Positions 1 through 64,000 of a DNA stretch of 64,000 nt are shown here, one piece after another. The notes under the pieces are model-generated. The model was not told where the DNA came from, did no database searches, and was given only the letters and a program-made list of their open reading frames with translations. Made by a program: the position numbers and the translations under genes. This stretch comes from Variovorax paradoxus (GTDB lineage: Bacteria > Pseudomonadota > Gammaproteobacteria > Burkholderiales > Burkholderiaceae_C), in assembly GCF_024734665.1 (NCBI RefSeq), contig NZ_CP102931.1, forward strand, positions 1 through 64,000, in the 5' to 3' direction. Numbering within the stretch: the stretch's first letter is position 1; each line of letters opens with the position of its first letter.

Positions 1-101
1 CCGATGAACTCCCGAGAATTTTCAATCGGACTGACACGCGGCACTGCCACGATGAACGGGTTGACTGCCTTTGATGTTCTTCGTTGTTCTTGGAGTGGAA
101 G

Positions 102-551
102 ATGGCCGCACGTTCAGCCCCTTGTCGCGCAGGTCGCCCCTCCGTTTTGCAACGCGGCTTCACCCTCATCGAACTGATGGTGGTGCTCGTCATCATCGGC
201 GTGCTCGCCGCGCTCATCGTGCCCAGCCTGATGGACCGGCCCGATCAGGCGCGCGCCACGGCGGCCCGGCAGGACGTGGCCGCGATCATGCAGGCGCTGA
301 AGCTCTACCGCCTCGACAACGGCGCCTATCCGAGCTCGACCCAGGGCCTGCGGGCGCTGGTGGAAAAACCCGCTACCGGCAAGGTGCCGGCCAACTGGCG
401 CACTTACCTGGAGCGCCTGCCGGCCGATCCGTGGGGCAACCCCTACCAGTACCTGAATCCGGGCACCAATGGCGAGATCGACGTGTTCTCCCTGGGCGCC
501 GATGGCGAGCCCGGCGGAGAGAAAGCCAACGCCGACATAGGCTCTTGGTAG
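102..551 (+). CDS. gspG: Type II secretion major pseudopilin GspG
   Basis: GspG is the major pseudopilin that polymerises into the periplasmic pseudopilus and pushes substrate through the secretin. The 149-residue product has a type IV prepilin leader ending Gly19, cleavage before Phe20 (GFTLIELMVV) and the conserved Glu at mature position 5. A hydrophobic helix follows, then the GspG-type C-terminal domain with DPWGNPYQY and a Ca-site-like DGEPGGE segment. I chose ATG 102 because GGAG lies 6 bases upstream; a TTG at 84 is in frame but lacks this. It is the first gene of the gspGKLMDEF run. Upstream bases 1-101 show no clear gene. Confidence is high because leader and C-terminal motifs agree. 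Confidence 0.95.
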   Translation: MAARSAPCRAGRPSVLQRGFTLIELMVVLVIIGVLAALIVPSLMDRPDQARATAARQDVAAIMQALKLYRLDNGAYPSSTQGLRALVEKPATGKVPANWRTYLERLPADPWGNPYQYLNPGTNGEIDVFSLGADGEPGGEKANADIGSW

Positions 552-604
552 CGCCGGTGGCTGCCGTGGGCGGATCGGTGCGAATCAGGACAGGCCGTGC
601 GCCG

Positions 605-1582
605 ATGGCGCACCAGCACGGCATGGCGGTGGTCAGCGCGCTGTTGATCGTCGCCGTGATCGCGGTGCTGGCCGCAAGCCTGCTGGGCAGGCAGTCGGCC
701 TTCATTCGCACCACGCAGGGCGACCAGCTCCGCGTGCAGGCGCGCTGGCTCCTGCGCGGGGAAATTGGCGAAGCGCAGCGCGTGCTGCGCGCCGATGCCC
801 TGCGGGAGCCGACCACGCGGCTCGATGGCTTGTGGACGCGGCCGTTCTCGCGGCCGGCCGCGGGCCAGGTGGCCGGCGATGGCGGCCTGCTGGTCAGCGA
901 AATCGCCGACGAGCAGGGCAAGTTCAACCTGCGCAACCTGGTGGACAACGCGGGCATCGACCCCGTGGAGGCGGAGGTGTTCACCCGGCTCTGCGCGCTG
1001 GTGGGCATGCCCCCGCCGCAGGCCCAGGCCGTCATGCGCCGCGTCATCCTCAGCCTCGGCGATGCGCAGCAGCTGGCTTCAGGCGTCGTGCCCGACGAGG
1101 TCCGCGAGCAGTCCGCGCAGCTGGCCACCAGCCTGGGCCTGCCGCCGGAACTGCCGCGCACCGCGCAGGCGCCGCGGCTGCGCGCGCTGGAAGATCTGCT
1201 CGCCGTGCCCGGCGTGGATGCGGCCCTGCTCGCCAGGCTGGCGCCCTTCGTGACCGTGCTGCCCGAGCGGACGTGGATCAACGCGAACACAGCGCGCGCG
1301 GAACTGGTGGCCGCGGGCGTGCCCGGGCTTTCGCTCGACCGCGCGCGGGCCTTGCTGGTCGCGCGAGACAAGGGCCAGTGGTTCATCAACAACGGCGACT
1401 TCGTCAACCGCGTGCAACTGCCCGGGCTCGATGCAGTCGACGTGCGCATGGGCGTGGTCAGCAACTGGTTTCGTGTTGCCAGCGTGCTGGGCACCGGGCG
1501 CACGCAGTTCGTGCAGGTGGCCCTGCTGCATGACGACAAGGCCTCCCTGCCGCGCGTGATGTGGATGCGGGAGGGCGTATGA
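605..1582 (+). CDS. gspK: Type II secretion minor pseudopilin GspK
   Basis: GspK is the large minor pseudopilin that caps the pseudopilus tip with GspI and GspJ. The product (325 residues from ATG 605) begins with a short prepilin leader ending Gly6, then a hydrophobic helix (MAVVSALLIVAVIAVLAASL). It lacks Glu at +5, which is the family norm for GspK. A long periplasmic domain contains helix-hairpin-helix-like segments (ALEDLLAVPGVD; TWINANTARAELVAAGVPG). A GTG at 578 is an alternative start. The stop overlaps the gspL start by 4 bases (ATGA). In most T2SS operons gspH, I and J sit between gspG and gspK; here they are about 27 kb away on the same strand. Confidence 0.92.
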   Translation: MAHQHGMAVVSALLIVAVIAVLAASLLGRQSAFIRTTQGDQLRVQARWLLRGEIGEAQRVLRADALREPTTRLDGLWTRPFSRPAAGQVAGDGGLLVSEIADEQGKFNLRNLVDNAGIDPVEAEVFTRLCALVGMPPPQAQAVMRRVILSLGDAQQLASGVVPDEVREQSAQLATSLGLPPELPRTAQAPRLRALEDLLAVPGVDAALLARLAPFVTVLPERTWINANTARAELVAAGVPGLSLDRARALLVARDKGQWFINNGDFVNRVQLPGLDAVDVRMGVVSNWFRVASVLGTGRTQFVQVALLHDDKASLPRVMWMREGV

Positions 1583-2790
1583 AGGTCGATCTGCTGCGCC
1601 TGCAGTTGCCGCCCTGGCCGGGCGATGGGGCTTCGCACGTCGAGGTGCGCTGCGGCTGGCGCGCACCCGACGGAAAGTGGCACGACGGCGGCACGCGCGC
1701 GCTGGATGCCGTGGCCCGCGAGTTCCAGCCGAAACGGCTGGAAGCCTGCCTGCATCCCGGCGACGTGCCGATGGCCAGCTTTGCCTTGCCGCCGCTGTCG
1801 GGCCGGCGCCTGCGCGCGGCCGTGCTCGGCGCCATCGAGCCCTGCGCCCTGCAGCCACTGGACACGCTGGTGACGGGCTTCGGCCCGCGCGCGCCCGATG
1901 GCAGCGTGCCCGCGGCATGGATCGGCCAGCCTGCGATGCACGGTTGGCTGGACCTGTTGCGCCGGCATGGCCTGGCGGTGCGCGAACTGCAGCTTCCTGC
2001 TGCCTTCCTGTCGTGCCCGGCCGAAGGCTGGACGGCCTGCCGTGTCGACCGCTGGCTGGTCGTGCGCAACGGGCGCAGCCAGGGCTTCGCGCAATGGCTG
2101 CCGGAAGGCACGGACTGCGGGGCCGGTCTCGCGACGTGCGCAGGCAACGATGCGGCGCTGCCGCCCGTGCAATGGGCCGGCGATGACGATGAAGGCGACG
2201 CCTCGGCGCGCTGGTCGGGCGAGGGCTGGGGCTGGTCCTTGCAGGCGGGCGAATCGGCCGCCGGCAGTGCCGTTGTCGGCGCTGCGCTGGTACGGCCTGT
2301 CGTCGGCTGGGCAGTCATCGCCATCGCCGTGTGGCTGACGGGGCTGAACGTTTACGCAGCCCGGCTGGCGACACAGGGCCAGGCGCTGAAGCGGCAGATG
2401 GCCGCGCGGGTCAAGGCCGCCTTTCCCGACGTGCCGGTGGTCGTCAACCCCTTGCAGCAGGCGCGCCAGCAACTGGAGGCGCGCGCGGCGGGTGCACCGC
2501 AGGCCGCGGCCAGCGGCGACTACGCCGGGCTCTCGCGCGCGGCTGCAAGCTGGCTGGCGCAGGCCCCGGCCGGGCAGGTTCAGGGGCTGCGCTACACGGC
2601 GGGAGAACTGCGCATCCGCTGGCGCGACGGCGCGGCGCCGAATGCCGAGGCGTTGCTGGCGCTGCAGACGCAGGCCAAGGAGCAGGGCCTGGTCGTTGCG
2701 AGCGATGCGGGTGCGTTGCGCATGACGGCGGCGCTGGCAAGCAGCGAGCCGGCCGCACCATCGGCCCCTCGCCAGAAGGACGCGCGGTGA
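1579..2790 (+). CDS. gspL: Type II secretion inner-membrane platform protein GspL
   Basis: GspL links the GspE ATPase to the inner-membrane platform. The 403-residue product has a cytoplasmic actin-like N-terminal part, a single membrane segment near residues 238-258 (VGWAVIAIAVWLTGLNVYAA) and a small periplasmic C-terminal domain with a ferredoxin-like pattern. The sequence diverges from textbook GspL, so position and topology carry much of the call. ATG 1579 overlaps the gspK stop, and the gene ends in GTGA overlapping gspM, implying translational coupling throughout the operon. Confidence 0.85.
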   Translation: MKVDLLRLQLPPWPGDGASHVEVRCGWRAPDGKWHDGGTRALDAVAREFQPKRLEACLHPGDVPMASFALPPLSGRRLRAAVLGAIEPCALQPLDTLVTGFGPRAPDGSVPAAWIGQPAMHGWLDLLRRHGLAVRELQLPAAFLSCPAEGWTACRVDRWLVVRNGRSQGFAQWLPEGTDCGAGLATCAGNDAALPPVQWAGDDDEGDASARWSGEGWGWSLQAGESAAGSAVVGAALVRPVVGWAVIAIAVWLTGLNVYAARLATQGQALKRQMAARVKAAFPDVPVVVNPLQQARQQLEARAAGAPQAAASGDYAGLSRAAASWLAQAPAGQVQGLRYTAGELRIRWRDGAAPNAEALLALQTQAKEQGLVVASDAGALRMTAALASSEPAAPSAPRQKDAR

Positions 2791-3374
2791 CCCTTCTCGA
2801 TCACCTGCGCCCGCTGCAGCAATCGATGCGCGAAGGCATGGCCCGGTGGCGCGCGCTGTCCGCACGCGATCGTCTGGCCGTGGGCATCGCCGCGCTCCTG
2901 GTGACGCTGGCCTTCCTGTGGCTGGTGCTGACGCGGCCGGCGCTCGATACCGTCGCCCGCTGGCAGCAGGAGCTGCCGAAGATGCGGGCCCAGTCGACCG
3001 AGCTCGACAGGCTGCTGGCAGGCGTTCCCGCCGCGCGCGGTGGCGGAGCTGGCCCGAGCGAATCGCCGCAGGCCGGACTCGACCGTGCGGGCATGCAGGG
3101 GCTCTACCGGATCCAGGTCGTGGTGGCCGATGCACCGGCGAGTGCCGGCAGCACACCGCCCGTGAAAGCATGGCGCATCGAGTTCGCGGAGCCCGCACCT
3201 GCGGACAAGGTTTTCTCGTGGTTGCTGGCGGTATCCGCCCGCAGCGACATCGAAGTGACCGGCGCTGTCCTCGATCGCGCGGACAGCGCCGCAGAAGCCG
3301 CCCCGGGCCCGCAAGGGCTGGTGCGCGGCGTGGTGGACCTGCAGTCCACCCAACTCTACAAGGATGGCCCGTGA
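2787..3374 (+). CDS. gspM: Type II secretion platform protein GspM
   Basis: GspM is the small bitopic partner of GspL. The product (195 residues) has a short cytoplasmic N-terminus, a membrane helix around residues 32-50 (LAVGIAALLVTLAFLWLVL), then a coiled periplasmic stretch and a ferredoxin-like domain ending in VRGVVDLQSTQLYK. The start is GTG 2787, overlapping the gspL stop, with AGAAGGA 6 bases upstream. The downstream GTGA is not taken as the gspD start because a better-placed ATG follows. Assignment rests on topology, size and the L-M-D order. Confidence 0.85.
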   Translation: MTLLDHLRPLQQSMREGMARWRALSARDRLAVGIAALLVTLAFLWLVLTRPALDTVARWQQELPKMRAQSTELDRLLAGVPAARGGGAGPSESPQAGLDRAGMQGLYRIQVVVADAPASAGSTPPVKAWRIEFAEPAPADKVFSWLLAVSARSDIEVTGAVLDRADSAAEAAPGPQGLVRGVVDLQSTQLYKDGP

Positions 3375-3397
3375 CTCGAGAGCTAAAGGGCGCAGCG

Positions 3398-5956
3398 ATG
3401 CGCCGATGGACCGTGGCGTGCTGCATCGGGCTGTGCAGCTTCGCAGCAGGCGCTGCGCCGCCCGCGGGCCGCGCGGCGGCAACGCCGCAGGCCGCCAGCG
3501 CCGGCAAGGACGAGAAGGTGGTCCTGAACTTCGTCGATGCGGACATCACGTCCGTGGTCTCGGCCCTGGCCCGTTTCCTGGGCCGCACCTTCCTCTTCGA
3601 TCCGCGCGTCAAGGGGCAGGTCACGCTCGTGTCGGAAGGCGAGGTGTCCTCGGCCACGGCCTACAACATGCTGTCGTCGGCGTTGCGCATGCGCGGCTTC
3701 GTGATCGTCGACGTGGGCGAGGTGAGCCGCGTCGTGCCCGCGGCCGACGCAAAGCTGCAAGGCGGCTCGGTCAATACGCGCAACCCCGGCGGCGGCATGG
3801 CGACGCGCACCTTCCGCCTCAACTACGAGAACGCCGAAGCGATGGTGCCGGTGCTCAAGCCGCTGATCGCGGCCGAGAACACCATCACGGCCTATCCGGC
3901 CAACAACACGCTGGTGGTGACCGATCACATCGAGAACCTCGAGCGCCTCGCCCGCATCATCGAAAGCATCGACACCCCGACCTCGCTCGACTCCGAGGTC
4001 GTCAAGCTGCGCAACGGCGTGGCCGTGGACATCGCCGCGCTCGCCACCGAACTGCTCGAAGGCAGCGGCGAGAAGGGCAAGCGCGACATCGTGGTGCTGG
4101 CCGATCCGCGCTCCAACAGCATCATCATCCGTTCGAGCAGCCCGGGGCGCACCTCGCTCGCGCGAGAGCTGATCGCCAAGCTAGAAAGCGCGCAGAGCGA
4201 CCCGGGCAATCTCTACGTGGTCTACCTGCGCAATGCACAGGCGGTACGCCTGGCGGGGGTGCTGCGCGGGCTGCTGACGGGCGAATCGCCGGACGCATCG
4301 GCCACCGGCAGTGGTTCGGTGCGCGCGGCCCTGGGCGCAGGCGGCATGCTCGGTGGCGCGGGAAACGCGAACAACGGAAGCGGCGGCACGGCGAACAGCA
4401 CGGCCAACCGCAGCACCGGCACGGGCGGCACGACAGGCGCCACCGGCAGCGCAACTGCCACTGGTGGCCTGCGCGGTACCGGCACGACAGGCGCAGCGGG
4501 CGGCAGCAGTTCCACCGCCTTCTCGGCGGGCGGCGTCACGGTGCAGGCCGACGCCACCACCAACACGCTGATCATTGCCGCACCGGAGCCGATGTACCGC
4601 AGCCTTCGCCGCGTGATCGACATGCTCGACCAGCGGCGCGCGCAGGTGCTGGTCGAAAGCCTGATCGTCGAGGTGACCGAGCGCGACGCCTCCGAGCTGG
4701 GCATCCAGTGGATGGCGGGCGGCAGCAACGGGCGGGTGCAGGCCGGCACCAACTTCGGTTCGGCCGTGCTCAATGCGAACGCACAGAACACCATCGACGC
4801 GATGCCCCGGGGCCTGAACATCGGCTTCGTCGACGGCACCGTCAAGCTGCCGGGCGTGGGCGAAGTGCTCAACCTCAAGATGCTCGCGCGCGCGTTGCAG
4901 AACAAGGACGGCGCCAACATCCTCTCCACGCCCAACATCCTGACACTGGACAACGAGCCGGCCTCCATCATCGTTGGCAAGACCGTGCCCTTCGTGAGCG
5001 GGCAGTACATCACCAACGGCAACAGCAGCACCAACCCCTTCCAGACCATCCAGCGCGAGGACATCGGCCTGAAGCTCAACATCCGCCCGCAGATTTCCGA
5101 GGGCGGCACGGTCAAGCTCGACATCTACCAGGAGGTTTCCAGCATCGACGAGCAGACCTCGGGTGCGGCCGGCATCGTTACCAACAAGCGGGCGCTCGAC
5201 ACCAGCATCCTGGTCGACGACGGGCAGATCATGGTGCTCGGCGGGCTGATGGAGGACAGTGTGTCCAACGGCACCGAGTCCGTGCCCGGTCTCGGCTCGC
5301 TGCCGGTGGTTGGCAACCTGTTTCGCTACGACAAGCGCCAGCGGGTCAAGACCAACCTGATGGTGTTTCTGCGGCCCTACGTAATCCGCGACGCGAACGC
5401 GAGCCGCGGCCTCACGCTCGACCGCTACAACTTCATGCGCATGCAGCAAGGGCGTGTCCGGCCCGTGGCGCACGGCCTGTTGCCCGACGTGGGCGGGCCC
5501 GCATTGCCTCCTTCGGGCATTCCCACCGTGGGCCGCGCGCCTGAGGTCGACCTGCGCCCGCAGAACTGGGACCGCACGCGCGAGCAGCCGCCGCCGCCCA
5601 CCGCCTCGGCCAGCGCGGTGCGCCAGTCGCCGGCCGAGCTGGCGCCGCCGCCGCCCGTGCTGCGCTCGCAGCTGCCGGCAGGCGTGACGCTGGATTCAGA
5701 CCCCGCCACGCTCTACGGCGGTGCCAACGACAAGGTCACCGTGGTGCAGATCGCCGACGTGAAGGCCGAGCAGGATGCGGTGAGCATCGTCAAGCGGGTA
5801 CGCATCAGCGGCATCGGGGCCTACATCGTGGGCGGACCGGGCGGGGAGGGCAACCTGGTGCGAGCCGACATCGCACGCGATCCGCAGGCGGTGGACAACG
5901 CCATCACCGTGCTGCGCGAGCTGGGCTACCGGCCGGAGCTGGTGGGGTCGCCTTGA
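3398..5956 (+). CDS. gspD: Type II secretion secretin GspD with SPOR-like C-terminal domain
   Basis: GspD forms the outer-membrane secretin channel. The 852-residue product has a signal peptide ending near AGA-APPAG, an N0 domain (VVLNFVDADITSVVSALARF), N1-N3 repeats, and a Gly/Thr/Ser-rich insertion at about residues 300-377. The secretin core includes VPGLGSLPVVGNLFRYDKR near residue 630. After a Pro-rich linker, residues about 778-850 (KVTVVQIADVK...AYIVGG...VRADI...VLRELGY) look like a SPOR peptidoglycan-binding domain, where a pilotin-binding S domain would be expected. Start ATG 3398 is preceded by AAAGGG at 7 bases. It sits within the gspGKLMDEF operon. The secretin call is secure; the SPOR call is by eye. 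Confidence 0.95.
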   Translation: MRRWTVACCIGLCSFAAGAAPPAGRAAATPQAASAGKDEKVVLNFVDADITSVVSALARFLGRTFLFDPRVKGQVTLVSEGEVSSATAYNMLSSALRMRGFVIVDVGEVSRVVPAADAKLQGGSVNTRNPGGGMATRTFRLNYENAEAMVPVLKPLIAAENTITAYPANNTLVVTDHIENLERLARIIESIDTPTSLDSEVVKLRNGVAVDIAALATELLEGSGEKGKRDIVVLADPRSNSIIIRSSSPGRTSLARELIAKLESAQSDPGNLYVVYLRNAQAVRLAGVLRGLLTGESPDASATGSGSVRAALGAGGMLGGAGNANNGSGGTANSTANRSTGTGGTTGATGSATATGGLRGTGTTGAAGGSSSTAFSAGGVTVQADATTNTLIIAAPEPMYRSLRRVIDMLDQRRAQVLVESLIVEVTERDASELGIQWMAGGSNGRVQAGTNFGSAVLNANAQNTIDAMPRGLNIGFVDGTVKLPGVGEVLNLKMLARALQNKDGANILSTPNILTLDNEPASIIVGKTVPFVSGQYITNGNSSTNPFQTIQREDIGLKLNIRPQISEGGTVKLDIYQEVSSIDEQTSGAAGIVTNKRALDTSILVDDGQIMVLGGLMEDSVSNGTESVPGLGSLPVVGNLFRYDKRQRVKTNLMVFLRPYVIRDANASRGLTLDRYNFMRMQQGRVRPVAHGLLPDVGGPALPPSGIPTVGRAPEVDLRPQNWDRTREQPPPPTASASAVRQSPAELAPPPPVLRSQLPAGVTLDSDPATLYGGANDKVTVVQIADVKAEQDAVSIVKRVRISGIGAYIVGGPGGEGNLVRADIARDPQAVDNAITVLRELGYRPELVGSP

Positions 5957-7410
5957 ACGCCGTCACCACGCACGCCGCGCTGCCGCATGCCTGGGCCCGC
6001 AGCCAGCGCATCGTTGTGCAGGCCGAGAGTGGGAGTGAGGGCGGAGGCGCCGTGTGCATCGTCGTGTGCCCGCGCACGCCGGGCTGGGCCGTGGCCGAAG
6101 CCCGCCGCCTGCTGGGCGAACTGCCGCTGCAGCAGGTCGGCGAGGCCGAGATGGACGCGCTGCTGGCCAGCAGCTATGCCGACACCGGCGACGCCGCCTC
6201 GGTGGTCGGCGCGGTGGAGCAGCAGGTCGATCTCGACCGCCTGATGCAGGACATTCCCGCCATCACCGACCTGCTCGATGCGCAGGACGATGCGCCGGTC
6301 ATCCGCATGATCAACGCCCTGCTCACGCAGGCCGCACGCGACGGTGCCAGCGACGTGCATCTCGAATCCTTCGAGACCCATTCGGTGGTGCGCTTTCGCG
6401 TCGACGGCACGCTGCGCGACGTGGTGGCGCCGCGCAAGGCGCTGCACGCGGCGCTGATCTCGCGCATCAAGATCATGTCGCAGCTCGACATTGCCGAAAA
6501 GCGGCTGCCGCAGGACGGGCGCATCACGCTGCGGGTGGGCGGCCGGCCGATCGACGTGCGCGTGTCCACCGTGCCCACCGCGCACGGCGAGCGCGCGGTG
6601 CTGCGCCTGCTCGAAAAAGACGCCGGGCGCCTGCAGCTCGAACGCCTGGGTATGGCGAGCGACACGCTGGCCGAGCTCACGAGGCTGGTGCGCCAGCCGC
6701 ACGGCATCGTGCTGGTCACGGGCCCCACCGGCAGCGGCAAGACCACCACGCTGTATGCGGCGCTCGGCCAGCTCGACCTGAGCACGAGCAACATCCTCAC
6801 GGTGGAAGATCCGGTGGAGTACGACCTGCCCGGCATCGGCCAGATCCCGGTGCACGCCAAGATCGGCATGACCTTTGGCGCGGCATTGCGCGCGGCGCTG
6901 CGGCAAGACCCGGACAACATCATGATCGGCGAGATCCGCGACCTCGAGACCGCGCAGATCGCGGTGCAGTCTTCGCTCACCGGCCATGGCGTGCTGGCCT
7001 CGCTGCACACCAACGACGCGGTCTCCGCCGTCACGCGTATGAGCGACATGGGCATCGAGCCTTTTCTGTTGTCGTCTTCGCTGCTGGGCGTGCTGGCGCA
7101 GCGGCTGGTGCGCCGCCTCTGCCCCGCGTGCAAGGTGCCGCGGCCACAGCCCGATGGCAGCGTCGTCTACGCGCCGGTGGGCTGTCCTGCCTGCGGCAAC
7201 TCCGGCTTCAAGGGCCGCACCGGCATTCACGAGCTGTTCGTGGTGCACGACGACATCCGGCGCCTGATCCACGAAGGCGGCGACGAGCAGGCCATGCGTG
7301 CGGCGGCGGTGAGGCACGGCATGCGCTCCATGCGCGAGGACGGCCAGCGCTGGGTGCGCGAGGGCGTGACCACCGCCGAGGAGATCATGCGCGTGACGCG
7401 CGACGCATAG
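5953..7410 (+). CDS. gspE: Type II secretion ATPase GspE
   Basis: GspE is the hexameric cytoplasmic ATPase that powers pseudopilus assembly. The 485-residue product shows Walker A GPTGSGKTTTLY at about residue 257, an Asp box and Walker B region (NIMIGEIRDLETAQ) near 322, the His box (HGVLASLHTND), and a tetracysteine zinc domain (CPAC...CPAC) around residues 390-418. All catalytic features are intact. The start is a TTG overlapping the gspD stop (TTGA), which is unusual but matches the chain of 4-base overlaps; no in-frame ATG lies nearby. The protein should dock on GspL and GspF. Confidence 0.95.
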   Translation: MNAVTTHAALPHAWARSQRIVVQAESGSEGGGAVCIVVCPRTPGWAVAEARRLLGELPLQQVGEAEMDALLASSYADTGDAASVVGAVEQQVDLDRLMQDIPAITDLLDAQDDAPVIRMINALLTQAARDGASDVHLESFETHSVVRFRVDGTLRDVVAPRKALHAALISRIKIMSQLDIAEKRLPQDGRITLRVGGRPIDVRVSTVPTAHGERAVLRLLEKDAGRLQLERLGMASDTLAELTRLVRQPHGIVLVTGPTGSGKTTTLYAALGQLDLSTSNILTVEDPVEYDLPGIGQIPVHAKIGMTFGAALRAALRQDPDNIMIGEIRDLETAQIAVQSSLTGHGVLASLHTNDAVSAVTRMSDMGIEPFLLSSSLLGVLAQRLVRRLCPACKVPRPQPDGSVVYAPVGCPACGNSGFKGRTGIHELFVVHDDIRRLIHEGGDEQAMRAAAVRHGMRSMREDGQRWVREGVTTAEEIMRVTRDA

Positions 7411-7420
7411 GAGGCGCGAA

Positions 7421-8626
7421 ATGGCACGCTTCGAGTTCGAGGCCGCGAGCGGCAACGGTGACATCCAGCGCGGCACCACCGAGGGCGAATCCGCGCGCGC
7501 GGTGCGGGCGCAACTGCGCGAGCGCGGGCTCACGCCGCTCGACATCCACGAAGCAGCCGGCAGCGGCGGCGCGCTGGCCTGGCTCCAGCCCAGGCTGGGC
7601 GCGGCCGACTTGTGCTGGGCCACGCGCGAACTCGCGAGCCTGCTGGGCGCGCGGCTCACGCTGGAGGCCGCGCTGGTCGCCACCATCGAGCAGGCCGAAC
7701 GCAAGCACGTGGGCGATGCGCTGAGCGCGGTGTGCGACGGCGTGCGTGCCGGCATGCGGCTGGCCGATGCGCTGGGCGAACGGCCGCGCGACTTTCCGCA
7801 GATCTACCGCGCACTGGTCAGCGCGGGCGAAGACTCGGGCGATCTCGCGCGCGTGATGGAGCGGCTGGCCGACTACCTGGAAAACCGCGACAGCCTGCGC
7901 AGCAAGGTGCTCACGGCCTTCATCTATCCAGCCATCGTCGGCTTCGTGTCGCTGTGCATCGTGGTGTTCCTGCTGGGCTATGTGGTGCCGCAGGTCATCG
8001 GCGCCTTCGCGCAGGCGCGCCAGGAACTGCCCGCGATCACGCGGGCCATGCTGGCCGCGAGTGCTTTCGTTCGTGAATGGGGCTGGCTCACTGCTGGCAT
8101 GACGGCGGGTGCTTGGGCATTGGGCCGTGCCTCGCTGCGCGACGAGGCCCGGCGGCTGCGCTGGCATGGGCTGGTGTTGCGCATGCCGCTGGTGGGCCGC
8201 TATGCGCTGGGCGTGGACACCGCGCGCTTCGCGTCCACGCTGTCGATCCTGATGGATGCAGGCGTGCCCCTGCTGCGTGCGCTCGAGGCCGCGCGGCAGA
8301 CGCTGGGCAACGAATGGATCAGGCGCTGCGTGCTCGAAGCCACGGGCCGCGTGAAGGAGGGCACGCCGCTCGCCGCGGCGCTGAAAGCGCAGAAGATTTT
8401 TCCGTCGAACCTCGTGCATCTGGTGGCCAGCGGCGAGAAGACGGGCGCGCTGGCGGCCATGTTCGAGCGTGCGGCGCAGAACCTCTCCCGAGATCTGGAG
8501 CGTCGCGCCATGCGGCTGACCACGATGCTCGAGCCGCTGATGATCGTCGGCATGGGAGGCGTGGTGATGGTGATCGTGCTCGCCGTGCTGATGCCGATCA
8601 TGGAGATCAACCAGATGGTCCGCTGA
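7421..8626 (+). CDS. gspF: Type II secretion platform protein GspF
   Basis: GspF is the polytopic core of the inner-membrane platform. The 401-residue product has the usual two T2SSF repeats, a membrane segment near residues 165-190 (AFIYPAIVGFVSLCIVVFLL), another pair in the middle, and a C-terminal hydrophobic helix (GGVVMVIVLAVLMPIMEIN). GGAGG sits 6 bases before ATG 7421. It is the last gene of the operon and is followed at once by a strong intrinsic terminator, separating it from the phosphate-binding protein. Confidence 0.95.
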   Translation: MARFEFEAASGNGDIQRGTTEGESARAVRAQLRERGLTPLDIHEAAGSGGALAWLQPRLGAADLCWATRELASLLGARLTLEAALVATIEQAERKHVGDALSAVCDGVRAGMRLADALGERPRDFPQIYRALVSAGEDSGDLARVMERLADYLENRDSLRSKVLTAFIYPAIVGFVSLCIVVFLLGYVVPQVIGAFAQARQELPAITRAMLAASAFVREWGWLTAGMTAGAWALGRASLRDEARRLRWHGLVLRMPLVGRYALGVDTARFASTLSILMDAGVPLLRALEAARQTLGNEWIRRCVLEATGRVKEGTPLAAALKAQKIFPSNLVHLVASGEKTGALAAMFERAAQNLSRDLERRAMRLTTMLEPLMIVGMGGVVMVIVLAVLMPIMEINQMVR

Positions 8627-8632
8627 ACAAAG

Positions 8633-8679
8633 CTCCCGAACATCGCGCGCAAAAAGCGCGGCGTGTTCGGGAGTTTTTG
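8633..8679 (+). terminator. Intrinsic terminator after gspF
   Basis: Arms CTCCCGAACA (8633-8642) and TGTTCGGGAG (8664-8673) form a 10-bp stem, extended inward by GCGC-rich pairing, and are followed by TTTTTGT. The gspGKLMDEF transcript probably ends here. Confidence 0.8.
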
Positions 8680-8848
8680 TGGCCGAGTTCCCGAGCTTTT
8701 TTCCGCCTGCTGTCACTCGCGAAAAGCAAGATCAAAAGCGTCGCCACAGAGGCGGCACAGGTAGCGAAGAGGCAGGAAGGTTCGATCGACAGACCACCCT
8801 GTCTCTGGCAGCTCAATTCTTTTTTGGTCAATGCAAAGGAGTTTCCCA

Positions 8849-10057
8849 ATGCGTGCAATGTTCAAGCCGGTCGCCATGGCGACCGTGATGGTGGCGGGTC
8901 TTCTGGCTGCTGGTGCAGCCTCAGCTCAAATCGCGGTGGGTGGTGGTGCGACCCTGCCGGAAGTGCTTTACGACCAGATCCTGCCCAGCGGCGTCGGCAA
9001 CCTGAACTACAGCTACACCGGCACCGGCAGCGGCGGCGGCAAGACTGCGTTCATCAACAACAACGCCACCGCGTTCAAGAACGAATCGGTGACCGGCACG
9101 CCGGCATGGGGCGCCTCGCAGTCCGTGCACTTCGCCGGCAGCGATTCCGCCCTGTCGACGACCGAACTGGCGAACTACAACAGCGCGCACCTCTCGGCCT
9201 GGGGGCGCCTGATCCAGATCCCGTTCGCAGGCACCGCCGTGCTCGTGCCCTTCAAGCGCACCGGCGTGACCGCACTGAACCTGACGAATGCCCAGATGTG
9301 CGCCATCTACGGCAACAAGACCGGCGGCCAGACCTGGGGCCAGGTGCTCGGCACTAGCGACACCACGCCAGTCAGCGTGGCATATCGCGGCGAGAGCAGC
9401 GGTACCACGGAACTGCTGGCCCGCTACCTGGTGGCTGCCTGCAACCCGTCCGGCTCCAACTTCGCAGTGTCGAGCACCTTCACCGCGGTCGTCGCCGGTG
9501 AAGTCGGCACGATCCCGGCCAACTGGCAATCCGTCACCGGCAGCAGCGGCATGGCTGCTGCGATGGCTGTGGACGGCCGCATCGGCTACCTGAGCCCCGA
9601 TTCGGTCTACAACCCGGGCGCCACCACGCTGATCTCGAAGATCAACGGCTTCCTGCCAGTCGACACCTCGATCCGCGCAGCGCTCGCCACGCAAGCCCTG
9701 CCGACCGCCGGCACGACGGCCGCCAACAACCCGCTGTCGTGGGTGCCGCCCTATGTGCTGTCGAGCACGCAGTACCCGATCTTCGGCACGACCAACCTGA
9801 TCGTGAACCAGTGCTACAAGGATCCGGTGATCACGCAGCGCATCAAGGACGTCGTGACCAACCTGACCGGCACTGCATACGACGCCGCGATCACGGCTCA
9901 CCAGATGGTCAATCTGCCCGCTCCGCTGCCGCTGCCGAACCCCGGTGGCAACAACTGGAAGCAGAAGATCGTCGACAGCTTCCTGACCTCGACCAGCTCG
10001 CTGGCCATCGGCAACCCCAACGTCTGCAACACCGTCGGCCGTCCGCTGACGAACTGA
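8849..10057 (+). CDS. Secreted PstS-like phosphate-binding protein, probable T2SS cargo
   Basis: This is a periplasmic-binding-fold protein of the PstS-like family. The 402-residue product has a signal peptide ending ASA-QIAVG, then GGGATLPEVLYDQI (compare GAGATFPAPLY of PstS) and ligand-loop motifs GTGSGGGKTAF and YRGESSGTTELL. Four Cys in the mature part could form disulfides. ATG 8849 follows AAAGGAG by 7 bases. No pstCAB transporter genes are nearby; instead it lies directly behind gspF and before the VreARI-like operon. In P. aeruginosa the Hxc T2SS exports phosphate-related proteins, so a role as exported phosphate scavenger or cargo is inferred. An alternative is an ordinary periplasmic binding protein. 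Confidence 0.82.
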   Translation: MRAMFKPVAMATVMVAGLLAAGAASAQIAVGGGATLPEVLYDQILPSGVGNLNYSYTGTGSGGGKTAFINNNATAFKNESVTGTPAWGASQSVHFAGSDSALSTTELANYNSAHLSAWGRLIQIPFAGTAVLVPFKRTGVTALNLTNAQMCAIYGNKTGGQTWGQVLGTSDTTPVSVAYRGESSGTTELLARYLVAACNPSGSNFAVSSTFTAVVAGEVGTIPANWQSVTGSSGMAAAMAVDGRIGYLSPDSVYNPGATTLISKINGFLPVDTSIRAALATQALPTAGTTAANNPLSWVPPYVLSSTQYPIFGTTNLIVNQCYKDPVITQRIKDVVTNLTGTAYDAAITAHQMVNLPAPLPLPNPGGNNWKQKIVDSFLTSTSSLAIGNPNVCNTVGRPLTN

Positions 10058-10116
10058 TCGCGCGTCGGTTCGCCACTTGCGACCGGACTGCCCACCGCGG
10101 CAGCCCGGTCGCCCAG

Positions 10117-10177
10117 GCAGCCCCGAGGACGACGACCGCGCCCAAGCGTGGTCCGAGCCCTCGGGGCTTCTGCCTGT
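10117..10177 (+). terminator. Hairpin terminator after the phosphate-binding protein
   Basis: GGCAGCCCCGAGG (10117-10129) pairs with CCTCGGGGCT plus TCTGCC (10159-10174), giving a long GC-rich stem. There is no clean T run, so it may be a weaker or 3'-stabilising hairpin. Confidence 0.55.
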
Positions 10178-10219
10178 GCATGCGAGCCGCGATCCTGCAG
10201 TGTCAATGCCAGTTTGCAA

Positions 10220-10253
10220 ATGTCATGGGAACGTCACTACCACTCGCTAACGT
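10220..10253 (+). promoter_or_regulatory. Candidate PhoB box and -10 element before the STN/sigma/FecR operon
   Basis: ATGTCAT (10220-10226), four bases GGGA, then ACGTCAC (10231-10237) reproduce the 11-bp-spaced direct repeat of the Pho box (CTGTCAT-N4-CTGTCAT), with TGTCA/CGTCA cores intact. A TAACGT hexamer at 10248-10253 lies about 10 bases downstream, where Pho promoters carry their -10. The ATG of the first gene is 75 bases further on. The match is by eye; a footprint has not been seen. Confidence 0.5.
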
Positions 10254-10327
10254 AGTCCACGGTCTGTCGGGGCGGCTTCGGTCGTCCGGCAGATGCGGCA
10301 ACTCTGTGGCCTGTGCGCCTACCCGGT

Positions 10328-11101
10328 ATGACAGCGAAATCGACATCGGTCAGTGTGCTGACACTGGCCTGGTGTCTGGCCGGATTGGCCACGTTGCCCG
10401 ATCCGCGCGGCGCGCAAGCACAGCCGGCGCGTTCGGCATCCATAACAACAACAGCGACGGCGGCATCGTCCGCCGTACAGATCGAATTCGACATTGCCGC
10501 GCAGAGGCTCGGCGATGCCATCGATGTCTACAGCCGTCTCACGGGGCTCGACGTTCTGCTCGACGGCGAGCAGGCGCAGCGCCCGGCGAATGCAGTGCTC
10601 GGCACCTTCACCGCGCTGCAGGCCCTCGAGACGATGCTGGCCGGCACGGGGTTGGAGGCGCGTTATGCGACGGCATCGTCGGTGGTGATCCGGGCCGCAC
10701 GTGCGTCCGGCACTGCTGCAGCAACGCCGGGGGGCGATGCGTCGGCGTACGAGGAATCGGGTTTTCAGGGAGGAGAAGTCTTGCACCAGTCCTATGCAGC
10801 CCAGGTACAGCAGGCCCTGCGCGCTTCGCTGTGCGATGCGGCCGAAACGCGCCCGGGCGGCTATCGCCTCGCGCTGCAGCTGCGACTGGACGGGCACGGC
10901 ATGGCGGAGCGCTTTCGCCTGCTGAGCACGACCGGCAAGACCAGCCGCGATGCCGCGGTGCTGCGCAAAGTGCGCACGCTTTCGGTAGGCAGCCCGCCGC
11001 CGCCGTCGTTGCCGCAACCGCTCGTGATTCTGCTTCTGCCGGAGGGCCCGGACACGGAGCCGGCCTGCCCGCCGCTGGGCGCGATCGGACGTGCGCCATG
11101 A
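10328..11101 (+). CDS. VreA-like periplasmic signalling protein (STN domain plus TonB C-terminal-like domain)
   Basis: The 257-residue product begins with a probable signal peptide (to about residue 32, GAQAQ). Residues 51-123 form an STN domain (FDIAAQRLGDAIDVYSRLTG...ALQALETMLAGTGL), as found at the N-terminus of signalling TonB-dependent receptors. Residues about 155-238 resemble a TonB/TolA C-terminal domain (RLALQLRLDGHG...AVLRKVRTL...PLVILLLPEG). No receptor barrel is present. The same size and layout is known for P. aeruginosa VreA, which signals to the FecR-like VreR. The stop overlaps the sigma gene by 4 bases. No clear ribosome site precedes ATG 10328; an in-frame GTG at 10313 is possible. 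Confidence 0.78.
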   Translation: MTAKSTSVSVLTLAWCLAGLATLPDPRGAQAQPARSASITTTATAASSAVQIEFDIAAQRLGDAIDVYSRLTGLDVLLDGEQAQRPANAVLGTFTALQALETMLAGTGLEARYATASSVVIRAARASGTAAATPGGDASAYEESGFQGGEVLHQSYAAQVQQALRASLCDAAETRPGGYRLALQLRLDGHGMAERFRLLSTTGKTSRDAAVLRKVRTLSVGSPPPPSLPQPLVILLLPEGPDTEPACPPLGAIGRAP

Positions 11102-11679
11102 ACGAAGGGCAGAGCCTCTCGGCCAGCCTTCGTGCGCGCGTGGTCGCACGCTATGCCGAGCTGCGCGGCAAGCTGGAGCGCATCGTCGGTTCGCGCGATG
11201 ACGCGGCCGACGCGATGCAGGAGACCTGGCTGCGCTTGGCAACCTCCGCGGGCGAAGCGAACGCGCCGAACGCGATGAATGCGAACGTGGTGCACAACCC
11301 CGATGCCTATCTGCTGCGCATGGCCGCCAACATCGCCGTCGACCGCTACCGGCAGGACAACGCGCTGCTGGTGCGCGGCGAGATCGATGCGCTGGTGCAC
11401 ATCGTCGACGAGACGGCCGACCCCGAGCGCATTGCGAGCGCACGCAGCGACGTCGACGCATTGAGCCACGTGCTCGCACGCATGCCCGCGCGGCGCCGCG
11501 CCATCCTGGTGGCGGCGCGGGTGGACGGGCGGCTCAACAGCGAGATCGCGCAGCACATGGGCGTGTCGCTGAGCACCGTCGAGAAAGAGCTGCGCGCCGC
11601 GCTCGAATACTGCAAGAAGCATCTGCCGCATGTGGAGGCGGCCCAGCGTGGACACTTCAGCGGCCCGAGAAGATACTGA
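11098..11679 (+). CDS. ECF sigma factor, VreI/FecI-like
   Basis: The 193-residue product is an extracytoplasmic-function sigma factor. Region 2 is seen in YAELRGKLERIVGSRDDAADAM, with the WLRLAT and YLLRMAANIAVDRYR core-binding and -10 segments. Region 4 is the helix-turn-helix NSEIAQHMGVSLSTVEKEL. It should direct RNA polymerase to cell-surface-signalling promoters once released by the adjacent FecR-like protein. It is coupled to the STN gene (ATGA overlap) and to the regulator downstream (TGATG), giving the receptor-sigma-regulator order typical of VreA-I-R. A Pho-type promoter upstream suggests induction by phosphate limitation. Confidence 0.88.
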   Translation: MNEGQSLSASLRARVVARYAELRGKLERIVGSRDDAADAMQETWLRLATSAGEANAPNAMNANVVHNPDAYLLRMAANIAVDRYRQDNALLVRGEIDALVHIVDETADPERIASARSDVDALSHVLARMPARRRAILVAARVDGRLNSEIAQHMGVSLSTVEKELRAALEYCKKHLPHVEAAQRGHFSGPRRY

Positions 11680-12698
11680 TGAACGCCATGTCCCCTACGG
11701 AAACCGAGCTCGGCTCGCTGCAGCACCAGGCCCAGGCCTGGTGGATGCGCCTGCATTCGGGCGAAGCCACGCGCGCCGACGCCGATGCGTTCCGCCAGTG
11801 GGCAACGCGCAGTGCCGCGCACGCCCAGGCGTGGCGCGAAACCATGCGCGTGTGGTCGTCGCTCGATCCGCTGCTGGCCGAAGAGGCCGCGCGGCTGGCG
11901 CTGCCGGCGCGCAAGCCGGCGCGCCTTTTCTCATGGCAAGGCATGTCGCATGCGCTGCAATCGCCGGGGCGCCGTGCCTTCCTGGGGGGCGCGGTGGCGG
12001 CCTCGGTCACCGCGGGCGTGGTGGCGGTGTATCCGCCGCTCGGGCTGTGGCCTTCGGTGGAAGAGCTGGCCGCCGACTACCGCACGGGCACTGGCGAACA
12101 ACGGCAGCTCGCGCTGGGCCGGGATGTCAACGTGCAGATGAACACGCAGACCGTCATCAACCGGGTCGGCACGGGCGGTGGCGCTGGTGCGGAGACTGTC
12201 GGCCTGGAACTGGTGGCAGGCGAGGCCGAGATCGCGCTGGACGGCTCGGCCAGCTTCTTCGTCGATGCGGGCGGTGGGCGGCTGCAGGCGCGCGTTGCGC
12301 GCATCAACGTGCGCTACACCGGACCGCAGGTGTGCGTGACCTGCCTCGAAGGCCGCGTGACGGTGTCGGTGGCCGGACAGCGCCGGATGCTCGAGCAAGG
12401 CAGCCAGCTCTTCTACGACAAGTCCGGCATGCAGGAGCCGGTAGGGGCCGACTTGGCGGGAGTGGGCGCGTGGCGCACCGGCGTGCTGTCCTTCGACCGC
12501 ATGCAGCTCTCGGAGGTGATCGCCGAGATCAACCGCTATCGGCCGGGCAAGATCTTCCTGCGCAACGACGAACTGGGCCGCACGCAGGTGCGCATGCAGA
12601 TCGCGCTGCGCAGCATCGACAACGCGCCGGCGATGATCCACGAACTGTATGGCGCCCGCATGCGCAGCCTGCCGGGCGGCATCGTGGTGCTGAGTTGA
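11679..12698 (+). CDS. FecR/VreR-like transmembrane sigma regulator
   Basis: The 339-residue product has a cytoplasmic DUF4880 domain at about residues 12-58 (QAWWMRLHSGEATRADADAF...AHAQAW), a membrane segment around 100-119 (AFLGGAVAASVTAGVVAVYP), and a periplasmic FecR domain from about 133. The C-terminal part, YRPGKIFLRNDELG...MIHELYGARM, has the STN-interacting character of FecR proteins. It should hold the upstream sigma factor and release or activate it when the STN protein signals. The start overlaps the sigma stop. ATG 11688 is an alternative. Confidence 0.87.
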   Translation: MNAMSPTETELGSLQHQAQAWWMRLHSGEATRADADAFRQWATRSAAHAQAWRETMRVWSSLDPLLAEEAARLALPARKPARLFSWQGMSHALQSPGRRAFLGGAVAASVTAGVVAVYPPLGLWPSVEELAADYRTGTGEQRQLALGRDVNVQMNTQTVINRVGTGGGAGAETVGLELVAGEAEIALDGSASFFVDAGGGRLQARVARINVRYTGPQVCVTCLEGRVTVSVAGQRRMLEQGSQLFYDKSGMQEPVGADLAGVGAWRTGVLSFDRMQLSEVIAEINRYRPGKIFLRNDELGRTQVRMQIALRSIDNAPAMIHELYGARMRSLPGGIVVLS

Positions 12699-12760
12699 AG
12701 AAGCAGCGCGCGCCGGTTGCCTGCGTGCTGCGAGGCCCGAAGCTGCACCGCCTCGGCTTC

Positions 12761-12796
12761 AAATAATTTACGGGTTGTCGCGCGCAGGCTCGTCAT
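12761..12796 (+). promoter_or_regulatory. Candidate ECF (FecI-type) promoter before the DUF4880/exoprotein unit
   Basis: An AT-rich AAATAATTTA (12761-12770) leads into GGGTTGTCG (12772-12780), and CGTCAT follows at 12791-12796. A GGTT-type -35 with a CGTC -10 about 15 bases on is typical of FecI-group sigma promoters. It lies between the FecR-like gene and the DUF4880 gene, so the local sigma factor is the obvious user. The -10 is so close to ATG 12802 that translation would be nearly leaderless. Confidence 0.35.
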
Positions 12797-12801
12797 GGGG
12801 T

Positions 12802-13152
12802 ATGGAACCGACACCCCGTGACGATCGCCCCACCGCAGGACACGACGCCTGCCTCGGCGAAGCGTTCGACTGGCTCGTACGCCTGAACCGGCGCCGCGCC
12901 AGCGAGGCGGAGGCGTTCGCGTTGCAGGTCTGGTGCGGCCGCAGTGCCGTGCATGCACAGGCATGGCGCGAAGCCCTCGCGCTGTGGCGGGCCCTGTTGC
13001 CGGCCGCGTGCGCCGCGGCGCAGCGCGCGCCGCGAAGGCCACGCCGCGCAAGTGGCACGCGAACCGTTTCCCGCCGCGCCGCCGCCCCAGGGCGCGGCAC
13101 TTCTTCCGACGTCTTCCCTACGCAGCATCGCCCCGGGCAATCATGGTCCTGA
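12802..13152 (+). CDS. Stand-alone DUF4880 (FecR N-terminal) small protein
   Basis: The 116-residue product aligns by eye with the N-terminal domain of the neighbouring FecR-like protein: FDWLVRLNRRRASEAEAFAL...SAVHAQAWREALALWRAL against the matching part at residues 18-62 there. It then ends in a basic, Arg/Ala-rich tail with no membrane helix and no FecR domain. It could be a soluble sigma-binding decoy, or a degraded second FecR. Its stop lies inside the start of the giant exoprotein gene (10-base overlap with ATG 13143), suggesting coupling. A TTG at 12775 is an alternative start. Confidence 0.6.
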   Translation: MEPTPRDDRPTAGHDACLGEAFDWLVRLNRRRASEAEAFALQVWCGRSAVHAQAWREALALWRALLPAACAAAQRAPRRPRRASGTRTVSRRAAAPGRGTSSDVFPTQHRPGQSWS

Positions 13153-16100
13153 ATCCGCACTCCCTTCGTTCGCGTTCTTCTGCTGCGGGATCGCGCCGCG
13201 CACGCCGTCGCGGCCCGGGCGGAACGCCCTCTGCGGCAATTGCCCTTTTCGCCCCCCTCGACCCTCTTGCACGCGCTGTTGCGCTGCTGCTCGCTGCCTG
13301 CAGCGTGGCGGGCGGCAACGCCTATGCGCAGCAGCGCGCCTTCAGCGCCGGCTGGATGGCCCAGAAGAACATGGCGCAGAGCGAGGCCATGGCCACCGGC
13401 CGCCTGCCCAACGGCCTGCCCGCGTCCACGCTGACCAACCCTGCTGCGCAACAGCAGCAGGCCAGCCAGCAGTTGCAACGCTCGCTGGGCAATCTCAACA
13501 TCGCTGCCCAGGCCATCGCCGCCCAGCAAGCTGCCCAGGACGCGGCGCGGCGCGCCGCGCAGAGCGACCCGTCTTCGGTGCCCGACGGCCTGGCCGATGG
13601 CGGCCTGCGCGTCGACACCAACAGCCTCACCGCCGGCTGGCTCAACGCCAACGCCCCGCAGCAGTCGCAGCAGGCTGACGGGCGCACCAACGTCACCATC
13701 CAGCAGACCGGCGACCGCGCCATCCTCAACTGGGAAACCTTCAACGTCGGCAAGCGCACGACTGTCGACTTCAAGCAGCAGGCCGATTGGGCCGTGCTCA
13801 ACCGCGTCAACGACCCGCAGGCGCGTCCCAGCCAGATCCAGGGCCAGATCAAGGCCGATGGCACCGTGCTCATCGCCAACCGCAACGGCATCGTGTTCTC
13901 GGGCTCGGCGCAGGTCGACACCCGCAACCTCGTGGCCGCGGCCGCGAAGATCGGCGACGACCAGTTCAAGGCCCGCGGCATCTACAGCGCCCAGGAGAAC
14001 GGCGCCTACGTCCCCAGCTTCACCGATGCCGGCGGCGCGGTGAAGGTCGAGGCGGGTGCGCGCATCAACACCACCGCCCCCACCTCCGTCAAACAGGGCG
14101 GCGGCTATGCCTTGCTGCTTGGCAAGGAGGTGAACAACGCCGGCACCATCACCACCCCGCGCGGGCAGGTGCAGATGGCCGCCGGTGACTTCTTCATCGT
14201 GCGCGCCGGCCAAGGCACCGCCTCCAACCAGGCTTCCACCACGCGCGGCAACGAGGTCGCGCCCCAGTTCAACCCCGACAGCACGGCCGGCCAGGTAATC
14301 AACACTGGCGTGCTGCAGGCCCCCGAGGGCGACATCACGCTGGCGGGGCGCAAGGTGGTGCAGGACGGCGTCGCCGTCGCCACCACTACCGTGGACGCGC
14401 GCGGCACGATCCATCTGCTGAACTCGGCCGGCGACACGCGGGGCAGCGTCACCACCACCGCGCGGGCCGTGAACGCGGTGCTGATCGACGACCAGAACGG
14501 CCGTACTGCACTGAACAGCCAGCGCGATGCACTGATCGCCGAATCGGCCAGGCAGGACCTGGCCCGGCGCATTGCCGCGGCCGACGCTTTCGACAACCTC
14601 GCGCGCCTGGACGACCGGCGCGACCAGTCGCGCATCGAGATCGTCTCGGGCGGCAGCGTGCTGTTCGAGGGCGGCTCCACCACTCTGGCCACCGGCGGGC
14701 AGATCGCCGTGAGCGCGGGCGGCACCTCGGGCTCCGGCACCGGACGCAGCACCGTGGCCAATGGCGCGCGGCTGGACGTCTCCGGCGCCGTTGGCGTGCA
14801 GGTGGCCATGGCCTCCAACAACGTTCAGATCAACATCCAGGGCAACGAGCAGCGCGATGCGCCGCTGAACCGGGACACCACGATGCTGAACAACAGCAAC
14901 GTGTGGATCGACCGGCGCAAGCTGCTGCGCGTGGCCGCCGGCGTGGGCGGCTACGACACCGAGCGCTGGTACACCCCGGGTGGCCTGCTGGAGGTGGGCG
15001 GCTACCTGGGCCTGCAGGGCCACACCGCCGGCGAATGGGCCGCGCAGGGTGGCAGCGTGGTGTTCTCGGGTGCGGAGCTGGTCACGCAGACGGGCTCCAA
15101 CATCAACATCTCGGGCGGCACGCTGGACGTGCAGACCGGGATGATCCGCCAGAGTTGGCTCAAAGGTGCGGATGGGCGGCTGTACGAGGTGTCGAACGCG
15201 CCGGCGGACATTGTCTACACGGGGCTCTACAAGGGCTATGAAGACGCCCACAAGCGCTGGGGCGACAAGACCACCGGCTACTTCTACAACCCGCTGATCG
15301 GGCCGCAGCAGCGGATGGACAACGGCTACACCGTGGGTCGCGATGCGGGGCGACTGGTTGTGTCGACGCAGGCGGCGGTGCTGGAAGGCGACGTGACGGC
15401 CGTGGCGTACCAGGGACCGGGGCAGGCCACGAAGCGCGACGAGGGACTGGACGGCTACGCGCAGTCGCACAACGCGGCAGCGCTGGCGGGGCAACTGGTG
15501 CTGGGCAGCTATGCCACGGCATTCAACAACGACTCGAAGAACGGACCTACCGGCGTGTTCCACAACTTGGCGCCGACACTGGACCGCATCGTGTTCGGAA
15601 CCGACCAGCCTGACATGAGCGCGGGCCTGGCGCCTGGCGGGCCGCTGCCGCAAGCAAGCCGCGACGCGCTGTACATCGACAGCGAACGGCTGAACGGCTG
15701 GGGTCTGGGTGCGTTGCTCGCGGCGGGTAGGGACAACGTGACGGTGGATGGCGCGCTGTCGGTCGTTCCGGGCGGCAGCATTGCGCTGCATGCGCCGCAG
15801 GTGGACGTGAACGCGAACCTCTCGGCACGCGGCGGCAGCATTGCGCTGGGCAATGTGAGGACGCAGGTCGACAGCGCCACCGGCCGCGCGCTCGAAGGCG
15901 ACATGCCCGCCTTTGGCGACAAGCCGGTCAGGGTCGTCATCGCCAAGGATGCCGTGCTCGACGCGCGCGGCCTGTGGACCAATTTGCAGAGCGACCCGTC
16001 CGACATTCGCGGCCTGCCTTTTCTCGATGGCGGCCGGGTCGACATCCGCACCACCGGCGACCTGAGCTTGCAGGCGGGCACGGCGATCGATGTGTCGTCG

Positions 16101-19100
16101 GGCGCGGCGGTGCTGGCCAATGGCAAGACACGCGGAGGCCGTGGCGGCGATGTCACCTTGCTTGCGGACATGCAGTTCGCGGCACCGTCGACGCATGGTC
16201 TTCTCACGATCGACGGCGACATCCGCGGCTACGGGGTCAACGGCGGCGGTACGTTGCGCATCGCATCGGGCACGGCCATTGCCGTCGGCGGCCAGACACC
16301 GGGCATCGACGGCACGCTGGGCACAGGGGTATCGGCAACCACCGACCTGATCCTGCTGCAGGACTACCAGGTGCGGGCGGGAGAAGTCCTGCCGACAGAC
16401 TACAGGTATGAGCGCCTGCGTGCGAACCCCGGAGAGGCCATCGGGACGATGCCGCAATTCGGCGCGGGCATCTATGCCCTGACCCTTGCCGCAGACTGGA
16501 CGCCGCCCTACGCCACCGGCTCCGGGGGCTACCGCGTGAGCGGGACCTTGAATGGCGTGCCCATGTTCTTCGATGTGACCTCGCAAGGCACGCGACCCAC
16601 GCTACCGGCGGGCTTCATCATCACCAGCAGCTTTGGCGCAGAGGCCTTCCCGTCGAGCTACGTGGTTCCGGCCAACGTCTTCCCGAACGGCATCATGATC
16701 CTGCCCGAAACGGTGACGGTCGCCGCAGGCAATATCGCGCCCGCCGATTTCACGCTCACGAGCGGCTCCCGCGTGGCGGCCGGCGCGGTGTTCAACCAGC
16801 CGGTGACCGTGCGGGCCGGCCTGTCTGTCGATCCCTCCCTGCTCCAGTCGGGCTTTGCCCGCTACGACATCAACGGCCGGCTGGGCGTCGTCGTGGCCGA
16901 CAACGCGCACCTCGACGTGCGCATGCCGGTCTATCGCGTGGCCGATTCGGCGCGAACCTTCGCCACTGGCAGCGATCCGCGTGAGATGCTGGAGCGCTGG
17001 ACCCCACCGCTGTGGGCCGAAGACCCGCGCAGTGGCGTGCTCACGCAGCGCGGCGGTGCCAGCCTGGTGCTGCAATCGACGGCGGGCTCAGGCACGGCGC
17101 TGGTTGCCGGCGGTCCGGTCGATGTGCGGTCCGGCGCGGCGATAGAGGTCGATCCTGGCCAGTCGATCACGTTGCTGGGGCGCGATGTCACGGTCGATGG
17201 CAGGCTCAGTGCGCCCTCCGGCACGATCGCGATCGACCGTCCCCGCAACGGGACCGCCGGCACGCCCGGCCTGGTGTGGATCGGTGACAGCGCGGTTCTC
17301 GACGTCGCGGCGCGCGCCGCGACCGCGCGCGACACCCTCGGCCGGCTCTACGGCCGCGTGGCCGATGGCGGAACGATCAGCATCGGTGGAACGCTGGACT
17401 GGGAGAAGACCGGCGAGGCCAGCGCGGCGGAAGCCTTCATCGTCGTGCGGCCCGGCGCGCTGCTCGATGCATCGGGCACCAGCGCGATGCTCGACGGCGG
17501 TGGCCGCGCGGCGAGCCCTATCGCGGTGAACAGCAGTGGCGGCTCGATCATTCTCAAGTCCGACCATGGCCTGTACCTGGACGGCACGCTGCGCGCGGCG
17601 TCGGGTGGCGAGGGCGCCGCGGGCGGCACGCTCGCGCTGGCACTCGAATCGGCGAGCTATCCCACGGCGACGACCAGCGGCAACTTGCTGCGTCATCGCG
17701 AACTGGTGCTTGCGCAGACGCAGGGCGAGAGCCCCATCGCGGCGGCGCAAGGCCAGTCCGATGCGAAGAAGCAATTGCTGACCGGAAGCGCGCGCATCGG
17801 CGTCGATCGCATCGAGGCCGGCGGCTTCGACAACCTCTCGATGCTGGTGCACGGCCCGCTGAGCTTCGATGGCGACGTGAGCCTGCACATGGGAGAAAGC
17901 CTGCGCCTGTACGCGGGCAGCTACGCGCACGGAGAGAACGCGGCCGCGGGGTCGACGGTATCGCTCGCGGCGCCATACGTGCGCCTCGCAGGGGTGACGC
18001 GCATCCCCTCCGGCGACGGCATGACCCTGCCCTCGGCCATCTGGGGCAAGGGGCCTTCGCAACAGTCGGCCGACGGCAGCTTCTCGGTGCAGGCCGACCT
18101 GATCGACGTGCGCGACCGGGTGGGCTTCGGTGTCAATGCGGACATCAACCTGCGCAGCAGTTCGTACACCGTGGGTCGCCGCGGCTTCGCGGACATCGAC
18201 ATCGCCAGCAGCGGCGACATCCGCCTGCTGTCGGGGTTGCCTTCGCGTGGCCTGTCGGGCTCGGTCACCACCGAGCTGGCAACGCCCGGCAACCTCACGC
18301 TCACGGCGGCCCAGATCTATCCGGCGACGGGCGCGAGCGCCGCGATCACGGCTGGCTATCGCCTGCCGGATCCGGTCAACAGCGTCTCGGGCTATGCACC
18401 GGGCAGCGTGCTCTCCATCCGGCGCAGCGGCAGTGGCGATGTCGCCATGCCCGACTCTGTATTCGGCACCCTCACCCTGAGCGCCGAAACCGTCGAGCAA
18501 GGCGGCATCGTGCGCGCCCCGCTGGGTCGGTTGACCCTGGGAACGGAGGGCAGCAAACCCAGCCTGAAGACGGAGCGCGTGGTCCTGCTGCCGGGCAGCA
18601 TCACCTCGGTGAGCGCGGCGGGCCTGCAAATGCCCTATGGCGGCACGGTGGATGGCCTGAGCTATCTCTATGCCGGCAAGCAGGTGACGCCGGAAAGCTT
18701 CGACAGCAACCTGCACGGGATCGGGCTGTCTGCCCGCCACGTCAATGCGCAGCCGGGCGCGGTCCTCGATCTGTCCGGCGGCGGCACGCTCAGCGGCGCG
18801 GGGTTCACCGCGGGGCGCGGCGGCTCGGTGGACATCCTGTCCACGCCGCTTGCCAATGCCAACCCGGCCAACGGCTACAGCAGCGCAGGCAATGCCGTCT
18901 ATGCGATCGTGCCCGGCAGCGCCGCACGCTATGCGCCGGTCGCGCCCGATTCAGGCTTCGGCGCGCCCGGCATCGGCCAGCAGGTGACGATCCCGCCCGG
19001 CGTGCCGGGCCTGCCCGCCGGCACCTACACCCTGATGCCGTCGAACTACGCGCTAATGCCCGGTGCGTTCCGGGTGGAAATCGGCGCGGCTGGCCGGCCC

Positions 19101-22100
19101 GGCGATGCCGGCCTGCCAGCCACCGCCGTCGGCAACGGCACCTACGTGGCGGCCGGCTACCTCGGCGTGGCCAATACCTCGATCCGGGAGGCGATGCCGA
19201 ACCGCATCGTCGTCACGCCGGCCAACAAGGTGCGCACCTACGCGAGCTACAACGAGACCGACTACAACAGCTTCGTGCTGGCCGATGCGGCGCGGTACGG
19301 CTTCATGCGCGGCATGCTGACCTCGGACGCGAAGTCGCTCGACATCTTCCTGGACAAGCCGAAGAGCGACGACGCCGTGCGCACGGGGCTCACGTTCAAT
19401 GGCGAGGCCCGGCTCGCGGCCGAGGCCGGTACGCAGGGCTTCGGTGGAACTGTCAGCGTGAGCAACCTCAGCGAGGTGCTGGCCGAGGGCCAGCCCGCAA
19501 CCGCTGACCTGCCAGGAGCTTCCGTGCACGACGCGGAGCTGAACCGTCTCGCCGCGCCGCGGCTGATGCTGAATGGCCGCATCGTGACCACCTACGGGCA
19601 GCGCGGCCGCATCGCCGACATCCAGGGCGAAGGCGCCCTGACAGTGCGCAGCGGTGCCCGACTCTCGGCTTCCGACATCGTCCTCGTGGGCAACTCGCTC
19701 ACGATCGAGGAAGGCGCATCGTTGAGCACCATCGGCCGGGGCCGTGCGAGCTTCGATTCGAGCGACGGATACCTGTTCCAGGGCAGCGGCGTGCTCGCCC
19801 TGTCCAACGGTTGGTTCAACCTGCAGCTTGCGGTGCCGAGCAACGGCGTGGCCGGCAACGGCGCCATCGACATCGGCCGGTGCGTGAGCGCGTCCTGCAG
19901 CGGCACGACCACGCTGCTGTCGGAGGGCACGATCGCCGTCGCCACCGACGGCACGCTGACGCTGGCCGACAACGTCTCGTACGGCACGCGCAATCTCGTG
20001 CTGGCGCTCGCCGCGGTCAATTTCGGCGAGGACGCGAGCATTGCCGCCGCAAGCGCCGCGGGGCACCTGCCGCGTGGCCTGGAGCTCAACCAGGCGCGGC
20101 TCGACCGGCTGCTGGCCGGCAACACCGCCACCGGCGCGCCAGCGCTGGAGACGCTCGTGCTCAACGCGCGCGATGCGGTGAACATCTTCGGCGCAGTGGA
20201 CCTCGACGCCTCACGCCTCGACCGTCTCATGCTCGGCACGCCGGCGATCTATGGCTACGGGGCGGCAGGCGATGTCGCCGCGATCCGCGCCGGCGAATTC
20301 GTCTGGACCGGCACCGAGGCCGTACCCGGCGCGCCGATGGGCGACCTCCTGGGTGCCGGCACGCTCGACATTTCGGCGCGCTCCATCGTGCTGGGCCAAG
20401 GGCCGAATTCGAAGCCGGACAACGCCATTCCCGACGCACGGCTCGCGCTGGGTTTTTCGGATGTGCGGCTCAACGCCAGCGAGAAGGTCACCTCGAATGG
20501 CAAGGGCACGCTGGCCGTGTTCGAACGGCAGGGGGCCTACACCCCCGGCGAGGGCTATGCCCGCGAGGGCGGTAACCTGCACATCGGCACGCCGCTGCTC
20601 ACCGGAGACGCGGCTTCCACGATGCGCATCGAGGCCGGTGGCGCCATCGACATCGCCGCCGCGTCGCAGGGCGCTGCAGCCTCCGGCGACGCGCTGGGCG
20701 CCACGCTGGAACTGAAGGGCCGGCGCATCGACGTCGACGGCAACGTGGTGCTGCCTTCGGGCCGGCTGGTGCTGTCGGCCACGGAGGACATCGTGCTGGG
20801 CGCGGCCTCGCGCATCGATCTCTCCGGCCGCAAGGTCGCGCTGTTCGACGTCGACAAGTACAGCTGGGGCGGCGACCTCGTGTTGTCGAGCGCCGCGGGC
20901 AACATCGTGCAGGCGGCGGGCGGCGTGATCGACGTCTCGGCGGTCAACGAGCGCGCCGGCACGGTGGAGGCGAGCGCGCTTGGCGCCGGCGCCGGCCGTG
21001 TCGATCTCGGCGGCGAACTGCGCGGCAGCAGCAGCGGCCGCTACGACGCCGGCGGCACGCTCGTCCCCTACGGCGCGGGCGAGCTGACCGTGCGGGCGCA
21101 GACCGTGGCCGACTTCGCGGGTCTCAACCAACGCCTCAATGCGGGCAGCGTGTTCGGCGCGCGCCGTTTCCAGATCAAGCAGGGCGACCTGACGGTGGGC
21201 GACGGCGTGAAGGCGCGCGAGGTGACGATCGTGCTCGACGGCGGCAGCCTGCGCGTGGACGGCCGGATCGACGCGAGCGGCGAGCAGGTCGGCACGATCC
21301 GGCTCGCCGCCCGGGGCGACCTGCGCGTGGACGGCACGCTGGACGCGCACGCCACGGGGCTGCGCGTGGACAGCTACGGCAAGATCATCGACAGCCCCAA
21401 CCGTGCCATCGTCGATCTGACCAGCCGCGACGGCATGCTCACGCTAGGCAGCAACGCGCGCATCGACCTGCGTGCCGGCACCGACGTGCCCATGGGTAGC
21501 GGCCCCGGCCTCAACGACGGCCGCGCGCGCGGCACGCTCGACCTCAATGCCCGGCGTACCGGCGGCGGTGGCGCGGGCGGCAGCGGAACCGGCGCGAACG
21601 ATGTCGCGCTCACGGTCGAGGGCCGGCCGCTCATCCAGGGTGCGAAGACCATCGCCGTCAATGCCTTCCGCAGCTACGACGACGCGCCGCTGGCCGGGCT
21701 GCCCGACGTTTCGGGCTATCAGCCGCAGCTCATCACGCAGGCCTATCTCGATGGCATCGACGTCGAAAGCGGCGCGTTCGTCGACGCGGCGCTGGCCAAC
21801 ACCGCACTCACTTCCCGCCTCGCGGGCCTCGATGGCTGGCGCCTGCGCCCGGGCGTCGAGATCGTGAGCAACGCCAGCATCAATCCGAACGGCACCCTCA
21901 CGGTCCTGGGCGACATCGATCTCTCGGGCTACCGCTACGGCCCGGATGCCAACCGTGCCGACCCCGCGCGGCGCGGCTTCGGCGAGCCGGGCGTGCTGTC
22001 GATCCGCGCCGCTGGCGACCTGAACATCCACGGCAGCATCAACGACGGCTTCGCGCCGCCCGCGGCCACGCCCGACGACAAGGGATGGGTGCTCGCCGAG

Positions 22101-25100
22101 ACGACCGACAGCTTCGGCAGGACCGGCCCCACGCCCTTCGGCGCCGATGTGGTCGTGCCAATCGATGGCGTGATGCTCGACACCGGCACGCGTTTCCCCG
22201 CCGGCGCGAAGCTCAACTACGCCATTCCCATCGCCGGGGCGAGGCTGCCGGCAGGCACCGTGCTGCCGGTGGATGCGGTGCTCGCGGGCGCGCTGAACCT
22301 GCCTGCGGGCACGGTGGTGGGCGCCAATGTCTACAACGCCGACGGTTCGATTGCCTACAGCGCAGGCTCCGTGCTGGCGGCGGGTGTATCGCTCCAGGCC
22401 GGCATGCGGCTCGGTGCGGGCACGACGCTGCGCGCCGAGGCGGCGGTGGGTGCGCTGACCTGGCCCAAGGGCGTGGCGCTGCCGGTCGCCATGAGCCTTG
22501 CCAATCCGCTGCAACTGGCGCGCGGGTCGTTGATCCCGTCGATGACGCTGCTCGAACTGCCGGGCGACCAGCCGATCAACCTGCGGCCCGAATCGAATGG
22601 CGTGCAGGGCCGCAACTGGGCGGTCGCGCCGATGCTCGGCGAGGGCGCCACTTCGTGGGACGTGCAGCTGGTGGCCGGGGCCGACATGGGCTCGGCCGAC
22701 CGGCGCGCGGTCAATCCTTTGTCGAAGGCCGCGATCAGGCTGGCCGATTCGCATCAGCTGTCGACGTTCACCACGGGGATCGTCGGCGGAGGAGGCAAGG
22801 TCTGGGCGAAGGACAACTGGTTCGGCTACGACGAAGGCACGCCGGTCGATCCGTCGGAGCTGTTCTGGTGCGACCTCGAGCCCAGCCTGTGCAACGACAG
22901 TGGTGGCCAGCCCGGCATCACCGGCAGCAAGCCCGCTGCCTCCGCGCCCAGCGTGGTGCGCACCGGCACCGGCGACCTGGAGCTGGTGGCCGCGGGCGAT
23001 ATCCGCACCGACTCGCTGTTCGGCATCTACACCGCCGGCACCTCGACCGCGGTCGACGCGGCGTACAACCAGCCGCGCGCAAGGGATGCGGACGGCAGCG
23101 TGCTGGGCGCGTATTCGCCGCTGATCGACTACGGCAGCAGCCTGGCAACCTACCGCGCCTGGTACCCCGACCAGGGCGGCAACGTGCTGATTGCCGCCGG
23201 CGGCAACCTCGTCGGCGACATCGCGGGCTCGCAGGCCTCGAGCGTGCTGCCGGGAAGCTGGCTCTGGCGCCAGGGCTCGGGCACTGCGGCGATCGACACG
23301 CCGATCCCGACGTCGTGGTGGATCAACTTCGGCACCTACACGCGAGCCGCCGACGGCGGCATCGACAGCGCGCCGCCACTGGTCGGCTTCACCGGCATCG
23401 GTGCGCTCGGCGGCGGCGACATCCGGATTCGCGTGGGAGGCGATGCGGGCGCGATCGGCTTGCGCGGCAGCCAGAGTTCCGGAACGAATACCGCGCAGGA
23501 TCGCAGCGAAGGCCTAGTGATCGCGGTCGGCAGCACCGGCCGCGTGGCGGCCGACGGCACGCTTGCATTGACGGGCGGCGGCGACATCGACATGCGCGTG
23601 GCCGGCGCGCTCAACCCGCAGCGCGGCCTCAGCGGCGGGCGCGAGAAGCAGGTGCTGACAGGCGCCATCGCCAATCTGCGGGGCCAGACGCAAGTCGGCG
23701 CCGCATCGATCGGCAGTCTCGGCCTGCAGTCCGACACCATCATGGCCAACGACATCGTCGATCCGCGCGGCAAGGATCCCTTCGCGGCGACCACCGCGGA
23801 CGCACGCGGCGGCATCAATCTCGTGCCCGGCGACACGGCGATGTACCTCGATGCCCGCGGCGACCTGGTGCTCGGCAATGCCGCCGATCCGGGCCGTGGC
23901 GCGATCGCCAACAGCTCGGCCTACGCTGTTGGCGGTGCTTCCTACAACGGAGGTGGCAACGGATGGTTCACGCTCTGGACCGATCGCAGCGCGATCAACC
24001 TGGCGGCCGCTGGCGGCAACCTGACGCCGACTTCGTTGCGCAGCGCCCTGGACGGCCGCGTCCAGACCTCGTCGGAAGACGGGTGGATCGTCTATCCGTC
24101 GATCTTCCGTGCCGCCGCGCTGTCGGGCAGCCTCTACTATGGCTACGCAACGCTGACTTCGGCGACCCGGAACCCCGAGCTCCTGGCCGCCAGCCTCACG
24201 CTCGCGCCTTCACCGACGGGCGACCTGCAGCTGCTCGCGCGGGATTCGATCTACGCGGGGCTCTACGGGATCAGCAGGTCGGGCGCCGACGCCGCTGCCT
24301 TGCCGACGCCGTTCCGTCCTGCGTTCGTGGGGCTGCCCTACGACAGTTCGGGGATCGTGGTCACCAACGCAGCCGCGGACGGCCATGCGCTGGGATTCGG
24401 CACAGCCTTCAACCGGACGATCTTCGCCTTTGGGCCGAACACGGTGTCGTCGTCATTGGCCAATGCGGCAGGCGCGTCGCCGATCCGCTTCTATGCGGCC
24501 GAGGGCGACATCATCGGGTTGAAGACGGGCGAGACCGTCACGCTCTTCAACAGCAGCGGGACCTTGTACAACGCTGCGGCGCCGGTCCGGATCAAGGCGG
24601 GGCGCGACATCGTCAACACCGGCGATGCACCGGGCGTGAGCAACATCGGCGCCATCGAAGGCTCCTCCGTTCGCGGCAACCTGGTCGTGCACGGCAACCC
24701 CGACGACGTATCGATCGTCTCCGCCGGCCGCGACATCCTCTACGCGAACTTCGACGTCGGCGGCCCCGGCACGCTGGAGGTCACGGCCGGGCGCAACCTG
24801 CTGCAGGAAGATCGCGGCGGCATCACCTCGGCGGGCCCCGTCGTGCCGGGCGACACCCGGCCGGGCGCTTCCGTCGCGCTGATGGCGGGCGTCGGCGCTT
24901 CGGCCGCCAATGCCGGGCTGGACATGTCGGCAATCCGCGCGCGCTATCTCGATCCGTCGAGACTCGCCGATGCCGCGACGCCGCTGGCCGGCCAGCCGGG
25001 CAAGGCCGCCAAGACCTACGAAGCGGAACTCGCCGCATGGCTGAAGGCGCGCTACGGCTTTGCAGGCGGCAGCGCCGCCGAGGCCCTGGCGTACTTCGAC

Positions 25101-26156
25101 GCGCTGGCGCCGGAGCAGCAGCGCATCTTCCTGCGCGAGGTCTACTACGCCGAGCTGCGCGAAGGCGGCCGCGAGTACAACAACCCCGCCAGCAGCCGTT
25201 CGGGTTCGTACCTGCGCGGCCGCGAAATGATCGCCACGCTGTTCCCCGACCGTGACGCGGCCGGCAAGGAGATCGCGCGCAGCGGCGACATCACCATGTT
25301 CGGCGGCTCGGGCGTGCGCACCAATTTCGGCGGCGACATCGAGATGCTGGCGCCGGGCGGCAGGATCATCGTGGGCGTGCAGGGCGCCGTGCCGCCGGCC
25401 ACGTCGGGCGTCATGACGCAGGGCCAGGGCGACATCCGCCTCTTCAGCGAAGGCAGCCTGCTGCTGGGCCTGTCGCGCATCATGACGACCTTCGGCGGCG
25501 ACATCTTTGCCTGGTCCGAGAAGGGCGACATCAACGCGGGGCGCGGCTCGAAGACCACGGTGCTGTTCACGCCGCCGAAGCTGGTGTACGACAACCTGGG
25601 CAACGTCGAGATTTCCCCGCAGGCGCCGAGCTCGGGCGCGGGCATTGCCACACTGGCGCCGATCCCCGAGGTGCCGCCGGGCGACGTCGACCTGATCGCG
25701 CCGCTGGGCACCATCGATGCGGGCGAGGCTGGCATCCGGGTGTCAGGCAACGTCAATGTCGCGGCACAGCAGGTGGTGAACGCGGCCAACATCCAGGTCA
25801 AGGGCGAGTCGGCCGGCCTGCCGGTGGTGGCATCGGTGAACGTGGGTGCGCTCACCAACGCCAGTGCCGCGGCCTCGCAGGCAAGCGTGGCGGCGCAGGA
25901 CGCGATGCAGCGCGAGCGCGCGGCGGCGCGGCAGGCCCTGCCGTCGGTGTTCACGGTCCGGGTGCTGGGCTTCGGCAACGAGCCGGCAAGCGGCGGCAGC
26001 AACAACAGCAACAGCGATGTGCCCGACGGCAAGTCGGGCACACCGGTCAGCTACAACCCGCGCAGTGTGATCCGCGTGCTGGGTGGTGGCGGCAATCTGC
26101 CGCCGGCGGCGAGCCGGCAACTGACGGATGAGGAGCGCGCCAATCTGCAACGTTGA
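13143..26156 (+). CDS. Giant filamentous-haemagglutinin-like (TpsA, DUF3739-type) exoprotein
   Basis: The 4337-residue product has a long basic n-region, then a hydrophobic core and AYA-QQ cleavage near residue 63. A TPS secretion domain follows at about residues 155-330 (NVTIQQTGDRAILNWETFNV, ANRNGIVFSGSAQVDTRNLVA). Thousands of residues of beta-helix-like repeats come next, including an unusual PAGTxLP-rich segment at about 3017-3130. The C-terminal part (SGDITMFGGSGVRTNFGGDI, FGGDIFAWSEKGDINAGRGS) matches the DUF3739 type, known as the exoprotein family associated with VreARI. The only mature-region Cys I noticed form two close pairs (CVSASC; CDLEPSLC). No TpsB gene is in the window. No clear ribosome site precedes ATG 13143, so coupling to the overlapping DUF4880 gene is likely. 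Confidence 0.88.
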   Translation: MVLNPHSLRSRSSAAGSRRARRRGPGGTPSAAIALFAPLDPLARAVALLLAACSVAGGNAYAQQRAFSAGWMAQKNMAQSEAMATGRLPNGLPASTLTNPAAQQQQASQQLQRSLGNLNIAAQAIAAQQAAQDAARRAAQSDPSSVPDGLADGGLRVDTNSLTAGWLNANAPQQSQQADGRTNVTIQQTGDRAILNWETFNVGKRTTVDFKQQADWAVLNRVNDPQARPSQIQGQIKADGTVLIANRNGIVFSGSAQVDTRNLVAAAAKIGDDQFKARGIYSAQENGAYVPSFTDAGGAVKVEAGARINTTAPTSVKQGGGYALLLGKEVNNAGTITTPRGQVQMAAGDFFIVRAGQGTASNQASTTRGNEVAPQFNPDSTAGQVINTGVLQAPEGDITLAGRKVVQDGVAVATTTVDARGTIHLLNSAGDTRGSVTTTARAVNAVLIDDQNGRTALNSQRDALIAESARQDLARRIAAADAFDNLARLDDRRDQSRIEIVSGGSVLFEGGSTTLATGGQIAVSAGGTSGSGTGRSTVANGARLDVSGAVGVQVAMASNNVQINIQGNEQRDAPLNRDTTMLNNSNVWIDRRKLLRVAAGVGGYDTERWYTPGGLLEVGGYLGLQGHTAGEWAAQGGSVVFSGAELVTQTGSNINISGGTLDVQTGMIRQSWLKGADGRLYEVSNAPADIVYTGLYKGYEDAHKRWGDKTTGYFYNPLIGPQQRMDNGYTVGRDAGRLVVSTQAAVLEGDVTAVAYQGPGQATKRDEGLDGYAQSHNAAALAGQLVLGSYATAFNNDSKNGPTGVFHNLAPTLDRIVFGTDQPDMSAGLAPGGPLPQASRDALYIDSERLNGWGLGALLAAGRDNVTVDGALSVVPGGSIALHAPQVDVNANLSARGGSIALGNVRTQVDSATGRALEGDMPAFGDKPVRVVIAKDAVLDARGLWTNLQSDPSDIRGLPFLDGGRVDIRTTGDLSLQAGTAIDVSSGAAVLANGKTRGGRGGDVTLLADMQFAAPSTHGLLTIDGDIRGYGVNGGGTLRIASGTAIAVGGQTPGIDGTLGTGVSATTDLILLQDYQVRAGEVLPTDYRYERLRANPGEAIGTMPQFGAGIYALTLAADWTPPYATGSGGYRVSGTLNGVPMFFDVTSQGTRPTLPAGFIITSSFGAEAFPSSYVVPANVFPNGIMILPETVTVAAGNIAPADFTLTSGSRVAAGAVFNQPVTVRAGLSVDPSLLQSGFARYDINGRLGVVVADNAHLDVRMPVYRVADSARTFATGSDPREMLERWTPPLWAEDPRSGVLTQRGGASLVLQSTAGSGTALVAGGPVDVRSGAAIEVDPGQSITLLGRDVTVDGRLSAPSGTIAIDRPRNGTAGTPGLVWIGDSAVLDVAARAATARDTLGRLYGRVADGGTISIGGTLDWEKTGEASAAEAFIVVRPGALLDASGTSAMLDGGGRAASPIAVNSSGGSIILKSDHGLYLDGTLRAASGGEGAAGGTLALALESASYPTATTSGNLLRHRELVLAQTQGESPIAAAQGQSDAKKQLLTGSARIGVDRIEAGGFDNLSMLVHGPLSFDGDVSLHMGESLRLYAGSYAHGENAAAGSTVSLAAPYVRLAGVTRIPSGDGMTLPSAIWGKGPSQQSADGSFSVQADLIDVRDRVGFGVNADINLRSSSYTVGRRGFADIDIASSGDIRLLSGLPSRGLSGSVTTELATPGNLTLTAAQIYPATGASAAITAGYRLPDPVNSVSGYAPGSVLSIRRSGSGDVAMPDSVFGTLTLSAETVEQGGIVRAPLGRLTLGTEGSKPSLKTERVVLLPGSITSVSAAGLQMPYGGTVDGLSYLYAGKQVTPESFDSNLHGIGLSARHVNAQPGAVLDLSGGGTLSGAGFTAGRGGSVDILSTPLANANPANGYSSAGNAVYAIVPGSAARYAPVAPDSGFGAPGIGQQVTIPPGVPGLPAGTYTLMPSNYALMPGAFRVEIGAAGRPGDAGLPATAVGNGTYVAAGYLGVANTSIREAMPNRIVVTPANKVRTYASYNETDYNSFVLADAARYGFMRGMLTSDAKSLDIFLDKPKSDDAVRTGLTFNGEARLAAEAGTQGFGGTVSVSNLSEVLAEGQPATADLPGASVHDAELNRLAAPRLMLNGRIVTTYGQRGRIADIQGEGALTVRSGARLSASDIVLVGNSLTIEEGASLSTIGRGRASFDSSDGYLFQGSGVLALSNGWFNLQLAVPSNGVAGNGAIDIGRCVSASCSGTTTLLSEGTIAVATDGTLTLADNVSYGTRNLVLALAAVNFGEDASIAAASAAGHLPRGLELNQARLDRLLAGNTATGAPALETLVLNARDAVNIFGAVDLDASRLDRLMLGTPAIYGYGAAGDVAAIRAGEFVWTGTEAVPGAPMGDLLGAGTLDISARSIVLGQGPNSKPDNAIPDARLALGFSDVRLNASEKVTSNGKGTLAVFERQGAYTPGEGYAREGGNLHIGTPLLTGDAASTMRIEAGGAIDIAAASQGAAASGDALGATLELKGRRIDVDGNVVLPSGRLVLSATEDIVLGAASRIDLSGRKVALFDVDKYSWGGDLVLSSAAGNIVQAAGGVIDVSAVNERAGTVEASALGAGAGRVDLGGELRGSSSGRYDAGGTLVPYGAGELTVRAQTVADFAGLNQRLNAGSVFGARRFQIKQGDLTVGDGVKAREVTIVLDGGSLRVDGRIDASGEQVGTIRLAARGDLRVDGTLDAHATGLRVDSYGKIIDSPNRAIVDLTSRDGMLTLGSNARIDLRAGTDVPMGSGPGLNDGRARGTLDLNARRTGGGGAGGSGTGANDVALTVEGRPLIQGAKTIAVNAFRSYDDAPLAGLPDVSGYQPQLITQAYLDGIDVESGAFVDAALANTALTSRLAGLDGWRLRPGVEIVSNASINPNGTLTVLGDIDLSGYRYGPDANRADPARRGFGEPGVLSIRAAGDLNIHGSINDGFAPPAATPDDKGWVLAETTDSFGRTGPTPFGADVVVPIDGVMLDTGTRFPAGAKLNYAIPIAGARLPAGTVLPVDAVLAGALNLPAGTVVGANVYNADGSIAYSAGSVLAAGVSLQAGMRLGAGTTLRAEAAVGALTWPKGVALPVAMSLANPLQLARGSLIPSMTLLELPGDQPINLRPESNGVQGRNWAVAPMLGEGATSWDVQLVAGADMGSADRRAVNPLSKAAIRLADSHQLSTFTTGIVGGGGKVWAKDNWFGYDEGTPVDPSELFWCDLEPSLCNDSGGQPGITGSKPAASAPSVVRTGTGDLELVAAGDIRTDSLFGIYTAGTSTAVDAAYNQPRARDADGSVLGAYSPLIDYGSSLATYRAWYPDQGGNVLIAAGGNLVGDIAGSQASSVLPGSWLWRQGSGTAAIDTPIPTSWWINFGTYTRAADGGIDSAPPLVGFTGIGALGGGDIRIRVGGDAGAIGLRGSQSSGTNTAQDRSEGLVIAVGSTGRVAADGTLALTGGGDIDMRVAGALNPQRGLSGGREKQVLTGAIANLRGQTQVGAASIGSLGLQSDTIMANDIVDPRGKDPFAATTADARGGINLVPGDTAMYLDARGDLVLGNAADPGRGAIANSSAYAVGGASYNGGGNGWFTLWTDRSAINLAAAGGNLTPTSLRSALDGRVQTSSEDGWIVYPSIFRAAALSGSLYYGYATLTSATRNPELLAASLTLAPSPTGDLQLLARDSIYAGLYGISRSGADAAALPTPFRPAFVGLPYDSSGIVVTNAAADGHALGFGTAFNRTIFAFGPNTVSSSLANAAGASPIRFYAAEGDIIGLKTGETVTLFNSSGTLYNAAAPVRIKAGRDIVNTGDAPGVSNIGAIEGSSVRGNLVVHGNPDDVSIVSAGRDILYANFDVGGPGTLEVTAGRNLLQEDRGGITSAGPVVPGDTRPGASVALMAGVGASAANAGLDMSAIRARYLDPSRLADAATPLAGQPGKAAKTYEAELAAWLKARYGFAGGSAAEALAYFDALAPEQQRIFLREVYYAELREGGREYNNPASSRSGSYLRGREMIATLFPDRDAAGKEIARSGDITMFGGSGVRTNFGGDIEMLAPGGRIIVGVQGAVPPATSGVMTQGQGDIRLFSEGSLLLGLSRIMTTFGGDIFAWSEKGDINAGRGSKTTVLFTPPKLVYDNLGNVEISPQAPSSGAGIATLAPIPEVPPGDVDLIAPLGTIDAGEAGIRVSGNVNVAAQQVVNAANIQVKGESAGLPVVASVNVGALTNASAAASQASVAAQDAMQRERAAARQALPSVFTVRVLGFGNEPASGGSNNSNSDVPDGKSGTPVSYNPRSVIRVLGGGGNLPPAASRQLTDEERANLQR

Positions 26157-26166
26157 CCTGCGCTCC

Positions 26167-26196
26167 GCGCCCGCGGCGGGCGCACCTGGTTTTTCT
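26167..26196 (+). terminator. Possible terminator after the giant exoprotein gene
   Basis: GCGCCCG (26167-26173) pairs with CGGGCGC (26177-26183) around a 3-base loop, followed after ACCTGG by TTTTTC. The gap between stem and T run makes it weak. Confidence 0.4.
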
Positions 26197-26276
26197 TACC
26201 TTGATTCAAGGCTCGACCATTCCCGCGGCCGGAGATCCCGGCCGGTGGACTGGGCGGGCGTTCAGCGAAGCCCATC

Positions 26277-26891
26277 ATGACTCCAGACTCCCAGGCCATA
26301 GGCCGTGCGCCGGACCGGTTCTCCATGCTGTTCCAACCCGGCTGGCAACTGCGCGACGAATGCATTGTCATGCCGGTGCCGGAAGTGCGCGCGCCGAAGC
26401 CGGCCGAGCCCGCCGTCGACCTGCAGGCACACCTGGCGACGCACTACGCGCAGTTGCACCGGCGCCTCGAGCGGCATCTCGGATGCGCGGACTTCGCCCG
26501 CGAGTGCCTGCACGATGCCTGGCTGCGCCTGGGCGAACGGCAGCCGCAGGAAGCGCCGGCGAACCCCGACGCTTATGTCTACCGCGTGGCCTGCAATCTC
26601 GCGATGGACAGCCTGCGTTCGCTCAAGCGCTGGCCGGGATCGAACAGCGACGAGGGCGCCGATCCGGACGTCATCGCCGACCTGCAGCCCGGCCCCGAGC
26701 TGATCGCCGAGGCGCGCTCCGAGGTGGCTGCCGTGGACCGCGCCATGCAGAGCCTGCCGCGCGGCCATCGCTCGGTGCTGCTGGCGCTGCGCTGGCACGA
26801 AATGTCGCGCCAGGAAGTGGCCAGGCGCCACGGTGTTTCGGTGCGCAGGGTGGACACCACGCTCAGGCAGGCCCTTGGCGTATTGCGTTGA
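26277..26891 (+). CDS. Second (orphan) ECF sigma factor
   Basis: The 204-residue product carries sigma region 2 (YAQLHRRLERHLGCADFAREC, AYVYRVACNLAMDSLRSLKR) and a region 4 helix-turn-helix (SRQEVARRHGVSVRRVDTTL). It has about 40 extra N-terminal residues; ATG 26370 is a possible later start giving a more usual length. No FecR-like regulator or receptor gene adjoins it. It may be controlled by the stand-alone DUF4880 protein upstream of the exoprotein. Its position just after the exoprotein suggests it acts in the same regulon. Confidence 0.8.
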   Translation: MTPDSQAIGRAPDRFSMLFQPGWQLRDECIVMPVPEVRAPKPAEPAVDLQAHLATHYAQLHRRLERHLGCADFARECLHDAWLRLGERQPQEAPANPDAYVYRVACNLAMDSLRSLKRWPGSNSDEGADPDVIADLQPGPELIAEARSEVAAVDRAMQSLPRGHRSVLLALRWHEMSRQEVARRHGVSVRRVDTTLRQALGVLR

Positions 26892-26990
26892 ACTTTTGGC
26901 GGGTGCGTTGCCTGCCCCTGCGGAACCTCCGCTCGCGCAGCTGTCACGCATCCTGTTGCATAGTCATCCGGGAAGTGGAGGAAACAGACG

Positions 26991-27617
26991 ATGAAGTGGA
27001 CGACACCCATGCGGGTCACCATGCAGGAGTTGGATGCCAGGCTCTCGAAAATCGTCGAACGGGCACGCGAAGGGCCGGTGGCGGTCAACCGCTACGGCTC
27101 ACCCTGGGTCTGGATCGTGAGCCACCACGCGTGGGTGCAGGCCGACAACCTGCGCGCCCTCGTGCCCGAGGGCCATCCCCTGGTGGCGCTGCATGACCTG
27201 GTGGAAGACGCGCTGCGCTACGAGCGAGCGCTGCTGGCAGACCTGGAGCTGCAGCACGGCGGCAGGATCGGCGCCTCGACATTGGTGCGCAGCCTGATCC
27301 TGCAGATCATCTATTCGCTGGAGGACGGCGAGAAGGTGCACGAGAGCCTCACCTACAACATGCTGTTCCGGTGGTTCGTGGGGTTCGAGAAGTTCGCCGA
27401 CGAGCTGCCCGGCCGCGTCGAGTTCACGCGCGACCTGAACGTGGTGGGGGCCGACCCGCGCGTGGCGCGCGTGATCACGCGCTGTCTTTCGAACACCTTC
27501 CTGCCGGAATCGGGCGACGGCGACTTCAGAGTCAATCGCGGTCTGTTGCATGCGCTGTCGACCTGGGCCTGCGCCGCCTCCGTGCCGGATGCGCGGCCGC
27601 ACCAGACGATGCGCTAG
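26991..27617 (+). CDS. Fusion of Phd/YefM antitoxin-like domain and IS5-type transposase N-terminal domain
   Basis: The 208-residue product starts with a Phd/YefM-like fold at residues 7-50 (MRVTMQELDARLSKIVERAR, PVAVNRYGSPWVWIVS). Residues about 58-135 resemble the N-terminal DUF772 domain of IS5-group transposases (VPEGHPLVALHDLVEDAL; LVRSLILQIIYSL; YNMLFRWFVGF). No DDE catalytic core follows and no inverted repeats flank it, so this is not a mobile element. A clear GGAGG lies 9 bases before ATG 26991. No toxin gene adjoins. Both halves are DNA-binding types, so a transcriptional regulator of the island is plausible but inferred. Confidence 0.68.
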   Translation: MKWTTPMRVTMQELDARLSKIVERAREGPVAVNRYGSPWVWIVSHHAWVQADNLRALVPEGHPLVALHDLVEDALRYERALLADLELQHGGRIGASTLVRSLILQIIYSLEDGEKVHESLTYNMLFRWFVGFEKFADELPGRVEFTRDLNVVGADPRVARVITRCLSNTFLPESGDGDFRVNRGLLHALSTWACAASVPDARPHQTMR

Positions 27618-27627
27618 CCCGTTGGGG

Positions 27628-28080
27628 CTACTGCGCAGCAGCAGCAGCGGGCGCGACCCTGACGATGCCGGGGTTGGCGGGCCGCGCAAGCACCGGTGCG
27701 GCAATGCGCTGGGACGTGCCGGCCTTGTCGATCACCACCGCGTCGGCCTCGATCGAGGTCAGCGTGACCGACTTGCCCAGCGTCTCGCCCGACCGGTAGG
27801 GCCTGGGCGCTGCGTCGTTGACGGACAGCACTGCAACGCCATGGTCGTCCCCCCTGATCAGCCCTTTGACGACGATGTTGGCCCGCACCTCGCCGGGTCC
27901 GAACCATGCCGCCAACGCGCCAGCTGTGGGGTCGGCATCCGCAGCCTGCACAGGCGGGGCCGGTGCGGGCGCAGCAGGCTGGGGCAGAAGGCGCGCCCAG
28001 GTCGCCACACCCGCCACGACGAGCAGCAGGCCCGCGGCGTGGACGGCGTATCTGGTGGATGGTTTCACAGGCTCGGTCAT
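27628..28080 (-). CDS. gspC: Type II secretion protein GspC (short form)
   Basis: GspC links the inner-membrane platform to the secretin. The 150-residue product has a membrane helix at about residues 11-32 (YAVHAAGLLLVVAGVATWAR), a Pro/Ala linker, and an HR-like domain (AALAAWFGPGEVRANIVVKG...VAVLSVNDAAPRPYRSGETL). It lacks the C-terminal PDZ or coiled-coil domain of long GspC proteins. It is convergent with the Phd-fusion gene (10 bases between stops) and divergent from gspHIJ. It completes the T2SS parts missing from the first operon, although a PilP-like reading is possible. Confidence 0.78.
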   Translation of the reverse strand: MTEPVKPSTRYAVHAAGLLLVVAGVATWARLLPQPAAPAPAPPVQAADADPTAGALAAWFGPGEVRANIVVKGLIRGDDHGVAVLSVNDAAPRPYRSGETLGKSVTLTSIEADAVVIDKAGTSQRIAAPVLARPANPGIVRVAPAAAAAQ

Positions 28081-28265
28081 CGGTATTTCCCATTCGGTTG
28101 CCGCTGCTGCGGGCGTTGGAAGCCCTGTCTATCACGCGGCCGTTGGGGTTTGATGTCAGTGGCTTCGCGCTGCCGCGCCGGGGCGGTGTTTTCATTCCGG
28201 CATCACATGCGCTGCCTAGCATTGGGCAGGGCTTTTCAATCGATCAACCAACCGGGCGCAGCAAG

Positions 28266-28772
28266 ATGAAGGTGTGCATGTCGCCGCGAACCCGGCGCGT
28301 CGGCGAGGGCGGCTTCTCGCTGATCGAGTTGATGATCGTGATGGTCATCGTCGGCATCGCGAGCGCGGCAATCAGCTTCGCCGTCGCGCCCGACCCTGCA
28401 CAGGAACTGCGCCGCGATGCCCGCGAGCTGGCGCTGCGCCTGGCGGTGGCGCAGAACGAGGTGCGCATCGACGGCCGCGTCATCGCATGGCAGGCGAACG
28501 CCGACGGCTACCAGTTCGCGCGCGGCACCTGGCAGGCCGTGCCGGGCAGCGCGATACCGGCGGTATCGACGCTGGGCACGCTCGACACCTTCGCGCGCGA
28601 CGACGAACTGCGCCCACGCCAGTGGCGCGTGGGCCCGGTGGAGGTGACGCCGGCCCGGCCGATCCTGCTGACCTCCGAGCTGATCGGCGCGACCTGGCGG
28701 CTCGAACTGCGCCACGGCAGCGCCACGGTGGCTGTGTTGCGCGACGCCGCTGGCGGCTACGAGGTGAGGTAG
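28266..28772 (+). CDS. gspH: Type II secretion minor pseudopilin GspH
   Basis: The 168-residue product has a prepilin leader ending Gly16, cleavage before Phe17, and Glu at +5 (GFSLIELMIVMVIVG), followed by a GspH-type soluble domain with WQANADGYQFARGTW. GspH joins the pseudopilus near its tip. The ribosome site before ATG 28266 is weak; ATG 28278 is an alternative. It is the first of three consecutive minor pseudopilin genes. Confidence 0.9.
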   Translation: MKVCMSPRTRRVGEGGFSLIELMIVMVIVGIASAAISFAVAPDPAQELRRDARELALRLAVAQNEVRIDGRVIAWQANADGYQFARGTWQAVPGSAIPAVSTLGTLDTFARDDELRPRQWRVGPVEVTPARPILLTSELIGATWRLELRHGSATVAVLRDAAGGYEVR

Positions 28773-28775
28773 TCC

Positions 28776-29150
28776 ATGAACAACGCGCCGCGCGCCGCAG
28801 GCTTCACGCTGATCGAGGTGCTGATTGCGCTGGCCATCGTCAGCATCGCGCTGGCAGCGATCGCGCGGGCCTCCAGCCTGACCATCACCAACCTCGGCCT
28901 GCTGGAGCAGCAGTCGTTGGCGATGCTGTCCGCGGAAAACAGCCTGGCGGAGCTGCGCATCGGCCAGGGCCCGGCCGGGCCGGGCGTCGTGCGCAGCGCC
29001 TGCCCGCAAGGCGGCCTGCGCCTGGTCTGCCGGCTCGAGGCCGGTGCCGCCGTCGACGGGCTGCGCACTGTGACGGTGGATGTCTACCTCGCGGAAAACG
29101 GCGACCGGCGCATGGCTTCGCTGCAGACGCGCGTGCAGGAGGGCCGGTAG
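28776..29150 (+). CDS. gspI: Type II secretion minor pseudopilin GspI
   Basis: The 124-residue product has a short leader ending Gly9 and the motif GFTLIEVLIALAIVSIAL with Glu at +5. A compact soluble domain follows (LAMLSAENSLAELRIG, VTVDVYLAENGDRRMASLQT), matching GspI size and pattern. GspI nucleates the I-J-K tip complex. It starts 3 bases after gspH and abuts gspJ. Confidence 0.92.
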   Translation: MNNAPRAAGFTLIEVLIALAIVSIALAAIARASSLTITNLGLLEQQSLAMLSAENSLAELRIGQGPAGPGVVRSACPQGGLRLVCRLEAGAAVDGLRTVTVDVYLAENGDRRMASLQTRVQEGR

Positions 29151-29840
29151 ATGACGCGACCGCGCCGGCAGGCCGGCTTCACCCTGGTCGAGGTGATGAT
29201 CGCCATCACCATCATGGCGGTGCTGAGCCTGATCGCCTGGCGCGGCCTCGACAGCGTGAGCCGGGCCAACGGTGCGCTGGAACACCGCACCGAAGACATC
29301 GCCCGGCTGCTGCGCGCGCTCGACCAGATGGACCGCGACCTTGCCCTGCGCGTTACCACCGAGTTTCCGTTGCGCGCGGGCGATGCAGCTGGGCCCGGCG
29401 GCAACGGTGCGACACGCGAGGCAGGCGGGCGACCCGTTGCGGCCGTGGCACCGCCGGCCGACCTGCTGCCGGCCTCGCTGCAGGCGCGTCGGCAGAACGG
29501 GTTGCCCTTTTTCATCGAGATCGTTCGTACAGCGCCTGCCGCACCGGGGTATTGGCAGCGGGTGCAGTGGTGGGAGCGCGGCGGTGTTCTCTATCGGGCC
29601 GCAGGGCCGGCTGCGGCGGCGTTTCCCTTGCCTGCGCCCGATACGGCGGATCGCACGGCGGTCTTGAACGACGTCACCGCCTTCGAGCTTCGGGCGTGGG
29701 AGCCGGGCGTGGGGTGGCGTCAGTTGCCTGCGATCGCACCCGCGCGCATGGGCGCGACTGGTCTGGAACTGGCGCTCGCGATTCGCACGAGCATGAGCGG
29801 CGAGGTACAGACTTTCCGCCGAGTCTTTCCGCTCGACTGA
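29151..29840 (+). CDS. gspJ: Type II secretion minor pseudopilin GspJ
   Basis: The 229-residue product has a leader ending Gly9, GFTLVEVMIAITIMAVLSL with Glu at +5, and the GspJ feature LLRALDQMDRDLALRVTTEF. The ATG follows the gspI stop directly. It forms the tip complex with GspI and GspK. It is the last T2SS gene in the window; the prepilin peptidase gene gspO is not here and must be elsewhere. Confidence 0.92.
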   Translation: MTRPRRQAGFTLVEVMIAITIMAVLSLIAWRGLDSVSRANGALEHRTEDIARLLRALDQMDRDLALRVTTEFPLRAGDAAGPGGNGATREAGGRPVAAVAPPADLLPASLQARRQNGLPFFIEIVRTAPAAPGYWQRVQWWERGGVLYRAAGPAAAAFPLPAPDTADRTAVLNDVTAFELRAWEPGVGWRQLPAIAPARMGATGLELALAIRTSMSGEVQTFRRVFPLD

Positions 29841-29860
29841 GCGCTGTGCCTCTTCTCTCT

Positions 29861-30046
29861 CTTCTCTACTTATTCTTCTTATTAAAGATAGTAGTAGTAG
29901 ATAAGGGTAAACCCCTGCTGTGGAAACTGCGCTTTTTTCCATGGCTGACAACGACTTGCGCTGCCTGCTTCACTGTGCGCACCTCTGCTTTCGGGGCTGC
30001 CTCGAAAAAGGAACAACTCGGGAGCAGCCGGGCGGTCTGTGGACAA
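29861..30046. other. OriC-like AT-rich element with DnaA-trio-like repeat and DnaA-box-like sites
   Basis: The 457 bases between gspJ and the next gene hold no gene I can support. They contain an AT-rich run (29867-29890), then TAGTAGTAGTAG (29889-29900), then TGTGGAAAC at 29919-29927 and TGTGGACAA at 30038-30046. The last two, read on the minus strand, are GTTTCCACA and TTGTCCACA, each one mismatch from the DnaA box TTWTNCACA. On the minus strand the order is DnaA box, spacer, CTACTACTACTA, AT-rich stretch, which is the known basal unwinding layout of bacterial origins. No dnaA, rep or par gene is nearby, so function is uncertain. Confidence 0.4.
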
Positions 30047-30298
30047 CCGCCCCTTTGTGCCAAAACTTTCCCCAGAGTTTTCCCGAGCGTCTCCGCTCAG
30101 CGTCTGCGCGCAGTGAAGACACCGGAGCGGGTCGTCCTTCGCCTACGCAGGGTCGCCCGATGTGACGACGCGGCGGCGCTGTCGATCTTTCAACCATGGG
30201 TCTTCGCTCAGCCGCCAGAGCAATCAATGAAAGCAGAGGCAAGGCTGAACCCTGCAGACCCGGCCCGTCGCACAGACGGGCAACGAAAGGACCCCGAC

Positions 30299-30799
30299 AT
30301 GGCATACACCGAAGCAACCACAGACACCCTGAACGCAGGCCCCATCCTCGCCAACGACGAGGTCGTGGACGTGCTCAACGACCTGCTCGAAAACTCGCGT
30401 GACGGCGAATACGGCTTTCGCGCCTGCGCCGAAGAAGTGAAGGACCCCGCGGCAAAGCAGCTGTTTGCCAGCCGCGCAGAGCAATGCAGGAAGGCCGGTG
30501 CCGAACTGATCGCGCTCGTCACCACCTACAGCGGCACACCGGCCTCCGGCGGCACCACCAGCGGCGCATTGCACCGCGGCTGGGTGCACGTGAAGGGATC
30601 GCTGGGCGCTAACAGCGAGCTCTCGATCCTGGAGTCGTGTGAGCGCGGCGAAGACGCGGCGGTTGCACGCTACCGCAAGGCGATGAAGCAGAACCTGCCG
30701 GCCGACGTGCGCGGCGTGATCGCAATGCAGGCCGAAGGCGCGCAGCGCAACCACGACCAGATCCGCGACCTGCGCAATGCCGCACGTGCGCGTGAGTAA
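30299..30799 (+). CDS. PA2169/DUF2383-type four-helix-bundle protein
   Basis: The 166-residue product resembles the PA2169 family of ferritin-like four-helix proteins: EVVDVLNDLLENSRDGEYGFR, KQLFASRAEQCRKAGAELIA and GWVHVKGSLG...SILESCERGEDAAVARYRKA. Family members are often stress- or stationary-phase-induced and their function is unproven. GAAAGGA lies 7 bases before ATG 30299. It stands alone, ahead of a bidirectional terminator. Confidence 0.82.
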   Translation: MAYTEATTDTLNAGPILANDEVVDVLNDLLENSRDGEYGFRACAEEVKDPAAKQLFASRAEQCRKAGAELIALVTTYSGTPASGGTTSGALHRGWVHVKGSLGANSELSILESCERGEDAAVARYRKAMKQNLPADVRGVIAMQAEGAQRNHDQIRDLRNAARARE

Positions 30800-30833
30800 C
30801 TCGCGCTGATCGGATTTGCGCCGATCGAGCGCT

Positions 30834-31109
30834 TCACGAAAAGGCCGGGACCTCCCGGCCTTTTTCACGCGTGCCTTCGCCCGGATAGCGCACGCATTGC
30901 AGCGCCTCGAAACCCTTCTGCGTGACCGCCAGCACCTGCACCACGCGCAGGCCCGGCATCTTCGCGATGTCCGCGGCCGAGGGCACCAGCGCGAGCACCA
31001 GTCCGGCGGCGCGAAGTTTCAGGACTTCATCGATGTCCTTGCGCGAGGACATCACCATGGGTAGCCGCGTGGCGGCAATCTGCCTGAGCATGAGCATGTC
31101 TGTGAGCAT
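30834..31109 (-). CDS. Small unknown protein
   Basis: The 91-residue product (MLTDMLMLRQIAATRLPMVM...) is not recognised. It is mostly helical/hydrophobic in composition, with a segment RKDIDEVLKLRAAGLVLALV and a plausible small alpha/beta domain (LRVVQVLAVTQKGFEALQ). It has no signal peptide or Cys cluster. An AAGGAGA ribosome site 7 bases before its ATG argues that it is real. Its 3' end runs into the terminator hairpin. Confidence 0.6.
   Translation of the reverse strand: MLTDMLMLRQIAATRLPMVMSSRKDIDEVLKLRAAGLVLALVPSAADIAKMPGLRVVQVLAVTQKGFEALQCVRYPGEGTREKGREVPAFS
30838..30866. terminator. Bidirectional intrinsic terminator
   Basis: AAAAGGCCGGGA-CC-TCCCGGCCTTTTT forms a perfect stem with A and T runs on both sides, so it can serve the convergent genes at each side. 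It overlaps the last codons of the minus-strand gene. Confidence 0.8.
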
Positions 31110-31294
31110 TTTTTGTCTCCTTGTTCATCGGCGACAAAGGTCGGGAGAGCGTTCGGAATAAGGCTTCCCGCCAGGCGGGAGGGATGCGAAAGATACCGGG
31201 CCGCACACGCCCTCGACGTAGGACCGCATCCCGCGACAAGGGTCGCAATGCGCTCCGGGAATTCCCGGATGCCCAGAGCACCGCCGCGATGGGA

Positions 31295-31321
31295 TAGTTA
31301 GTTCGCCCTTCAAACTAACTA
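31295..31321. promoter_or_regulatory. Palindromic operator, XylR/ROK type
   Basis: TAGTTAGTT (31295-31303) and AACTAACTA (31313-31321) form perfect 9-base arms around a 9-base centre. It resembles the TTAGTTTG-type operators of XylR-like ROK repressors. It lies 53 bases before xylF, and a ROK regulator is the last gene of that operon, so autoregulation is likely. Confidence 0.65.
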
Positions 31322-31373
31322 ATTTCTTACACGGCTGATCCCTGCGGGGCGCACCAACATTGGAGAGACATCG

Positions 31374-32396
31374 ATGCAACTGAAACACACCCTGGCCGCC
31401 ATGGCCTTCGGTCTTACGGCCGTGGGCGCGATGGCGCAGACCGTGGTCGGCGTGAGCTGGTCGAACTTCCAGGAAGAACGCTGGAAGACCGACGAGGCTG
31501 CCATCAAGGCCCAACTGGAAAAACTCGGCGCCAAGTACATCAGTGCCGATGCGGGCGGCTCGCCCGAGAAGCAGCTCGGTGACATCGAGGGCCTGATGTC
31601 CAAGGGCGCCAAGGCGCTCATCGTGCTGGCGATGGACAAGGACGCCATCCTGCCCGCCGTCACCAAGGCCACGCGCCAGAAGGTGCCCGTGGTGGCGTAC
31701 GACCGGCTGATCGAGGCGCCCGGCGTCTTCTACATCACCTTCGACAACGTCGAGGTCGGCCGAATGGAGGCACGCGAAGTCTTCAAGGTCAAGCCCAAGG
31801 GCAACTACGTGATCATCAAGGGCTCGCCGAGCGACCCGAACGCCGACTTCCTGCGTGCGGGCCAGCAGGAAGTGCTGGACGCCGCCATCAAGAAGGGCGA
31901 CATCAAGATCGTCGGTGACGAATACACCGAAGGCTGGAAGCCCGAGGTCGCGCAGAAGAACATGGAGCAGATCCTCACCAAGGCCGGCAACAAGGTCGAC
32001 GCGGTGGTCGCGGCCAACGACGGCACGGCCGGCGGCGCGGTGGCCGCGCTCACGGCCAAGGGCATCCGCGGCATTCCGGTGTCGGGCCAGGACGCCGACT
32101 TCGCGGCGCTCAACCGCATCGCGCTGGGCACGCAGACCGCCACCATCTGGAAGGACTCGCGCGAACTCGGCCGCGAAGCCGCCTCCGCCGCCGTGGCGCT
32201 GGCCGCTGGCAAGCCGGTCGACAAGGCCGCGCCGTGGGCCGGCGGCGCCAAGAAGATCTCGCTGTCCTCGCGCCTGCTGACGCCGGTGCCGATCACGCGC
32301 GACAACCTCGACGTGGTCGTCAAGGCCGGCTGGATCAAGAAGGACGAGCTCTGCAAGGGCGCCTCGGGTGCGAGCGCGCCCGCCGCCTGCAAGTAA
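31374..32396 (+). CDS. xylF: D-xylose ABC transporter substrate-binding protein XylF
   Basis: The 340-residue product has a signal peptide (cleavage near AMA-QT) and the periplasmic sugar-binding fold. Motifs match E. coli Xyl[34 protein letters not shown] and [20 protein letters not shown]. It binds the sugar in the periplasm and delivers it to XylH/XylG. GGAGAG precedes ATG 31374. It is first in the xylFHG-ROK operon behind a palindromic operator. Confidence 0.9.
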
Positions 32397-32516
32397 GCCG
32401 TAGCAACGGACGCGCTGGTCGCGCGTCCATCCGCGCAACGCTGCCGCCTCAGGCCGGCCCACAACGGGCCCGGCCAGGGCAGGTTGCGCACCTGTAGTCC
32501 CAAGGGGGTCTGAAAA

Positions 32517-33707
32517 ATGAGCAATCCAACACCGGGCTGGTGGCGCCGCACGGGCATCGACCTGCGGCTGATATTGATGTGCGTGCTGCTGGCTGTGATG
32601 GCCGTGGTGTTCAGCGTCATGTCGGGCGGCGTGTTTCTCTCGCCCGAAAATCTCTACAACGTCGCGCAGCAGACGGCCGTGGTCGGCATCGTGTCGACCG
32701 TGATGGTGCTGGTCATCGTGGCGCGCCACATCGACTTGTCGGTCGGCTCGGTGATGGGCTTCGTCGGCGTGCTGATCGCCTACCTGCAATACACCTCCGG
32801 CTGGTCGTGGCCCACGGCCTGCCTTGCGGGGCTCGCGGTGGCGCTGCTGGTGTCCATCTACCAGGGCTGGCTCACGGCGGTGCTCGGCGTGCCGTCGTTC
32901 GTGGTCACGCTGGGCGGCCTCATGTCGTTTCGCGGCGCAGCCTTCCTGGTGGCCGACGGCAAGACGCAGCCGGTGAACGACGAATTCTTCCAGCGCCTGG
33001 GCGGCGGCTACGACGGCGGCATCGGCGTCACTGCGAGCTGGGTGCTCGCGGCCATCGTGGCGCTGGTGCTGTTCGGGCGCATGCTGCAAAAGCGCCGCGC
33101 GCGCCAGCGCTACGACATGCCGACCGAGGCGCTGTGGCTCGACGTGCTGATCACCGCAGTGCCGGTGGCGGTGGTGATCGCCTTCGCATGGGTCATGAAC
33201 AACTACCAGATCTCGTCGAAGAGCGAGCCGCAGGGCATTCCGATTCCGGTGCTGATCTGGGCCGCGGTGGCCATCGTGCTGTCGTTCATCGTGCACCGCA
33301 CGCGCTTCGGGCGCTATGTGTTCGCGATGGGCGGCAACCCCGACGCGGCAGCGCTGGTGGGTATTCCGGTCAAGCGCGTCACGCTGATGCTGTTCGCGCT
33401 GCTGGCGGTGCTGGTCACCGTTGCGGCCATCGTGTCGATCGCGCGGCTCAACGCGGGCACCAACTCGCTGGGCACGGGCATGGAGCTGTACGTGATTGCG
33501 GCGGCCGTCATCGGCGGCACGGCGCTGGCGGGCGGCAGCGGCTCGATCTTCGGCTCGGTGCTGGGCGCGCTCATCATGCAGTCGCTCGACAGCGGCATGC
33601 TGCTGCTCGACGTGCCCATCGGCAAGCGCATGGTCATCATCGGGCAGGTGCTGATCGTGGCTGTGGTGTTCGACGTGCTGTATCGCCGCAAGTTTGGGGA
33701 GAACTGA
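32517..33707 (+). CDS. xylH: Xylose ABC transporter permease XylH
   Basis: The 396-residue product is a polytopic inner-membrane permease of the ribose/xylose type with about ten hydrophobic segments. Typical features are [16 protein letters not shown] and [20 protein letters not shown]. The C-terminal loop reads [27 protein letters not shown] precedes the ATG. A 120-base gap separates it from xylF; no terminator is obvious there. xylG begins one base after its stop. Confidence 0.9.
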
Positions 33708-33708
33708 A

Positions 33709-34506
33709 ATGGCAGACATCGACACCTCCAAACCCCTGGTGGAACTGCGCGAAATCCGCAAAGCCTTCGGTGGCGTCAAGGCCGTGGATGGCGTGAGCGT
33801 CAACCTCTACCCCGGCGAAGTGGTCGCGCTGCTGGGCCACAACGGTGCCGGCAAATCCACGCTGATGAAGATGCTCGCGGGCGCCTACCCCATCGACTCG
33901 GGCGACACGCTGATCGCGGGCGAGAAGGTCAACATCCGCACGCCCGCCGAAGCACAGGGCCAGGGCATCGAGACCATCTACCAGACCCTCGCGCTGGCCG
34001 ACAACCTCGACTCGGTGTCGAACCTCTTTCTCGGCCGCGAGAAGATGACCCCGTGGCGCACGCTCGACGATCACTTCATGGAAGTGCAGGCGCGCAAGGT
34101 GTTCCACCGCCTCAACAAGAACTTCACCAACATCCGCGTGCCGGTGCGCCGGCTCTCGGGCGGGCAGCGCCAGGTGGTGGCCATTTCGCGCGCGCTGTAC
34201 TTCAACGCGCGCATCCTCATCATGGACGAGCCTTGCGCGGCGCTCGGCCCTGAAGAAACCGCAATGGTCGGCGGCCTCGTGAAGCAGCTCAAGGCCGATG
34301 GCGTGGGCATCTTCCTCATCACGCACGACATGCCCGACGTGTTCTCGCTGAGCGACCGGCTCGCGGTGATGAAGAACGGCAAGCTTGTCGGCACCTACCG
34401 CACCGCCGACGTGACCGAAGACGAAGTGCTCGGGATGATCATTGCCGGCAAGCGGCCCGAGGGCAAGGAGCAGGCCCATCACGCCGACACCGCCGCGCTC
34501 GCCTGA
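33709..34506 (+). CDS. xylG: Xylose ABC transporter ATPase XylG (single-domain form)
   Basis: The 265-residue product carries one ABC domain: Walker [15 protein letters not shown], signature [15 protein letters not shown], Walker [12 protein letters not shown] and H-loop LITHDMPD. E. coli XylG has two ABC domains (about 510 residues); this half-size form would work as a homodimer, as in FrcA-type transporters. The Walker B is followed by Cys where Thr or Ser is usual. GGGGAGAA precedes ATG 33709. Confidence 0.85.
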
Positions 34507-34513
34507 TGCTGTT

Positions 34514-35668
34514 GTGAAGACCATCGGCGACCAGCAACTGCTCAAGCGCATGAACCGCAGCGTGCTGCTGCGGCTGCTGCGCGCGCAGCCCGGCCTCTCT
34601 CGTGCGCGGCTGGCCAGCGAGAGCGGCCTCACCAAGTCGACCGTGAGCCTGCTGGTGCGCGAGCTGATCGACGAAGGCTGGCTCAGCGAGGCCGGCGCCA
34701 CAGTGGCCGACGGGCTCGGTCGGCCTTCGACGCCGCTGCAGATCAACGTGGGCGTGCGCGCGCTGATGGGCGTGGAGATTGCGGTGGAGACGGTGCGCCT
34801 CGTGTGCGTTTCGCTGCAGGGCGAGGTACTGCACTCGAACACACACGCGCTCACCGATGGCTCGCCGGCCGGCGTGTGCGCGCAGGTCGCGCGCATGGCG
34901 GCCGCTGCGAATGCGCAGCTGGAGCAACTGGGCCTGCGCCTGTCGAGCATCGGTGTGTGCGTGCCCGGCGCGGTGGACGACTGCACCGGCGTGGTCCGCT
35001 TCGCGCCCAACCTCGGCTGGCGCAACGTGAGCCTGCTGCCCGCGCTCGAAAAAGCCTTTGCCGCCGTCGGCCTGCCCGGCGTGACCGTGCAGCTGCAGAA
35101 CGACGCCGATGCCGCTGCGCTTGGCGAATACGAGTTCGCGGCGGGCGAGGGCGAAGACCCGCTGATTTTTGTCAACTGTGACGTCGGCGTGGGTGCCGGC
35201 GTGGTGCTGAACGACCGGCTCTTCACCGGTGCGCAGGGCATGGCCGGAGAGATCGGCCACACGATTCTCGAACTCGACGGGCCCTTGTGCTCATGCGGCC
35301 GACGCGGCTGCGCCGAAGCCTTCTTCGGCTCACGCGTGCTGGAGCGCAAGGGGGTCGATCTGCCGCGCGCCGCTGCCTTCTTCGGCGTGCTGCTGCAGAA
35401 CCTGTGGGTCACGTTCAACCCTCGCGCGATCGTGCTCGGCGGCAAGGCGTGTGCCGAGCATCGGGGCTTTGCGCAGGCGGCGTTCGAAAGCATGAAGCGC
35501 CACGCCGACGATGCCGGCATGCCCGCGCCCGACCTGCGCACCGCGCGCTACGGCGCGCTGGCGCCTGCGGTGGGCGCAGCTGCATTGGCGCTGCACGAAT
35601 ACCTGCGGCCGCTGCAGCCCGATGCGAAGGCACGTCGCGCGCGTGCGCTGGCTCGCGCTGCGGCCTGA
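34514..35668 (+). CDS. ROK-family transcriptional regulator, XylR-like
   Basis: The 384-residue product has an N-terminal winged helix (QQLLKRMNRSVLLRLL, GLSRARLASESGLTKSTVSL) and a ROK sugar-kinase-like domain. That domain carries the zinc motif CSCGRRGCAE and the GIGHTILELDG-like loop (EIGHTILELDGPLC). Its place behind xylG suggests it senses xylose or a derivative and represses the operon through the 31295-31321 palindrome. The start is probably GTG 34514, 7 bases after xylG; ATG 34550 is an alternative. Confidence 0.82.
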   Translation: MKTIGDQQLLKRMNRSVLLRLLRAQPGLSRARLASESGLTKSTVSLLVRELIDEGWLSEAGATVADGLGRPSTPLQINVGVRALMGVEIAVETVRLVCVSLQGEVLHSNTHALTDGSPAGVCAQVARMAAAANAQLEQLGLRLSSIGVCVPGAVDDCTGVVRFAPNLGWRNVSLLPALEKAFAAVGLPGVTVQLQNDADAAALGEYEFAAGEGEDPLIFVNCDVGVGAGVVLNDRLFTGAQGMAGEIGHTILELDGPLCSCGRRGCAEAFFGSRVLERKGVDLPRAAAFFGVLLQNLWVTFNPRAIVLGGKACAEHRGFAQAAFESMKRHADDAGMPAPDLRTARYGALAPAVGAAALALHEYLRPLQPDAKARRARALARAAA

Positions 35669-36901
35669 TCAGTCCGCGGCGTCTTCTTTCCAGCCGCGCA
35701 GCCGGCGATAGAGCGTGCCGCGCGACACGCGCAACTGCCGCGCCGCCTGAGACATATTGCCGCCGTGCGCCACTAGCGTTTCTTCGATCAGCTTGCGGCT
35801 GTGCTCGCGCAGCGTTGTCTCGGCGTGGGGCTCGGGCTCGCAGGCTTCGGCAGCAGGCATCTGCGCATCCTGTTCGATGGCCAGCGGCGCTGTTTCGCCC
35901 GGCGTCGCCACCGCATGCCGGAAGTCCACGCCATCCGCGCCCTTCAGCCGCGCCTGCACCCACACGCCCAGCCCGCTCGCCAGCCGCAGCGGCTGTGCCG
36001 CCTCGCGCCGCCCAAGGCGCAACAGGCTCGCAAGGTCATGCCCCAGCAGGCATTCGACATCGCGCTCGTCCGCCGCTTCGGGCAGCCGGCCCAGCAACCG
36101 CGCACCAGCGTTGTTGAGCCACGCGATCGTGCCGTCGGGCGCGATGCCGGCCAGCGCCTCGAGCGGCGTGCCCAGCAGCGTGGGGCTGGCCTGGAAGCGC
36201 AGGATCAGGTGGTCGCGCGACTGCGCCTGCAGCAGCCGGTTCTCGATGGTCGTGGCGTAGAGCGCCACCATCGATGCCGCGTCGAAGCCGAAGCGCCGTG
36301 CCTCCGCAGTGAGGTCGAGTACGCCGGCCAGTTGCCCCGTCACGTCGCGGATCGGCGCGGCCGCGCACTGCATCTGGCACAGCAGGTCGAAGTAGTGTTC
36401 CGCGCCATTGACCGTGCACGCCTGCCCGGTGCTCGCCACGATGCCCGGCGCCGTGGTGCCGACGATGCGCTCCGAAATGTTCACGCCCACGCGCGCGGTC
36501 TTGCACAGCACCGGTTGGTGCGCCATGGCGGGCTGCTGCGTGACGTGCACCAGCACGCCCTCGCTGTCGGTGAGGATCACGCGGCAGTCGGTGCCCGCGA
36601 GCGCGTGCTCCATCTGCACCAGCTCCTGCCGTGCCACCTCGAGCAGTTCGCGGTTGCGCGCGAGCGTGGCGTGCAGCCGGCTCGGCGTGACCGCATCGAA
36701 GGGCACGATGCGCTGGCGGTCGGTGTGCGTGCGGCTGCAGCGCATCCACGACTGGATCACCGCCTCGCCGACGAGGCCCGAGGGGCGCACGCCTTCCTCG
36801 AAGAACTGCTGCCGCGCGAGCGCCACGCGCTGCGCGGGCGTGCTGGCAAAGAGCTGGCGCGGCGCATCCGCCGTGCCGATTCTTCTTCCGTCGAGGGCCA
36901 T
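35669..36901 (-). CDS. GAF/Fis-type transcriptional regulator without AAA+ domain (AcoR-like)
   Basis: The 410-residue product contains a GAF-like sensor region (RVGVNISERIVGTTAPGIVA...HYFDLLCQMQCAAAPIRD), a PAS-like segment (LAGIAPDGTIAWLNNAGARL) and a Fis-type helix-turn-helix at the C-terminus (NMSQAARQLRVSRGTLYRRL). AcoR-type activators of sigma-54 promoters have the same ends but a central AAA+ ATPase; here no GxxGTGK or GAFTGA motif is present. ATG 36901 is chosen; the open frame continues upstream without a better start. It is divergent from the alcohol dehydrogenase gene, its likely target, and convergent with the ROK gene. Confidence 0.78.
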   Translation of the reverse strand: MALDGRRIGTADAPRQLFASTPAQRVALARQQFFEEGVRPSGLVGEAVIQSWMRCSRTHTDRQRIVPFDAVTPSRLHATLARNRELLEVARQELVQMEHALAGTDCRVILTDSEGVLVHVTQQPAMAHQPVLCKTARVGVNISERIVGTTAPGIVASTGQACTVNGAEHYFDLLCQMQCAAAPIRDVTGQLAGVLDLTAEARRFGFDAASMVALYATTIENRLLQAQSRDHLILRFQASPTLLGTPLEALAGIAPDGTIAWLNNAGARLLGRLPEAADERDVECLLGHDLASLLRLGRREAAQPLRLASGLGVWVQARLKGADGVDFRHAVATPGETAPLAIEQDAQMPAAEACEPEPHAETTLREHSRKLIEETLVAHGGNMSQAARQLRVSRGTLYRRLRGWKEDAAD

Positions 36902-36951
36902 GGTGTTCGCTGCCTCCCGCAAGGGACCGAGTCCGGGACCAGCGTCGAATG

Positions 36952-36968
36952 TGTTCCGCAATGGAACA
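36952..36968. promoter_or_regulatory. Palindromic operator candidate between the GAF-Fis regulator and the alcohol dehydrogenase
   Basis: TGTTCC-GCAAT-GGAACA is a perfect 6-base inverted repeat in the divergent promoter region. A Fis-type helix-turn-helix dimer could bind it. I saw no convincing -24/-12 sigma-54 promoter, in line with the missing AAA+ domain of the regulator. Confidence 0.45.
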
Positions 36969-37044
36969 GCACCGGACTGGGGAAATCCCGAAGATGAATG
37001 CGAAGCCCGCGCAGACCATCCTTGGGGCACAAAGGAGACCTGCG

Positions 37045-39159
37045 ATGAAAAAAACACACTCCGGGCTGCTCGTGCTCGCCGGCGCTTTGCTGTGCCTGGG
37101 CGCAAACACGGCGGCCACGGCCCAGAACGCACAGGATCGCGCGGCAACCGCCACCAAGCGCGTGGACGGCAGCTTCATCCGCGCCAACGCGGCGCAGAAG
37201 AAAACACCCGACTGGCCCAGCGTGGGCCTCGACTATTCGGAGTCGCGCTTCAGCCAGCTCGACCAAGTGAACGCCGGCAACGTCAAGCAGCTGGGGCTGG
37301 TCTGGTCTTACAACCTCGAATCGACGCGCGGCGTGGAGGCCACGCCGCTGGTGGTGGACGGCATCATGTACGTCACCGCCTCGTGGAGCGTGGTGCACGC
37401 CATCGACACGCGCACCGGGCAGAAGCTGTGGACCTTCGATCCGCAGGTCGATAAGTCCAAAGGCTTCAAGGGCTGCTGCGACGTGGTGAACCGAGGCGTT
37501 GCGATCTACGAAGGCAAGGTCTACGTGGCGGCCTACGACGGCCGACTGATCGCGCTCGACGCAGCCACCGGCCAGAAGGTCTGGGAGAAGAACACCATCG
37601 AGGGCCAGAAGGGCAGCTACACCATCACCGGTGCGCCGCGCGTGTTCAAGGGCAAGGTCATCATCGGCAACGGCGGCGCCGAGTACGGCGTGCGCGGCTT
37701 CGTCACCGCGTATGACGCGAAGACAGGCGACCAGAAGTGGCGCTGGTTCGTGGTGCCGGGCGACCCGGGCAAGCCCTTCGAAGACGAATCGATGGCGCGC
37801 GCTGCCAAGACCTGGGACCCGAGCGGCAAGTACTGGGAAGCCGGCGGCGGCGGCACCGCATGGGACAGCTTTGCCTTCGACCCCGAACTCAACCTGATGT
37901 ACGTGGGCACCGGCAACGGCTCGCCATGGGCTGCCAAGGCGCGCAGCCCCAAGGGCGGCGACAACCTCTACCTGGGCTCGGTGGTGGCGCTCAACCCCGA
38001 CACCGGCAAGTACGTGTGGCACTACCAGGAGACGCCCGGCGACAACTGGGACTACACCTCCACGCAGTCGATGATCCTGGCCAACGTGAAGATCGACGGC
38101 AAGGCGCGCAAGGTGCTGCTGCACGCGCCGAAGAACGGCTTCTTCTTCGTCATCGACCGCACCAGCGGCAAGTTCATCTCGGCGAAGAACTTCGTCGAAG
38201 TGAACTGGGCCACTGGCTACGACAAGAACGGCCGCCCCATCGAGATCGCCGCAGCGCGGCAGAACGAGAAGCCCGGCGACAGCATCCCCGGCCCCTTCGG
38301 CGCGCACAACTGGCATCCGATGTCGTTCAACCCGCAGACGGGGTACGCGTACCTGCCCGCGCAGCACGTGCCGATCAACCTGATGGACGACAAGGACTGG
38401 AAGTTCGACCAGAACGCGCCCGGCCGTCCGCATGCCGCGCTGGGCTGGAACACCGGCAAGTTCGCCAACGTCGAGCCGCCCACCAGCAAGCCCTTCGGCC
38501 GCCTCGTGGCGTGGGACCCCGTCGCGCAGAAGGAAGCGTGGGGCGTCGACTACGCATCGCCATGGAACGGCGGCACCCTCACCACCGCCGGCAACCTCGT
38601 GTTCCAGGGCACGGCCGACGGCCGCCTGCTCGCCTACAACGCGAAGACCGGCGAGAAGCTGTGGGAAACGCCCACCGGCACCGGCGTGGTGGCAGCGCCC
38701 TCGACCTACATGGTGGACGGCAAGCAGTACGTGTCGGTCGCGGTGGGCTGGGGCGGCGTGTACGGCCTGGCGCAGCGCGCCACCGAGCGGCAGGGCCCGG
38801 GCACGGTCTACACCTTCGCGGTGGGCGGCACCGCCAAGATGCCCGACTTCGTTCAGTACCGCATGGACAAGCTGGTGCAGGGCGTGAAGTACGACCCCGC
38901 CAAGGTCCAGGCCGGCACCATGCTCTACGTGAGCAACTGCGTGTTCTGCCACGGCGTGCCGGGCGTGGACCGCGGCGGCAACATCCCCAACCTCGGCTAC
39001 ATGGACCCGGCCTACATCACGAACCTGGACAAGTTCATCCTCAAGGGCCCGGCCATGGCGCGCGGCATGCCCGACTTCACGGGCAAGCTCTCGGGGGACG
39101 ACATCGAGAGCATCAAGGCCTTCATCCAGGGGACGGCGGACGCCATACGCCCGAAGTAG
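37045..39159 (+). CDS. Quinohaemoprotein alcohol dehydrogenase (PQQ plus cytochrome c domain)
   Basis: The 704-residue product is a type II PQQ alcohol dehydrogenase that oxidises alcohols in the periplasm. It has a signal peptide (ending near ATA-QNAQ), an eight-bladed PQQ propeller with the vicinal disulfide FKGCCDVV, the catalytic-Asp segment GDNWDYTSTQSM and tryptophan-docking repeats such as TGQKLWTFDP. A C-terminal haem c domain (CVFCHGVPG, axial Met at ARGMPDF) passes electrons onward. AAAGGAGA precedes ATG 37045. No PQQ synthesis genes are nearby. Confidence 0.92.
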   Translation: MKKTHSGLLVLAGALLCLGANTAATAQNAQDRAATATKRVDGSFIRANAAQKKTPDWPSVGLDYSESRFSQLDQVNAGNVKQLGLVWSYNLESTRGVEATPLVVDGIMYVTASWSVVHAIDTRTGQKLWTFDPQVDKSKGFKGCCDVVNRGVAIYEGKVYVAAYDGRLIALDAATGQKVWEKNTIEGQKGSYTITGAPRVFKGKVIIGNGGAEYGVRGFVTAYDAKTGDQKWRWFVVPGDPGKPFEDESMARAAKTWDPSGKYWEAGGGGTAWDSFAFDPELNLMYVGTGNGSPWAAKARSPKGGDNLYLGSVVALNPDTGKYVWHYQETPGDNWDYTSTQSMILANVKIDGKARKVLLHAPKNGFFFVIDRTSGKFISAKNFVEVNWATGYDKNGRPIEIAAARQNEKPGDSIPGPFGAHNWHPMSFNPQTGYAYLPAQHVPINLMDDKDWKFDQNAPGRPHAALGWNTGKFANVEPPTSKPFGRLVAWDPVAQKEAWGVDYASPWNGGTLTTAGNLVFQGTADGRLLAYNAKTGEKLWETPTGTGVVAAPSTYMVDGKQYVSVAVGWGGVYGLAQRATERQGPGTVYTFAVGGTAKMPDFVQYRMDKLVQGVKYDPAKVQAGTMLYVSNCVFCHGVPGVDRGGNIPNLGYMDPAYITNLDKFILKGPAMARGMPDFTGKLSGDDIESIKAFIQGTADAIRPK

Positions 39160-39180
39160 GGAGGGCCGCTCTCTCCTTGG

Positions 39181-41607
39181 CTACCGGCCGCCGTACCAGT
39201 ACTGGGTGCTGGCGGCCCAGGTCGAATCCGGGTATTTCGCGTGCAGGGTCTGAAGGCCCTTGCGCGACCAGTCGCCCACCGCCTTGTCCGGGCAGGCGTA
39301 GCGCGCCATCTTCACCGCGACCGATAGCGCCTGCGGCACCAGCGGATCGGCGCGGTTGCGCTGCATCAGCGCCAGGCTTTCCTGGGTGAAGTAGATCGAG
39401 TCCTGCGGAATGGCGCGCAGCTTCGCGACCAGCGCGACCTGTTGCGCGCGCTCTTCCTGCGGCAGGAACTCGGGCATCTCGAAATCGGCAGCCGTGGCGG
39501 CCTGCGGGCCGGTGGTCATCACGCCGAGCGGGCGGCACCACTTGCTGTAGCTGCCGGTGGCCATGCTGCGGTCGTACGCCGGTTCGACTCCGGGCTTGAG
39601 CGGCGTGGGCCGGATGCCTTCGGCGCCGGGCCAGTGCGGCGGCAACAAAACCTCGGTGGTGCTTGCCATGCGCTCCAGCAGCAGGCGGCGCCAGGCTGCG
39701 GTGTCGGTGTCCGCCAGCTTCACCGAGCGGCGGATACCGGCGATCGGGTCCGGCCCCTTGGGTCCTGCAGCCGCCGGCGACGCCGAGGCGATGCGCATCT
39801 CCGCTGCGCGGCGGGCCATGGCGTAGTCCTCGGCCAGCACCGCGCGGGTCCACGCGGTTTCGAGCAGGCTGTCGCGCAGCGCGGGCGACAGGGCGGGGTC
39901 GGCGGCCAGGCGCAGCCACATCGGCAGCGGCGCGCGCGTGTTCAGGAAGCGCGTCGCGTCGTCGTCGAAGGTGCTGGCCAGCGGCACCGCATTGGGTTTG
40001 GCTTCCATCGCCTCGGGGTCGCGGCGAGCAACCACCAGGCGGATCGCCAGGCGGCGCCATTCCTCTTCCGACGAGGCCGTGGGCAGCAGCAGCGCCTTCA
40101 CGAGGTTCTGGCCCGAGAGGCTGTGTGCGATCAAAGGCGAATCGGCTGCACCGGCGATCAGTTCGCGTGTCTCCTTGAAGCGGCCCTGGGCAAACAGGCG
40201 CTGGGCGCGCAGCTGGGTGGCGGCGAAGCGTGCGGGGTGGTCTTCGGGCACGGCCGCCAACGCGGCCTGCAGTTCGGCCTCGCGCTTGTCGTCGGTGGCG
40301 GTGCTCACGGGCACCAGGCTCGCCGCGGCCATCAGCCACGCGAGGTCGTGCGTGCGCTGGTAGTTGCTCCAGCTGAACTTCTCGCGCCACTTGTCCTGGG
40401 CGGTGATGCCGCTCGCCGAACCGTTGAAGCCGCGCACCGTGTTGAGCCACTGCACGAGGTCCGACTTCTGATCCGGTCCGGCGTACGAACAACCGGCCAT
40501 CATGCAGTAGCGGAACTCGTGGTTCAGCAACAGCAGTCTGGCGGCGGCGACATCGGGTGCGCCCATGGTCTTCAGGTTGTCGGCCAGGCGCTGCAGGCGC
40601 GTGCCGGGCGTGAGGTAGCGGATGCGCAGTGCCTCGGCCAGCCGGTGCACCGACGGATGCAGCGCCTGCAGGCGCGGGTTCTTCAGCAGCGGCAGCGCGA
40701 TGGCATCGACCGCCTTGGTGAGTTCGGCCTGCTGCTTCAGCACCTCGGGGCTTTCCTTGCCGGCGTCGTCCCGTTCCGAGAAAGACGGCTCGCCGCCCGG
40801 GTTCTGCCGCGCCAGCACGCGCAGCCGCATGTAGGCCGCGAGGTCGCGCCAGGGGCTGGCCTTGTCGGCCGCGATCTCGGTGAACGCGGTGTCGGCGCCG
40901 TCGAGATCGTCGGCGTAGAAGCGCTGCGCGGCCAACTGGTAGGCGTGGTCGGCCTGCAGCCAGGCGGGTGCGCGAGGTGGCAGCTCGGGGATGGTGCCGG
41001 GCTCCTTGTTGCAGGTGTCGAACACCGCGTCCTGTGCCTGCAGCCAATGCCGCACGTAGGGGGTGGCCGCCTTGTCGCTGGCGGCGCGTGTCATGCGTTG
41101 GGCCAGCGTCTTCGTGGCGTTGCGGAAGGCATCGCTGTAGAAGCAGTTGGGGCTCGCCTGCAGGCTGCTGGCGTTCCATTTCGGCTGCTGCTGCGATGGC
41201 GCCAGCAGGGCGGGCCTGTCGCGGGACGACTGGGGATCGAGCTTCGCATTGGCGTCGTCGCGCGCTTTTCGCCATTCGATCCAGGCATCGTCCGTTTCGG
41301 CCATGCCGTTGTCCTCTCGCGGCAGCTTCTCCAGCAGATCGGAGAAGGCCCGCACGGCGTCGGAAGAGAACGGCTGGCCATGCAGGCGCCAGTACCAGAG
41401 CACCTGGTAGGGCACGAGGTAGTCGGTGTAGTAGCCCGCGGGCCGCTCGACGAACTCGCGCACCGGCTGGTCGGGCCGGGTGGTGGCGAAGAACAGGTCC
41501 TCGGGGTCGCCGCCGCCGCTGGCATGTGCTGCAGCAGTGCCGAGCAGCGCGGCCATTGCGAGCAGCCTGGCGCCGACGCGCATCGCGTTTGCTGTTGAAA
41601 GAATCAT
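39181..41607 (-). CDS. Unknown secreted 808-residue protein, repeat-helical
   Basis: The product has a signal peptide (AALLGTAAAHA-SGGG) and is otherwise not recognised. It is rich in helical segments with TPR-like spacing (QLAAQRFYADDLDGADTAFT, DLAAYMRLRVLARQNPGG), suggesting a solenoid scaffold or periplasmic repeat protein. Several Cys are scattered (NCFYSD, DTCNKEP, EFRYCMMAGC). It overlaps the upstream DUF3142-like gene by 4 bases (ATGA), so the two are one transcriptional and probably functional unit. Its 3' end converges on the alcohol dehydrogenase gene with a 21-base gap. Confidence 0.7.
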   Translation of the reverse strand: MILSTANAMRVGARLLAMAALLGTAAAHASGGGDPEDLFFATTRPDQPVREFVERPAGYYTDYLVPYQVLWYWRLHGQPFSSDAVRAFSDLLEKLPREDNGMAETDDAWIEWRKARDDANAKLDPQSSRDRPALLAPSQQQPKWNASSLQASPNCFYSDAFRNATKTLAQRMTRAASDKAATPYVRHWLQAQDAVFDTCNKEPGTIPELPPRAPAWLQADHAYQLAAQRFYADDLDGADTAFTEIAADKASPWRDLAAYMRLRVLARQNPGGEPSFSERDDAGKESPEVLKQQAELTKAVDAIALPLLKNPRLQALHPSVHRLAEALRIRYLTPGTRLQRLADNLKTMGAPDVAAARLLLLNHEFRYCMMAGCSYAGPDQKSDLVQWLNTVRGFNGSASGITAQDKWREKFSWSNYQRTHDLAWLMAAASLVPVSTATDDKREAELQAALAAVPEDHPARFAATQLRAQRLFAQGRFKETRELIAGAADSPLIAHSLSGQNLVKALLLPTASSEEEWRRLAIRLVVARRDPEAMEAKPNAVPLASTFDDDATRFLNTRAPLPMWLRLAADPALSPALRDSLLETAWTRAVLAEDYAMARRAAEMRIASASPAAAGPKGPDPIAGIRRSVKLADTDTAAWRRLLLERMASTTEVLLPPHWPGAEGIRPTPLKPGVEPAYDRSMATGSYSKWCRPLGVMTTGPQAATAADFEMPEFLPQEERAQQVALVAKLRAIPQDSIYFTQESLALMQRNRADPLVPQALSVAVKMARYACPDKAVGDWSRKGLQTLHAKYPDSTWAASTQYWYGGR

Positions 41608-42341
41608 TTGTGCGAATCCCTGTTGCCGAGTTGTTCGAAGTCTTCGTTCTTCCATGCGCCCGCGTGGAACACATAGCGCCGCTTCACGCTGCCGAGCACG
41701 GGCCATGTCTCGCCGAGCATCAGCCCCGCCGCGTCGCGGCAGGCCGGCACGGTGGCCGCGCCTGTGGCGTCGAGCCGCTGGCGGATGCGCGCGGATTCCG
41801 CCCCCATGCGGAAGTACATCGGCACGATCTCGTCGAGCAGGCCGGCAGGCAGCCACGGATCGCTCATGCACCACGAGGCGAGCGCCGTGGCCGAGAGCCG
41901 CACGCCGCCGGCGCGCACCGGCTGCAGCCGCCGCAGCAGCGCGACATACGCCTCGCGCTGGCTGCGGCGCGCCTCGAAGTCGAGCTGCACCCAGCCCGAT
42001 CGGTTGCCCTGCTTCGCGGCATGCTCGATGGCGGCGGCAATGGCCTCCTGCTGCGCATCGTTGACGGGCGAGGGCGCGAGGTTGTCGAGCGAAACATGGA
42101 CCACCGGCACCACGGCGGTGGCGCCCGGCGCGATGCGCAGCGGCCACTGACGCCAGCTCGTGCGGCTGCGCTCGCCGCTCAGCTGCACCGTGGCATGCAG
42201 GTAGGCCACGCCCGCGCCTTCGGGCAGCGCGGAAAAAAGCTGGGGCCGGTCCCAGACCCACAGCAGCGTCTGCGGCTGGGCCATGCCGTCATGCGCCAGC
42301 AGGGCCAGGAAGACCGGAAAGGCCGCGCTGCGAAAACGCAT
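41604..42341 (-). CDS. DUF3142-like secreted protein
   Basis: The 245-residue product starts with a signal peptide (ALLAHDGMA-QPQ) and continues LLWVWDRPQLFSALPEGAGV, which resembles the opening of DUF3142 proteins. These are TIM-barrel-like by prediction, with VQLDFEARRSQREAYVALLR and MSDPWLPAGLLDEIVPMYFR as strand-loop segments. No catalytic assignment is possible from sequence. It is coupled to the 808-residue protein downstream. Confidence 0.6.
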   Translation of the reverse strand: MRFRSAAFPVFLALLAHDGMAQPQTLLWVWDRPQLFSALPEGAGVAYLHATVQLSGERSRTSWRQWPLRIAPGATAVVPVVHVSLDNLAPSPVNDAQQEAIAAAIEHAAKQGNRSGWVQLDFEARRSQREAYVALLRRLQPVRAGGVRLSATALASWCMSDPWLPAGLLDEIVPMYFRMGAESARIRQRLDATGAATVPACRDAAGLMLGETWPVLGSVKRRYVFHAGAWKNEDFEQLGNRDSHK

Positions 42342-42395
42342 GGGAGAGAGCCGAAGGGGCGGGAGGGTGGAAGAAAAATCCCGGCCAGCATAACG

Positions 42396-42430
42396 AAAAA
42401 AGCCGCCTGGCCCGGGAGGGCGCAGGCGGC
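42396..42430 (-). terminator. Intrinsic terminator of the first Bug gene
   Basis: GCCGCCTG (42402-42409) pairs with CAGGCGGC (42423-42430). The A run at 42396-42401 reads as T on the minus strand, after the hairpin. Confidence 0.75.
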
Positions 42431-42461
42431 CTTGCGGCTGCTTGTGGCGGCGGTGAGTCGA

Positions 42462-43436
42462 TCAGTCGGCGTAGACGCCGGCAGCCTTGATGATCGGACC
42501 CCACTTCGCGATTTCAGCCGAGACGAACTTCTTGTGCTCCGCCGGCTCGGTGCGCTTGTCGGTCGTGATCACAGCGCCCAGCGCTTCTTCGCGCTTGATG
42601 AAGCCCGGGTCCTTCATTGCGGCCTTGATGGCTTCGTTGAGCTTCTTCAGCACCGGCGCGGGCGTGCCCTTGGGCGCGTACATGCCGTGCCAGATCGTCA
42701 CTTCGAAACCCTTCAGGCCCGACTCGTCCAGCGTCGGCAGGTCTTTCAGCGCGGGGGTGGTCAGGCGCTTGGCCGTGGTCACGGCATAGGCCTTGACCTT
42801 CTTGGCCTCGATCTGCGACGTGGTGTTGGTCGTCTGGTCGCACAGCAGGTCGATCTGGCCGCCCAGCAGGTCGGCGATGGCCGGCGCCGTGCCCTTGTAC
42901 GGCACGGGCGTCATCTCGACCTTGATCGCGCTCTGGAACAGCAGGCCGCACAGGTGCGACGCAGCGCCCAGGCCGGCGTTGCCCAGGTTGATCTTGCCCT
43001 TGTTGGCCGCGATCCAGGTCGTCAGCTCCTTGTAGTTGTTGGCGGGCAGGCCGGGCTTGCCGATCAGCGTCATCGGCACTTCGTTGACCATGCCCAGGTA
43101 TTCGAAGTCGGTCTCGACGTTGAAAGGCAGCTTGCGATACAGCGCCGGCATCGTCGACATGCCGATGTGGTTCAAGAGCAGCGTGTAGCCGTCGGGGTTG
43201 GCGCGCGCCACCTTGGCGGTGCCGATGGAACTGCCCGCGCCCGCGGTGTTGTCCACCACGATCGTGGTGCCGAGCGTCTTCTGCATGGCTTCCGCCAGGT
43301 CGCGCGCGACACGGTCGGTCGGGCCGCCGGCTGCGAAAGGCACCACCAGCGTAACGGTCTTGCCCGCGGGAAAGTCCTGGGCGTGGACACCGGCAGCTGC
43401 GGCGGCAATCGCCGCGAGGGCGAACAGTTTCTTCAT
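42462..43436 (-). CDS. Bug-family (TctC) tripartite tricarboxylate-type binding protein
   Basis: The 324-residue product has a signal peptide (GVHA-QDFP) and the Bug signature: VTLVVPFAAGGPTDRVAR, VDNTAGAGSSIG, YTLLLNHIGMS and the VPYKGTAPAIADLLGGQIDL loop. Bug proteins bind carboxylates in the periplasm. No TctAB permease genes adjoin, as is common for the many orphan Bug proteins of Burkholderiales. GGAG lies 7 bases before the ATG. Confidence 0.9.
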   Translation of the reverse strand: MKKLFALAAIAAAAAGVHAQDFPAGKTVTLVVPFAAGGPTDRVARDLAEAMQKTLGTTIVVDNTAGAGSSIGTAKVARANPDGYTLLLNHIGMSTMPALYRKLPFNVETDFEYLGMVNEVPMTLIGKPGLPANNYKELTTWIAANKGKINLGNAGLGAASHLCGLLFQSAIKVEMTPVPYKGTAPAIADLLGGQIDLLCDQTTNTTSQIEAKKVKAYAVTTAKRLTTPALKDLPTLDESGLKGFEVTIWHGMYAPKGTPAPVLKKLNEAIKAAMKDPGFIKREEALGAVITTDKRTEPAEHKKFVSAEIAKWGPIIKAAGVYAD

Positions 43437-43596
43437 GTCGTCTCCGGGAGGGGGTAATAAAAACGCCGCGATCTTAAAGGCTGACTGCTGCCTGACCTAT
43501 AGCGAATAGCCCTTAGGTTCGCATCGTCATCCGATACCCTTGTGTCTTCTGCGCATGCCACCGCATGCGCCATGCAAAGCGAAAAAAAGCATTCCC

Positions 43597-44610
43597 ATGA
43601 CGACGACCCCTTCCCACGCGAGCGCGCAGCGCCTGCCGCGCGATCTTGCGCTCGTCACTGTGGCCATCGATGCCGCGATGGTGCTGGTCAACATGGCCAT
43701 CCAGCTCTGGCCCGACTCGCCCGACGGCGAACAGCTGCGCAGCACCTACGCCCTGCCGGGCGTGTGGATACCGATGGTGTTCAGCATCGGCATGGCCTGG
43801 GTGCTGGCGGCGGCGCTGGCCTGGAGCCACGCGCGCAACGCGCTCGAAAAGCGCGGCGTTGGCAGCGTGGCGCGGCTGCCCCAACCCCGCATCCGCTACG
43901 CCGCGGTGTACATCGCGGTGCTGGTGCTCAACTTCTACGCACTGAGCCCGCTGTTCTATGAAGCGCAGCTGCTCTTCATGCCGGGTGGCCGCCTGCATGA
44001 TTTTTTCGGTTCGACGTCCATGAGCGCGGCGATGGCGGTGTTCATGTTCCTGCAGTCCGTCGCGCAGTTGATCTTGCTCGTGCTCGGCGTGTGGGTCTCG
44101 GCGTGGTTCGCGTTGAGGGCGGGCAGTGCAGCGCCTTCCGATGCGCAGCAGCAGGACGACGATGAAGCCATCGGCACATCGCCACGCCGCGCCGTGGCAC
44201 TGGTGGGTGCCGCGGTGTTCGCATCGCTGCAGATGTGGAGCGGCGTGGTCGTGAGCCGCTGGACATCCATTGCGCGCGGCATGGACGGCGTCGAACTGCT
44301 GATCGCCTGGATGTTGCCGCCATTGGTGGCCTTCGCCCTTGCGTTGTGGGGCGGCTGGCTGGGCGCCACTGCCGGGCCGGCACGTGTGCGGCCTTTCAGG
44401 GCTGTGGCGGCCGCGGTGCTGGCTTTCGTGCTGGTGCAGGTCAGCTGCATCGCCATCGCATTGGCCTGGGTGATGCTGGCGACGTGGTCGCACAGCTTCG
44501 ACAACGCGGGCGGCCTCATCGGCTTCGCCCTGGCGCTCGTGCTGGTCTATTCAGTGCTCGTGGTGGTGTTGATGCGCGCCATCACGCGCTGGCTATATCG
44601 CCGCTACTGA
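43597..44610 (+). CDS. Unknown multispanning membrane protein
   Basis: The 337-residue product has about eight hydrophobic segments, for example LVTVAIDAAMVLVNMAIQLW, YAAVYIAVLVLNFYALSPLF and AVAAAVLAFVLVQVSCIAIA. It has no transport or enzyme motif that I recognise. A hydrophilic loop rich in Asp and Gln (DAQQQDDDEA) lies in the middle. ATG 43597 is the likely start; the frame opens upstream but without a ribosome site. It is divergent from the Bug gene and convergent with the PaaK-like gene. Confidence 0.65.
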   Translation: MTTTPSHASAQRLPRDLALVTVAIDAAMVLVNMAIQLWPDSPDGEQLRSTYALPGVWIPMVFSIGMAWVLAAALAWSHARNALEKRGVGSVARLPQPRIRYAAVYIAVLVLNFYALSPLFYEAQLLFMPGGRLHDFFGSTSMSAAMAVFMFLQSVAQLILLVLGVWVSAWFALRAGSAAPSDAQQQDDDEAIGTSPRRAVALVGAAVFASLQMWSGVVVSRWTSIARGMDGVELLIAWMLPPLVAFALALWGGWLGATAGPARVRPFRAVAAAVLAFVLVQVSCIAIALAWVMLATWSHSFDNAGGLIGFALALVLVYSVLVVVLMRAITRWLYRRY

Positions 44611-44614
44611 TTGA

Positions 44615-45865
44615 CTACTTGTAGCTGCGCGCGTCTTCGATCACCTTGCCGTCGTTGGGCAGTTCGCCCGCGCCCACGATGACGACCTCGCCACGCAGCT
44701 TGGTCACTTCACGGATCACCGCGCTCACGCGGGCTTCGAGCCCTTCGGGCGCCGCACCGGCGCATTCGAGCTGAAGCGTCATCTTGTCGTCGCCCATCTC
44801 GCCAGACACGATGAGCCGCGCGCGCTGCACTTCGGGAAAGCGCCGCGCGATCTCGGCCACCTGCGAGGGATGTACGAACATGCCGCGCACCTTGGTGGTC
44901 TGGTCGGCGCGGCCGAGCCAGCCCTTGATGCGCTTGTTGGTGCGGCCCGTGGGGCAGGTGCCCGCGAGCACGGCCGAGAGGTCGCCGGTGCCGAAGCGCA
45001 CCAGCGGGTAGTCGGGGTTGAAGGTGGTGACGACGATCTCGCCGACCTCGCCATCGGGCACCGGGTCGCCGGTGCCGGGCCGCACGATCTCGACCAGCAC
45101 GCCTTCGTCGATCACCAGGCCTTCGCGCGCGCTGGTTTCATAGGCGATCAGGCCGAGGTCGGCGGTGGCATAGCACTGCGTGCCCTTCACGCCATGCGCG
45201 GCAATCCAGTCGTGCAGGCTGGGCGGAAAGGCTTCGCCGGAGACGAGCGCCTTGGTGAGCGAGGGCAGCTTCTGCCCTTTCTCCTCGGCCTTCTCCAGCA
45301 ATATCTTCAGAAAGCTGGGCGTGCCCGCATAGCCTTCAGGCTTCAGGTCGACCATGGCTTCGAGTTGCTGTTCGGTCTGCCCGGTGCCGCCCGCGAACAC
45401 GGTGCAGCCCATGGCGCGCGCGCCGCTTTCCATGATCGAGCCGGCGGGCGTCATGTGATAGCTGAAGCTGTTGTGAATGAGCTCGCCGCTGCGAAAGCCA
45501 GCCGCATGCAATGCACGTGCGGTGCGCCAGTAGTCGCGTGCTTCGCCCTCAGGCTCGTAGATGGTGCCGGGGCTTGCGAACACACGCGGCATGCGCGGGC
45601 CGCGCACGATCGACGCGAAGCCGCCGAAGGGGTCGTCGGCGCGGCGTGCCTTCTGCAGGTCGAGCAATTCCGATTTGCGCGTGACCGGTAGTTTCGCCAG
45701 TGCTTCGCGTGTCGTGATGTCTGCGGGCTTCACGCCATCGAGGATCTTTGCGAAGGCTGGTGCCGCCGTCTGGGCCTGTGTGATCTGCTTTGGCAGCGCG
45801 GCCAGCAGGTCGCGTTCGCGTTCGGCGGGGTCGCGGATCTCGAGCTTGTCGTAGTGGTCGGTCAT
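44615..45865 (-). CDS. PaaK-like phenylacetate-CoA ligase family protein
   Basis: The 416-residue product belongs to the AMP-forming adenylate superfamily, PaaK branch: NSFSYHMTPAGSIMESGARA, GTPSFLKILLEKAEEKG, VSGEAFPPSLHDW, YATADLGLIAYET and the C-terminal hinge GRADQTTKVRGMFVHPSQV. It should activate a carboxylic acid, probably aromatic, to its CoA thioester. It is the last gene of the minus-strand liv operon, 342 bases after livF across an inverted repeat element. AAAGGGT precedes its ATG. Confidence 0.85.
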   Translation of the reverse strand: MTDHYDKLEIRDPAERERDLLAALPKQITQAQTAAPAFAKILDGVKPADITTREALAKLPVTRKSELLDLQKARRADDPFGGFASIVRGPRMPRVFASPGTIYEPEGEARDYWRTARALHAAGFRSGELIHNSFSYHMTPAGSIMESGARAMGCTVFAGGTGQTEQQLEAMVDLKPEGYAGTPSFLKILLEKAEEKGQKLPSLTKALVSGEAFPPSLHDWIAAHGVKGTQCYATADLGLIAYETSAREGLVIDEGVLVEIVRPGTGDPVPDGEVGEIVVTTFNPDYPLVRFGTGDLSAVLAGTCPTGRTNKRIKGWLGRADQTTKVRGMFVHPSQVAEIARRFPEVQRARLIVSGEMGDDKMTLQLECAGAAPEGLEARVSAVIREVTKLRGEVVIVGAGELPNDGKVIEDARSYK

Positions 45866-45929
45866 GTCCGTACCCTTTGTCTTTCGGTTCAGTTCTTCAC
45901 TGCGGGAGAGTTCGGGGCTCTTGTTCGGG

Positions 45930-46171
45930 GTGTGCGTGCGAATGACACCGGGTACTCCCCTCCGCGAATGTCCCCCGGCCTTCGGCCTCCTCCTTTATTT
46001 CGCTGCGGGGAGCACCCGATGCCACTCGCACATGAGCGCAGTCGTTGTGCCGGCCGATCAACCGCTGCGCTGGACGATCACGTCGATGGGGTGCCTTGCG
46101 CAGCGAAATAAAGGAGGAGGCCGAAGGCCGGGGGACATTCGCGGAGCAAGGTACCCCATCGGCGTGATCGC
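45930..46171. repeat. Nested inverted repeat element with 47-bp perfect arms
   Basis: The 342 bases between livF and the PaaK-like gene hold no gene but a striking repeat. Bases 45961-46007 and 46099-46145 are perfect reverse complements (47 bp), 91 bp apart. Each arm is flanked by its own shorter, imperfect inverted repeat: near 45930-46034 for the left unit, and 46076-46096 against 46151-46171 (two mismatches) for the right. So two hairpin-forming units sit head to head. It resembles a REP/BIME-like or MITE-like dispersed element. Confidence 0.8.
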
Positions 46172-46207
46172 ACCCCGAACGGCAACGCGGCGAAAACGTC
46201 GAAACAG

Positions 46208-47020
46208 TCAAGCCAGCCACCTCTTCCGACGCTTGTAGCTCTTCACATCGCGAAAGCTCTTGCGGTCCGCGCCGCCGACGCCAAGGTAGAACTCCTTCAC
46301 GTCCTCGTTCTCGCGCAGACTCTTCGCCTCGCCGTCCATCACGATGCGGCCGTTCTCCAGGATGTAGCCGTAGTCGGCATAACGCAGCGCCATATTGGTG
46401 TTCTGCTCGGCCAGCAGGAAGGTCACGCGCTCCTTGGTGTTCAGGTCTTTCACGATCTCGAACACCTCCTCCACGATCTGCGGCGCCAGGCCCATCGACG
46501 GCTCGTCGAGCAGCACCATGCTCGGGTTGGCCATCAGCGCGCGGCCGATGGCGCACATCTGCTGCTCGCCGCCCGATGTGTAGGCCGCCTGCGAAGTGCG
46601 CCGCGTCTTCAGGCGCGGAAAGTACGCGTAGACCTTCTCCAGCGTCTGCTGCACCGCAGCCTTGCCATCGGTGCGCGTGTAGGCGCCGGTCATCAGGTTC
46701 TCTTCGATGGTCAGGTGCGCGAAGCAGTGGCGGCCCTCCATCACCTGGATCAGTCCGCGCTTCACCAACTCGGCCGGCGACAGCGCCTCGATGCGATCCC
46801 CGCGCAGCTCGATGGTGCCCTTGGTGACGGCGCCGCGCTCGCCCGCGAGCAGATTGCTCACCGCGCGCAGCGTGGTCGTCTTGCCCGCGCCGTTGCCGCC
46901 GAGCAGCGCCACGATGCCGCCGTCGGGCACCGTGAGCGACACGCCCTTGAGCACGAGGATCACGTGGTTGTAGATGACCTCGATGCCGTTGACATTGAGA
47001 AGGATGTTGGGTTCGCTCAT
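46208..47020 (-). CDS. livF: Branched-chain-type ABC transporter ATPase LivF
   Basis: The 270-residue product has Walker A GGNGAGKTTTLRAV, a signature variant TSGGEQQMCAIGRALM, Walker B MVLLDEPSMGL and the LivF-type VMEGRHCFAHLTIEENL. It pairs with LivG to power LivHM. The start is ATG 47020 (MSEPNILLN); the frame is open further upstream without a better site. It lies downstream of the binding-protein gene, separated by two hairpins. The C-terminal tail is basic and longer than usual (SYKRRKRWLA). Confidence 0.9.
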   Translation of the reverse strand: MSEPNILLNVNGIEVIYNHVILVLKGVSLTVPDGGIVALLGGNGAGKTTTLRAVSNLLAGERGAVTKGTIELRGDRIEALSPAELVKRGLIQVMEGRHCFAHLTIEENLMTGAYTRTDGKAAVQQTLEKVYAYFPRLKTRRTSQAAYTSGGEQQMCAIGRALMANPSMVLLDEPSMGLAPQIVEEVFEIVKDLNTKERVTFLLAEQNTNMALRYADYGYILENGRIVMDGEAKSLRENEDVKEFYLGVGGADRKSFRDVKSYKRRKRWLA

Positions 47021-47034
47021 GGTGTGGTCCGAAG

Positions 47035-47099
47035 CATTCGCAAGAACAGCGTGTGCGACGCAGTGCTGTTCTTGCGAATGGCGGCTCTCGCGAGCCGCC
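47035..47099. repeat. Two intercistronic hairpins between the binding protein and livF
   Basis: CATTCGCAAGAACAGC (47035-47050) and its perfect complement (47065-47080) form a 16-bp stem; GGCGGCTC-TCGC-GAGCCGCC (47080-47099) forms a second. They lie just behind the binding-protein gene and could stabilise its mRNA 3' end or reduce read-through to livF. Such hairpins behind binding-protein genes are common in ABC operons. Confidence 0.65.
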
Positions 47100-47116
47100 A
47101 CGGCACGCTCAGTGCA

Positions 47117-48448
47117 TCAGGATTGGCAGTCGGCCGCTTCGCGGCGCGTCAGCTTCTTCTCGCCCGCGTACTTGTCGGCAGCAGACTTCACCATCGGCTT
47201 GATGATCTGGTCGTCGGCCTGGTACCAGTCGGACATGTCGCCCCACTTCGCGCCGTCCCAGGTGTGCACGCGCGCCCAGGTGGAGCCCATGTGGTCCTGG
47301 CACGAGGTGCTCACCGGACGCATCACGCCGGAGAAGCCCAGTGCATCGAGCTTCTTCTGGTCGAGCGCAAGGTTCTCCATGCCCCAGCGCACCTGCTCGC
47401 CGGTCATGACCTTGCCCTTGCCGAAGCGCTCCTGCGCTCGCTTCACGGCCTCGATGGTCAGCATCTGGATGATCACGCCGCGCGTGTAGAGCACCGAGCC
47501 CACTTCGTCCTTCGGGCCCGTGCCCTGGCCCTTGTCATGCACCTGCTTCAGGATGTCTTGAATTACCTTGGGCTGCGTGCCCGAGGTGTTCAGCGCCAGC
47601 GCGTGATAGCCCTTGGCGTTGGCGCCCACGTCCTTCACGTCAGGCTCGGCACCGGCCCACCACACGCCGTACATCTTCTCGCGCGGGTAGCCCGTGGCCA
47701 CGGCCTCTTTCAGCGCAGTGGAGTTCATCACGCCCCAGCCCCACAGCAGCACGAAATCAGGGCGCTGCTGGCGCACTTGCAGCCAGGCCGACTTCTGCTC
47801 CACGCCGGGTGCGGTCACCGGGATCAGCGAGAGCTCGAAGCCGTTCTGCTTGGCGCGCTCCTGCAGCAGCGGAATGGGCTCCTTGCCGAACGGCGAGTCG
47901 TGGTACACGAGGGCGATCTTCTTGCCCTTGAGCTTGTCCATGCCGCCTTCGGCCTTGCCGATGTGCTGGATCAGGATGTCGGCCGCGGTCCAGTAGGAGC
48001 CCATCAGCGGAAAGTTCCACTTGAAGACGCCGCCGTCCTGCGAGGCGGCCAGGCCGTAGCCCAGCGTGATCAGCGGGATCTTGTCGGTCGGCACCTTGTC
48101 GGTCAGCGCGAAGGTGATGCCGGTGGCCTGCGGGTCGAACAACGCAACGCCCGGGCGGCCCTTCAGGCGTTCGTAGCATTCCACGCCCTTGTCGGTGGCG
48201 TAGCCGGTCTCGCATTCTTCGTACGTGATCTTCACGCCGTTGATGCCGCCGGTCGCGTTGACCAGCTTGATGTAGTCCTGCTTGCCGTTGGCCCAGGGCG
48301 TGCCATTGGGCGCATAGGGGCCGGTGCGGTACACCAGCAGCGGGAAGAACTGCTCCTTGGCCTGCGCATTGGCGAGCGATGGCGCGAGCAGGGCGCCGAG
48401 GGTGCTGACCACCAGGGCGGCGGTCAGAGCGAGCGATTTCAGTTTCAT
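47117..48448 (-). CDS. Liv-type ABC transporter substrate-binding protein
   Basis: The 443-residue product has a signal peptide (LLAPSLANA-QAK) and a Leu/Ile/Val-binding fold: FFPLLVYRTGPYAPNG, NATGGINGVKITYEECETGY, KKIALVYHDSPFGKEPIPLL. It is longer than LivJ/LivK and belongs to the class found with acyl-CoA ligases, so the ligand may be an aromatic or other carboxylic acid and not an amino acid. AAAGGAGA precedes ATG 48448. It lies between livM and livF. Confidence 0.88.
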   Translation of the reverse strand: MKLKSLALTAALVVSTLGALLAPSLANAQAKEQFFPLLVYRTGPYAPNGTPWANGKQDYIKLVNATGGINGVKITYEECETGYATDKGVECYERLKGRPGVALFDPQATGITFALTDKVPTDKIPLITLGYGLAASQDGGVFKWNFPLMGSYWTAADILIQHIGKAEGGMDKLKGKKIALVYHDSPFGKEPIPLLQERAKQNGFELSLIPVTAPGVEQKSAWLQVRQQRPDFVLLWGWGVMNSTALKEAVATGYPREKMYGVWWAGAEPDVKDVGANAKGYHALALNTSGTQPKVIQDILKQVHDKGQGTGPKDEVGSVLYTRGVIIQMLTIEAVKRAQERFGKGKVMTGEQVRWGMENLALDQKKLDALGFSGVMRPVSTSCQDHMGSTWARVHTWDGAKWGDMSDWYQADDQIIKPMVKSAADKYAGEKKLTRREAADCQS

Positions 48449-48506
48449 GCCTGTCTCCTTTGTGGGCACCTCGGTGCCGGGTTTTTTACGAACGGGAACT
48501 CATCAA

Positions 48507-49571
48507 TCAATGAGGGAAGGGCCAGAGCCGCAGCTTCTCTTTGGCCGTGGACCACAGCCGCGCAAGGCCGTGCGGCTCGACGATCAGGAAGAACACGATC
48601 AGCGCGCCGAAGATCATGGTCTCCAGGTGCGAGGCCAGCGCGGTCGAAATCGAGAAGCCCAGCCACCCCGGCAGCTGGTTCAGAAAGAGCGGCAGCAGCA
48701 CGATGAAGGCTGCGCCGAAGAAGCTGCCCATGATCGAGCCGAGCCCGCCGATGATCACCATGAACAGCAGCTGGAACGAGCGGTCGATGCTGAACGCCGC
48801 CGGCTCCCACGCGCCCAGGTGCACGAAGCCCCACAGCGCGCCGGCCACGCCGACGATGAAGCTGCTCACCGCAAAGGCCGTGAGCTTGGCGTACACCGGG
48901 CGAATGCCGATCACCGCGGCGGCCACGTCCATGTCGCGCATCGCCATCCACTCGCGCCCGATGGCGCTGCGCACCAGGTTCTTTGCCAGCAGCGCGAACA
49001 CCACCACGAAGAGCAGGCAGAACAGGTACTTCTGCACCGGCGACTCGATAGGCACGCCGAACACGTTGAGCCCCGCCACGCTCACCGAGCCCGACGAAGA
49101 ATTGTTGGTGAACCACTGGATGCGCAGGAAAGCCCAGTCGGTGAAGAACTGCGCGGCCAGCGTGGCCACCGCAAGGTACAGCCCCTTGATGCGCAGGCTC
49201 GGAATGCCGAACAGCACGCCGATCACCGTCGCACACAGGCCGCCCAGCAGCAGCGAGGCAATCAGCGGCATGCCGTCGATGCGCACCTGGAAGTTGTAGG
49301 CCGCATACGCGCCCACCGCCATGAAGGCGCCCGTGCCCAGCGAGATCTGGCCGCAGTAGCCGACAAGGATGTTGAGACCCAGCGCAGCGAGCGAAAGAAT
49401 CAGGAAGGGCGTGAGGATGGCGCGCATCCAGTAATCGGACACACCGAGCGGCACCACGACGAATGCCACGAGCAGCAGTACCAGCATCGCGATGCGGTCC
49501 TGCGCGATCGGAAAGATCTGCTGGTCGGCGCGATAGCTCGACTTGAACTGGCCGTTTTCTCTGTAGAACAT
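48507..49571 (-). CDS. livM: Branched-chain-type ABC transporter permease LivM
   Basis: The 354-residue product is a polytopic permease with the LivM pattern LNILVGYCGQISLGTGAFMA, GIPSLRIKGLYLAVATLAAQ and the C-terminal GGLGSIMGSFFGAAFIVLLP. About 35 N-terminal residues precede the first membrane helix. Its ATG lies 3 bases after the livH stop. It forms the channel with LivH. Confidence 0.9.
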   Translation of the reverse strand: MFYRENGQFKSSYRADQQIFPIAQDRIAMLVLLLVAFVVVPLGVSDYWMRAILTPFLILSLAALGLNILVGYCGQISLGTGAFMAVGAYAAYNFQVRIDGMPLIASLLLGGLCATVIGVLFGIPSLRIKGLYLAVATLAAQFFTDWAFLRIQWFTNNSSSGSVSVAGLNVFGVPIESPVQKYLFCLLFVVVFALLAKNLVRSAIGREWMAMRDMDVAAAVIGIRPVYAKLTAFAVSSFIVGVAGALWGFVHLGAWEPAAFSIDRSFQLLFMVIIGGLGSIMGSFFGAAFIVLLPLFLNQLPGWLGFSISTALASHLETMIFGALIVFFLIVEPHGLARLWSTAKEKLRLWPFPH

Positions 49572-49574
49572 TGC

Positions 49575-50504
49575 TCAGACCCGATCGATGATTTTTTCGC
49601 CGAACAGGCCTTGCGGGCGAACCAGCAAGAAGACCAGTGCGAGCACATAGGCAAACCAGATCTCGATGCCGCCACCGAGCATGGGGCCGAGATAGATTTC
49701 AGACAGCTTCTCGCCCACGCCGATCAGCAGGCCGCCGATGATGGCGCCCGGAATCGAAGTGAGCCCGCCGAGGATCACCACCGGCAGCGCCTTCAGCGCC
49801 ACCAGCGACAGCGAGAACTGCACGCCGAGCTTCGATCCCCAGATGATCCCGGCCACCAGCGCCGAGAAGCCGGCCACCGACCACACGATCACCCAGATGC
49901 GCTTGAGCGGAATGCCGATGGACTGCGCGGCCTGGTGGTCGTCGGCCACCGCGCGCAGGGCGCGGCCCGTGGCCGTCTTCTGGAAGAAGATGGCCAGCAC
50001 CACCACGAGGCCCGCTGCCACCAGCGCGGCGATCAGGTCTTCCTGGCTCAGCAGCAGGCCACCCTGGAAGGTGCCCTGGAGAACCATCAGCGGTTCCTTG
50101 GGCATGCCCACGTCGATCTTGTAGATGTCGTTGCCGAAGATCGTCTGGCCCACGCCGTCGAGAAAGTAGGCGATGCCCAGCGTGGCCATCAGCAGCGTGA
50201 TGCCTTCCTGGTTCACCAGCTTGCTGAGCGCGAGCCGCTCGATCAGCCAGGCCACCACCACCATCACCGCCATCGCGGCAATGAAGGCCAGGATGTTCGC
50301 GAGGATCTGGTTCTGGAAGCCGAACCACAGCGGGAACCACTCGGAGAAGCGTGCCATGGCCAGCGCCGCGAAAAGCACCATCGCGCCCTGCGCGAAGTTG
50401 AAGACGCCCGAGGCCTTGTAGATCAGCACGAAGCCGATGGCGATCAGCGAATAGAGCATGCCGACCATGAGGCCGCCAAACAGGGTTTCGAGGAAAAAGC
50501 CCAT
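49575..50504 (-). CDS. livH: Branched-chain-type ABC transporter permease LivH
   Basis: The 309-residue product has the LivH pattern: LFGGLMVGMLYSLIAIGFVL, YKASGVFNFAQGAMVLFAAL, the EAA-like loop RALRAVADDHQAAQSIGI and GGLTSIPGAIIGGLLIGV. ATG 50504 is the first Met with a proper N-terminus; frame upstream runs into a repeat. Its gene is separated from livG by the inverted repeat pair at 50516-50640. Confidence 0.9.
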   Translation of the reverse strand: MGFFLETLFGGLMVGMLYSLIAIGFVLIYKASGVFNFAQGAMVLFAALAMARFSEWFPLWFGFQNQILANILAFIAAMAVMVVVAWLIERLALSKLVNQEGITLLMATLGIAYFLDGVGQTIFGNDIYKIDVGMPKEPLMVLQGTFQGGLLLSQEDLIAALVAAGLVVVLAIFFQKTATGRALRAVADDHQAAQSIGIPLKRIWVIVWSVAGFSALVAGIIWGSKLGVQFSLSLVALKALPVVILGGLTSIPGAIIGGLLIGVGEKLSEIYLGPMLGGGIEIWFAYVLALVFLLVRPQGLFGEKIIDRV

Positions 50505-50515
50505 GGCTAGTGTCT

Positions 50516-50640
50516 TTCTCCCTCTCCCGCTTGCGGGAGAGGGCAGGGGTGAGGGCGAGCGGCGTTCGAAAGGCCGCTGAAGGTGGTGAGGCCGCCGGCC
50601 CTCACCCCAACCCTCTCCCGCAAGCGGGAGAGGGGGCAAG
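50516..50640. repeat. Inverted pair of REP-like palindromes (livH-livG gap)
   Basis: Each unit contains the palindrome CCCTCTCCCGCTTGCGGGAG (completed to GAGGG), followed by a GGGGTGAGGGC tail. The units at 50516-50556 and 50598-50640 face each other, so they can pair internally or with one another. The element lies inside the operon, after livG. Confidence 0.75.
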
Positions 50641-50666
50641 ACAGAGCGTGGCTGTGTGCTTGCATC

Positions 50667-51452
50667 TCAGTGCTCCACACCCAGATAAGCCCGGATCACG
50701 TCTTCGTTGTTCCGAACTTCATCCGGCGTGCCGTCGCCGATCTTCTTGCCGTAGTCCAGCACCACCACGCGGTCGGAGATGTCCATCACCACGCCCATGT
50801 CGTGCTCGATCAGCACGATGGTCGCGCCGAACTCGTCGTTCACGTCGAGGATGAAGCGGCTCATGTCCTGCTTCTCTTCCACGTTCATGCCGGCCATCGG
50901 TTCGTCGAGCAGCAGCACCTGCGGCTCCATCGCGAGCGCGCGGCCCAGGTCGACGCGCTTCTGCAGGCCGTAGGGCAGGCGGCCCACGGGTGTCTTGCGG
51001 TGCGCCTGGATCTCTAGGAAGTCGATGATGTGCTCGACGAATTCGCGGTGCCGAAGTTCCTCGCGTTCGGCGGGGCCCCAGCGGAAGGCTTGTGCGAGCA
51101 GGCCGCTCTTCATCTTGAGGTTGCGCCCCGTCATGATGTTGTCGAGCACGCTCATGCCCTTGAAGAGGGCGAGGTTCTGGAAGGTGCGCGCCACGCCCAT
51201 CTCGGCCACCTGGCGCGAGTTCATGTGCTTGAAGGTCTGGCCGCGGAAGGTGATGGAGCCCTGCTGCGGCCAGTACACGCCGTTGATGCAGTTCAGCATC
51301 GAGCTCTTGCCGGCGCCGTTCGGTCCGATGATTGCGCGCACCTCGTGTTCGCGCACGTTGAAGCTGATGTCGGTCAGCGCCTTCACGCCGCCGAAGCTCA
51401 GGGAGATGTTCTGCACGTCGAGGATGACCTCGCCAGTCTTCCGGGTGCTCAT
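50667..51452 (-). CDS. livG: Branched-chain-type ABC transporter ATPase LivG
   Basis: The 261-residue product has Walker A GPNGAGKSSMLNCI, signature variant LPYGLQKRVDLGRAL, Walker B VLLLDEPMAGMN and the H-loop LIEHDMGVVMDISDRVVVLD. LivG-type features include GVARTFQNLALFKGMSVLDN. ATG 51452 overlaps the ligase stop by 4 bases. Phe-Gly-Gly after the first strands (LSFGGVKAL) is typical of LivG. Confidence 0.9.
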   Translation of the reverse strand: MSTRKTGEVILDVQNISLSFGGVKALTDISFNVREHEVRAIIGPNGAGKSSMLNCINGVYWPQQGSITFRGQTFKHMNSRQVAEMGVARTFQNLALFKGMSVLDNIMTGRNLKMKSGLLAQAFRWGPAEREELRHREFVEHIIDFLEIQAHRKTPVGRLPYGLQKRVDLGRALAMEPQVLLLDEPMAGMNVEEKQDMSRFILDVNDEFGATIVLIEHDMGVVMDISDRVVVLDYGKKIGDGTPDEVRNNEDVIRAYLGVEH

Positions 51453-53404
51453 GCCGCCGCCTTCACGATGGGAAACGTCTTCGCTTCGACGACCTTCAGC
51501 GTGGCGCTGACAACCCCCGTGCGTCCGTCCTCGAACTTGACCTGGGTCTCGATGTACTGCTCGGTCTTGCCGCCGTAGAGCGCATCGACCAGCACCGCGT
51601 ATTTCTCGGCGATGAAGCCGCGGCGCACCTTGCGCGTGCGGGTCAGCTCGTCGTCGTCGGGGTCGAGCTCCTTGTGCAGCACCAGGAAGCGTGCGATCTG
51701 CGTCTCGCCCATGCCGTCTTCGCTCGCGAGGTCGGCATTCACCTTGGCGATGCACTCGGCCACCAGCGCCAGCACGTCGGGCTTGCCGGCCAGGTCGACG
51801 TAGCCGCCGTAGGCGAGGCCGCGGCGCTCGGCCCAGTTGCCGACGGCTTCGTAGTCGATGTTGATGGCCGCACACACTTCGTCTCGCGCGTTGCCGAAGC
51901 ACACGGCTTCCTTGATCTGCGGGAAGAACTTGAGCTTGTTCTCGATGTAGTTGGGCGCAAAGATCGCGCCGCTCACGAGCCGGCCCACGTCCTTGGCGCG
52001 GTCGATGATGCGCAGGTGGCCTTCGCTGTCGAGCACGCCCGCATCGCCGGTGTGGAAGTAGCCGTTCGCATCAAGCACCTCGGCCGTGGCGTCGGGGCGC
52101 TTGTAGTACTCCTTGAGCACCGACACGCCGCGCACCAGCACTTCGCCGTCTTCCGCGATCTTCAGTTCGATGCCCGGCGCGGCCGTGCCCACGGTCTGCA
52201 GCTTGACCTTGCCGTCCTGCTGCAGGCACACATACGCGCAAGTCTCGGTCTGGCCGTAGAACTGCTTGAGGTTGACGCCGATGGAGCGGTAGAAGCGGAA
52301 CAGGTCGGGCCCGATGGCCGCGCCGGCCGTGTAGGCCACGCGGATGCGGCTCATGCCCAGCACGTTGCGCAGCGGGCCGTAGATCAGCAGGTTGCCAAGG
52401 CCGTACATCAGGCGGTCGCCCGTGCCCACGGGCGCGCCGTTGAGGATGTCCGCGCCCACGCGCCGCGCCAGCGCCATGAACTTTGCATACAGCCAGCGCT
52501 TGGGCGCGGCCGCGTCTTCCATGCGGATCGACACGGCCGTGAGCAGCCCTTCGAAGGTGCGCGGCGGGCCGAAGTAGTAGCTCGGGCCGATCTCGCGCAT
52601 GTCGTTCATCACCGTCTCGGCCGACTCGGGGCAGTTGAGCGTGAAGCCGCCCACCAGCCATTGCGCCACCGAGAACAGGTGGTCGCCCACCCACGCCATC
52701 GGCAGGTAGCTCATGATGTTGTCGCCAGGGCCGAGCTTGTCGGTCTGCACGCCGCCGCGGCCCGCCGCGATGAAGCTCGCGTGCGTCTGGCACACGCCCT
52801 TGGGGCGGCCGGTGGTGCCCGAGGTGTAGAGGATCACGCCGACATCCGTTGCCTCGCCGCTGGCCACCGCGCGGTCGTAGTAGCCGAGGTTGGCCTTGTC
52901 GAACTCGCGACCCAATGCGCGCAGCTGCTCGTAGCTCATCAGGCCCGGCTGGTCGTAGTGGCGCAGGCCCTTGGGGTCGTCGTAGATGATGTGGCGGATG
53001 CCGTGCTGCTGGTCCTTCTGGAGCTCGCGGCACTCGAGCAGCTTGTCGACCTGCTCCTGGTCTTCGACGATCACGAAGTCGATGGCCGCGTCCTGCAGCA
53101 TGAAGACCATCTCGCTTGCCACCGCGTCCTGGTACAGGGGCACCGGCACGCCGCGCAGGCTTTGCGCCGCGACCACCGCCATGTACAGGTGCGGCCGGTT
53201 GGCGCCGACGATGGCCAGGTTGTCGAAGGGCTTGAAGCCCAGGCTCGCGAGACCGCAGGCCATTTCGCGCACTTCCTGCGCCACGGCGTTCCAGGTCCAG
53301 GTTTGCCAGATGCCGAGATCCTTCTCGCGCACGGCGGGCGCCTCGGGTTGGGCCTCGGCATGCGCGAGCAGCAGACGGGGGAAGGTGGGGGCGGTTGTTT
53401 GCAC
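51449..53404 (-). CDS. Long-chain-type acyl-CoA ligase (AMP-forming)
   Basis: The 651-residue product is an AMP-binding ligase: P-loop-like ILYTSGTTGRPKGVCQTHA, AYTAGAAIGPDLFRFYRSIG, FYGQTETCAYV, and the hinge GYFHTGDAGVLDSEGHLRII with DRAKDVGRLVSG. It makes an acyl-CoA in the cytoplasm. As the first gene of the liv operon it probably activates the imported acid; the PaaK-like gene at the far end may act on the same or a later substrate. The likely start is GTG 53404; no ATG is in frame nearby. It is divergent from a Crp/Fnr gene. Confidence 0.88.
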   Translation of the reverse strand: MQTTAPTFPRLLLAHAEAQPEAPAVREKDLGIWQTWTWNAVAQEVREMACGLASLGFKPFDNLAIVGANRPHLYMAVVAAQSLRGVPVPLYQDAVASEMVFMLQDAAIDFVIVEDQEQVDKLLECRELQKDQQHGIRHIIYDDPKGLRHYDQPGLMSYEQLRALGREFDKANLGYYDRAVASGEATDVGVILYTSGTTGRPKGVCQTHASFIAAGRGGVQTDKLGPGDNIMSYLPMAWVGDHLFSVAQWLVGGFTLNCPESAETVMNDMREIGPSYYFGPPRTFEGLLTAVSIRMEDAAAPKRWLYAKFMALARRVGADILNGAPVGTGDRLMYGLGNLLIYGPLRNVLGMSRIRVAYTAGAAIGPDLFRFYRSIGVNLKQFYGQTETCAYVCLQQDGKVKLQTVGTAAPGIELKIAEDGEVLVRGVSVLKEYYKRPDATAEVLDANGYFHTGDAGVLDSEGHLRIIDRAKDVGRLVSGAIFAPNYIENKLKFFPQIKEAVCFGNARDEVCAAINIDYEAVGNWAERRGLAYGGYVDLAGKPDVLALVAECIAKVNADLASEDGMGETQIARFLVLHKELDPDDDELTRTRKVRRGFIAEKYAVLVDALYGGKTEQYIETQVKFEDGRTGVVSATLKVVEAKTFPIVKAAA

Positions 53405-53439
53405 AGTGGGCGGATCGTAGGTCTCACTTTGACGCCCGG

Positions 53440-53457
53440 TTGTCGTTCCAACGACAA
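53440..53457. promoter_or_regulatory. Crp/Fnr-type palindromic operator
   Basis: TTGTCGTT-CC-AACGACAA is a perfect 8-base inverted repeat in the 84-base gap between the divergent ligase and Crp/Fnr genes. Its TTGTCG-N6-CGACAA form fits the spacing of Crp/Fnr sites. One site could control both directions. Confidence 0.6.
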
Positions 53458-53488
53458 TCCTAGGGACACTACTCCCCGGAGTTTCCCG

Positions 53489-54259
53489 ATGCCTCACGGC
53501 AATCTCAACCACAACGTGCTCGGCGGTTCGATCAAGGACCGCGTGCGTCCCGCCAATGCCGCGGAGCTCGAAGGCATCCCCTGGCTGCCCACGCTCACGC
53601 CTGCCGAGCGCCGCCGCGCCGAGGCCGCGCTGGTTGTGGGCGAGGCCGAGCCCGGCGACCTGGTGTGCCGCGTCGGCCGCTCGCCTACCTACTGGTTCGG
53701 CGTGGTCGAGGGGCTGCTCAAGATGAGCAACGACAACGCCGATGGCGGCTCGGTCACCTACACCGGCGTGCCGCCAGGCGGCTGGTTCGGCGAAGGCACG
53801 GTGATGAAGCGCGAGCCCTACCGCTACAACATCCAGGCACTGCGGCGCAGCCTGGTGGCGGGGCTGCCTATCGAGAGCTTCCACTGGCTGCTCGACCATT
53901 CCATCGGCTTCAACCGCTTCGTGATGAACCAGCTGAATGAACGGCTGGGCCAGTTCATCGCGGCGCTGGAGATCGACCGGCTCAACAACCCCGACGCGCG
54001 CGTGGCGCGCAACCTGGTGTCGCTGTTCAACCCGGTGCTGTACCCGGGCGTGGGCGAGGTGCTGCGCATCACGCAGCAGGAGCTGGCCTACCTGGTCGGC
54101 CTCTCGCGCCAGCGCGTGAACGAGGCGCTGAACGGCCTGTCGGCACAGGGCCTGATCCGCGTGGAGTACGGTGGACTGCGCGTGCTCGACCTGCCGGGCC
54201 TGCGCGCGACCGCGATGTCGAACAGGAAGAACGCCTCGGCGGAAACGGAAAACACATGA
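53489..54259 (+). CDS. Crp/Fnr-family transcriptional regulator
   Basis: The 256-residue product has a cyclic-nucleotide-binding-like domain (GEAEPGDLVCRVGRSPTYWF, VPPGGWFGEGTVMKREPY) and a C-terminal helix-turn-helix (ITQQELAYLVGLSRQRVNEA). No Cys cluster for an Fe-S centre is present, so it is not an oxygen-sensing Fnr. It is divergent from the ligase-liv operon and probably controls it; the inducer may be an acyl-CoA or similar, which is inference only. Its stop overlaps the next gene (ATGA). Confidence 0.85.
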   Translation: MPHGNLNHNVLGGSIKDRVRPANAAELEGIPWLPTLTPAERRRAEAALVVGEAEPGDLVCRVGRSPTYWFGVVEGLLKMSNDNADGGSVTYTGVPPGGWFGEGTVMKREPYRYNIQALRRSLVAGLPIESFHWLLDHSIGFNRFVMNQLNERLGQFIAALEIDRLNNPDARVARNLVSLFNPVLYPGVGEVLRITQQELAYLVGLSRQRVNEALNGLSAQGLIRVEYGGLRVLDLPGLRATAMSNRKNASAETENT

Positions 54260-54726
54260 CCCTCAAAGACCAGCTCCAGGTGGTGCCCGCGAATGCGGAA
54301 GCGGCCTTCATCGCACCGCCCGAGGCGCCCAAGGCGAAGGCCGAAGACACCGGCCCAACGCTGCAGGAGGCCATCGAACGTAACGAGGCGCTGAACGAGA
54401 AGCTCGATGCGCTCAACGAAATACTGGCCAAGCCGCTCAATGAGATCCTGGCCGACCGCGAGAAGTCTGAAGAGGCCGCGCTCGCGTGGGACCGCTTCGG
54501 CGCGATGTGGATGCTTTCGCAGCGCGCCATGCGGCGCGTGGCGCTCAACCTTGCGGCGCAGCTCGGCGTGAGCGAGGAAGAAGTCGTCTCGCGTGCGATG
54601 GCCAATGCCAATGCGGTGCTCAACGGCGCAGACGAGGTCGACCTCGACGGCACCATCGCGCCTGCGCAGCTGCAACACATCGCCCGCCACCGAAACTTCC
54701 TTCGCAAACAGTTCCGTACCGGTTGA
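54256..54726 (+). CDS. Unknown protein coupled to the Crp/Fnr gene
   Basis: The 156-residue product is not recognised. It has a charged, coiled-coil-like middle (LQEAIERNEALNEKLDALNE) and a C-terminal helical part (DRFGAMWMLSQRAMRRVALN). It has no signal peptide, membrane helix or Cys. The 4-base overlap with the regulator suggests co-expression and possibly interaction with it. Confidence 0.65.
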   Translation: MTLKDQLQVVPANAEAAFIAPPEAPKAKAEDTGPTLQEAIERNEALNEKLDALNEILAKPLNEILADREKSEEAALAWDRFGAMWMLSQRAMRRVALNLAAQLGVSEEEVVSRAMANANAVLNGADEVDLDGTIAPAQLQHIARHRNFLRKQFRTG

Positions 54727-54788
54727 GCACCAAGGCCTCTCGATACCGCTTAACCTCCCCGCCTTCGTTCCAGAAAGAGCTTCCCTCG

Positions 54789-55553
54789 ATGACCGCTTCC
54801 CACCTCACCCTCATTACCGGCGCCTCGCGCGGCCTGGGCCATGCCATGGCCGAACAGCTGCTGCAGGCCGGCCACACGGTGCTGGGCATCTCGCGCAAGC
54901 AAGACCCAGCGCTTGCCGAGGCAGCCAAGGCCGCCGGCGCCGAACTCGTGCAGTGGGAGCAGGACCTGTCCGACCCCGTGGCCGCATCGGCCCGCGTGTC
55001 GGCATGGCTCAAGACCATCGACGCGCAACGCTTCGACAGCGTCACGCTCATCAACAACGCCGGCACCGTCGGCAACCCCGCGCCGCTGTCGAGCGCGGTG
55101 GAGGCCGAGCTCTCGCTGGCCCTGCGCATCGGCCTCGAAGCGCCGATGCTGTTGACGGCTGCCTTCCTCGGCGCCACCCGCGAATGGCGCGGCGCACGCA
55201 AGGTGCTGAACATCTCGTCGGGCCTGGGCCGCAACGCCATGGGCAGCCAAGCGCCTTACTGCGCGGCCAAGGCCGGCATGGACCACTTCTCGCGCGCCGT
55301 GGCGCTCGAGGAAGCGAATGCAACGAACGGCGCGTGCATCGTCTCGCTCGCGCCAGGCGTGATCGACACCGACATGCAGGTGCAACTGCGTGGCGCCTCG
55401 GCCGAGAAGTTTCCGGACCGCACGCGCTTCGTGAGCATGAAGGAGGATGGCCGGCTCGACAGCCCCGCCACCGCCGCTGCCAAGGTACTCAAGTACCTGG
55501 CGCGCGAAGACTTCGGCAACAACCCCGTGGCCGACGTGCGCGACCCTGCCTGA
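54789..55553 (+). CDS. Short-chain dehydrogenase/reductase
   Basis: The 254-residue product is a classical SDR: cofactor motif TGASRGLG near residue 10, NNAG, and the catalytic Ser-Tyr-Lys (NISSGLGRNAMGSQAPYCAAKAG abbreviated by position: Ser about 144, Tyr about 157, Lys about 161). SRK after the second strand suggests NADPH. The sepiapterin-reductase/benzil-reductase group looks similar. It follows the unknown gene by 62 bases; the substrate is unknown. Confidence 0.85.
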   Translation: MTASHLTLITGASRGLGHAMAEQLLQAGHTVLGISRKQDPALAEAAKAAGAELVQWEQDLSDPVAASARVSAWLKTIDAQRFDSVTLINNAGTVGNPAPLSSAVEAELSLALRIGLEAPMLLTAAFLGATREWRGARKVLNISSGLGRNAMGSQAPYCAAKAGMDHFSRAVALEEANATNGACIVSLAPGVIDTDMQVQLRGASAEKFPDRTRFVSMKEDGRLDSPATAAAKVLKYLAREDFGNNPVADVRDPA

Positions 55554-55576
55554 TCGAAACGAAGGACACGCACGCC

Positions 55577-55834
55577 ATGGCCACTGCCAAGTCGATCGAC
55601 ACCATCGAGTACAAGCTCTTCCCGTCGCCGAGGAACGTGCACCGCATCGTCTTCGAGCACCAGGTCTTCGTGCCGTACCCGTACGCGCTGATCGTGATGG
55701 ACGAGTTCTATTTCAAGGGCCGCTACAGCCTGTTCTCGGCTTGCCGACTGAGCGACGGGAAGATGGGGCAGGTGGCGACGTTCGAGGATGAGTCGGACGT
55801 CGCTATCTTCAACACCAAGTTCGTGCCGGATTAA
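55577..55834 (+). CDS. Small unknown protein (85 residues)
   Basis: The product (MATAKSIDTIEYKLFPSPRN...) is not recognised. It is a compact beta-rich sequence with HRIVFEHQVFVPYPYALIVM and FEDESDVAIFNTKFVPD, without signal peptide or Cys motif. AAGGA precedes ATG 55577 and the gene lies 23 bases after the dehydrogenase, so it is probably in the same operon. Confidence 0.6.
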   Translation: MATAKSIDTIEYKLFPSPRNVHRIVFEHQVFVPYPYALIVMDEFYFKGRYSLFSACRLSDGKMGQVATFEDESDVAIFNTKFVPD

Positions 55835-55855
55835 GCGCCTGCTTTGCTGCCTTGT

Positions 55856-55973
55856 CCCCTCTCCCCTTGGGGAGAGGGTTAGGGTGAGGGCTGCGGCTTT
55901 CGGACATGCGCAGCCTTCGCCACCGCCGCTGACCCTCATCCCAGCCCTCTCCCCAAGGGGAGAGGGAGCGCAG
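55856..55973. repeat. Inverted pair of REP-like palindromes between convergent genes
   Basis: CCCCTCTCCCCTTGGGGAG (with GAGGG) plus a TTAGGGTGAGGGC tail at 55856-55891 faces the related unit at 55931-55973. The layout matches the 50516-50640 pair, with CTTG replacing the inner bases. Lying between convergent stops, it can act as a bidirectional terminator. Confidence 0.7.
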
Positions 55974-56004
55974 CCATCGTGACTGGTGCACGCTCAAGAC
56001 GCCA

Positions 56005-57021
56005 CTACTGCATCGCGAACCTGTCGCGCTGCGCCTGCGCGCATTCGCCCATCACGTTCAATGCGCGCTCCACCGTGGGCGTGCCCATCACGAAGGGGTT
56101 CGCCGCGCCGGCCGGCTGCTGCCGCATCGCCGCCATCTTGGCCTGAGAGCTGTCGACGTTCGAGTGGTTCGACAGCATCACGTCGATGCCTTGCGCCTTG
56201 ACCAGGGCATCCATGCGCCGGGTGGACGCGATGTAGTTGTCCAGCCGCGGCACGTCCTTGCCGAAGTTGAAGCCCGTGCCGCCCCAGAGCATGGCGCGGT
56301 GCTTGCGGCCGTTCTCGCTCACGTCGAACACCGGCGAGAGCGTGCCCATGGTGTGGCCCGGCGTGAGGTACAGCGTGACGGTGGTGTCGCCCAGGGTGAT
56401 GCGGTCGCCGTCCTTCGCCGAGATGTCGCCCGCGCCGCGCTTGGGCGGCGCGCCCCAGACGGGCGTGGCGAACTCCAGCTTCGTCTCGGTCATCGTCCAG
56501 TCGGCGTCGCTCATCACCACGCGCGTGCGGTACTTCTGCGCGAGGTAGGGCGCGCCGCCGTAGTGGTCGCCGTGGCCGTGCGTGACGATCACGTACTTGA
56601 TCTGCGCCGGGTCGAGGCCCAGCTTGCGCATGCCGCCTTCTATCAGCGCGGCGGCCTCCACCTGGTTGTTCAGCGCATCGATGAGGATGATGCCGTCGGA
56701 GGTCTTGATGGCCCAGGCGCTGACCCAGTCGGCGCCCACGAAATACAGGTTGTCGAAAGCCCTGGCGGGCGGCGGCGCCGGTTTGTTGATGAGCAGCGGG
56801 AGGCCCTTGTCGAGTTCGTCCTGCGGCGGGCGCGTGGCTGGGGCGGGCTTGCACAGCGAGAGCAGCGGGCCTAGGTCGGTGCCCGCGGCCTGCGTGGCTG
56901 CCGCGACGTGGGCAGCCACGGTTGCGTCGGAAGGCTTCTGCGCGGGCGTCTGCGCGCAGCCCTGGACGAGGGCGACAACCGCCGCCAGGGCGGCTGTCTT
57001 CAGGGGAAGCGAAGGAACCAT
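56005..57021 (-). CDS. Subclass B3-like metallo-beta-lactamase-fold (lipo)protein
   Basis: The 338-residue product has a hydrophobic leader ending LVQGC (possible lipobox, Cys22) and the metal ligands HGHGDHYGG, the later His in TPGHTMGT and His in LSNHSNVD, the B3-type set. Whether it hydrolyses beta-lactams or another ester or lactone cannot be told from sequence. I chose ATG 57021 because GGAG lies 6 bases upstream; an in-frame ATG at 57033 is an alternative. Confidence 0.8.
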   Translation of the reverse strand: MVPSLPLKTAALAAVVALVQGCAQTPAQKPSDATVAAHVAAATQAAGTDLGPLLSLCKPAPATRPPQDELDKGLPLLINKPAPPPARAFDNLYFVGADWVSAWAIKTSDGIILIDALNNQVEAAALIEGGMRKLGLDPAQIKYVIVTHGHGDHYGGAPYLAQKYRTRVVMSDADWTMTETKLEFATPVWGAPPKRGAGDISAKDGDRITLGDTTVTLYLTPGHTMGTLSPVFDVSENGRKHRAMLWGGTGFNFGKDVPRLDNYIASTRRMDALVKAQGIDVMLSNHSNVDSSQAKMAAMRQQPAGAANPFVMGTPTVERALNVMGECAQAQRDRFAMQ

Positions 57022-57081
57022 CGGTGTCTCCATGCCGTCGTTGCGGCTTGTTCTGGAGACACCATTCTGCGGCGCGCAGGC

Positions 57082-58065
57082 TTATTCGATTGTCGCGCCC
57101 GAGGCTTGCACGATGCCCTTCCACTTCTCGTAGTCGGTCTTCAGCAGCGCGCCGAACTGCTCCGGCGTCATGCTCTGCGGCTCCGCGCCCTGCGCGATGA
57201 TGGCTGCCTTCATTTCAGGCGTGGCCAGCAGCTTGTTGATATCGGCATTCAGCAGCGTCACCACGTCCTTGGGCGTGCCGGCCGGCACGAAGATGCCGTA
57301 CCAGGTGCTCACGTCGAAGTCTTTGTAGCCGAGCTCGGCCACGGTGGGCGTGTCGGGCAGCGAGGTGCTGCGCTTGGCCGACGTGACCGCCAGCGGGCGC
57401 AGCTTGCCCGCCTTGATCTGCGCCATGGCCGAGGGCACCGACGACACCATCAGGTCGACGTTGCCCGCGAGCACGTCCATCATGGCCGCGTTGGAGCCCT
57501 TGTAGGGCACGTGGCGCATCTTGATCTTGGCGGCGCTGTTGAAGATCTCGCCGGCCAGGTGGATGGTGGTGCCGTTGCCGGGCGAGCCGTAGGTAACGGT
57601 GTCTGGCGCGGCGCGTGCGGCCTTCACCACGTCGTCGAGCGTCTTGAACTTGGAATTGGCCTGCGTGACGATCACCACCGGCGTGTAGGCCACGTGGGCC
57701 ACCGCGGTGAGGTCTTTCACCGGGTTGTAGCTCAGGTTCTTGTAGAGCCAGGGCGCGACGACCATGTTGTCCTTCTGGCCCATCACGATGTCGTAGCCCG
57801 TGGGCGCGGCGCGCGCAGCCTCGGCGATGCCGATGGTGCCGCCGGCGCCCGCGCGGTTGTCGGGCACCACGGTCCAGTGGTTCACCTCGGTGAGCTTCTG
57901 GGCCACCAGGCGCGCCAGGATGTCGGTGCCGCCGCCGGGCGGGAAGGGCACGACCATGCGGATGGGCTTGGCGGGGTAGGCCGCGGTCTGTGCATGAGCG
58001 GTGGCCGTGAAGGCCAGGGGGAATGCCAGCGCGAGGGCCAGCTTGCCGAGGTGTCTGCGGATCAT
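57082..58065 (-). CDS. Bug-family (TctC) tripartite tricarboxylate-type binding protein
   Basis: The 327-residue product has a signal peptide (FTATAHA-QTA) and the Bug pattern: IRMVVPFPPGGGTDILARLV, DNRAGAGGTIGIAEAA, YDIVMGQKDNM and VPYKGSNAAMMDVLAGNVDL. It binds a carboxylate in the periplasm. It is an orphan with no permease genes near. AAAGAGA precedes its ATG. Confidence 0.9.
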   Translation of the reverse strand: MIRRHLGKLALALAFPLAFTATAHAQTAAYPAKPIRMVVPFPPGGGTDILARLVAQKLTEVNHWTVVPDNRAGAGGTIGIAEAARAAPTGYDIVMGQKDNMVVAPWLYKNLSYNPVKDLTAVAHVAYTPVVIVTQANSKFKTLDDVVKAARAAPDTVTYGSPGNGTTIHLAGEIFNSAAKIKMRHVPYKGSNAAMMDVLAGNVDLMVSSVPSAMAQIKAGKLRPLAVTSAKRSTSLPDTPTVAELGYKDFDVSTWYGIFVPAGTPKDVVTLLNADINKLLATPEMKAAIIAQGAEPQSMTPEQFGALLKTDYEKWKGIVQASGATIE

Positions 58066-58115
58066 GGGTTGTCTCTTTGTCGGGGTCGATTCGGGGTTGC
58101 AGTCGTTGCCGTCGT

Positions 58116-58136
58116 CACTGCACCGGGGGTGCAGTG
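58116..58136. promoter_or_regulatory. Inverted repeat in the Bug-VOC divergent region
   Basis: CACTGCACC-GGG-GGTGCAGTG is a perfect 9-base palindrome, 51 bases upstream of the Bug start. It is not followed by a T run and looks more like an operator than a terminator. Confidence 0.45.
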
Positions 58137-58215
58137 TGCCGGAAGCCGGGTAAGAAGGATTTCTTCATTTGCGATGGGGCTCGTATCGACTTGCGGGGTG
58201 CCATTTTCCGATGTC

Positions 58216-58244
58216 TTGACAGGGCCCTGTCCGACGCAAATACT
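58216..58244 (+). promoter_or_regulatory. Sigma-70-type promoter with overlapping palindrome before the VOC gene
   Basis: TTGACA (58216-58221), a 17-base spacer and AATACT (58239-58244) make a good vegetative promoter. GACAGGGCCCTGTC (58218-58231), a perfect 14-bp palindrome, covers the -35 and spacer, so a repressor could block it. Confidence 0.55.
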
Positions 58245-58329
58245 GCACCGCATGGTTGAGTATTTTTGGCAAGCCCGGCATGCGTCGATGGCACGCCGGG
58301 CCTCCCCGAAGGAAACCCAGGAGACTCGC

Positions 58330-58707
58330 ATGCTCGGAAACATCAACGCAGTGGCCAATCTCGCGGTGAAAGACCTCGCGGTGGCCCGCCGCTTCTACGA
58401 AGACACGCTGGGCCTGTCGCAGGTCGATGCGGAGGGCGACGAAGTCATCGTCTACCGCAGCGGCAGCACGCGAATCAACGTGTACCGCTCGCAGTTCGCC
58501 GGAACGAACCAGGCGACGGCTGTCACCTGGCAGGTGGGCGGAGACATCGAGCGCCTGGCCGCTGCCCTCAAGGCCAAGGGCGTGCGCTTCGAGCACTACG
58601 ACATGCCCGACACGAAGCTTGTGGGCGACCTCCATGTCATGGGCGAGATGAAGGTCGCGTGGTTCAAGGACCCGGACGGGAACATCCTGAACCTGATCAA
58701 CGGCTGA
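58330..58707 (+). CDS. VOC-family (glyoxalase-like) protein
   Basis: The 125-residue product is a vicinal-oxygen-chelate fold protein: VANLAVKDLAVARRFYEDTL, GLSQVDAEGDEVIVYRSGST and the C-terminal KVAWFKDPDGNILNLI. Likely metal ligands are few (Glu in the last strands is replaced by Asn), so catalysis is uncertain. AGGAG lies 6 bases before ATG 58330. Confidence 0.82.
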   Translation: MLGNINAVANLAVKDLAVARRFYEDTLGLSQVDAEGDEVIVYRSGSTRINVYRSQFAGTNQATAVTWQVGGDIERLAAALKAKGVRFEHYDMPDTKLVGDLHVMGEMKVAWFKDPDGNILNLING

Positions 58708-58723
58708 TCGATCAGCCGAAGTT

Positions 58724-59305
58724 TCAGCCGAAGTTCTTCGCCGCGAAGTCCCAGTTAGCCAGCTTGGCCAGGAAGGTCTCGACGAACTTCGGGCGCAGGT
58801 TGCGGTAGTCGATGTAGTAGGCGTGTTCCCAGACGTCCACCGTCAGCAGCGCGGTGTCTGCGGTGGTCAGCGGCGTGCCGGCGGCGCCGGTGTTCACGAT
58901 GTCCACGGAGCCGTCGGCCTTCTTCACCAGCCAGGTCCAGCCCGAGCCGAAGTTGCCCACGGCCGACTTCACGAAGGCTTCCTTGAAAGCGTCGTAGCTG
59001 CCCCACTTGGCATCAATGGCCTTGGCCAGCGCGCCGGTGGGAGCGCCGCCGCCCTGCGGCTTCATGCAGTTCCAGAAGAAGGTGTGGTTCCAGATTTGCG
59101 CGGCGTTGTTGTAGATGCCCCCGCTGGATTTCTTGACGATCTCTTCGAGCGTGAGCGATTCGAACTCAGTGCCCTTTTGCAGGTTGTTGAGGTTCACCAC
59201 GTAGGCGTTGTGGTGCTTGCCGTAGTGGTACTCGAGGGTTTCCTGCGAGTACTCGGGTGCCAGTGCGTCGAGCGCGTATGGCAGGGGTGGGAGCTTGTGT
59301 TCCAT
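58724..59305 (-). CDS. sodB: Iron superoxide dismutase SodB
   Basis: The 193-residue product is a Fe/Mn superoxide dismutase: [19 protein letters not shown] (metal His), NHTFFWNCM, the Gln-type FGSGWTWLV and the metal pair [14 protein letters not shown]. The Fe-type features ([14 protein letters not shown]) favour iron. AAGGAAA precedes the ATG. It lies 36 bases downstream of a SufR-like regulator on the same strand. Confidence 0.95.
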
Positions 59306-59341
59306 CGTGGTTTCCTTGTGGTGGTTGTTGAAAAAACAGAG

Positions 59342-60010
59342 TCAGGCATTCGCCTTGGGTTCGACCCGGTAGGCGCACCGTCGCGCGCCCGCCAGCACGT
59401 GTTCGACGCGGCTGACGCTCACGTCGGGCCCCAGCACTTCGTCGAAGAGTTGCAGCTCACTGCGGCAGAAGCCCGTGCAGGCCTGTGCCGCGGTGCAGAT
59501 GGGGCAGTGGTTCTCGATGAAGAGAAACCCCTTGCCCTGTTCGTCGGGCCGGAACTCGGCCATGTAGCCCTCGCGGCTGCGGATTTCCGCCAGCCGCTCC
59601 AGCCGCGCCTTGAGGCTGCGCGCGCCGCGCATGGCCTCGGTGTAGTTGGTGCGCATGGAGGCTTCGCGCGCATTGATGAGCTGGTCCATGCCCTTCTCGC
59701 CGAACACGCTGATGACGGCGCTGATCATCTGCACCGTCATCTCGGCGTGCGTGTCGGGAAAGCGCTTGTGGCCCTCGCCCGTCAGCCGCCAGATCTGCGT
59801 GGGCCGGCCACGGCCACTGGAGCGGCTCTCGGCGTCGACCAGGCCTTCGGCTTCCAGCTTGGCCATCTGCTGGCGCACCGCCTCCACCGTGACGTTCAGC
59901 ACCTTGGCGATATCGGGAATGCCGAGCGCGCCGCGGGTCTTGAGCGTCGAGAGGATGCGGTCTGCCGGCTGGTGCGGCATCCAGGTGGGCTTGGCATCGG
60001 GGGCTGACAT
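59342..60010 (-). CDS. SufR-like helix-turn-helix regulator with Cys cluster
   Basis: The 222-residue product has an N-terminal winged helix (GALGIPDIAKVLNVTVEAVR, GRGRPTQIWRLTGEGHKRFP). Its C-terminal domain is rich in Cys: NHCPICTAAQACTGFCRSEL near residue 168 and RRCAYRV at the end. SufR-type repressors use such Cys to bind an Fe-S cluster. Lying directly upstream of sodB, it probably links iron or oxidative stress sensing to that gene. Confidence 0.8.
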   Translation of the reverse strand: MSAPDAKPTWMPHQPADRILSTLKTRGALGIPDIAKVLNVTVEAVRQQMAKLEAEGLVDAESRSSGRGRPTQIWRLTGEGHKRFPDTHAEMTVQMISAVISVFGEKGMDQLINAREASMRTNYTEAMRGARSLKARLERLAEIRSREGYMAEFRPDEQGKGFLFIENHCPICTAAQACTGFCRSELQLFDEVLGPDVSVSRVEHVLAGARRCAYRVEPKANA

Positions 60011-60046
60011 GGCGGATTCGGTCGTAGGGAGGAAACAGTGCCATTG

Positions 60047-61486
60047 TCAGGTGGTTGGCACTCCCTTCGCAGCGGCGGGTGCTTGCCAGCCGCCGCCCAG
60101 CGCCTTGTAGAGCGCGACGAGGCTGGTGTACGAGGCGGTTTCGGCCTCGGCCACGGCGTCTTGTGCGCGCAGCAGGGTGCGCTGTGCGTCGAGCACGCTC
60201 AGGTAGGGGGCGGCCCCTTCGCGGTAGCGCACCTCGGCCAGTTCGGCGGCGCGGCCGCTGCGGGCGGATGCATCCATCAGCCGTTGCAGGCGCAGCTGGT
60301 TCTGGCCGTAGCCGGTGAGGGCGCCTTCCACGTCCTCGATGGCGCGCAGCACGGTCTGCTCGTAGAGCGCGCGGTCGCCTTCGGCCCGAGCCTCGGCGCC
60401 GCGCACGCGGGCCTTCACCGAGCCCAGCCGCAGGGCCGGCCAGCTCACGCCCGGCGTCACGCTGAAGGCCCGGCTCGATGAACTGCCCAGGTCGGAGCCC
60501 CGTAGCGCGACAAAGCCCAGGAAGCCGCCGATGTCGAAGCGCGGATACAGCTCGGCCGTGACCGCGCCCACGTCGGCCGTGCTGGCCGCCAGGCCACGCT
60601 CGGCGCGCAGCACGTCGGGCCGGCGGCGCAGCAGGTCGGCCAGGTCGCCGATGGGCAGGCGCTTGTCGAGCACGCGCAGCTGGCGCGGCTGCAGCATCGG
60701 CTCCAGTTCGCCGGGGCGCAGGCCGGCCAGCACCGCGACGCGGTAGGCCGACTGCCGGCGCGTGGTTTCGAGCGCGGGCAGCTGGCTTTCGGTGGTCGCC
60801 AGGTTGGCCTGCGCGCTTGCCAGGTCGCCCTCGAGGCCGCGGCCGGTCTGCACCTGCGCCTCGGTCACGCGCAGGCTCTGGCGCAGGCTGTCGAGCGTGC
60901 GGCGCGTCACGGAAATGCGCTGCTCGGCGCCGCGCATCTCGTAGTAGTTGCGCGCCAGCTCGGCCACGGCAACGATGCGCACCTGCTCGAGGTCGGCCGC
61001 GCTGGCCTCGGTGCGCGCGGTCGCTGCTTCATCGAGCCGCTTCAGGCGGCCGAACAAGTCGATTTCCCACGAAGCGTCGAAGCCCGTGCGGCTGCTCTGC
61101 GACAGCGAACGTACATCGGGTTGAGTGCCGCTGTTGCCCTGCGCAATGCTGCGCGTCTTGCTCGCGCCGGCGGTCACGACCGGCAGCCGGTCGAGCTCCG
61201 CCTCGGTCTGCGTGGCGCGGGCTTCGAGCAGCCGGGCCTGCGCGATGCGGATGTCGTGGTTCTCGGCCAGTGCGCGGTCGATCAGCGCATCGAGCTGCGG
61301 ATCGTCGAGCTGGTGCCACCAGTCGCGCTGCACCGCGTCGGTGGCAAACAGCGAGCGCTCGGGCACGGTGATGGCAACGGGTGCGTCGGCCGGCGCTTTG
61401 TAGTTGGGCCCAACGGCGCAGCCGGCCAGCACCAGCATGCTCAATGCGAAGGGAGCGGCGTAGGTAAAGAGTCGGTTCATGGTCAT
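60047..61486 (-). CDS. NodT/OprM-family outer-membrane efflux lipoprotein
   Basis: The 479-residue product has a lipobox LAGC (Cys23) and two outer-membrane-efflux repeats typical of TolC-like NodT proteins: YKAPADAPVAITVPERSLFA, DWWHQLDDPQLDALIDRALA and AELAEVRYREGAAPYLSVLD. It forms the outer-membrane duct of the RND pump encoded upstream, whose stop overlaps its ATG by 4 bases. Confidence 0.92.
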   Translation of the reverse strand: MTMNRLFTYAAPFALSMLVLAGCAVGPNYKAPADAPVAITVPERSLFATDAVQRDWWHQLDDPQLDALIDRALAENHDIRIAQARLLEARATQTEAELDRLPVVTAGASKTRSIAQGNSGTQPDVRSLSQSSRTGFDASWEIDLFGRLKRLDEAATARTEASAADLEQVRIVAVAELARNYYEMRGAEQRISVTRRTLDSLRQSLRVTEAQVQTGRGLEGDLASAQANLATTESQLPALETTRRQSAYRVAVLAGLRPGELEPMLQPRQLRVLDKRLPIGDLADLLRRRPDVLRAERGLAASTADVGAVTAELYPRFDIGGFLGFVALRGSDLGSSSSRAFSVTPGVSWPALRLGSVKARVRGAEARAEGDRALYEQTVLRAIEDVEGALTGYGQNQLRLQRLMDASARSGRAAELAEVRYREGAAPYLSVLDAQRTLLRAQDAVAEAETASYTSLVALYKALGGGWQAPAAAKGVPTT

Positions 61487-64000
61487 GCTCCTTCGGCCAG
61501 CGCTTCGAGTTCGGCCGCGCGCTGCGAGTGGCCCGCCGCGCGGTGGTCGCGCGCCAGCAGCGTGTACATCGTGGGCAGCACGAACAGCGTGAACAGCGTG
61601 CCCACCAGCATGCCGACCACGATCACCAGGCCGATGCTGAAGCGGCTGTTGGCGCCCGCGCCGCTGGCAAACAGCAGCGGCACCAGGCCCATCACCATCG
61701 CGGCCGTGGTCATCAGGATGGGGCGCAGCCGGATGCGCGCGGCCTCCTCGATCGACGCGCGCCGGTCGAAGCCCTTGTGCATCTGGATCTCGTTGGCGAA
61801 CTCCACCATCAGGATGCCGTGCTTGCTGATGAGTCCGATGAGCGTCACCAGCCCGATCTGCGTGTAGATGTTGATGGTGCCGAAGCCCAGTGCCAGCGGC
61901 ACCAGCGCGCCGCAGATCGACATCGGCACGCTGATCAGAATGATCAGCGGGTCGCGCAGGCTCTCGTATTGCGCGGCCAGCACCAGGTAGATCACCACGA
62001 TGGCGAACACGAAGGCCATCACCAGTGCCGAGCCCTCCTGCGTGAACTGCCGCGCGTCCGACTGCCAGTCGTAGCTGAAGCCGGCCGGCAGTTTTTTCGC
62101 CTCTTCGCTCAGGAAGGCCACCGCGTCGCCCATGGTCACGCCCGGCATCGGAATGGCCTGGAAGGTGGACGCATTGAGCTGGTTGAACTGCGTGAGCTTG
62201 TTGGGGCCCACGCTGGTCGACAGCTGCACCAGGTTGGCCAGCGGCACGGGCTGGCCGCTCGCGCTCTTCACGAAGTAGCGCGACAGCGCCTCGGCCGTGA
62301 GCCGCTGCTCGCGTGGCGACTGCGGAATCACGTCGTAAGAGCGGCCGTCCATGCCGAAGCGGTTGACGTAGTTCTCGCCCACCAGCACCGCCAGCGTGTC
62401 GCCGATGGACTTCATCGTCACGCCCATGCTGTTGGCCTTGGCGCGGTCCACGCGGATCTCGACCGTGGGGTTGTTGAACTCCAGGTCGCTGTCGACCACG
62501 GCGAACTTGCCGCTGTCGCGCGCCGACTTCTTCAGCGCCTCCATCGCCTCGAACACGGCGCGATGGTCACCCGCGCTGCGAATGACCATCTGCACCGGCA
62601 GGCCACCGGTCGAGCCCGGCAGCGAGGGCAGCTGGAACGCGAAGACGCTGCTGCCTTCCACATCGTTCATGCGGCCCTGTGTGTCGCTCTGGATCTGGTC
62701 GGCGTTGCGCTTGCGGTCTTTCCAGTCGGACAGCTGCACGCCGCCGATGCTGTTCGAAACGCCGTCCGAGCCGTTGATGAGCCAGCGGCCGGTGTTCTCG
62801 GGCAGCGTGGCAAAGACCTCGTCCCACTTCTTGCCGAACTTCTCGACGTAGTCGATGTTGGCGTGCTGCGGCGACTTGATGGCCGTCAGCACCATGGCCT
62901 GGTCTTCGCCGGGCGCGAGCTCGCGCTGCGCCGCGTTGTAGAGGAAGGGCAGGCTCACCAGCACCAGCGCCGCGAACGCGCCGGTCACCCAGCGGTGATG
63001 CAGCGACACATCCAGCAGCCGGCCGTAGCCCGTGGCGAGCCTGTGGAAGAAGGCTTCGGCGGCGCGCGCCATGCGGCTGCCCGTGGTGTCCTGCGGCAGC
63101 AGGAATGAGCTCATCACCGGCGACAGCGTGAGCGCTATCACGCCCGACACCACCACCGCACCCGCCAGCGTGAAGGCGAACTCCTTGAAGAGCGAACCGG
63201 TGAGCCCGCCCATGAGCCCGATGGGCGCGTACACCGCGGCGAGCGTGAGCGTCATCGCGATCACCGGGCCGGCCACTTCGCGTGCGCCGATCAATGCGGC
63301 CTGCACGCGCGACTTGCCTTCTTCTATGTGGCGATGCACGTTCTCCACCACCACGATGGCGTCGTCCACCACCAGCCCGATGGCCAGCACCATCGCCAGC
63401 AGCGTCAGCAGGTTGATGCTGAAGCCGAACAGCAGCATCAGCGCGGCCGCGCCGAGCATCGACAACGGAATCGTCACCACCGGAATGAGCACCGCGCGGA
63501 TCGAACCCAGGCACAGGAAGATCACGATCACCACGATGGCGATGGCTTCCAGCAGCGTGTGTCGCACCTCGTCGATGGAGGCCTCGATGAAGCGCGCCAG
63601 CTCGAAGGGCAACTGCACTTCAACGCCCGGCGGCAGGTTCTGCTTGATGCCGGGCAGCAGCTCGCGGATGCGCTTCACGATCACCAGCGGGTTGCCGTTG
63701 GGCGCGGCCTGCAGGCCGAGGTAGATGGCGGGCATGCCGTCCATCGTCGCGCTGCTGTCGGCGCTGGCCGCGCCCAGCTCCACCGTGGCCACGTCGCCCA
63801 GGCGCACGATGGCGTCGCTTCCACCGTCGGTCTGGCGCTTGATCACCATGTCGCGGAACTCGGCCACGTTCACCAGGTCGGTGTTCACGCGGATGTTCGA
63901 CACCACGTACAGGCCCTTCACCTGTCCGGGCGCGGCCTGCACGTTGTTCTGGCGCAGCGCGTCGGCCAGCTCGCCGGCCGAGATGCCGCGCGCGGCCATG
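61483..64000 (-). CDS. RND efflux pump inner-membrane transporter, HAE1 type (5' end outside window)
   Basis: The 839 codons present are the C-terminal part of an AcrB/MexF-like transporter of about 1030 residues; the first ~190 residues lie beyond the window. Visible are the membrane block FLCLGSIRAVLIPVVTIPLS and the proton-relay helix LAMVLAIGLVVDDAIVVVEN (two Asp). Also seen are the periplasmic docking regions and the second membrane block FVFAIVVIYLVLAAQYESLR. It exports drugs or solvents with the NodT protein; the membrane fusion protein should lie upstream. Confidence 0.93.
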   Translation of the reverse strand, partial: MAARGISAGELADALRQNNVQAAPGQVKGLYVVSNIRVNTDLVNVAEFRDMVIKRQTDGGSDAIVRLGDVATVELGAASADSSATMDGMPAIYLGLQAAPNGNPLVIVKRIRELLPGIKQNLPPGVEVQLPFELARFIEASIDEVRHTLLEAIAIVVIVIFLCLGSIRAVLIPVVTIPLSMLGAAALMLLFGFSINLLTLLAMVLAIGLVVDDAIVVVENVHRHIEEGKSRVQAALIGAREVAGPVIAMTLTLAAVYAPIGLMGGLTGSLFKEFAFTLAGAVVVSGVIALTLSPVMSSFLLPQDTTGSRMARAAEAFFHRLATGYGRLLDVSLHHRWVTGAFAALVLVSLPFLYNAAQRELAPGEDQAMVLTAIKSPQHANIDYVEKFGKKWDEVFATLPENTGRWLINGSDGVSNSIGGVQLSDWKDRKRNADQIQSDTQGRMNDVEGSSVFAFQLPSLPGSTGGLPVQMVIRSAGDHRAVFEAMEALKKSARDSGKFAVVDSDLEFNNPTVEIRVDRAKANSMGVTMKSIGDTLAVLVGENYVNRFGMDGRSYDVIPQSPREQRLTAEALSRYFVKSASGQPVPLANLVQLSTSVGPNKLTQFNQLNASTFQAIPMPGVTMGDAVAFLSEEAKKLPAGFSYDWQSDARQFTQEGSALVMAFVFAIVVIYLVLAAQYESLRDPLIILISVPMSICGALVPLALGFGTINIYTQIGLVTLIGLISKHGILMVEFANEIQMHKGFDRRASIEEAARIRLRPILMTTAAMVMGLVPLLFASGAGANSRFSIGLVIVVGMLVGTLFTLFVLPTMYTLLARDHRAAGHSQRAAELEALAEGA

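Follow-up and report, generated by a model that had tools for sequence, protein, structure and literature searches.

A likely PUMA3-class regulatory and secretion island in Variovorax paradoxus, with a stand-alone anti-sigma domain and a second ECF sigma factor

Analysis of the first 64,000 nucleotides of the Variovorax paradoxus contig NZ_CP102931.1 (hereafter the window) indicates that they carry a secretion island that is likely a member of the PUMA3 (VreA/VreI/VreR) class, working by PhoB acting on VreARI and VreARI acting on secretion genes, and tuned by two further regulators: a stand-alone anti-sigma domain, here called mini, and a second sigma factor, ECF2. Mini and ECF2 are the two parts by which the Variovorax island departs from the published PUMA3 scheme. 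An earlier note on this DNA had presented the locus as a beta-proteobacterial counterpart of PUMA3. The principal components of the PUMA3 regulon do occur in the gene set, since the T2SS, LapA/DING-like, tpsA/tpsB, phdA-like, exbBD-tonB, porin and PPIase neighbours are all present, but such a counterpart is not new. PUMA3-like loci, beta-proteobacteria included, have been in print since 2009, when the text of Llamas 2009 (PMC2729926) named homologues in Janthinobacterium and in Burkholderia vietnamiensis, the latter also having hxc-like and tpsA-like genes. No paper on a Variovorax PUMA3-type system and no mention of DUF3739 were found in the literature searched, most subscription papers being outside it.

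Extent and gene content of the island

The host genome is one contig of 7.29 Mb, and the window starts at its base 1. From this base the island runs through the T2SS genes for GspG, K, L, M, D, E and F, the DING-like protein, VreA-VreI-VreR, the TPS/DUF3739 exoprotein, a Phd-like protein and GspC, H, I and J, as follows.

84..551, + strand: GspG, major pseudopilin of the T2SS (PF08334, 8.9e-41; TIGR01710, 6.4e-57)
590..1582, + strand: GspK (NF037980, 2.7e-66; frame 71-1582, match from residue 182; start approximate)
1561..2790, + strand: GspL (TIGR01709, 5.2e-38)
2790..3374, + strand: GspM (PF04612, 1.2e-14; frame 2331-3374, match at residues 168-333; start approximate)
3400..5956, + strand: GspD secretin (TIGR02517, 3e-182; frame 2846-5956; start approximate)
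5953..7410, + strand: GspE ATPase (TIGR02533, 2.6e-205)
7421..8626, + strand: GspF (TIGR02120, 2.9e-145)
8849..10057, + strand: DING-like phosphate-binding protein (PF12849, PBP_like_2, 1.6e-18; PDB 2q9t/4f18, ~1e-63)
10220..10253, + strand: predicted PhoB-type promoter of vreAIR (ATGTCAT-GGGA-ACGTCAC, 10 bp, TAACGT)
10313..11101, + strand: VreA-type protein, STN signalling domain and TolA/TonB-like domain, no barrel
11098..11679, + strand: ECF1, VreI-type sigma factor (Sigma70_r2 and r4_2 in frame 9739-11679)
11679..12698, + strand: VreR-type anti-sigma protein (DUF4880, hydrophobic segment, FecR)
12802..13152, + strand: mini, free-standing cytoplasmic anti-sigma domain of 116 aa without a TM segment (DUF4880, 6.9e-8 on the longer frame 12775-13152)
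13143..26156, + strand: giant TpsA-type exoprotein, 4337 aa (TPS PF05860, 3.8e-27; DUF3739 PF12545, 1.3e-41)
26277..26891, + strand: ECF2, second sigma factor (ECF profile match)
26991..27617, + strand: Phd-like/DUF772 protein, PhdA-like (PF05598, 2.9e-7; phd_fam, 0.0025, and IS1182, 6.8e-7, both under cut-off)
27628..28080, - strand: GspC-like protein (PF11356, 4e-9)
28266..28772, + strand: GspH-type pseudopilin (N_methyl, 6.5e-7; frame 27906-28772; start approximate; named from position and conservation in relatives)
28776..29150, + strand: GspI (PF02501, 2e-13; TIGR01707, 1.5e-17)
29151..29840, + strand: GspJ (TIGR01711, 1.5e-12, under curated cut-off; T2SSJ, 6.6e-4, under cut-off)

Profiles and reading frames bore out every gene that the earlier note had listed for its strand-consistent block, all on the + strand (the T2SS genes for GspD, E and F, and the phosphate-binding, STN, sigma, FecR-like, 4337-residue TPS and second-sigma genes). 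The island is bigger than that note had stated and runs over the contig seam: the DUF4880-only gene at 12802-13152, GspG/K/L/M, GspC/H/I/J and the Phd-like gene at 26991-27617 had been overlooked. The TpsB-ExbB-ExbD-TonB-porin-PPIase genes sit at the far end of the host contig, so that the TpsB partner, a protein with ShlB and POTRA_2 domains, lies over the seam from the TPS-domain exoprotein. In the relatives G016 (L157) and G490 (L264) the TpsB-to-PPIase genes lead straight into gspG on a single contig, which indicates that the seam divides one island and rules out two unrelated loci parted by it. The order is variable, since in the relative L162 tpsB-exbB come after gspJ instead.

For the comparisons, 50 loci were examined of the 75 Variovorax DUF3739 rows (two of them overlapping in G007), the window's own being among the remainder, together with 48 DUF3739 loci outside Variovorax (class and order level) and a further 30 loci out of a larger number of matches. 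The VreR set excludes pieces shorter than 240 aa and a G749 duplicate, and L327 is without a VreR match. Hits of two query frames near positions 14283-17158 of L002, which includes the DNA upstream of tpsB and gspG, were left out of the counts; the porin is in another frame than the first of them.

The protein at 8849-10057, which had been called PstS-like, is DING-like and not an ABC-transporter PstS. It matches seven PDB sequences (E 1e-63 to 1.4e-52) described as DING, HPBP, alkaline phosphatase or phosphate-binding protein, the best being DING 2q9t (1e-63) and the putative alkaline phosphatase 4f18, and a separate PstS elsewhere in the host genome passes the PstS cut-off. The translation shows AQIAVGGGATLP, with VGGGATLP as the mature N-terminus; we call the protein DING-like because this N-terminus is not DINGGG. 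According to the text of PMC2225411, the N-terminus of P. aeruginosa LapA/LapB, VTGGG, is likewise not DINGGG. The protein is likely a substrate of the T2SS.

Hxc-type T2SS are recognised by phylogeny and by a lipoprotein secretin, and the T2SS of the island may be called Hxc-like only by its gene company. Similarly, the Phd-like gene is putatively PhdA-like by domain content only. Its DUF772 match had raised the possibility of an IS remnant, which was rejected since both the type C relatives and Azoarcus have kept the gene and its N-terminus gives a weak Phd-like match. It is broken in L095.

VreA-VreI-VreR and the predicted Pho promoter

The vreA, sigma and anti-sigma genes overlap at their ends (10313-11101, 11098-11679 and 11679-12698) and are predicted to form an operon. 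The VreA-type protein has 262 aa, and its STN (4.6e-5) and TonB_2 (0.0013) matches are both under the Pfam cut-offs. Its model matched the signalling domains of PupB/FpvA/FecA and the C-terminal domain of TolA, with a pTM of 0.42 that does not fix domain placement. A signalling domain and a TolA/TonB-like domain without a barrel place this protein within the VreA type, as had been proposed for it; a placement outside this type would have spoken against the earlier note.

The vreA gene is preceded by a predicted PhoB-type promoter at 10220-10253, the sole exact site within the 64 kb. By consensus score alone this box is only moderate (11/14, reached by 9 of 200 shuffles). Consensus scoring of Pho boxes alone was weak; a pattern of two half-sites and a -10 element (GTCAYN6GTCAYN10TANNNT) was then run genome-wide, with the reversed pattern as a control; it gave five sites against none for the reversed one, and the other four are upstream of pstS, ppx, GDPD and alkaline phosphatase genes. 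This cis evidence sets the vreAIR operon among the textbook phosphate genes of the host genome. In relatives, the pattern was found upstream of vreA in 9/9 type C, 7/11 type B and 8/19 type A windows, leaving 4 type B and 11 type A windows without it, and no match was listed for L307 of G749; shuffled vreA windows held the pattern in at most 0.05 windows per set on average. The type C alignment and the promoters of pstS and ppx had been inspected before the pattern was set and so do not test it independently, unlike the GDPD and alkaline-phosphatase sites and most of the type A and B loci.

The strict half-site pattern GTCAYN6GTCAY, which would miss degenerate boxes, was found in 0/15 windows before the DING-like gene, 0/8 before tpsB, 0/13 before phdA and 1/46 before tpsA, the last without a -10 element; L002 also has no strict Pho box. 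The earlier claim of one phosphate-sensing switch for type II and type V-like secretion is supported by the predicted PhoB-type promoter before vreA and overstated as to a single switch for both, given these missing strict boxes and because hxcR was not Pi-induced in P. fluorescens SBW25 in the account of PMC2225411. The phosphate input seen here is predicted to be PhoB acting on vreA.

These data bear on another reading, in which the genes are neighbours but not one regulon: VreARI would govern the TPS exoprotein alone, and the T2SS and DING-like genes would obey signals of their own. Besides the SBW25 hxcR result and the missing strict boxes before the DING-like gene and tpsB, it is favoured by L122 (G334), where GspE-GspF, two DING-like genes and DUF3739 occur with no VreARI in the 20 kb examined, and by 28 of 40 Variovorax stretches without a Gsp match. 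We nevertheless think it rather unlikely, given that VreI overexpression raises hxc genes in P. aeruginosa according to PMC2729926 and that the order T2SS-DING-VreARI-DUF3739 recurs in 11 Variovorax loci and, altered, in Azoarcus.

The stand-alone anti-sigma domain and the second sigma factor

Eleven Variovorax loci have mini directly 3' of vreR, as do 16 of the 17 loci examined of a second family, that of G749, and in the window the 3' end of mini overlaps the start of the exoprotein gene by 10 bases (ATGGTCCTGA). Its model is a three-helix cytoplasmic domain for which PupR (5cos/5cam) takes ranks 1-6 (probability 1.00, TMt 0.79-0.92, E 0.036-0.17). A short gene with such an overlap and a variable C-terminal half could be a decaying VreR fragment or a mere leader ORF coupling translation to the exoprotein, and in Variovorax G007 the gene is matched in two overlapping frames, so that this copy looks broken. 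This explanation is very improbable, since mini is intact in the 11 aligned type C rows with 33 invariant columns, its median dN/dS (0.39) is like that of VreA (0.38), and it forms its own clade in the tree and is not a recent VreR copy; its position after vreR in the second family argues in the same direction.

In both Variovorax and Azoarcus the gene for ECF2 comes directly after the one for the exoprotein, and the 23 ECF2 rows form one 100/100 clade separate from the upstream sigmas, ECF1 included. Both mini and ECF2 flank the exoprotein gene in 11/11 type C loci examined, as would be expected if they were a sigma/anti-sigma pair of their own bracketing this gene, with ECF2 held back by mini up to the completion of the 13-kb exoprotein message. 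ECF2 without mini in 17 of the 50 examined Variovorax loci and in Azoarcus, mini without ECF2 in the ~40 kb examined of G749 and the place of mini after vreR in the family of G749 make this pairing doubtful. Our first idea, that mini is the obligate partner of ECF2, was discarded as each is found without the other.

Proposed mechanism and comparison with known systems

We propose that phosphate starvation activates PhoB, which would turn on vreA-vreI-vreR from the promoter at 10220-10253, a predicted binding site supported by the cis evidence. Periplasmic VreA, with its CSS signalling and TolA/TonB-like domains, would relay a signal to VreR and free VreI (ECF1), as its fold and the P. aeruginosa system suggest. 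By analogy with P. aeruginosa, VreI and PhoB would transcribe the T2SS with its DING-like substrate, TpsA(DUF3739)/TpsB with ExbBD-TonB, the porin and the PPIase, which would bring both secretion systems under one switch. Mini would tune the output, most likely by binding VreI as a free peptide with pro- or anti-sigma action, and ECF2 most likely by extending the response or feeding back on it.

In wider terms, we suggest tentatively, and with some doubt, that one PUMA3 lineage within the Burkholderiales is a four-gene switch, vreA-vreI-vreR-mini, in which a gene encodes the free anti/pro-sigma domain made elsewhere by regulator cleavage; that Variovorax, and Azoarcus without mini, adds a second sigma after the exoprotein gene, by which the completed exoprotein message would report back to transcription; and that phosphate control of the DUF3739 module is older than VreARI, because some loci that lack VreARI also have Pho boxes upstream of tpsB or exbB.

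As in P. aeruginosa PUMA3 (PA0674-PA0701; PMC2729926, PMC7035377, PMC4971064), a barrel-less VreA, a sigma factor and a FecR-like VreR are encoded in one operon, a predicted one in Variovorax, with a Pho box before vreA, accompanied by T2SS, LapA/DING-like, TpsA/TpsB, Phd-like, ExbB-ExbD-TonB, porin and PPIase genes. Unlike that system as described there, the Variovorax island has a different gene order and two additional genes, one for a stand-alone anti-sigma domain following vreR and one for a second ECF sigma following tpsA; the pdtA and phdA promoters of P. aeruginosa each have a Pho box (PMC4971064), whereas in the windows searched here the strict pattern gave no box ahead of phdA and, ahead of tpsA, only the one that lacks a -10 element. 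PMC7035377 describes the signal that induces VreR in P. aeruginosa as still unknown, and a soil genus that shares the PUMA3 parts, with a Pho promoter that can be read and two regulators added, offers a clean setting for this question. The clusters of B. vietnamiensis, Janthinobacterium and R. palustris share VreARI and tpsA-like genes, and tpsB with exbBD (hxc-like genes too in B. vietnamiensis, repeated units in Janthinobacterium and R. palustris), and differ, as described in the text of PMC2729926, in that Variovorax has the DUF4880-only gene and the second sigma. The hxc-psp (DING)-pflu2428 locus of P. fluorescens SBW25 resembles the island in its T2SS cluster followed by a DING gene and a gene for a giant protein (4083 aa, haemagglutination-domain, in SBW25), the SBW25 DING being Pi-regulated and exported mainly via Hxc; it differs in that the mature N-terminus of the protein in the window is not DINGGG and in that VreARI, which the island includes, does not figure in the account of PMC2225411.

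Mini is the same domain as the free N-terminal fragments of FecR, FoxR1-93, FiuR1-91 and the 67-residue fragment of FpvR, which in the account of PMC9249621 bind sigmas of the FecI type and either activate or inhibit them. Unlike those fragments, which are cleavage products or laboratory constructs, the free domain is encoded by a gene in Variovorax and would allow a test of pro- versus anti-sigma action without protease steps. The Variovorax locus, with one CSS regulator and two ECF sigmas, is also like FpvR with its two sigmas FpvI and PvdS, as described in the same source.

The island and its published relatives

All the features that the earlier note had named from the sequence are present in the window, according to profile and frame evidence, although the T2SS is fuller than the note says. 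Its Gsp genes lie in two stretches:

84-8626: GspG, K, L, M, D, E and F
27628-29840: GspC (minus strand), H, I and J

The exoprotein, of 4337 residues from the ATG at 13143, carries a TPS domain (3.8e-27) and DUF3739 (1.3e-41). The note's reading of a beta-proteobacterial counterpart of PUMA3 fits the gene content of this island but was already in print: the available part of a 2009 report describes Burkholderia vietnamiensis as having PUMA3 homologues together with hxc-like and tpsA-like genes, and Janthinobacterium and R. palustris as having PUMA3-TPS clusters (PMC2729926), so that the headline is known in kind. Beyond that come the genome-wide Pho evidence and two genes that set the island apart from the published PUMA3 loci as far as these could be read: mini (a stand-alone DUF4880 anti-sigma-domain gene after vreR) and ECF2 (a second sigma gene after the exoprotein gene). 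Neither gene was found to be mentioned in the accessible parts of the literature searched, in a library with few subscription papers.

The window takes bases 1-64000 of a single contig of 7,294,742 bases, whose last ~10 kb (within L002) encode TpsB (ShlB 2.1e-23, POTRA_2), a DUF2341/lectin-like/ExbB fusion, ExbD, a TonB-like protein, a Porin_5 protein (6.4e-193) and a PPIase. In G016 (L157) and G490 (L264) the TpsB-to-PPIase genes run directly into gsp genes on one contig (gspG-K-L-D-E-F in G016), which indicates a single island divided by the contig seam. The records G000 C1 (the window's own) and G014 C2 (with L100 and L160), both of Variovorax, start and end inside this island at different points, by chance or perhaps through an assembly habit. 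In the fusion protein (L002 11560-13374) ExbB is joined to DUF2341 and a Laminin_G_3/ConA-like domain; its kin adjoin DUF3739 genes repeatedly in many fetched loci. At 35669-39159 the window also has an ordinary head-to-head gene pair, for a Fis-type regulator (GAF, HTH_8) and for a PQQ dehydrogenase that includes a cytochrome c domain.

The protein first described as PstS-like does have phosphate-binding kin, but its top PDB matches are the DING protein 2q9t (1e-63) and the putative alkaline phosphatase 4f18, and it fails the PstS cut-off, which a separate PstS elsewhere in the genome passes. Since its mature end reads VGGGATLP, we regard it as DING-like and not as DING. In P. fluorescens SBW25, as far as the available part of the report goes, the DING gene lies between the Hxc cluster and the gene of a 4083-aa haemagglutination-domain protein, its product is Pi-regulated and exported mainly via Hxc, and hxcR lacks Pi induction (PMC2225411). 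Both organisms combine a T2SS, a DING or DING-like gene and a very large exoprotein.

For VreA, the Pfam matches to STN (4.6e-5) and TonB_2 (0.0013) are both under the cut-off. Its model, built from 12 sequences (mean pLDDT 75, pTM 0.42), resembles the signalling domains of PupB, FpvA and FecA, with a second half resembling the TolA C-terminal domain, and there is no barrel. P. aeruginosa VreA is described as having the same signalling plus TolA/TonB-type make-up (PMC2729926, seen in part). Profile and model thus place the STN protein in the VreA type, so that the refuting outcome named in the note did not occur.

Neighbourhoods of DUF3739 genes

Sampling at three ranks gave DUF3739 matches in 24 of 100 genomes for the genus (at most six matches in one genome), 24/369 for the class and 46/399 for the order. 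Among the Variovorax loci fetched (50 of 75 listed rows), 10 are type C like the window (GspF-DING-VreA-ECF1-VreR-mini-exoprotein-ECF2-PhdA-GspC), 17 are type B, with a second sigma directly 3' of the exoprotein and without mini (two of them, L089 and L094, with broken frames), and 23 are type A, with neither, some of which end at contig ends. A tail (L164) and a broken copy (G007:C144, L166) were left uncounted as type C. Azoarcus has the order T2SS-DING-PhdA-VreA-ECF-VreR-exoprotein-ECF2-TpsB, without mini. VreARI and a T2SS accompany DUF3739 in Variovorax type C and Azoarcus. Outside Variovorax, 45 of the 48 fetched DUF3739 loci had no VreA or VreR match in the stretch covered (exceptions L277, L279 and G749); in most of these loci a TpsB and/or ExbB-type gene adjoins DUF3739.

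One locus of G334 (L122, C85:9670-29602) has GspE-F, two DING-like genes and DUF3739, and no VreARI or TpsB within the 20 kb covered; the link between T2SS, DING and exoprotein may be older than VreARI. We also observed several DUF3739 units per genome (L085/L111, L112, L313, L315, L152; up to six in Variovorax), some followed directly by a further VreARI unit. In L089, L093, L094, L095, L097 and L166 the frames of the exoprotein or a neighbour are broken, and the pieces were read separately.

PhoB-type sites

The DNA upstream of vreA is hardly alignable except for one block, kept in 10/10 aligned type C loci, that consists of two half-sites 11 bp apart, followed after 10 bp by a TAACGT-like box. 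This is the sole exact match within the window, but when the window was shuffled 100 times, 24 of the shuffled sequences had one or more matches to GTCAYN6GTCAY, so uniqueness alone is weak, and the consensus score of the box is moderate only. Genome-wide, GTCAYN6GTCAYN10TANNNT has five matches (reversed control, 0), which precede vreA, pstS, a divergent ppx, a GDPD gene and an alkaline-phosphatase gene. The last two (G000:C1:2408325 and 5543300) encode lipoprotein-like N-termini. Among relatives, the pattern precedes vreA in 9/9 windows of type C, 7/11 of type B and 8/19 of type A (shuffles: mean 0.02-0.05 windows per set, max 2); it also lies at the vreA frame start in two further Burkholderiales genomes (L277, L279), and no match was listed for the fetched locus of G749 (L307). 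The cis evidence thus points to PhoB as activator of vreAIR.

For P. aeruginosa, the part of the report available describes PhoB binding at the vreA promoter and a requirement for PhoB along with VreI at pdtA and phdA (PMC4971064). A Pho box precedes vreA in both organisms. In the present set of loci the strict pattern, which would miss degenerate boxes, was not found before phdA (0/13 windows), tpsB (0/8) or DING (0/15), nor in L002, which covers the DNA before tpsB and gspG, and it occurred in 1/46 tpsA windows, there without a -10.

In the class sample, a half-site pair was found in 5/52 windows at tpsB, DUF3739, exbB and exbD starts, two with a -10 (shuffle mean 0.07, max 2). Two order loci, L285 and L293, have sites before tpsB, L293 also at the exbB frame start (no shuffle control). 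The loci with such Pho-box-like pairs before tpsB or exbB (L128, L133, L136, L137, L138, L285, L293) lack VreARI, so phosphate control of the DUF3739 exoprotein module may predate VreARI.

The mini gene and the second sigma factor

The mini gene (12802-13152; DUF4880 6.9e-8) encodes 116 residues without a transmembrane segment (maximum 19-residue hydropathy 0.99, versus 1.81 in VreR). Its model (pLDDT 75, pTM 0.51) matches the PupR cytoplasmic anti-sigma domain at ranks 1-6 with probability 1.00, yet with E of 0.036-0.17. The alignment of eleven Variovorax mini sequences has 33 invariant columns. Each of the eleven finishes with SWS, encoded where the gene runs into the start of the exoprotein gene. 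In G007, a twelfth genome, the match is divided between two frames that overlap. Median dN/dS is 0.39 for mini (55 pairs), 0.38 for VreA, 0.29 for VreR and 0.31 for ECF2.

The mini sequences form their own clade (100/99). Six of 300 genomes of the order sample had a match at 1e-5, mostly in longer FecR-type frames; beside the window's own, a stand-alone mini was found in G749 (E 6.8e-7), where no ECF2 was found in the ~40 kb examined. In its family, f212, 52 of 249 genomes searched had a match. Among the 30 loci listed for these matches, 17 have a stand-alone DUF4880 frame, with VreR directly upstream in 16, and 12 of the other 13 read VreA-sigma-VreR-TPS with no mini between. In a VreR tree of 80 rows, the VreR proteins with mini fall into two clades, one made up of the 16 from f212 (100/100) and one of the 10 from Variovorax (100/100). 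These two clades are weakly supported sisters (86/41), and the 13 f212 VreR without mini are scattered over three other places. This placement indicates that mini tracks VreR lineages, not species.

ECF2 has 33% identity to ECF1 over 162 aligned columns, and the sigmas encoded downstream in type B and type C loci, 23 rows in all, group in a single clade (100/100) that is separate from the upstream sigmas.

By the cis evidence PhoB would switch on vreAIR; by homology, VreA would pass a signal to VreR and free VreI, which would then drive the island genes. Freed N-terminal fragments of FecR, FoxR and FiuR are reported to activate their own sigmas and that of FpvR to inhibit, and FpvR serves two sigmas (PMC9249621, seen in part). 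By analogy, mini could correspond to such a free fragment, and ECF2 would fit the two-sigma precedent of FpvR. The gap between vreR and mini (window 12651-12830) and its type C relatives share a conserved block, TTTACGGGT ... CGTCAT, which could be a candidate promoter of mini-tpsA.
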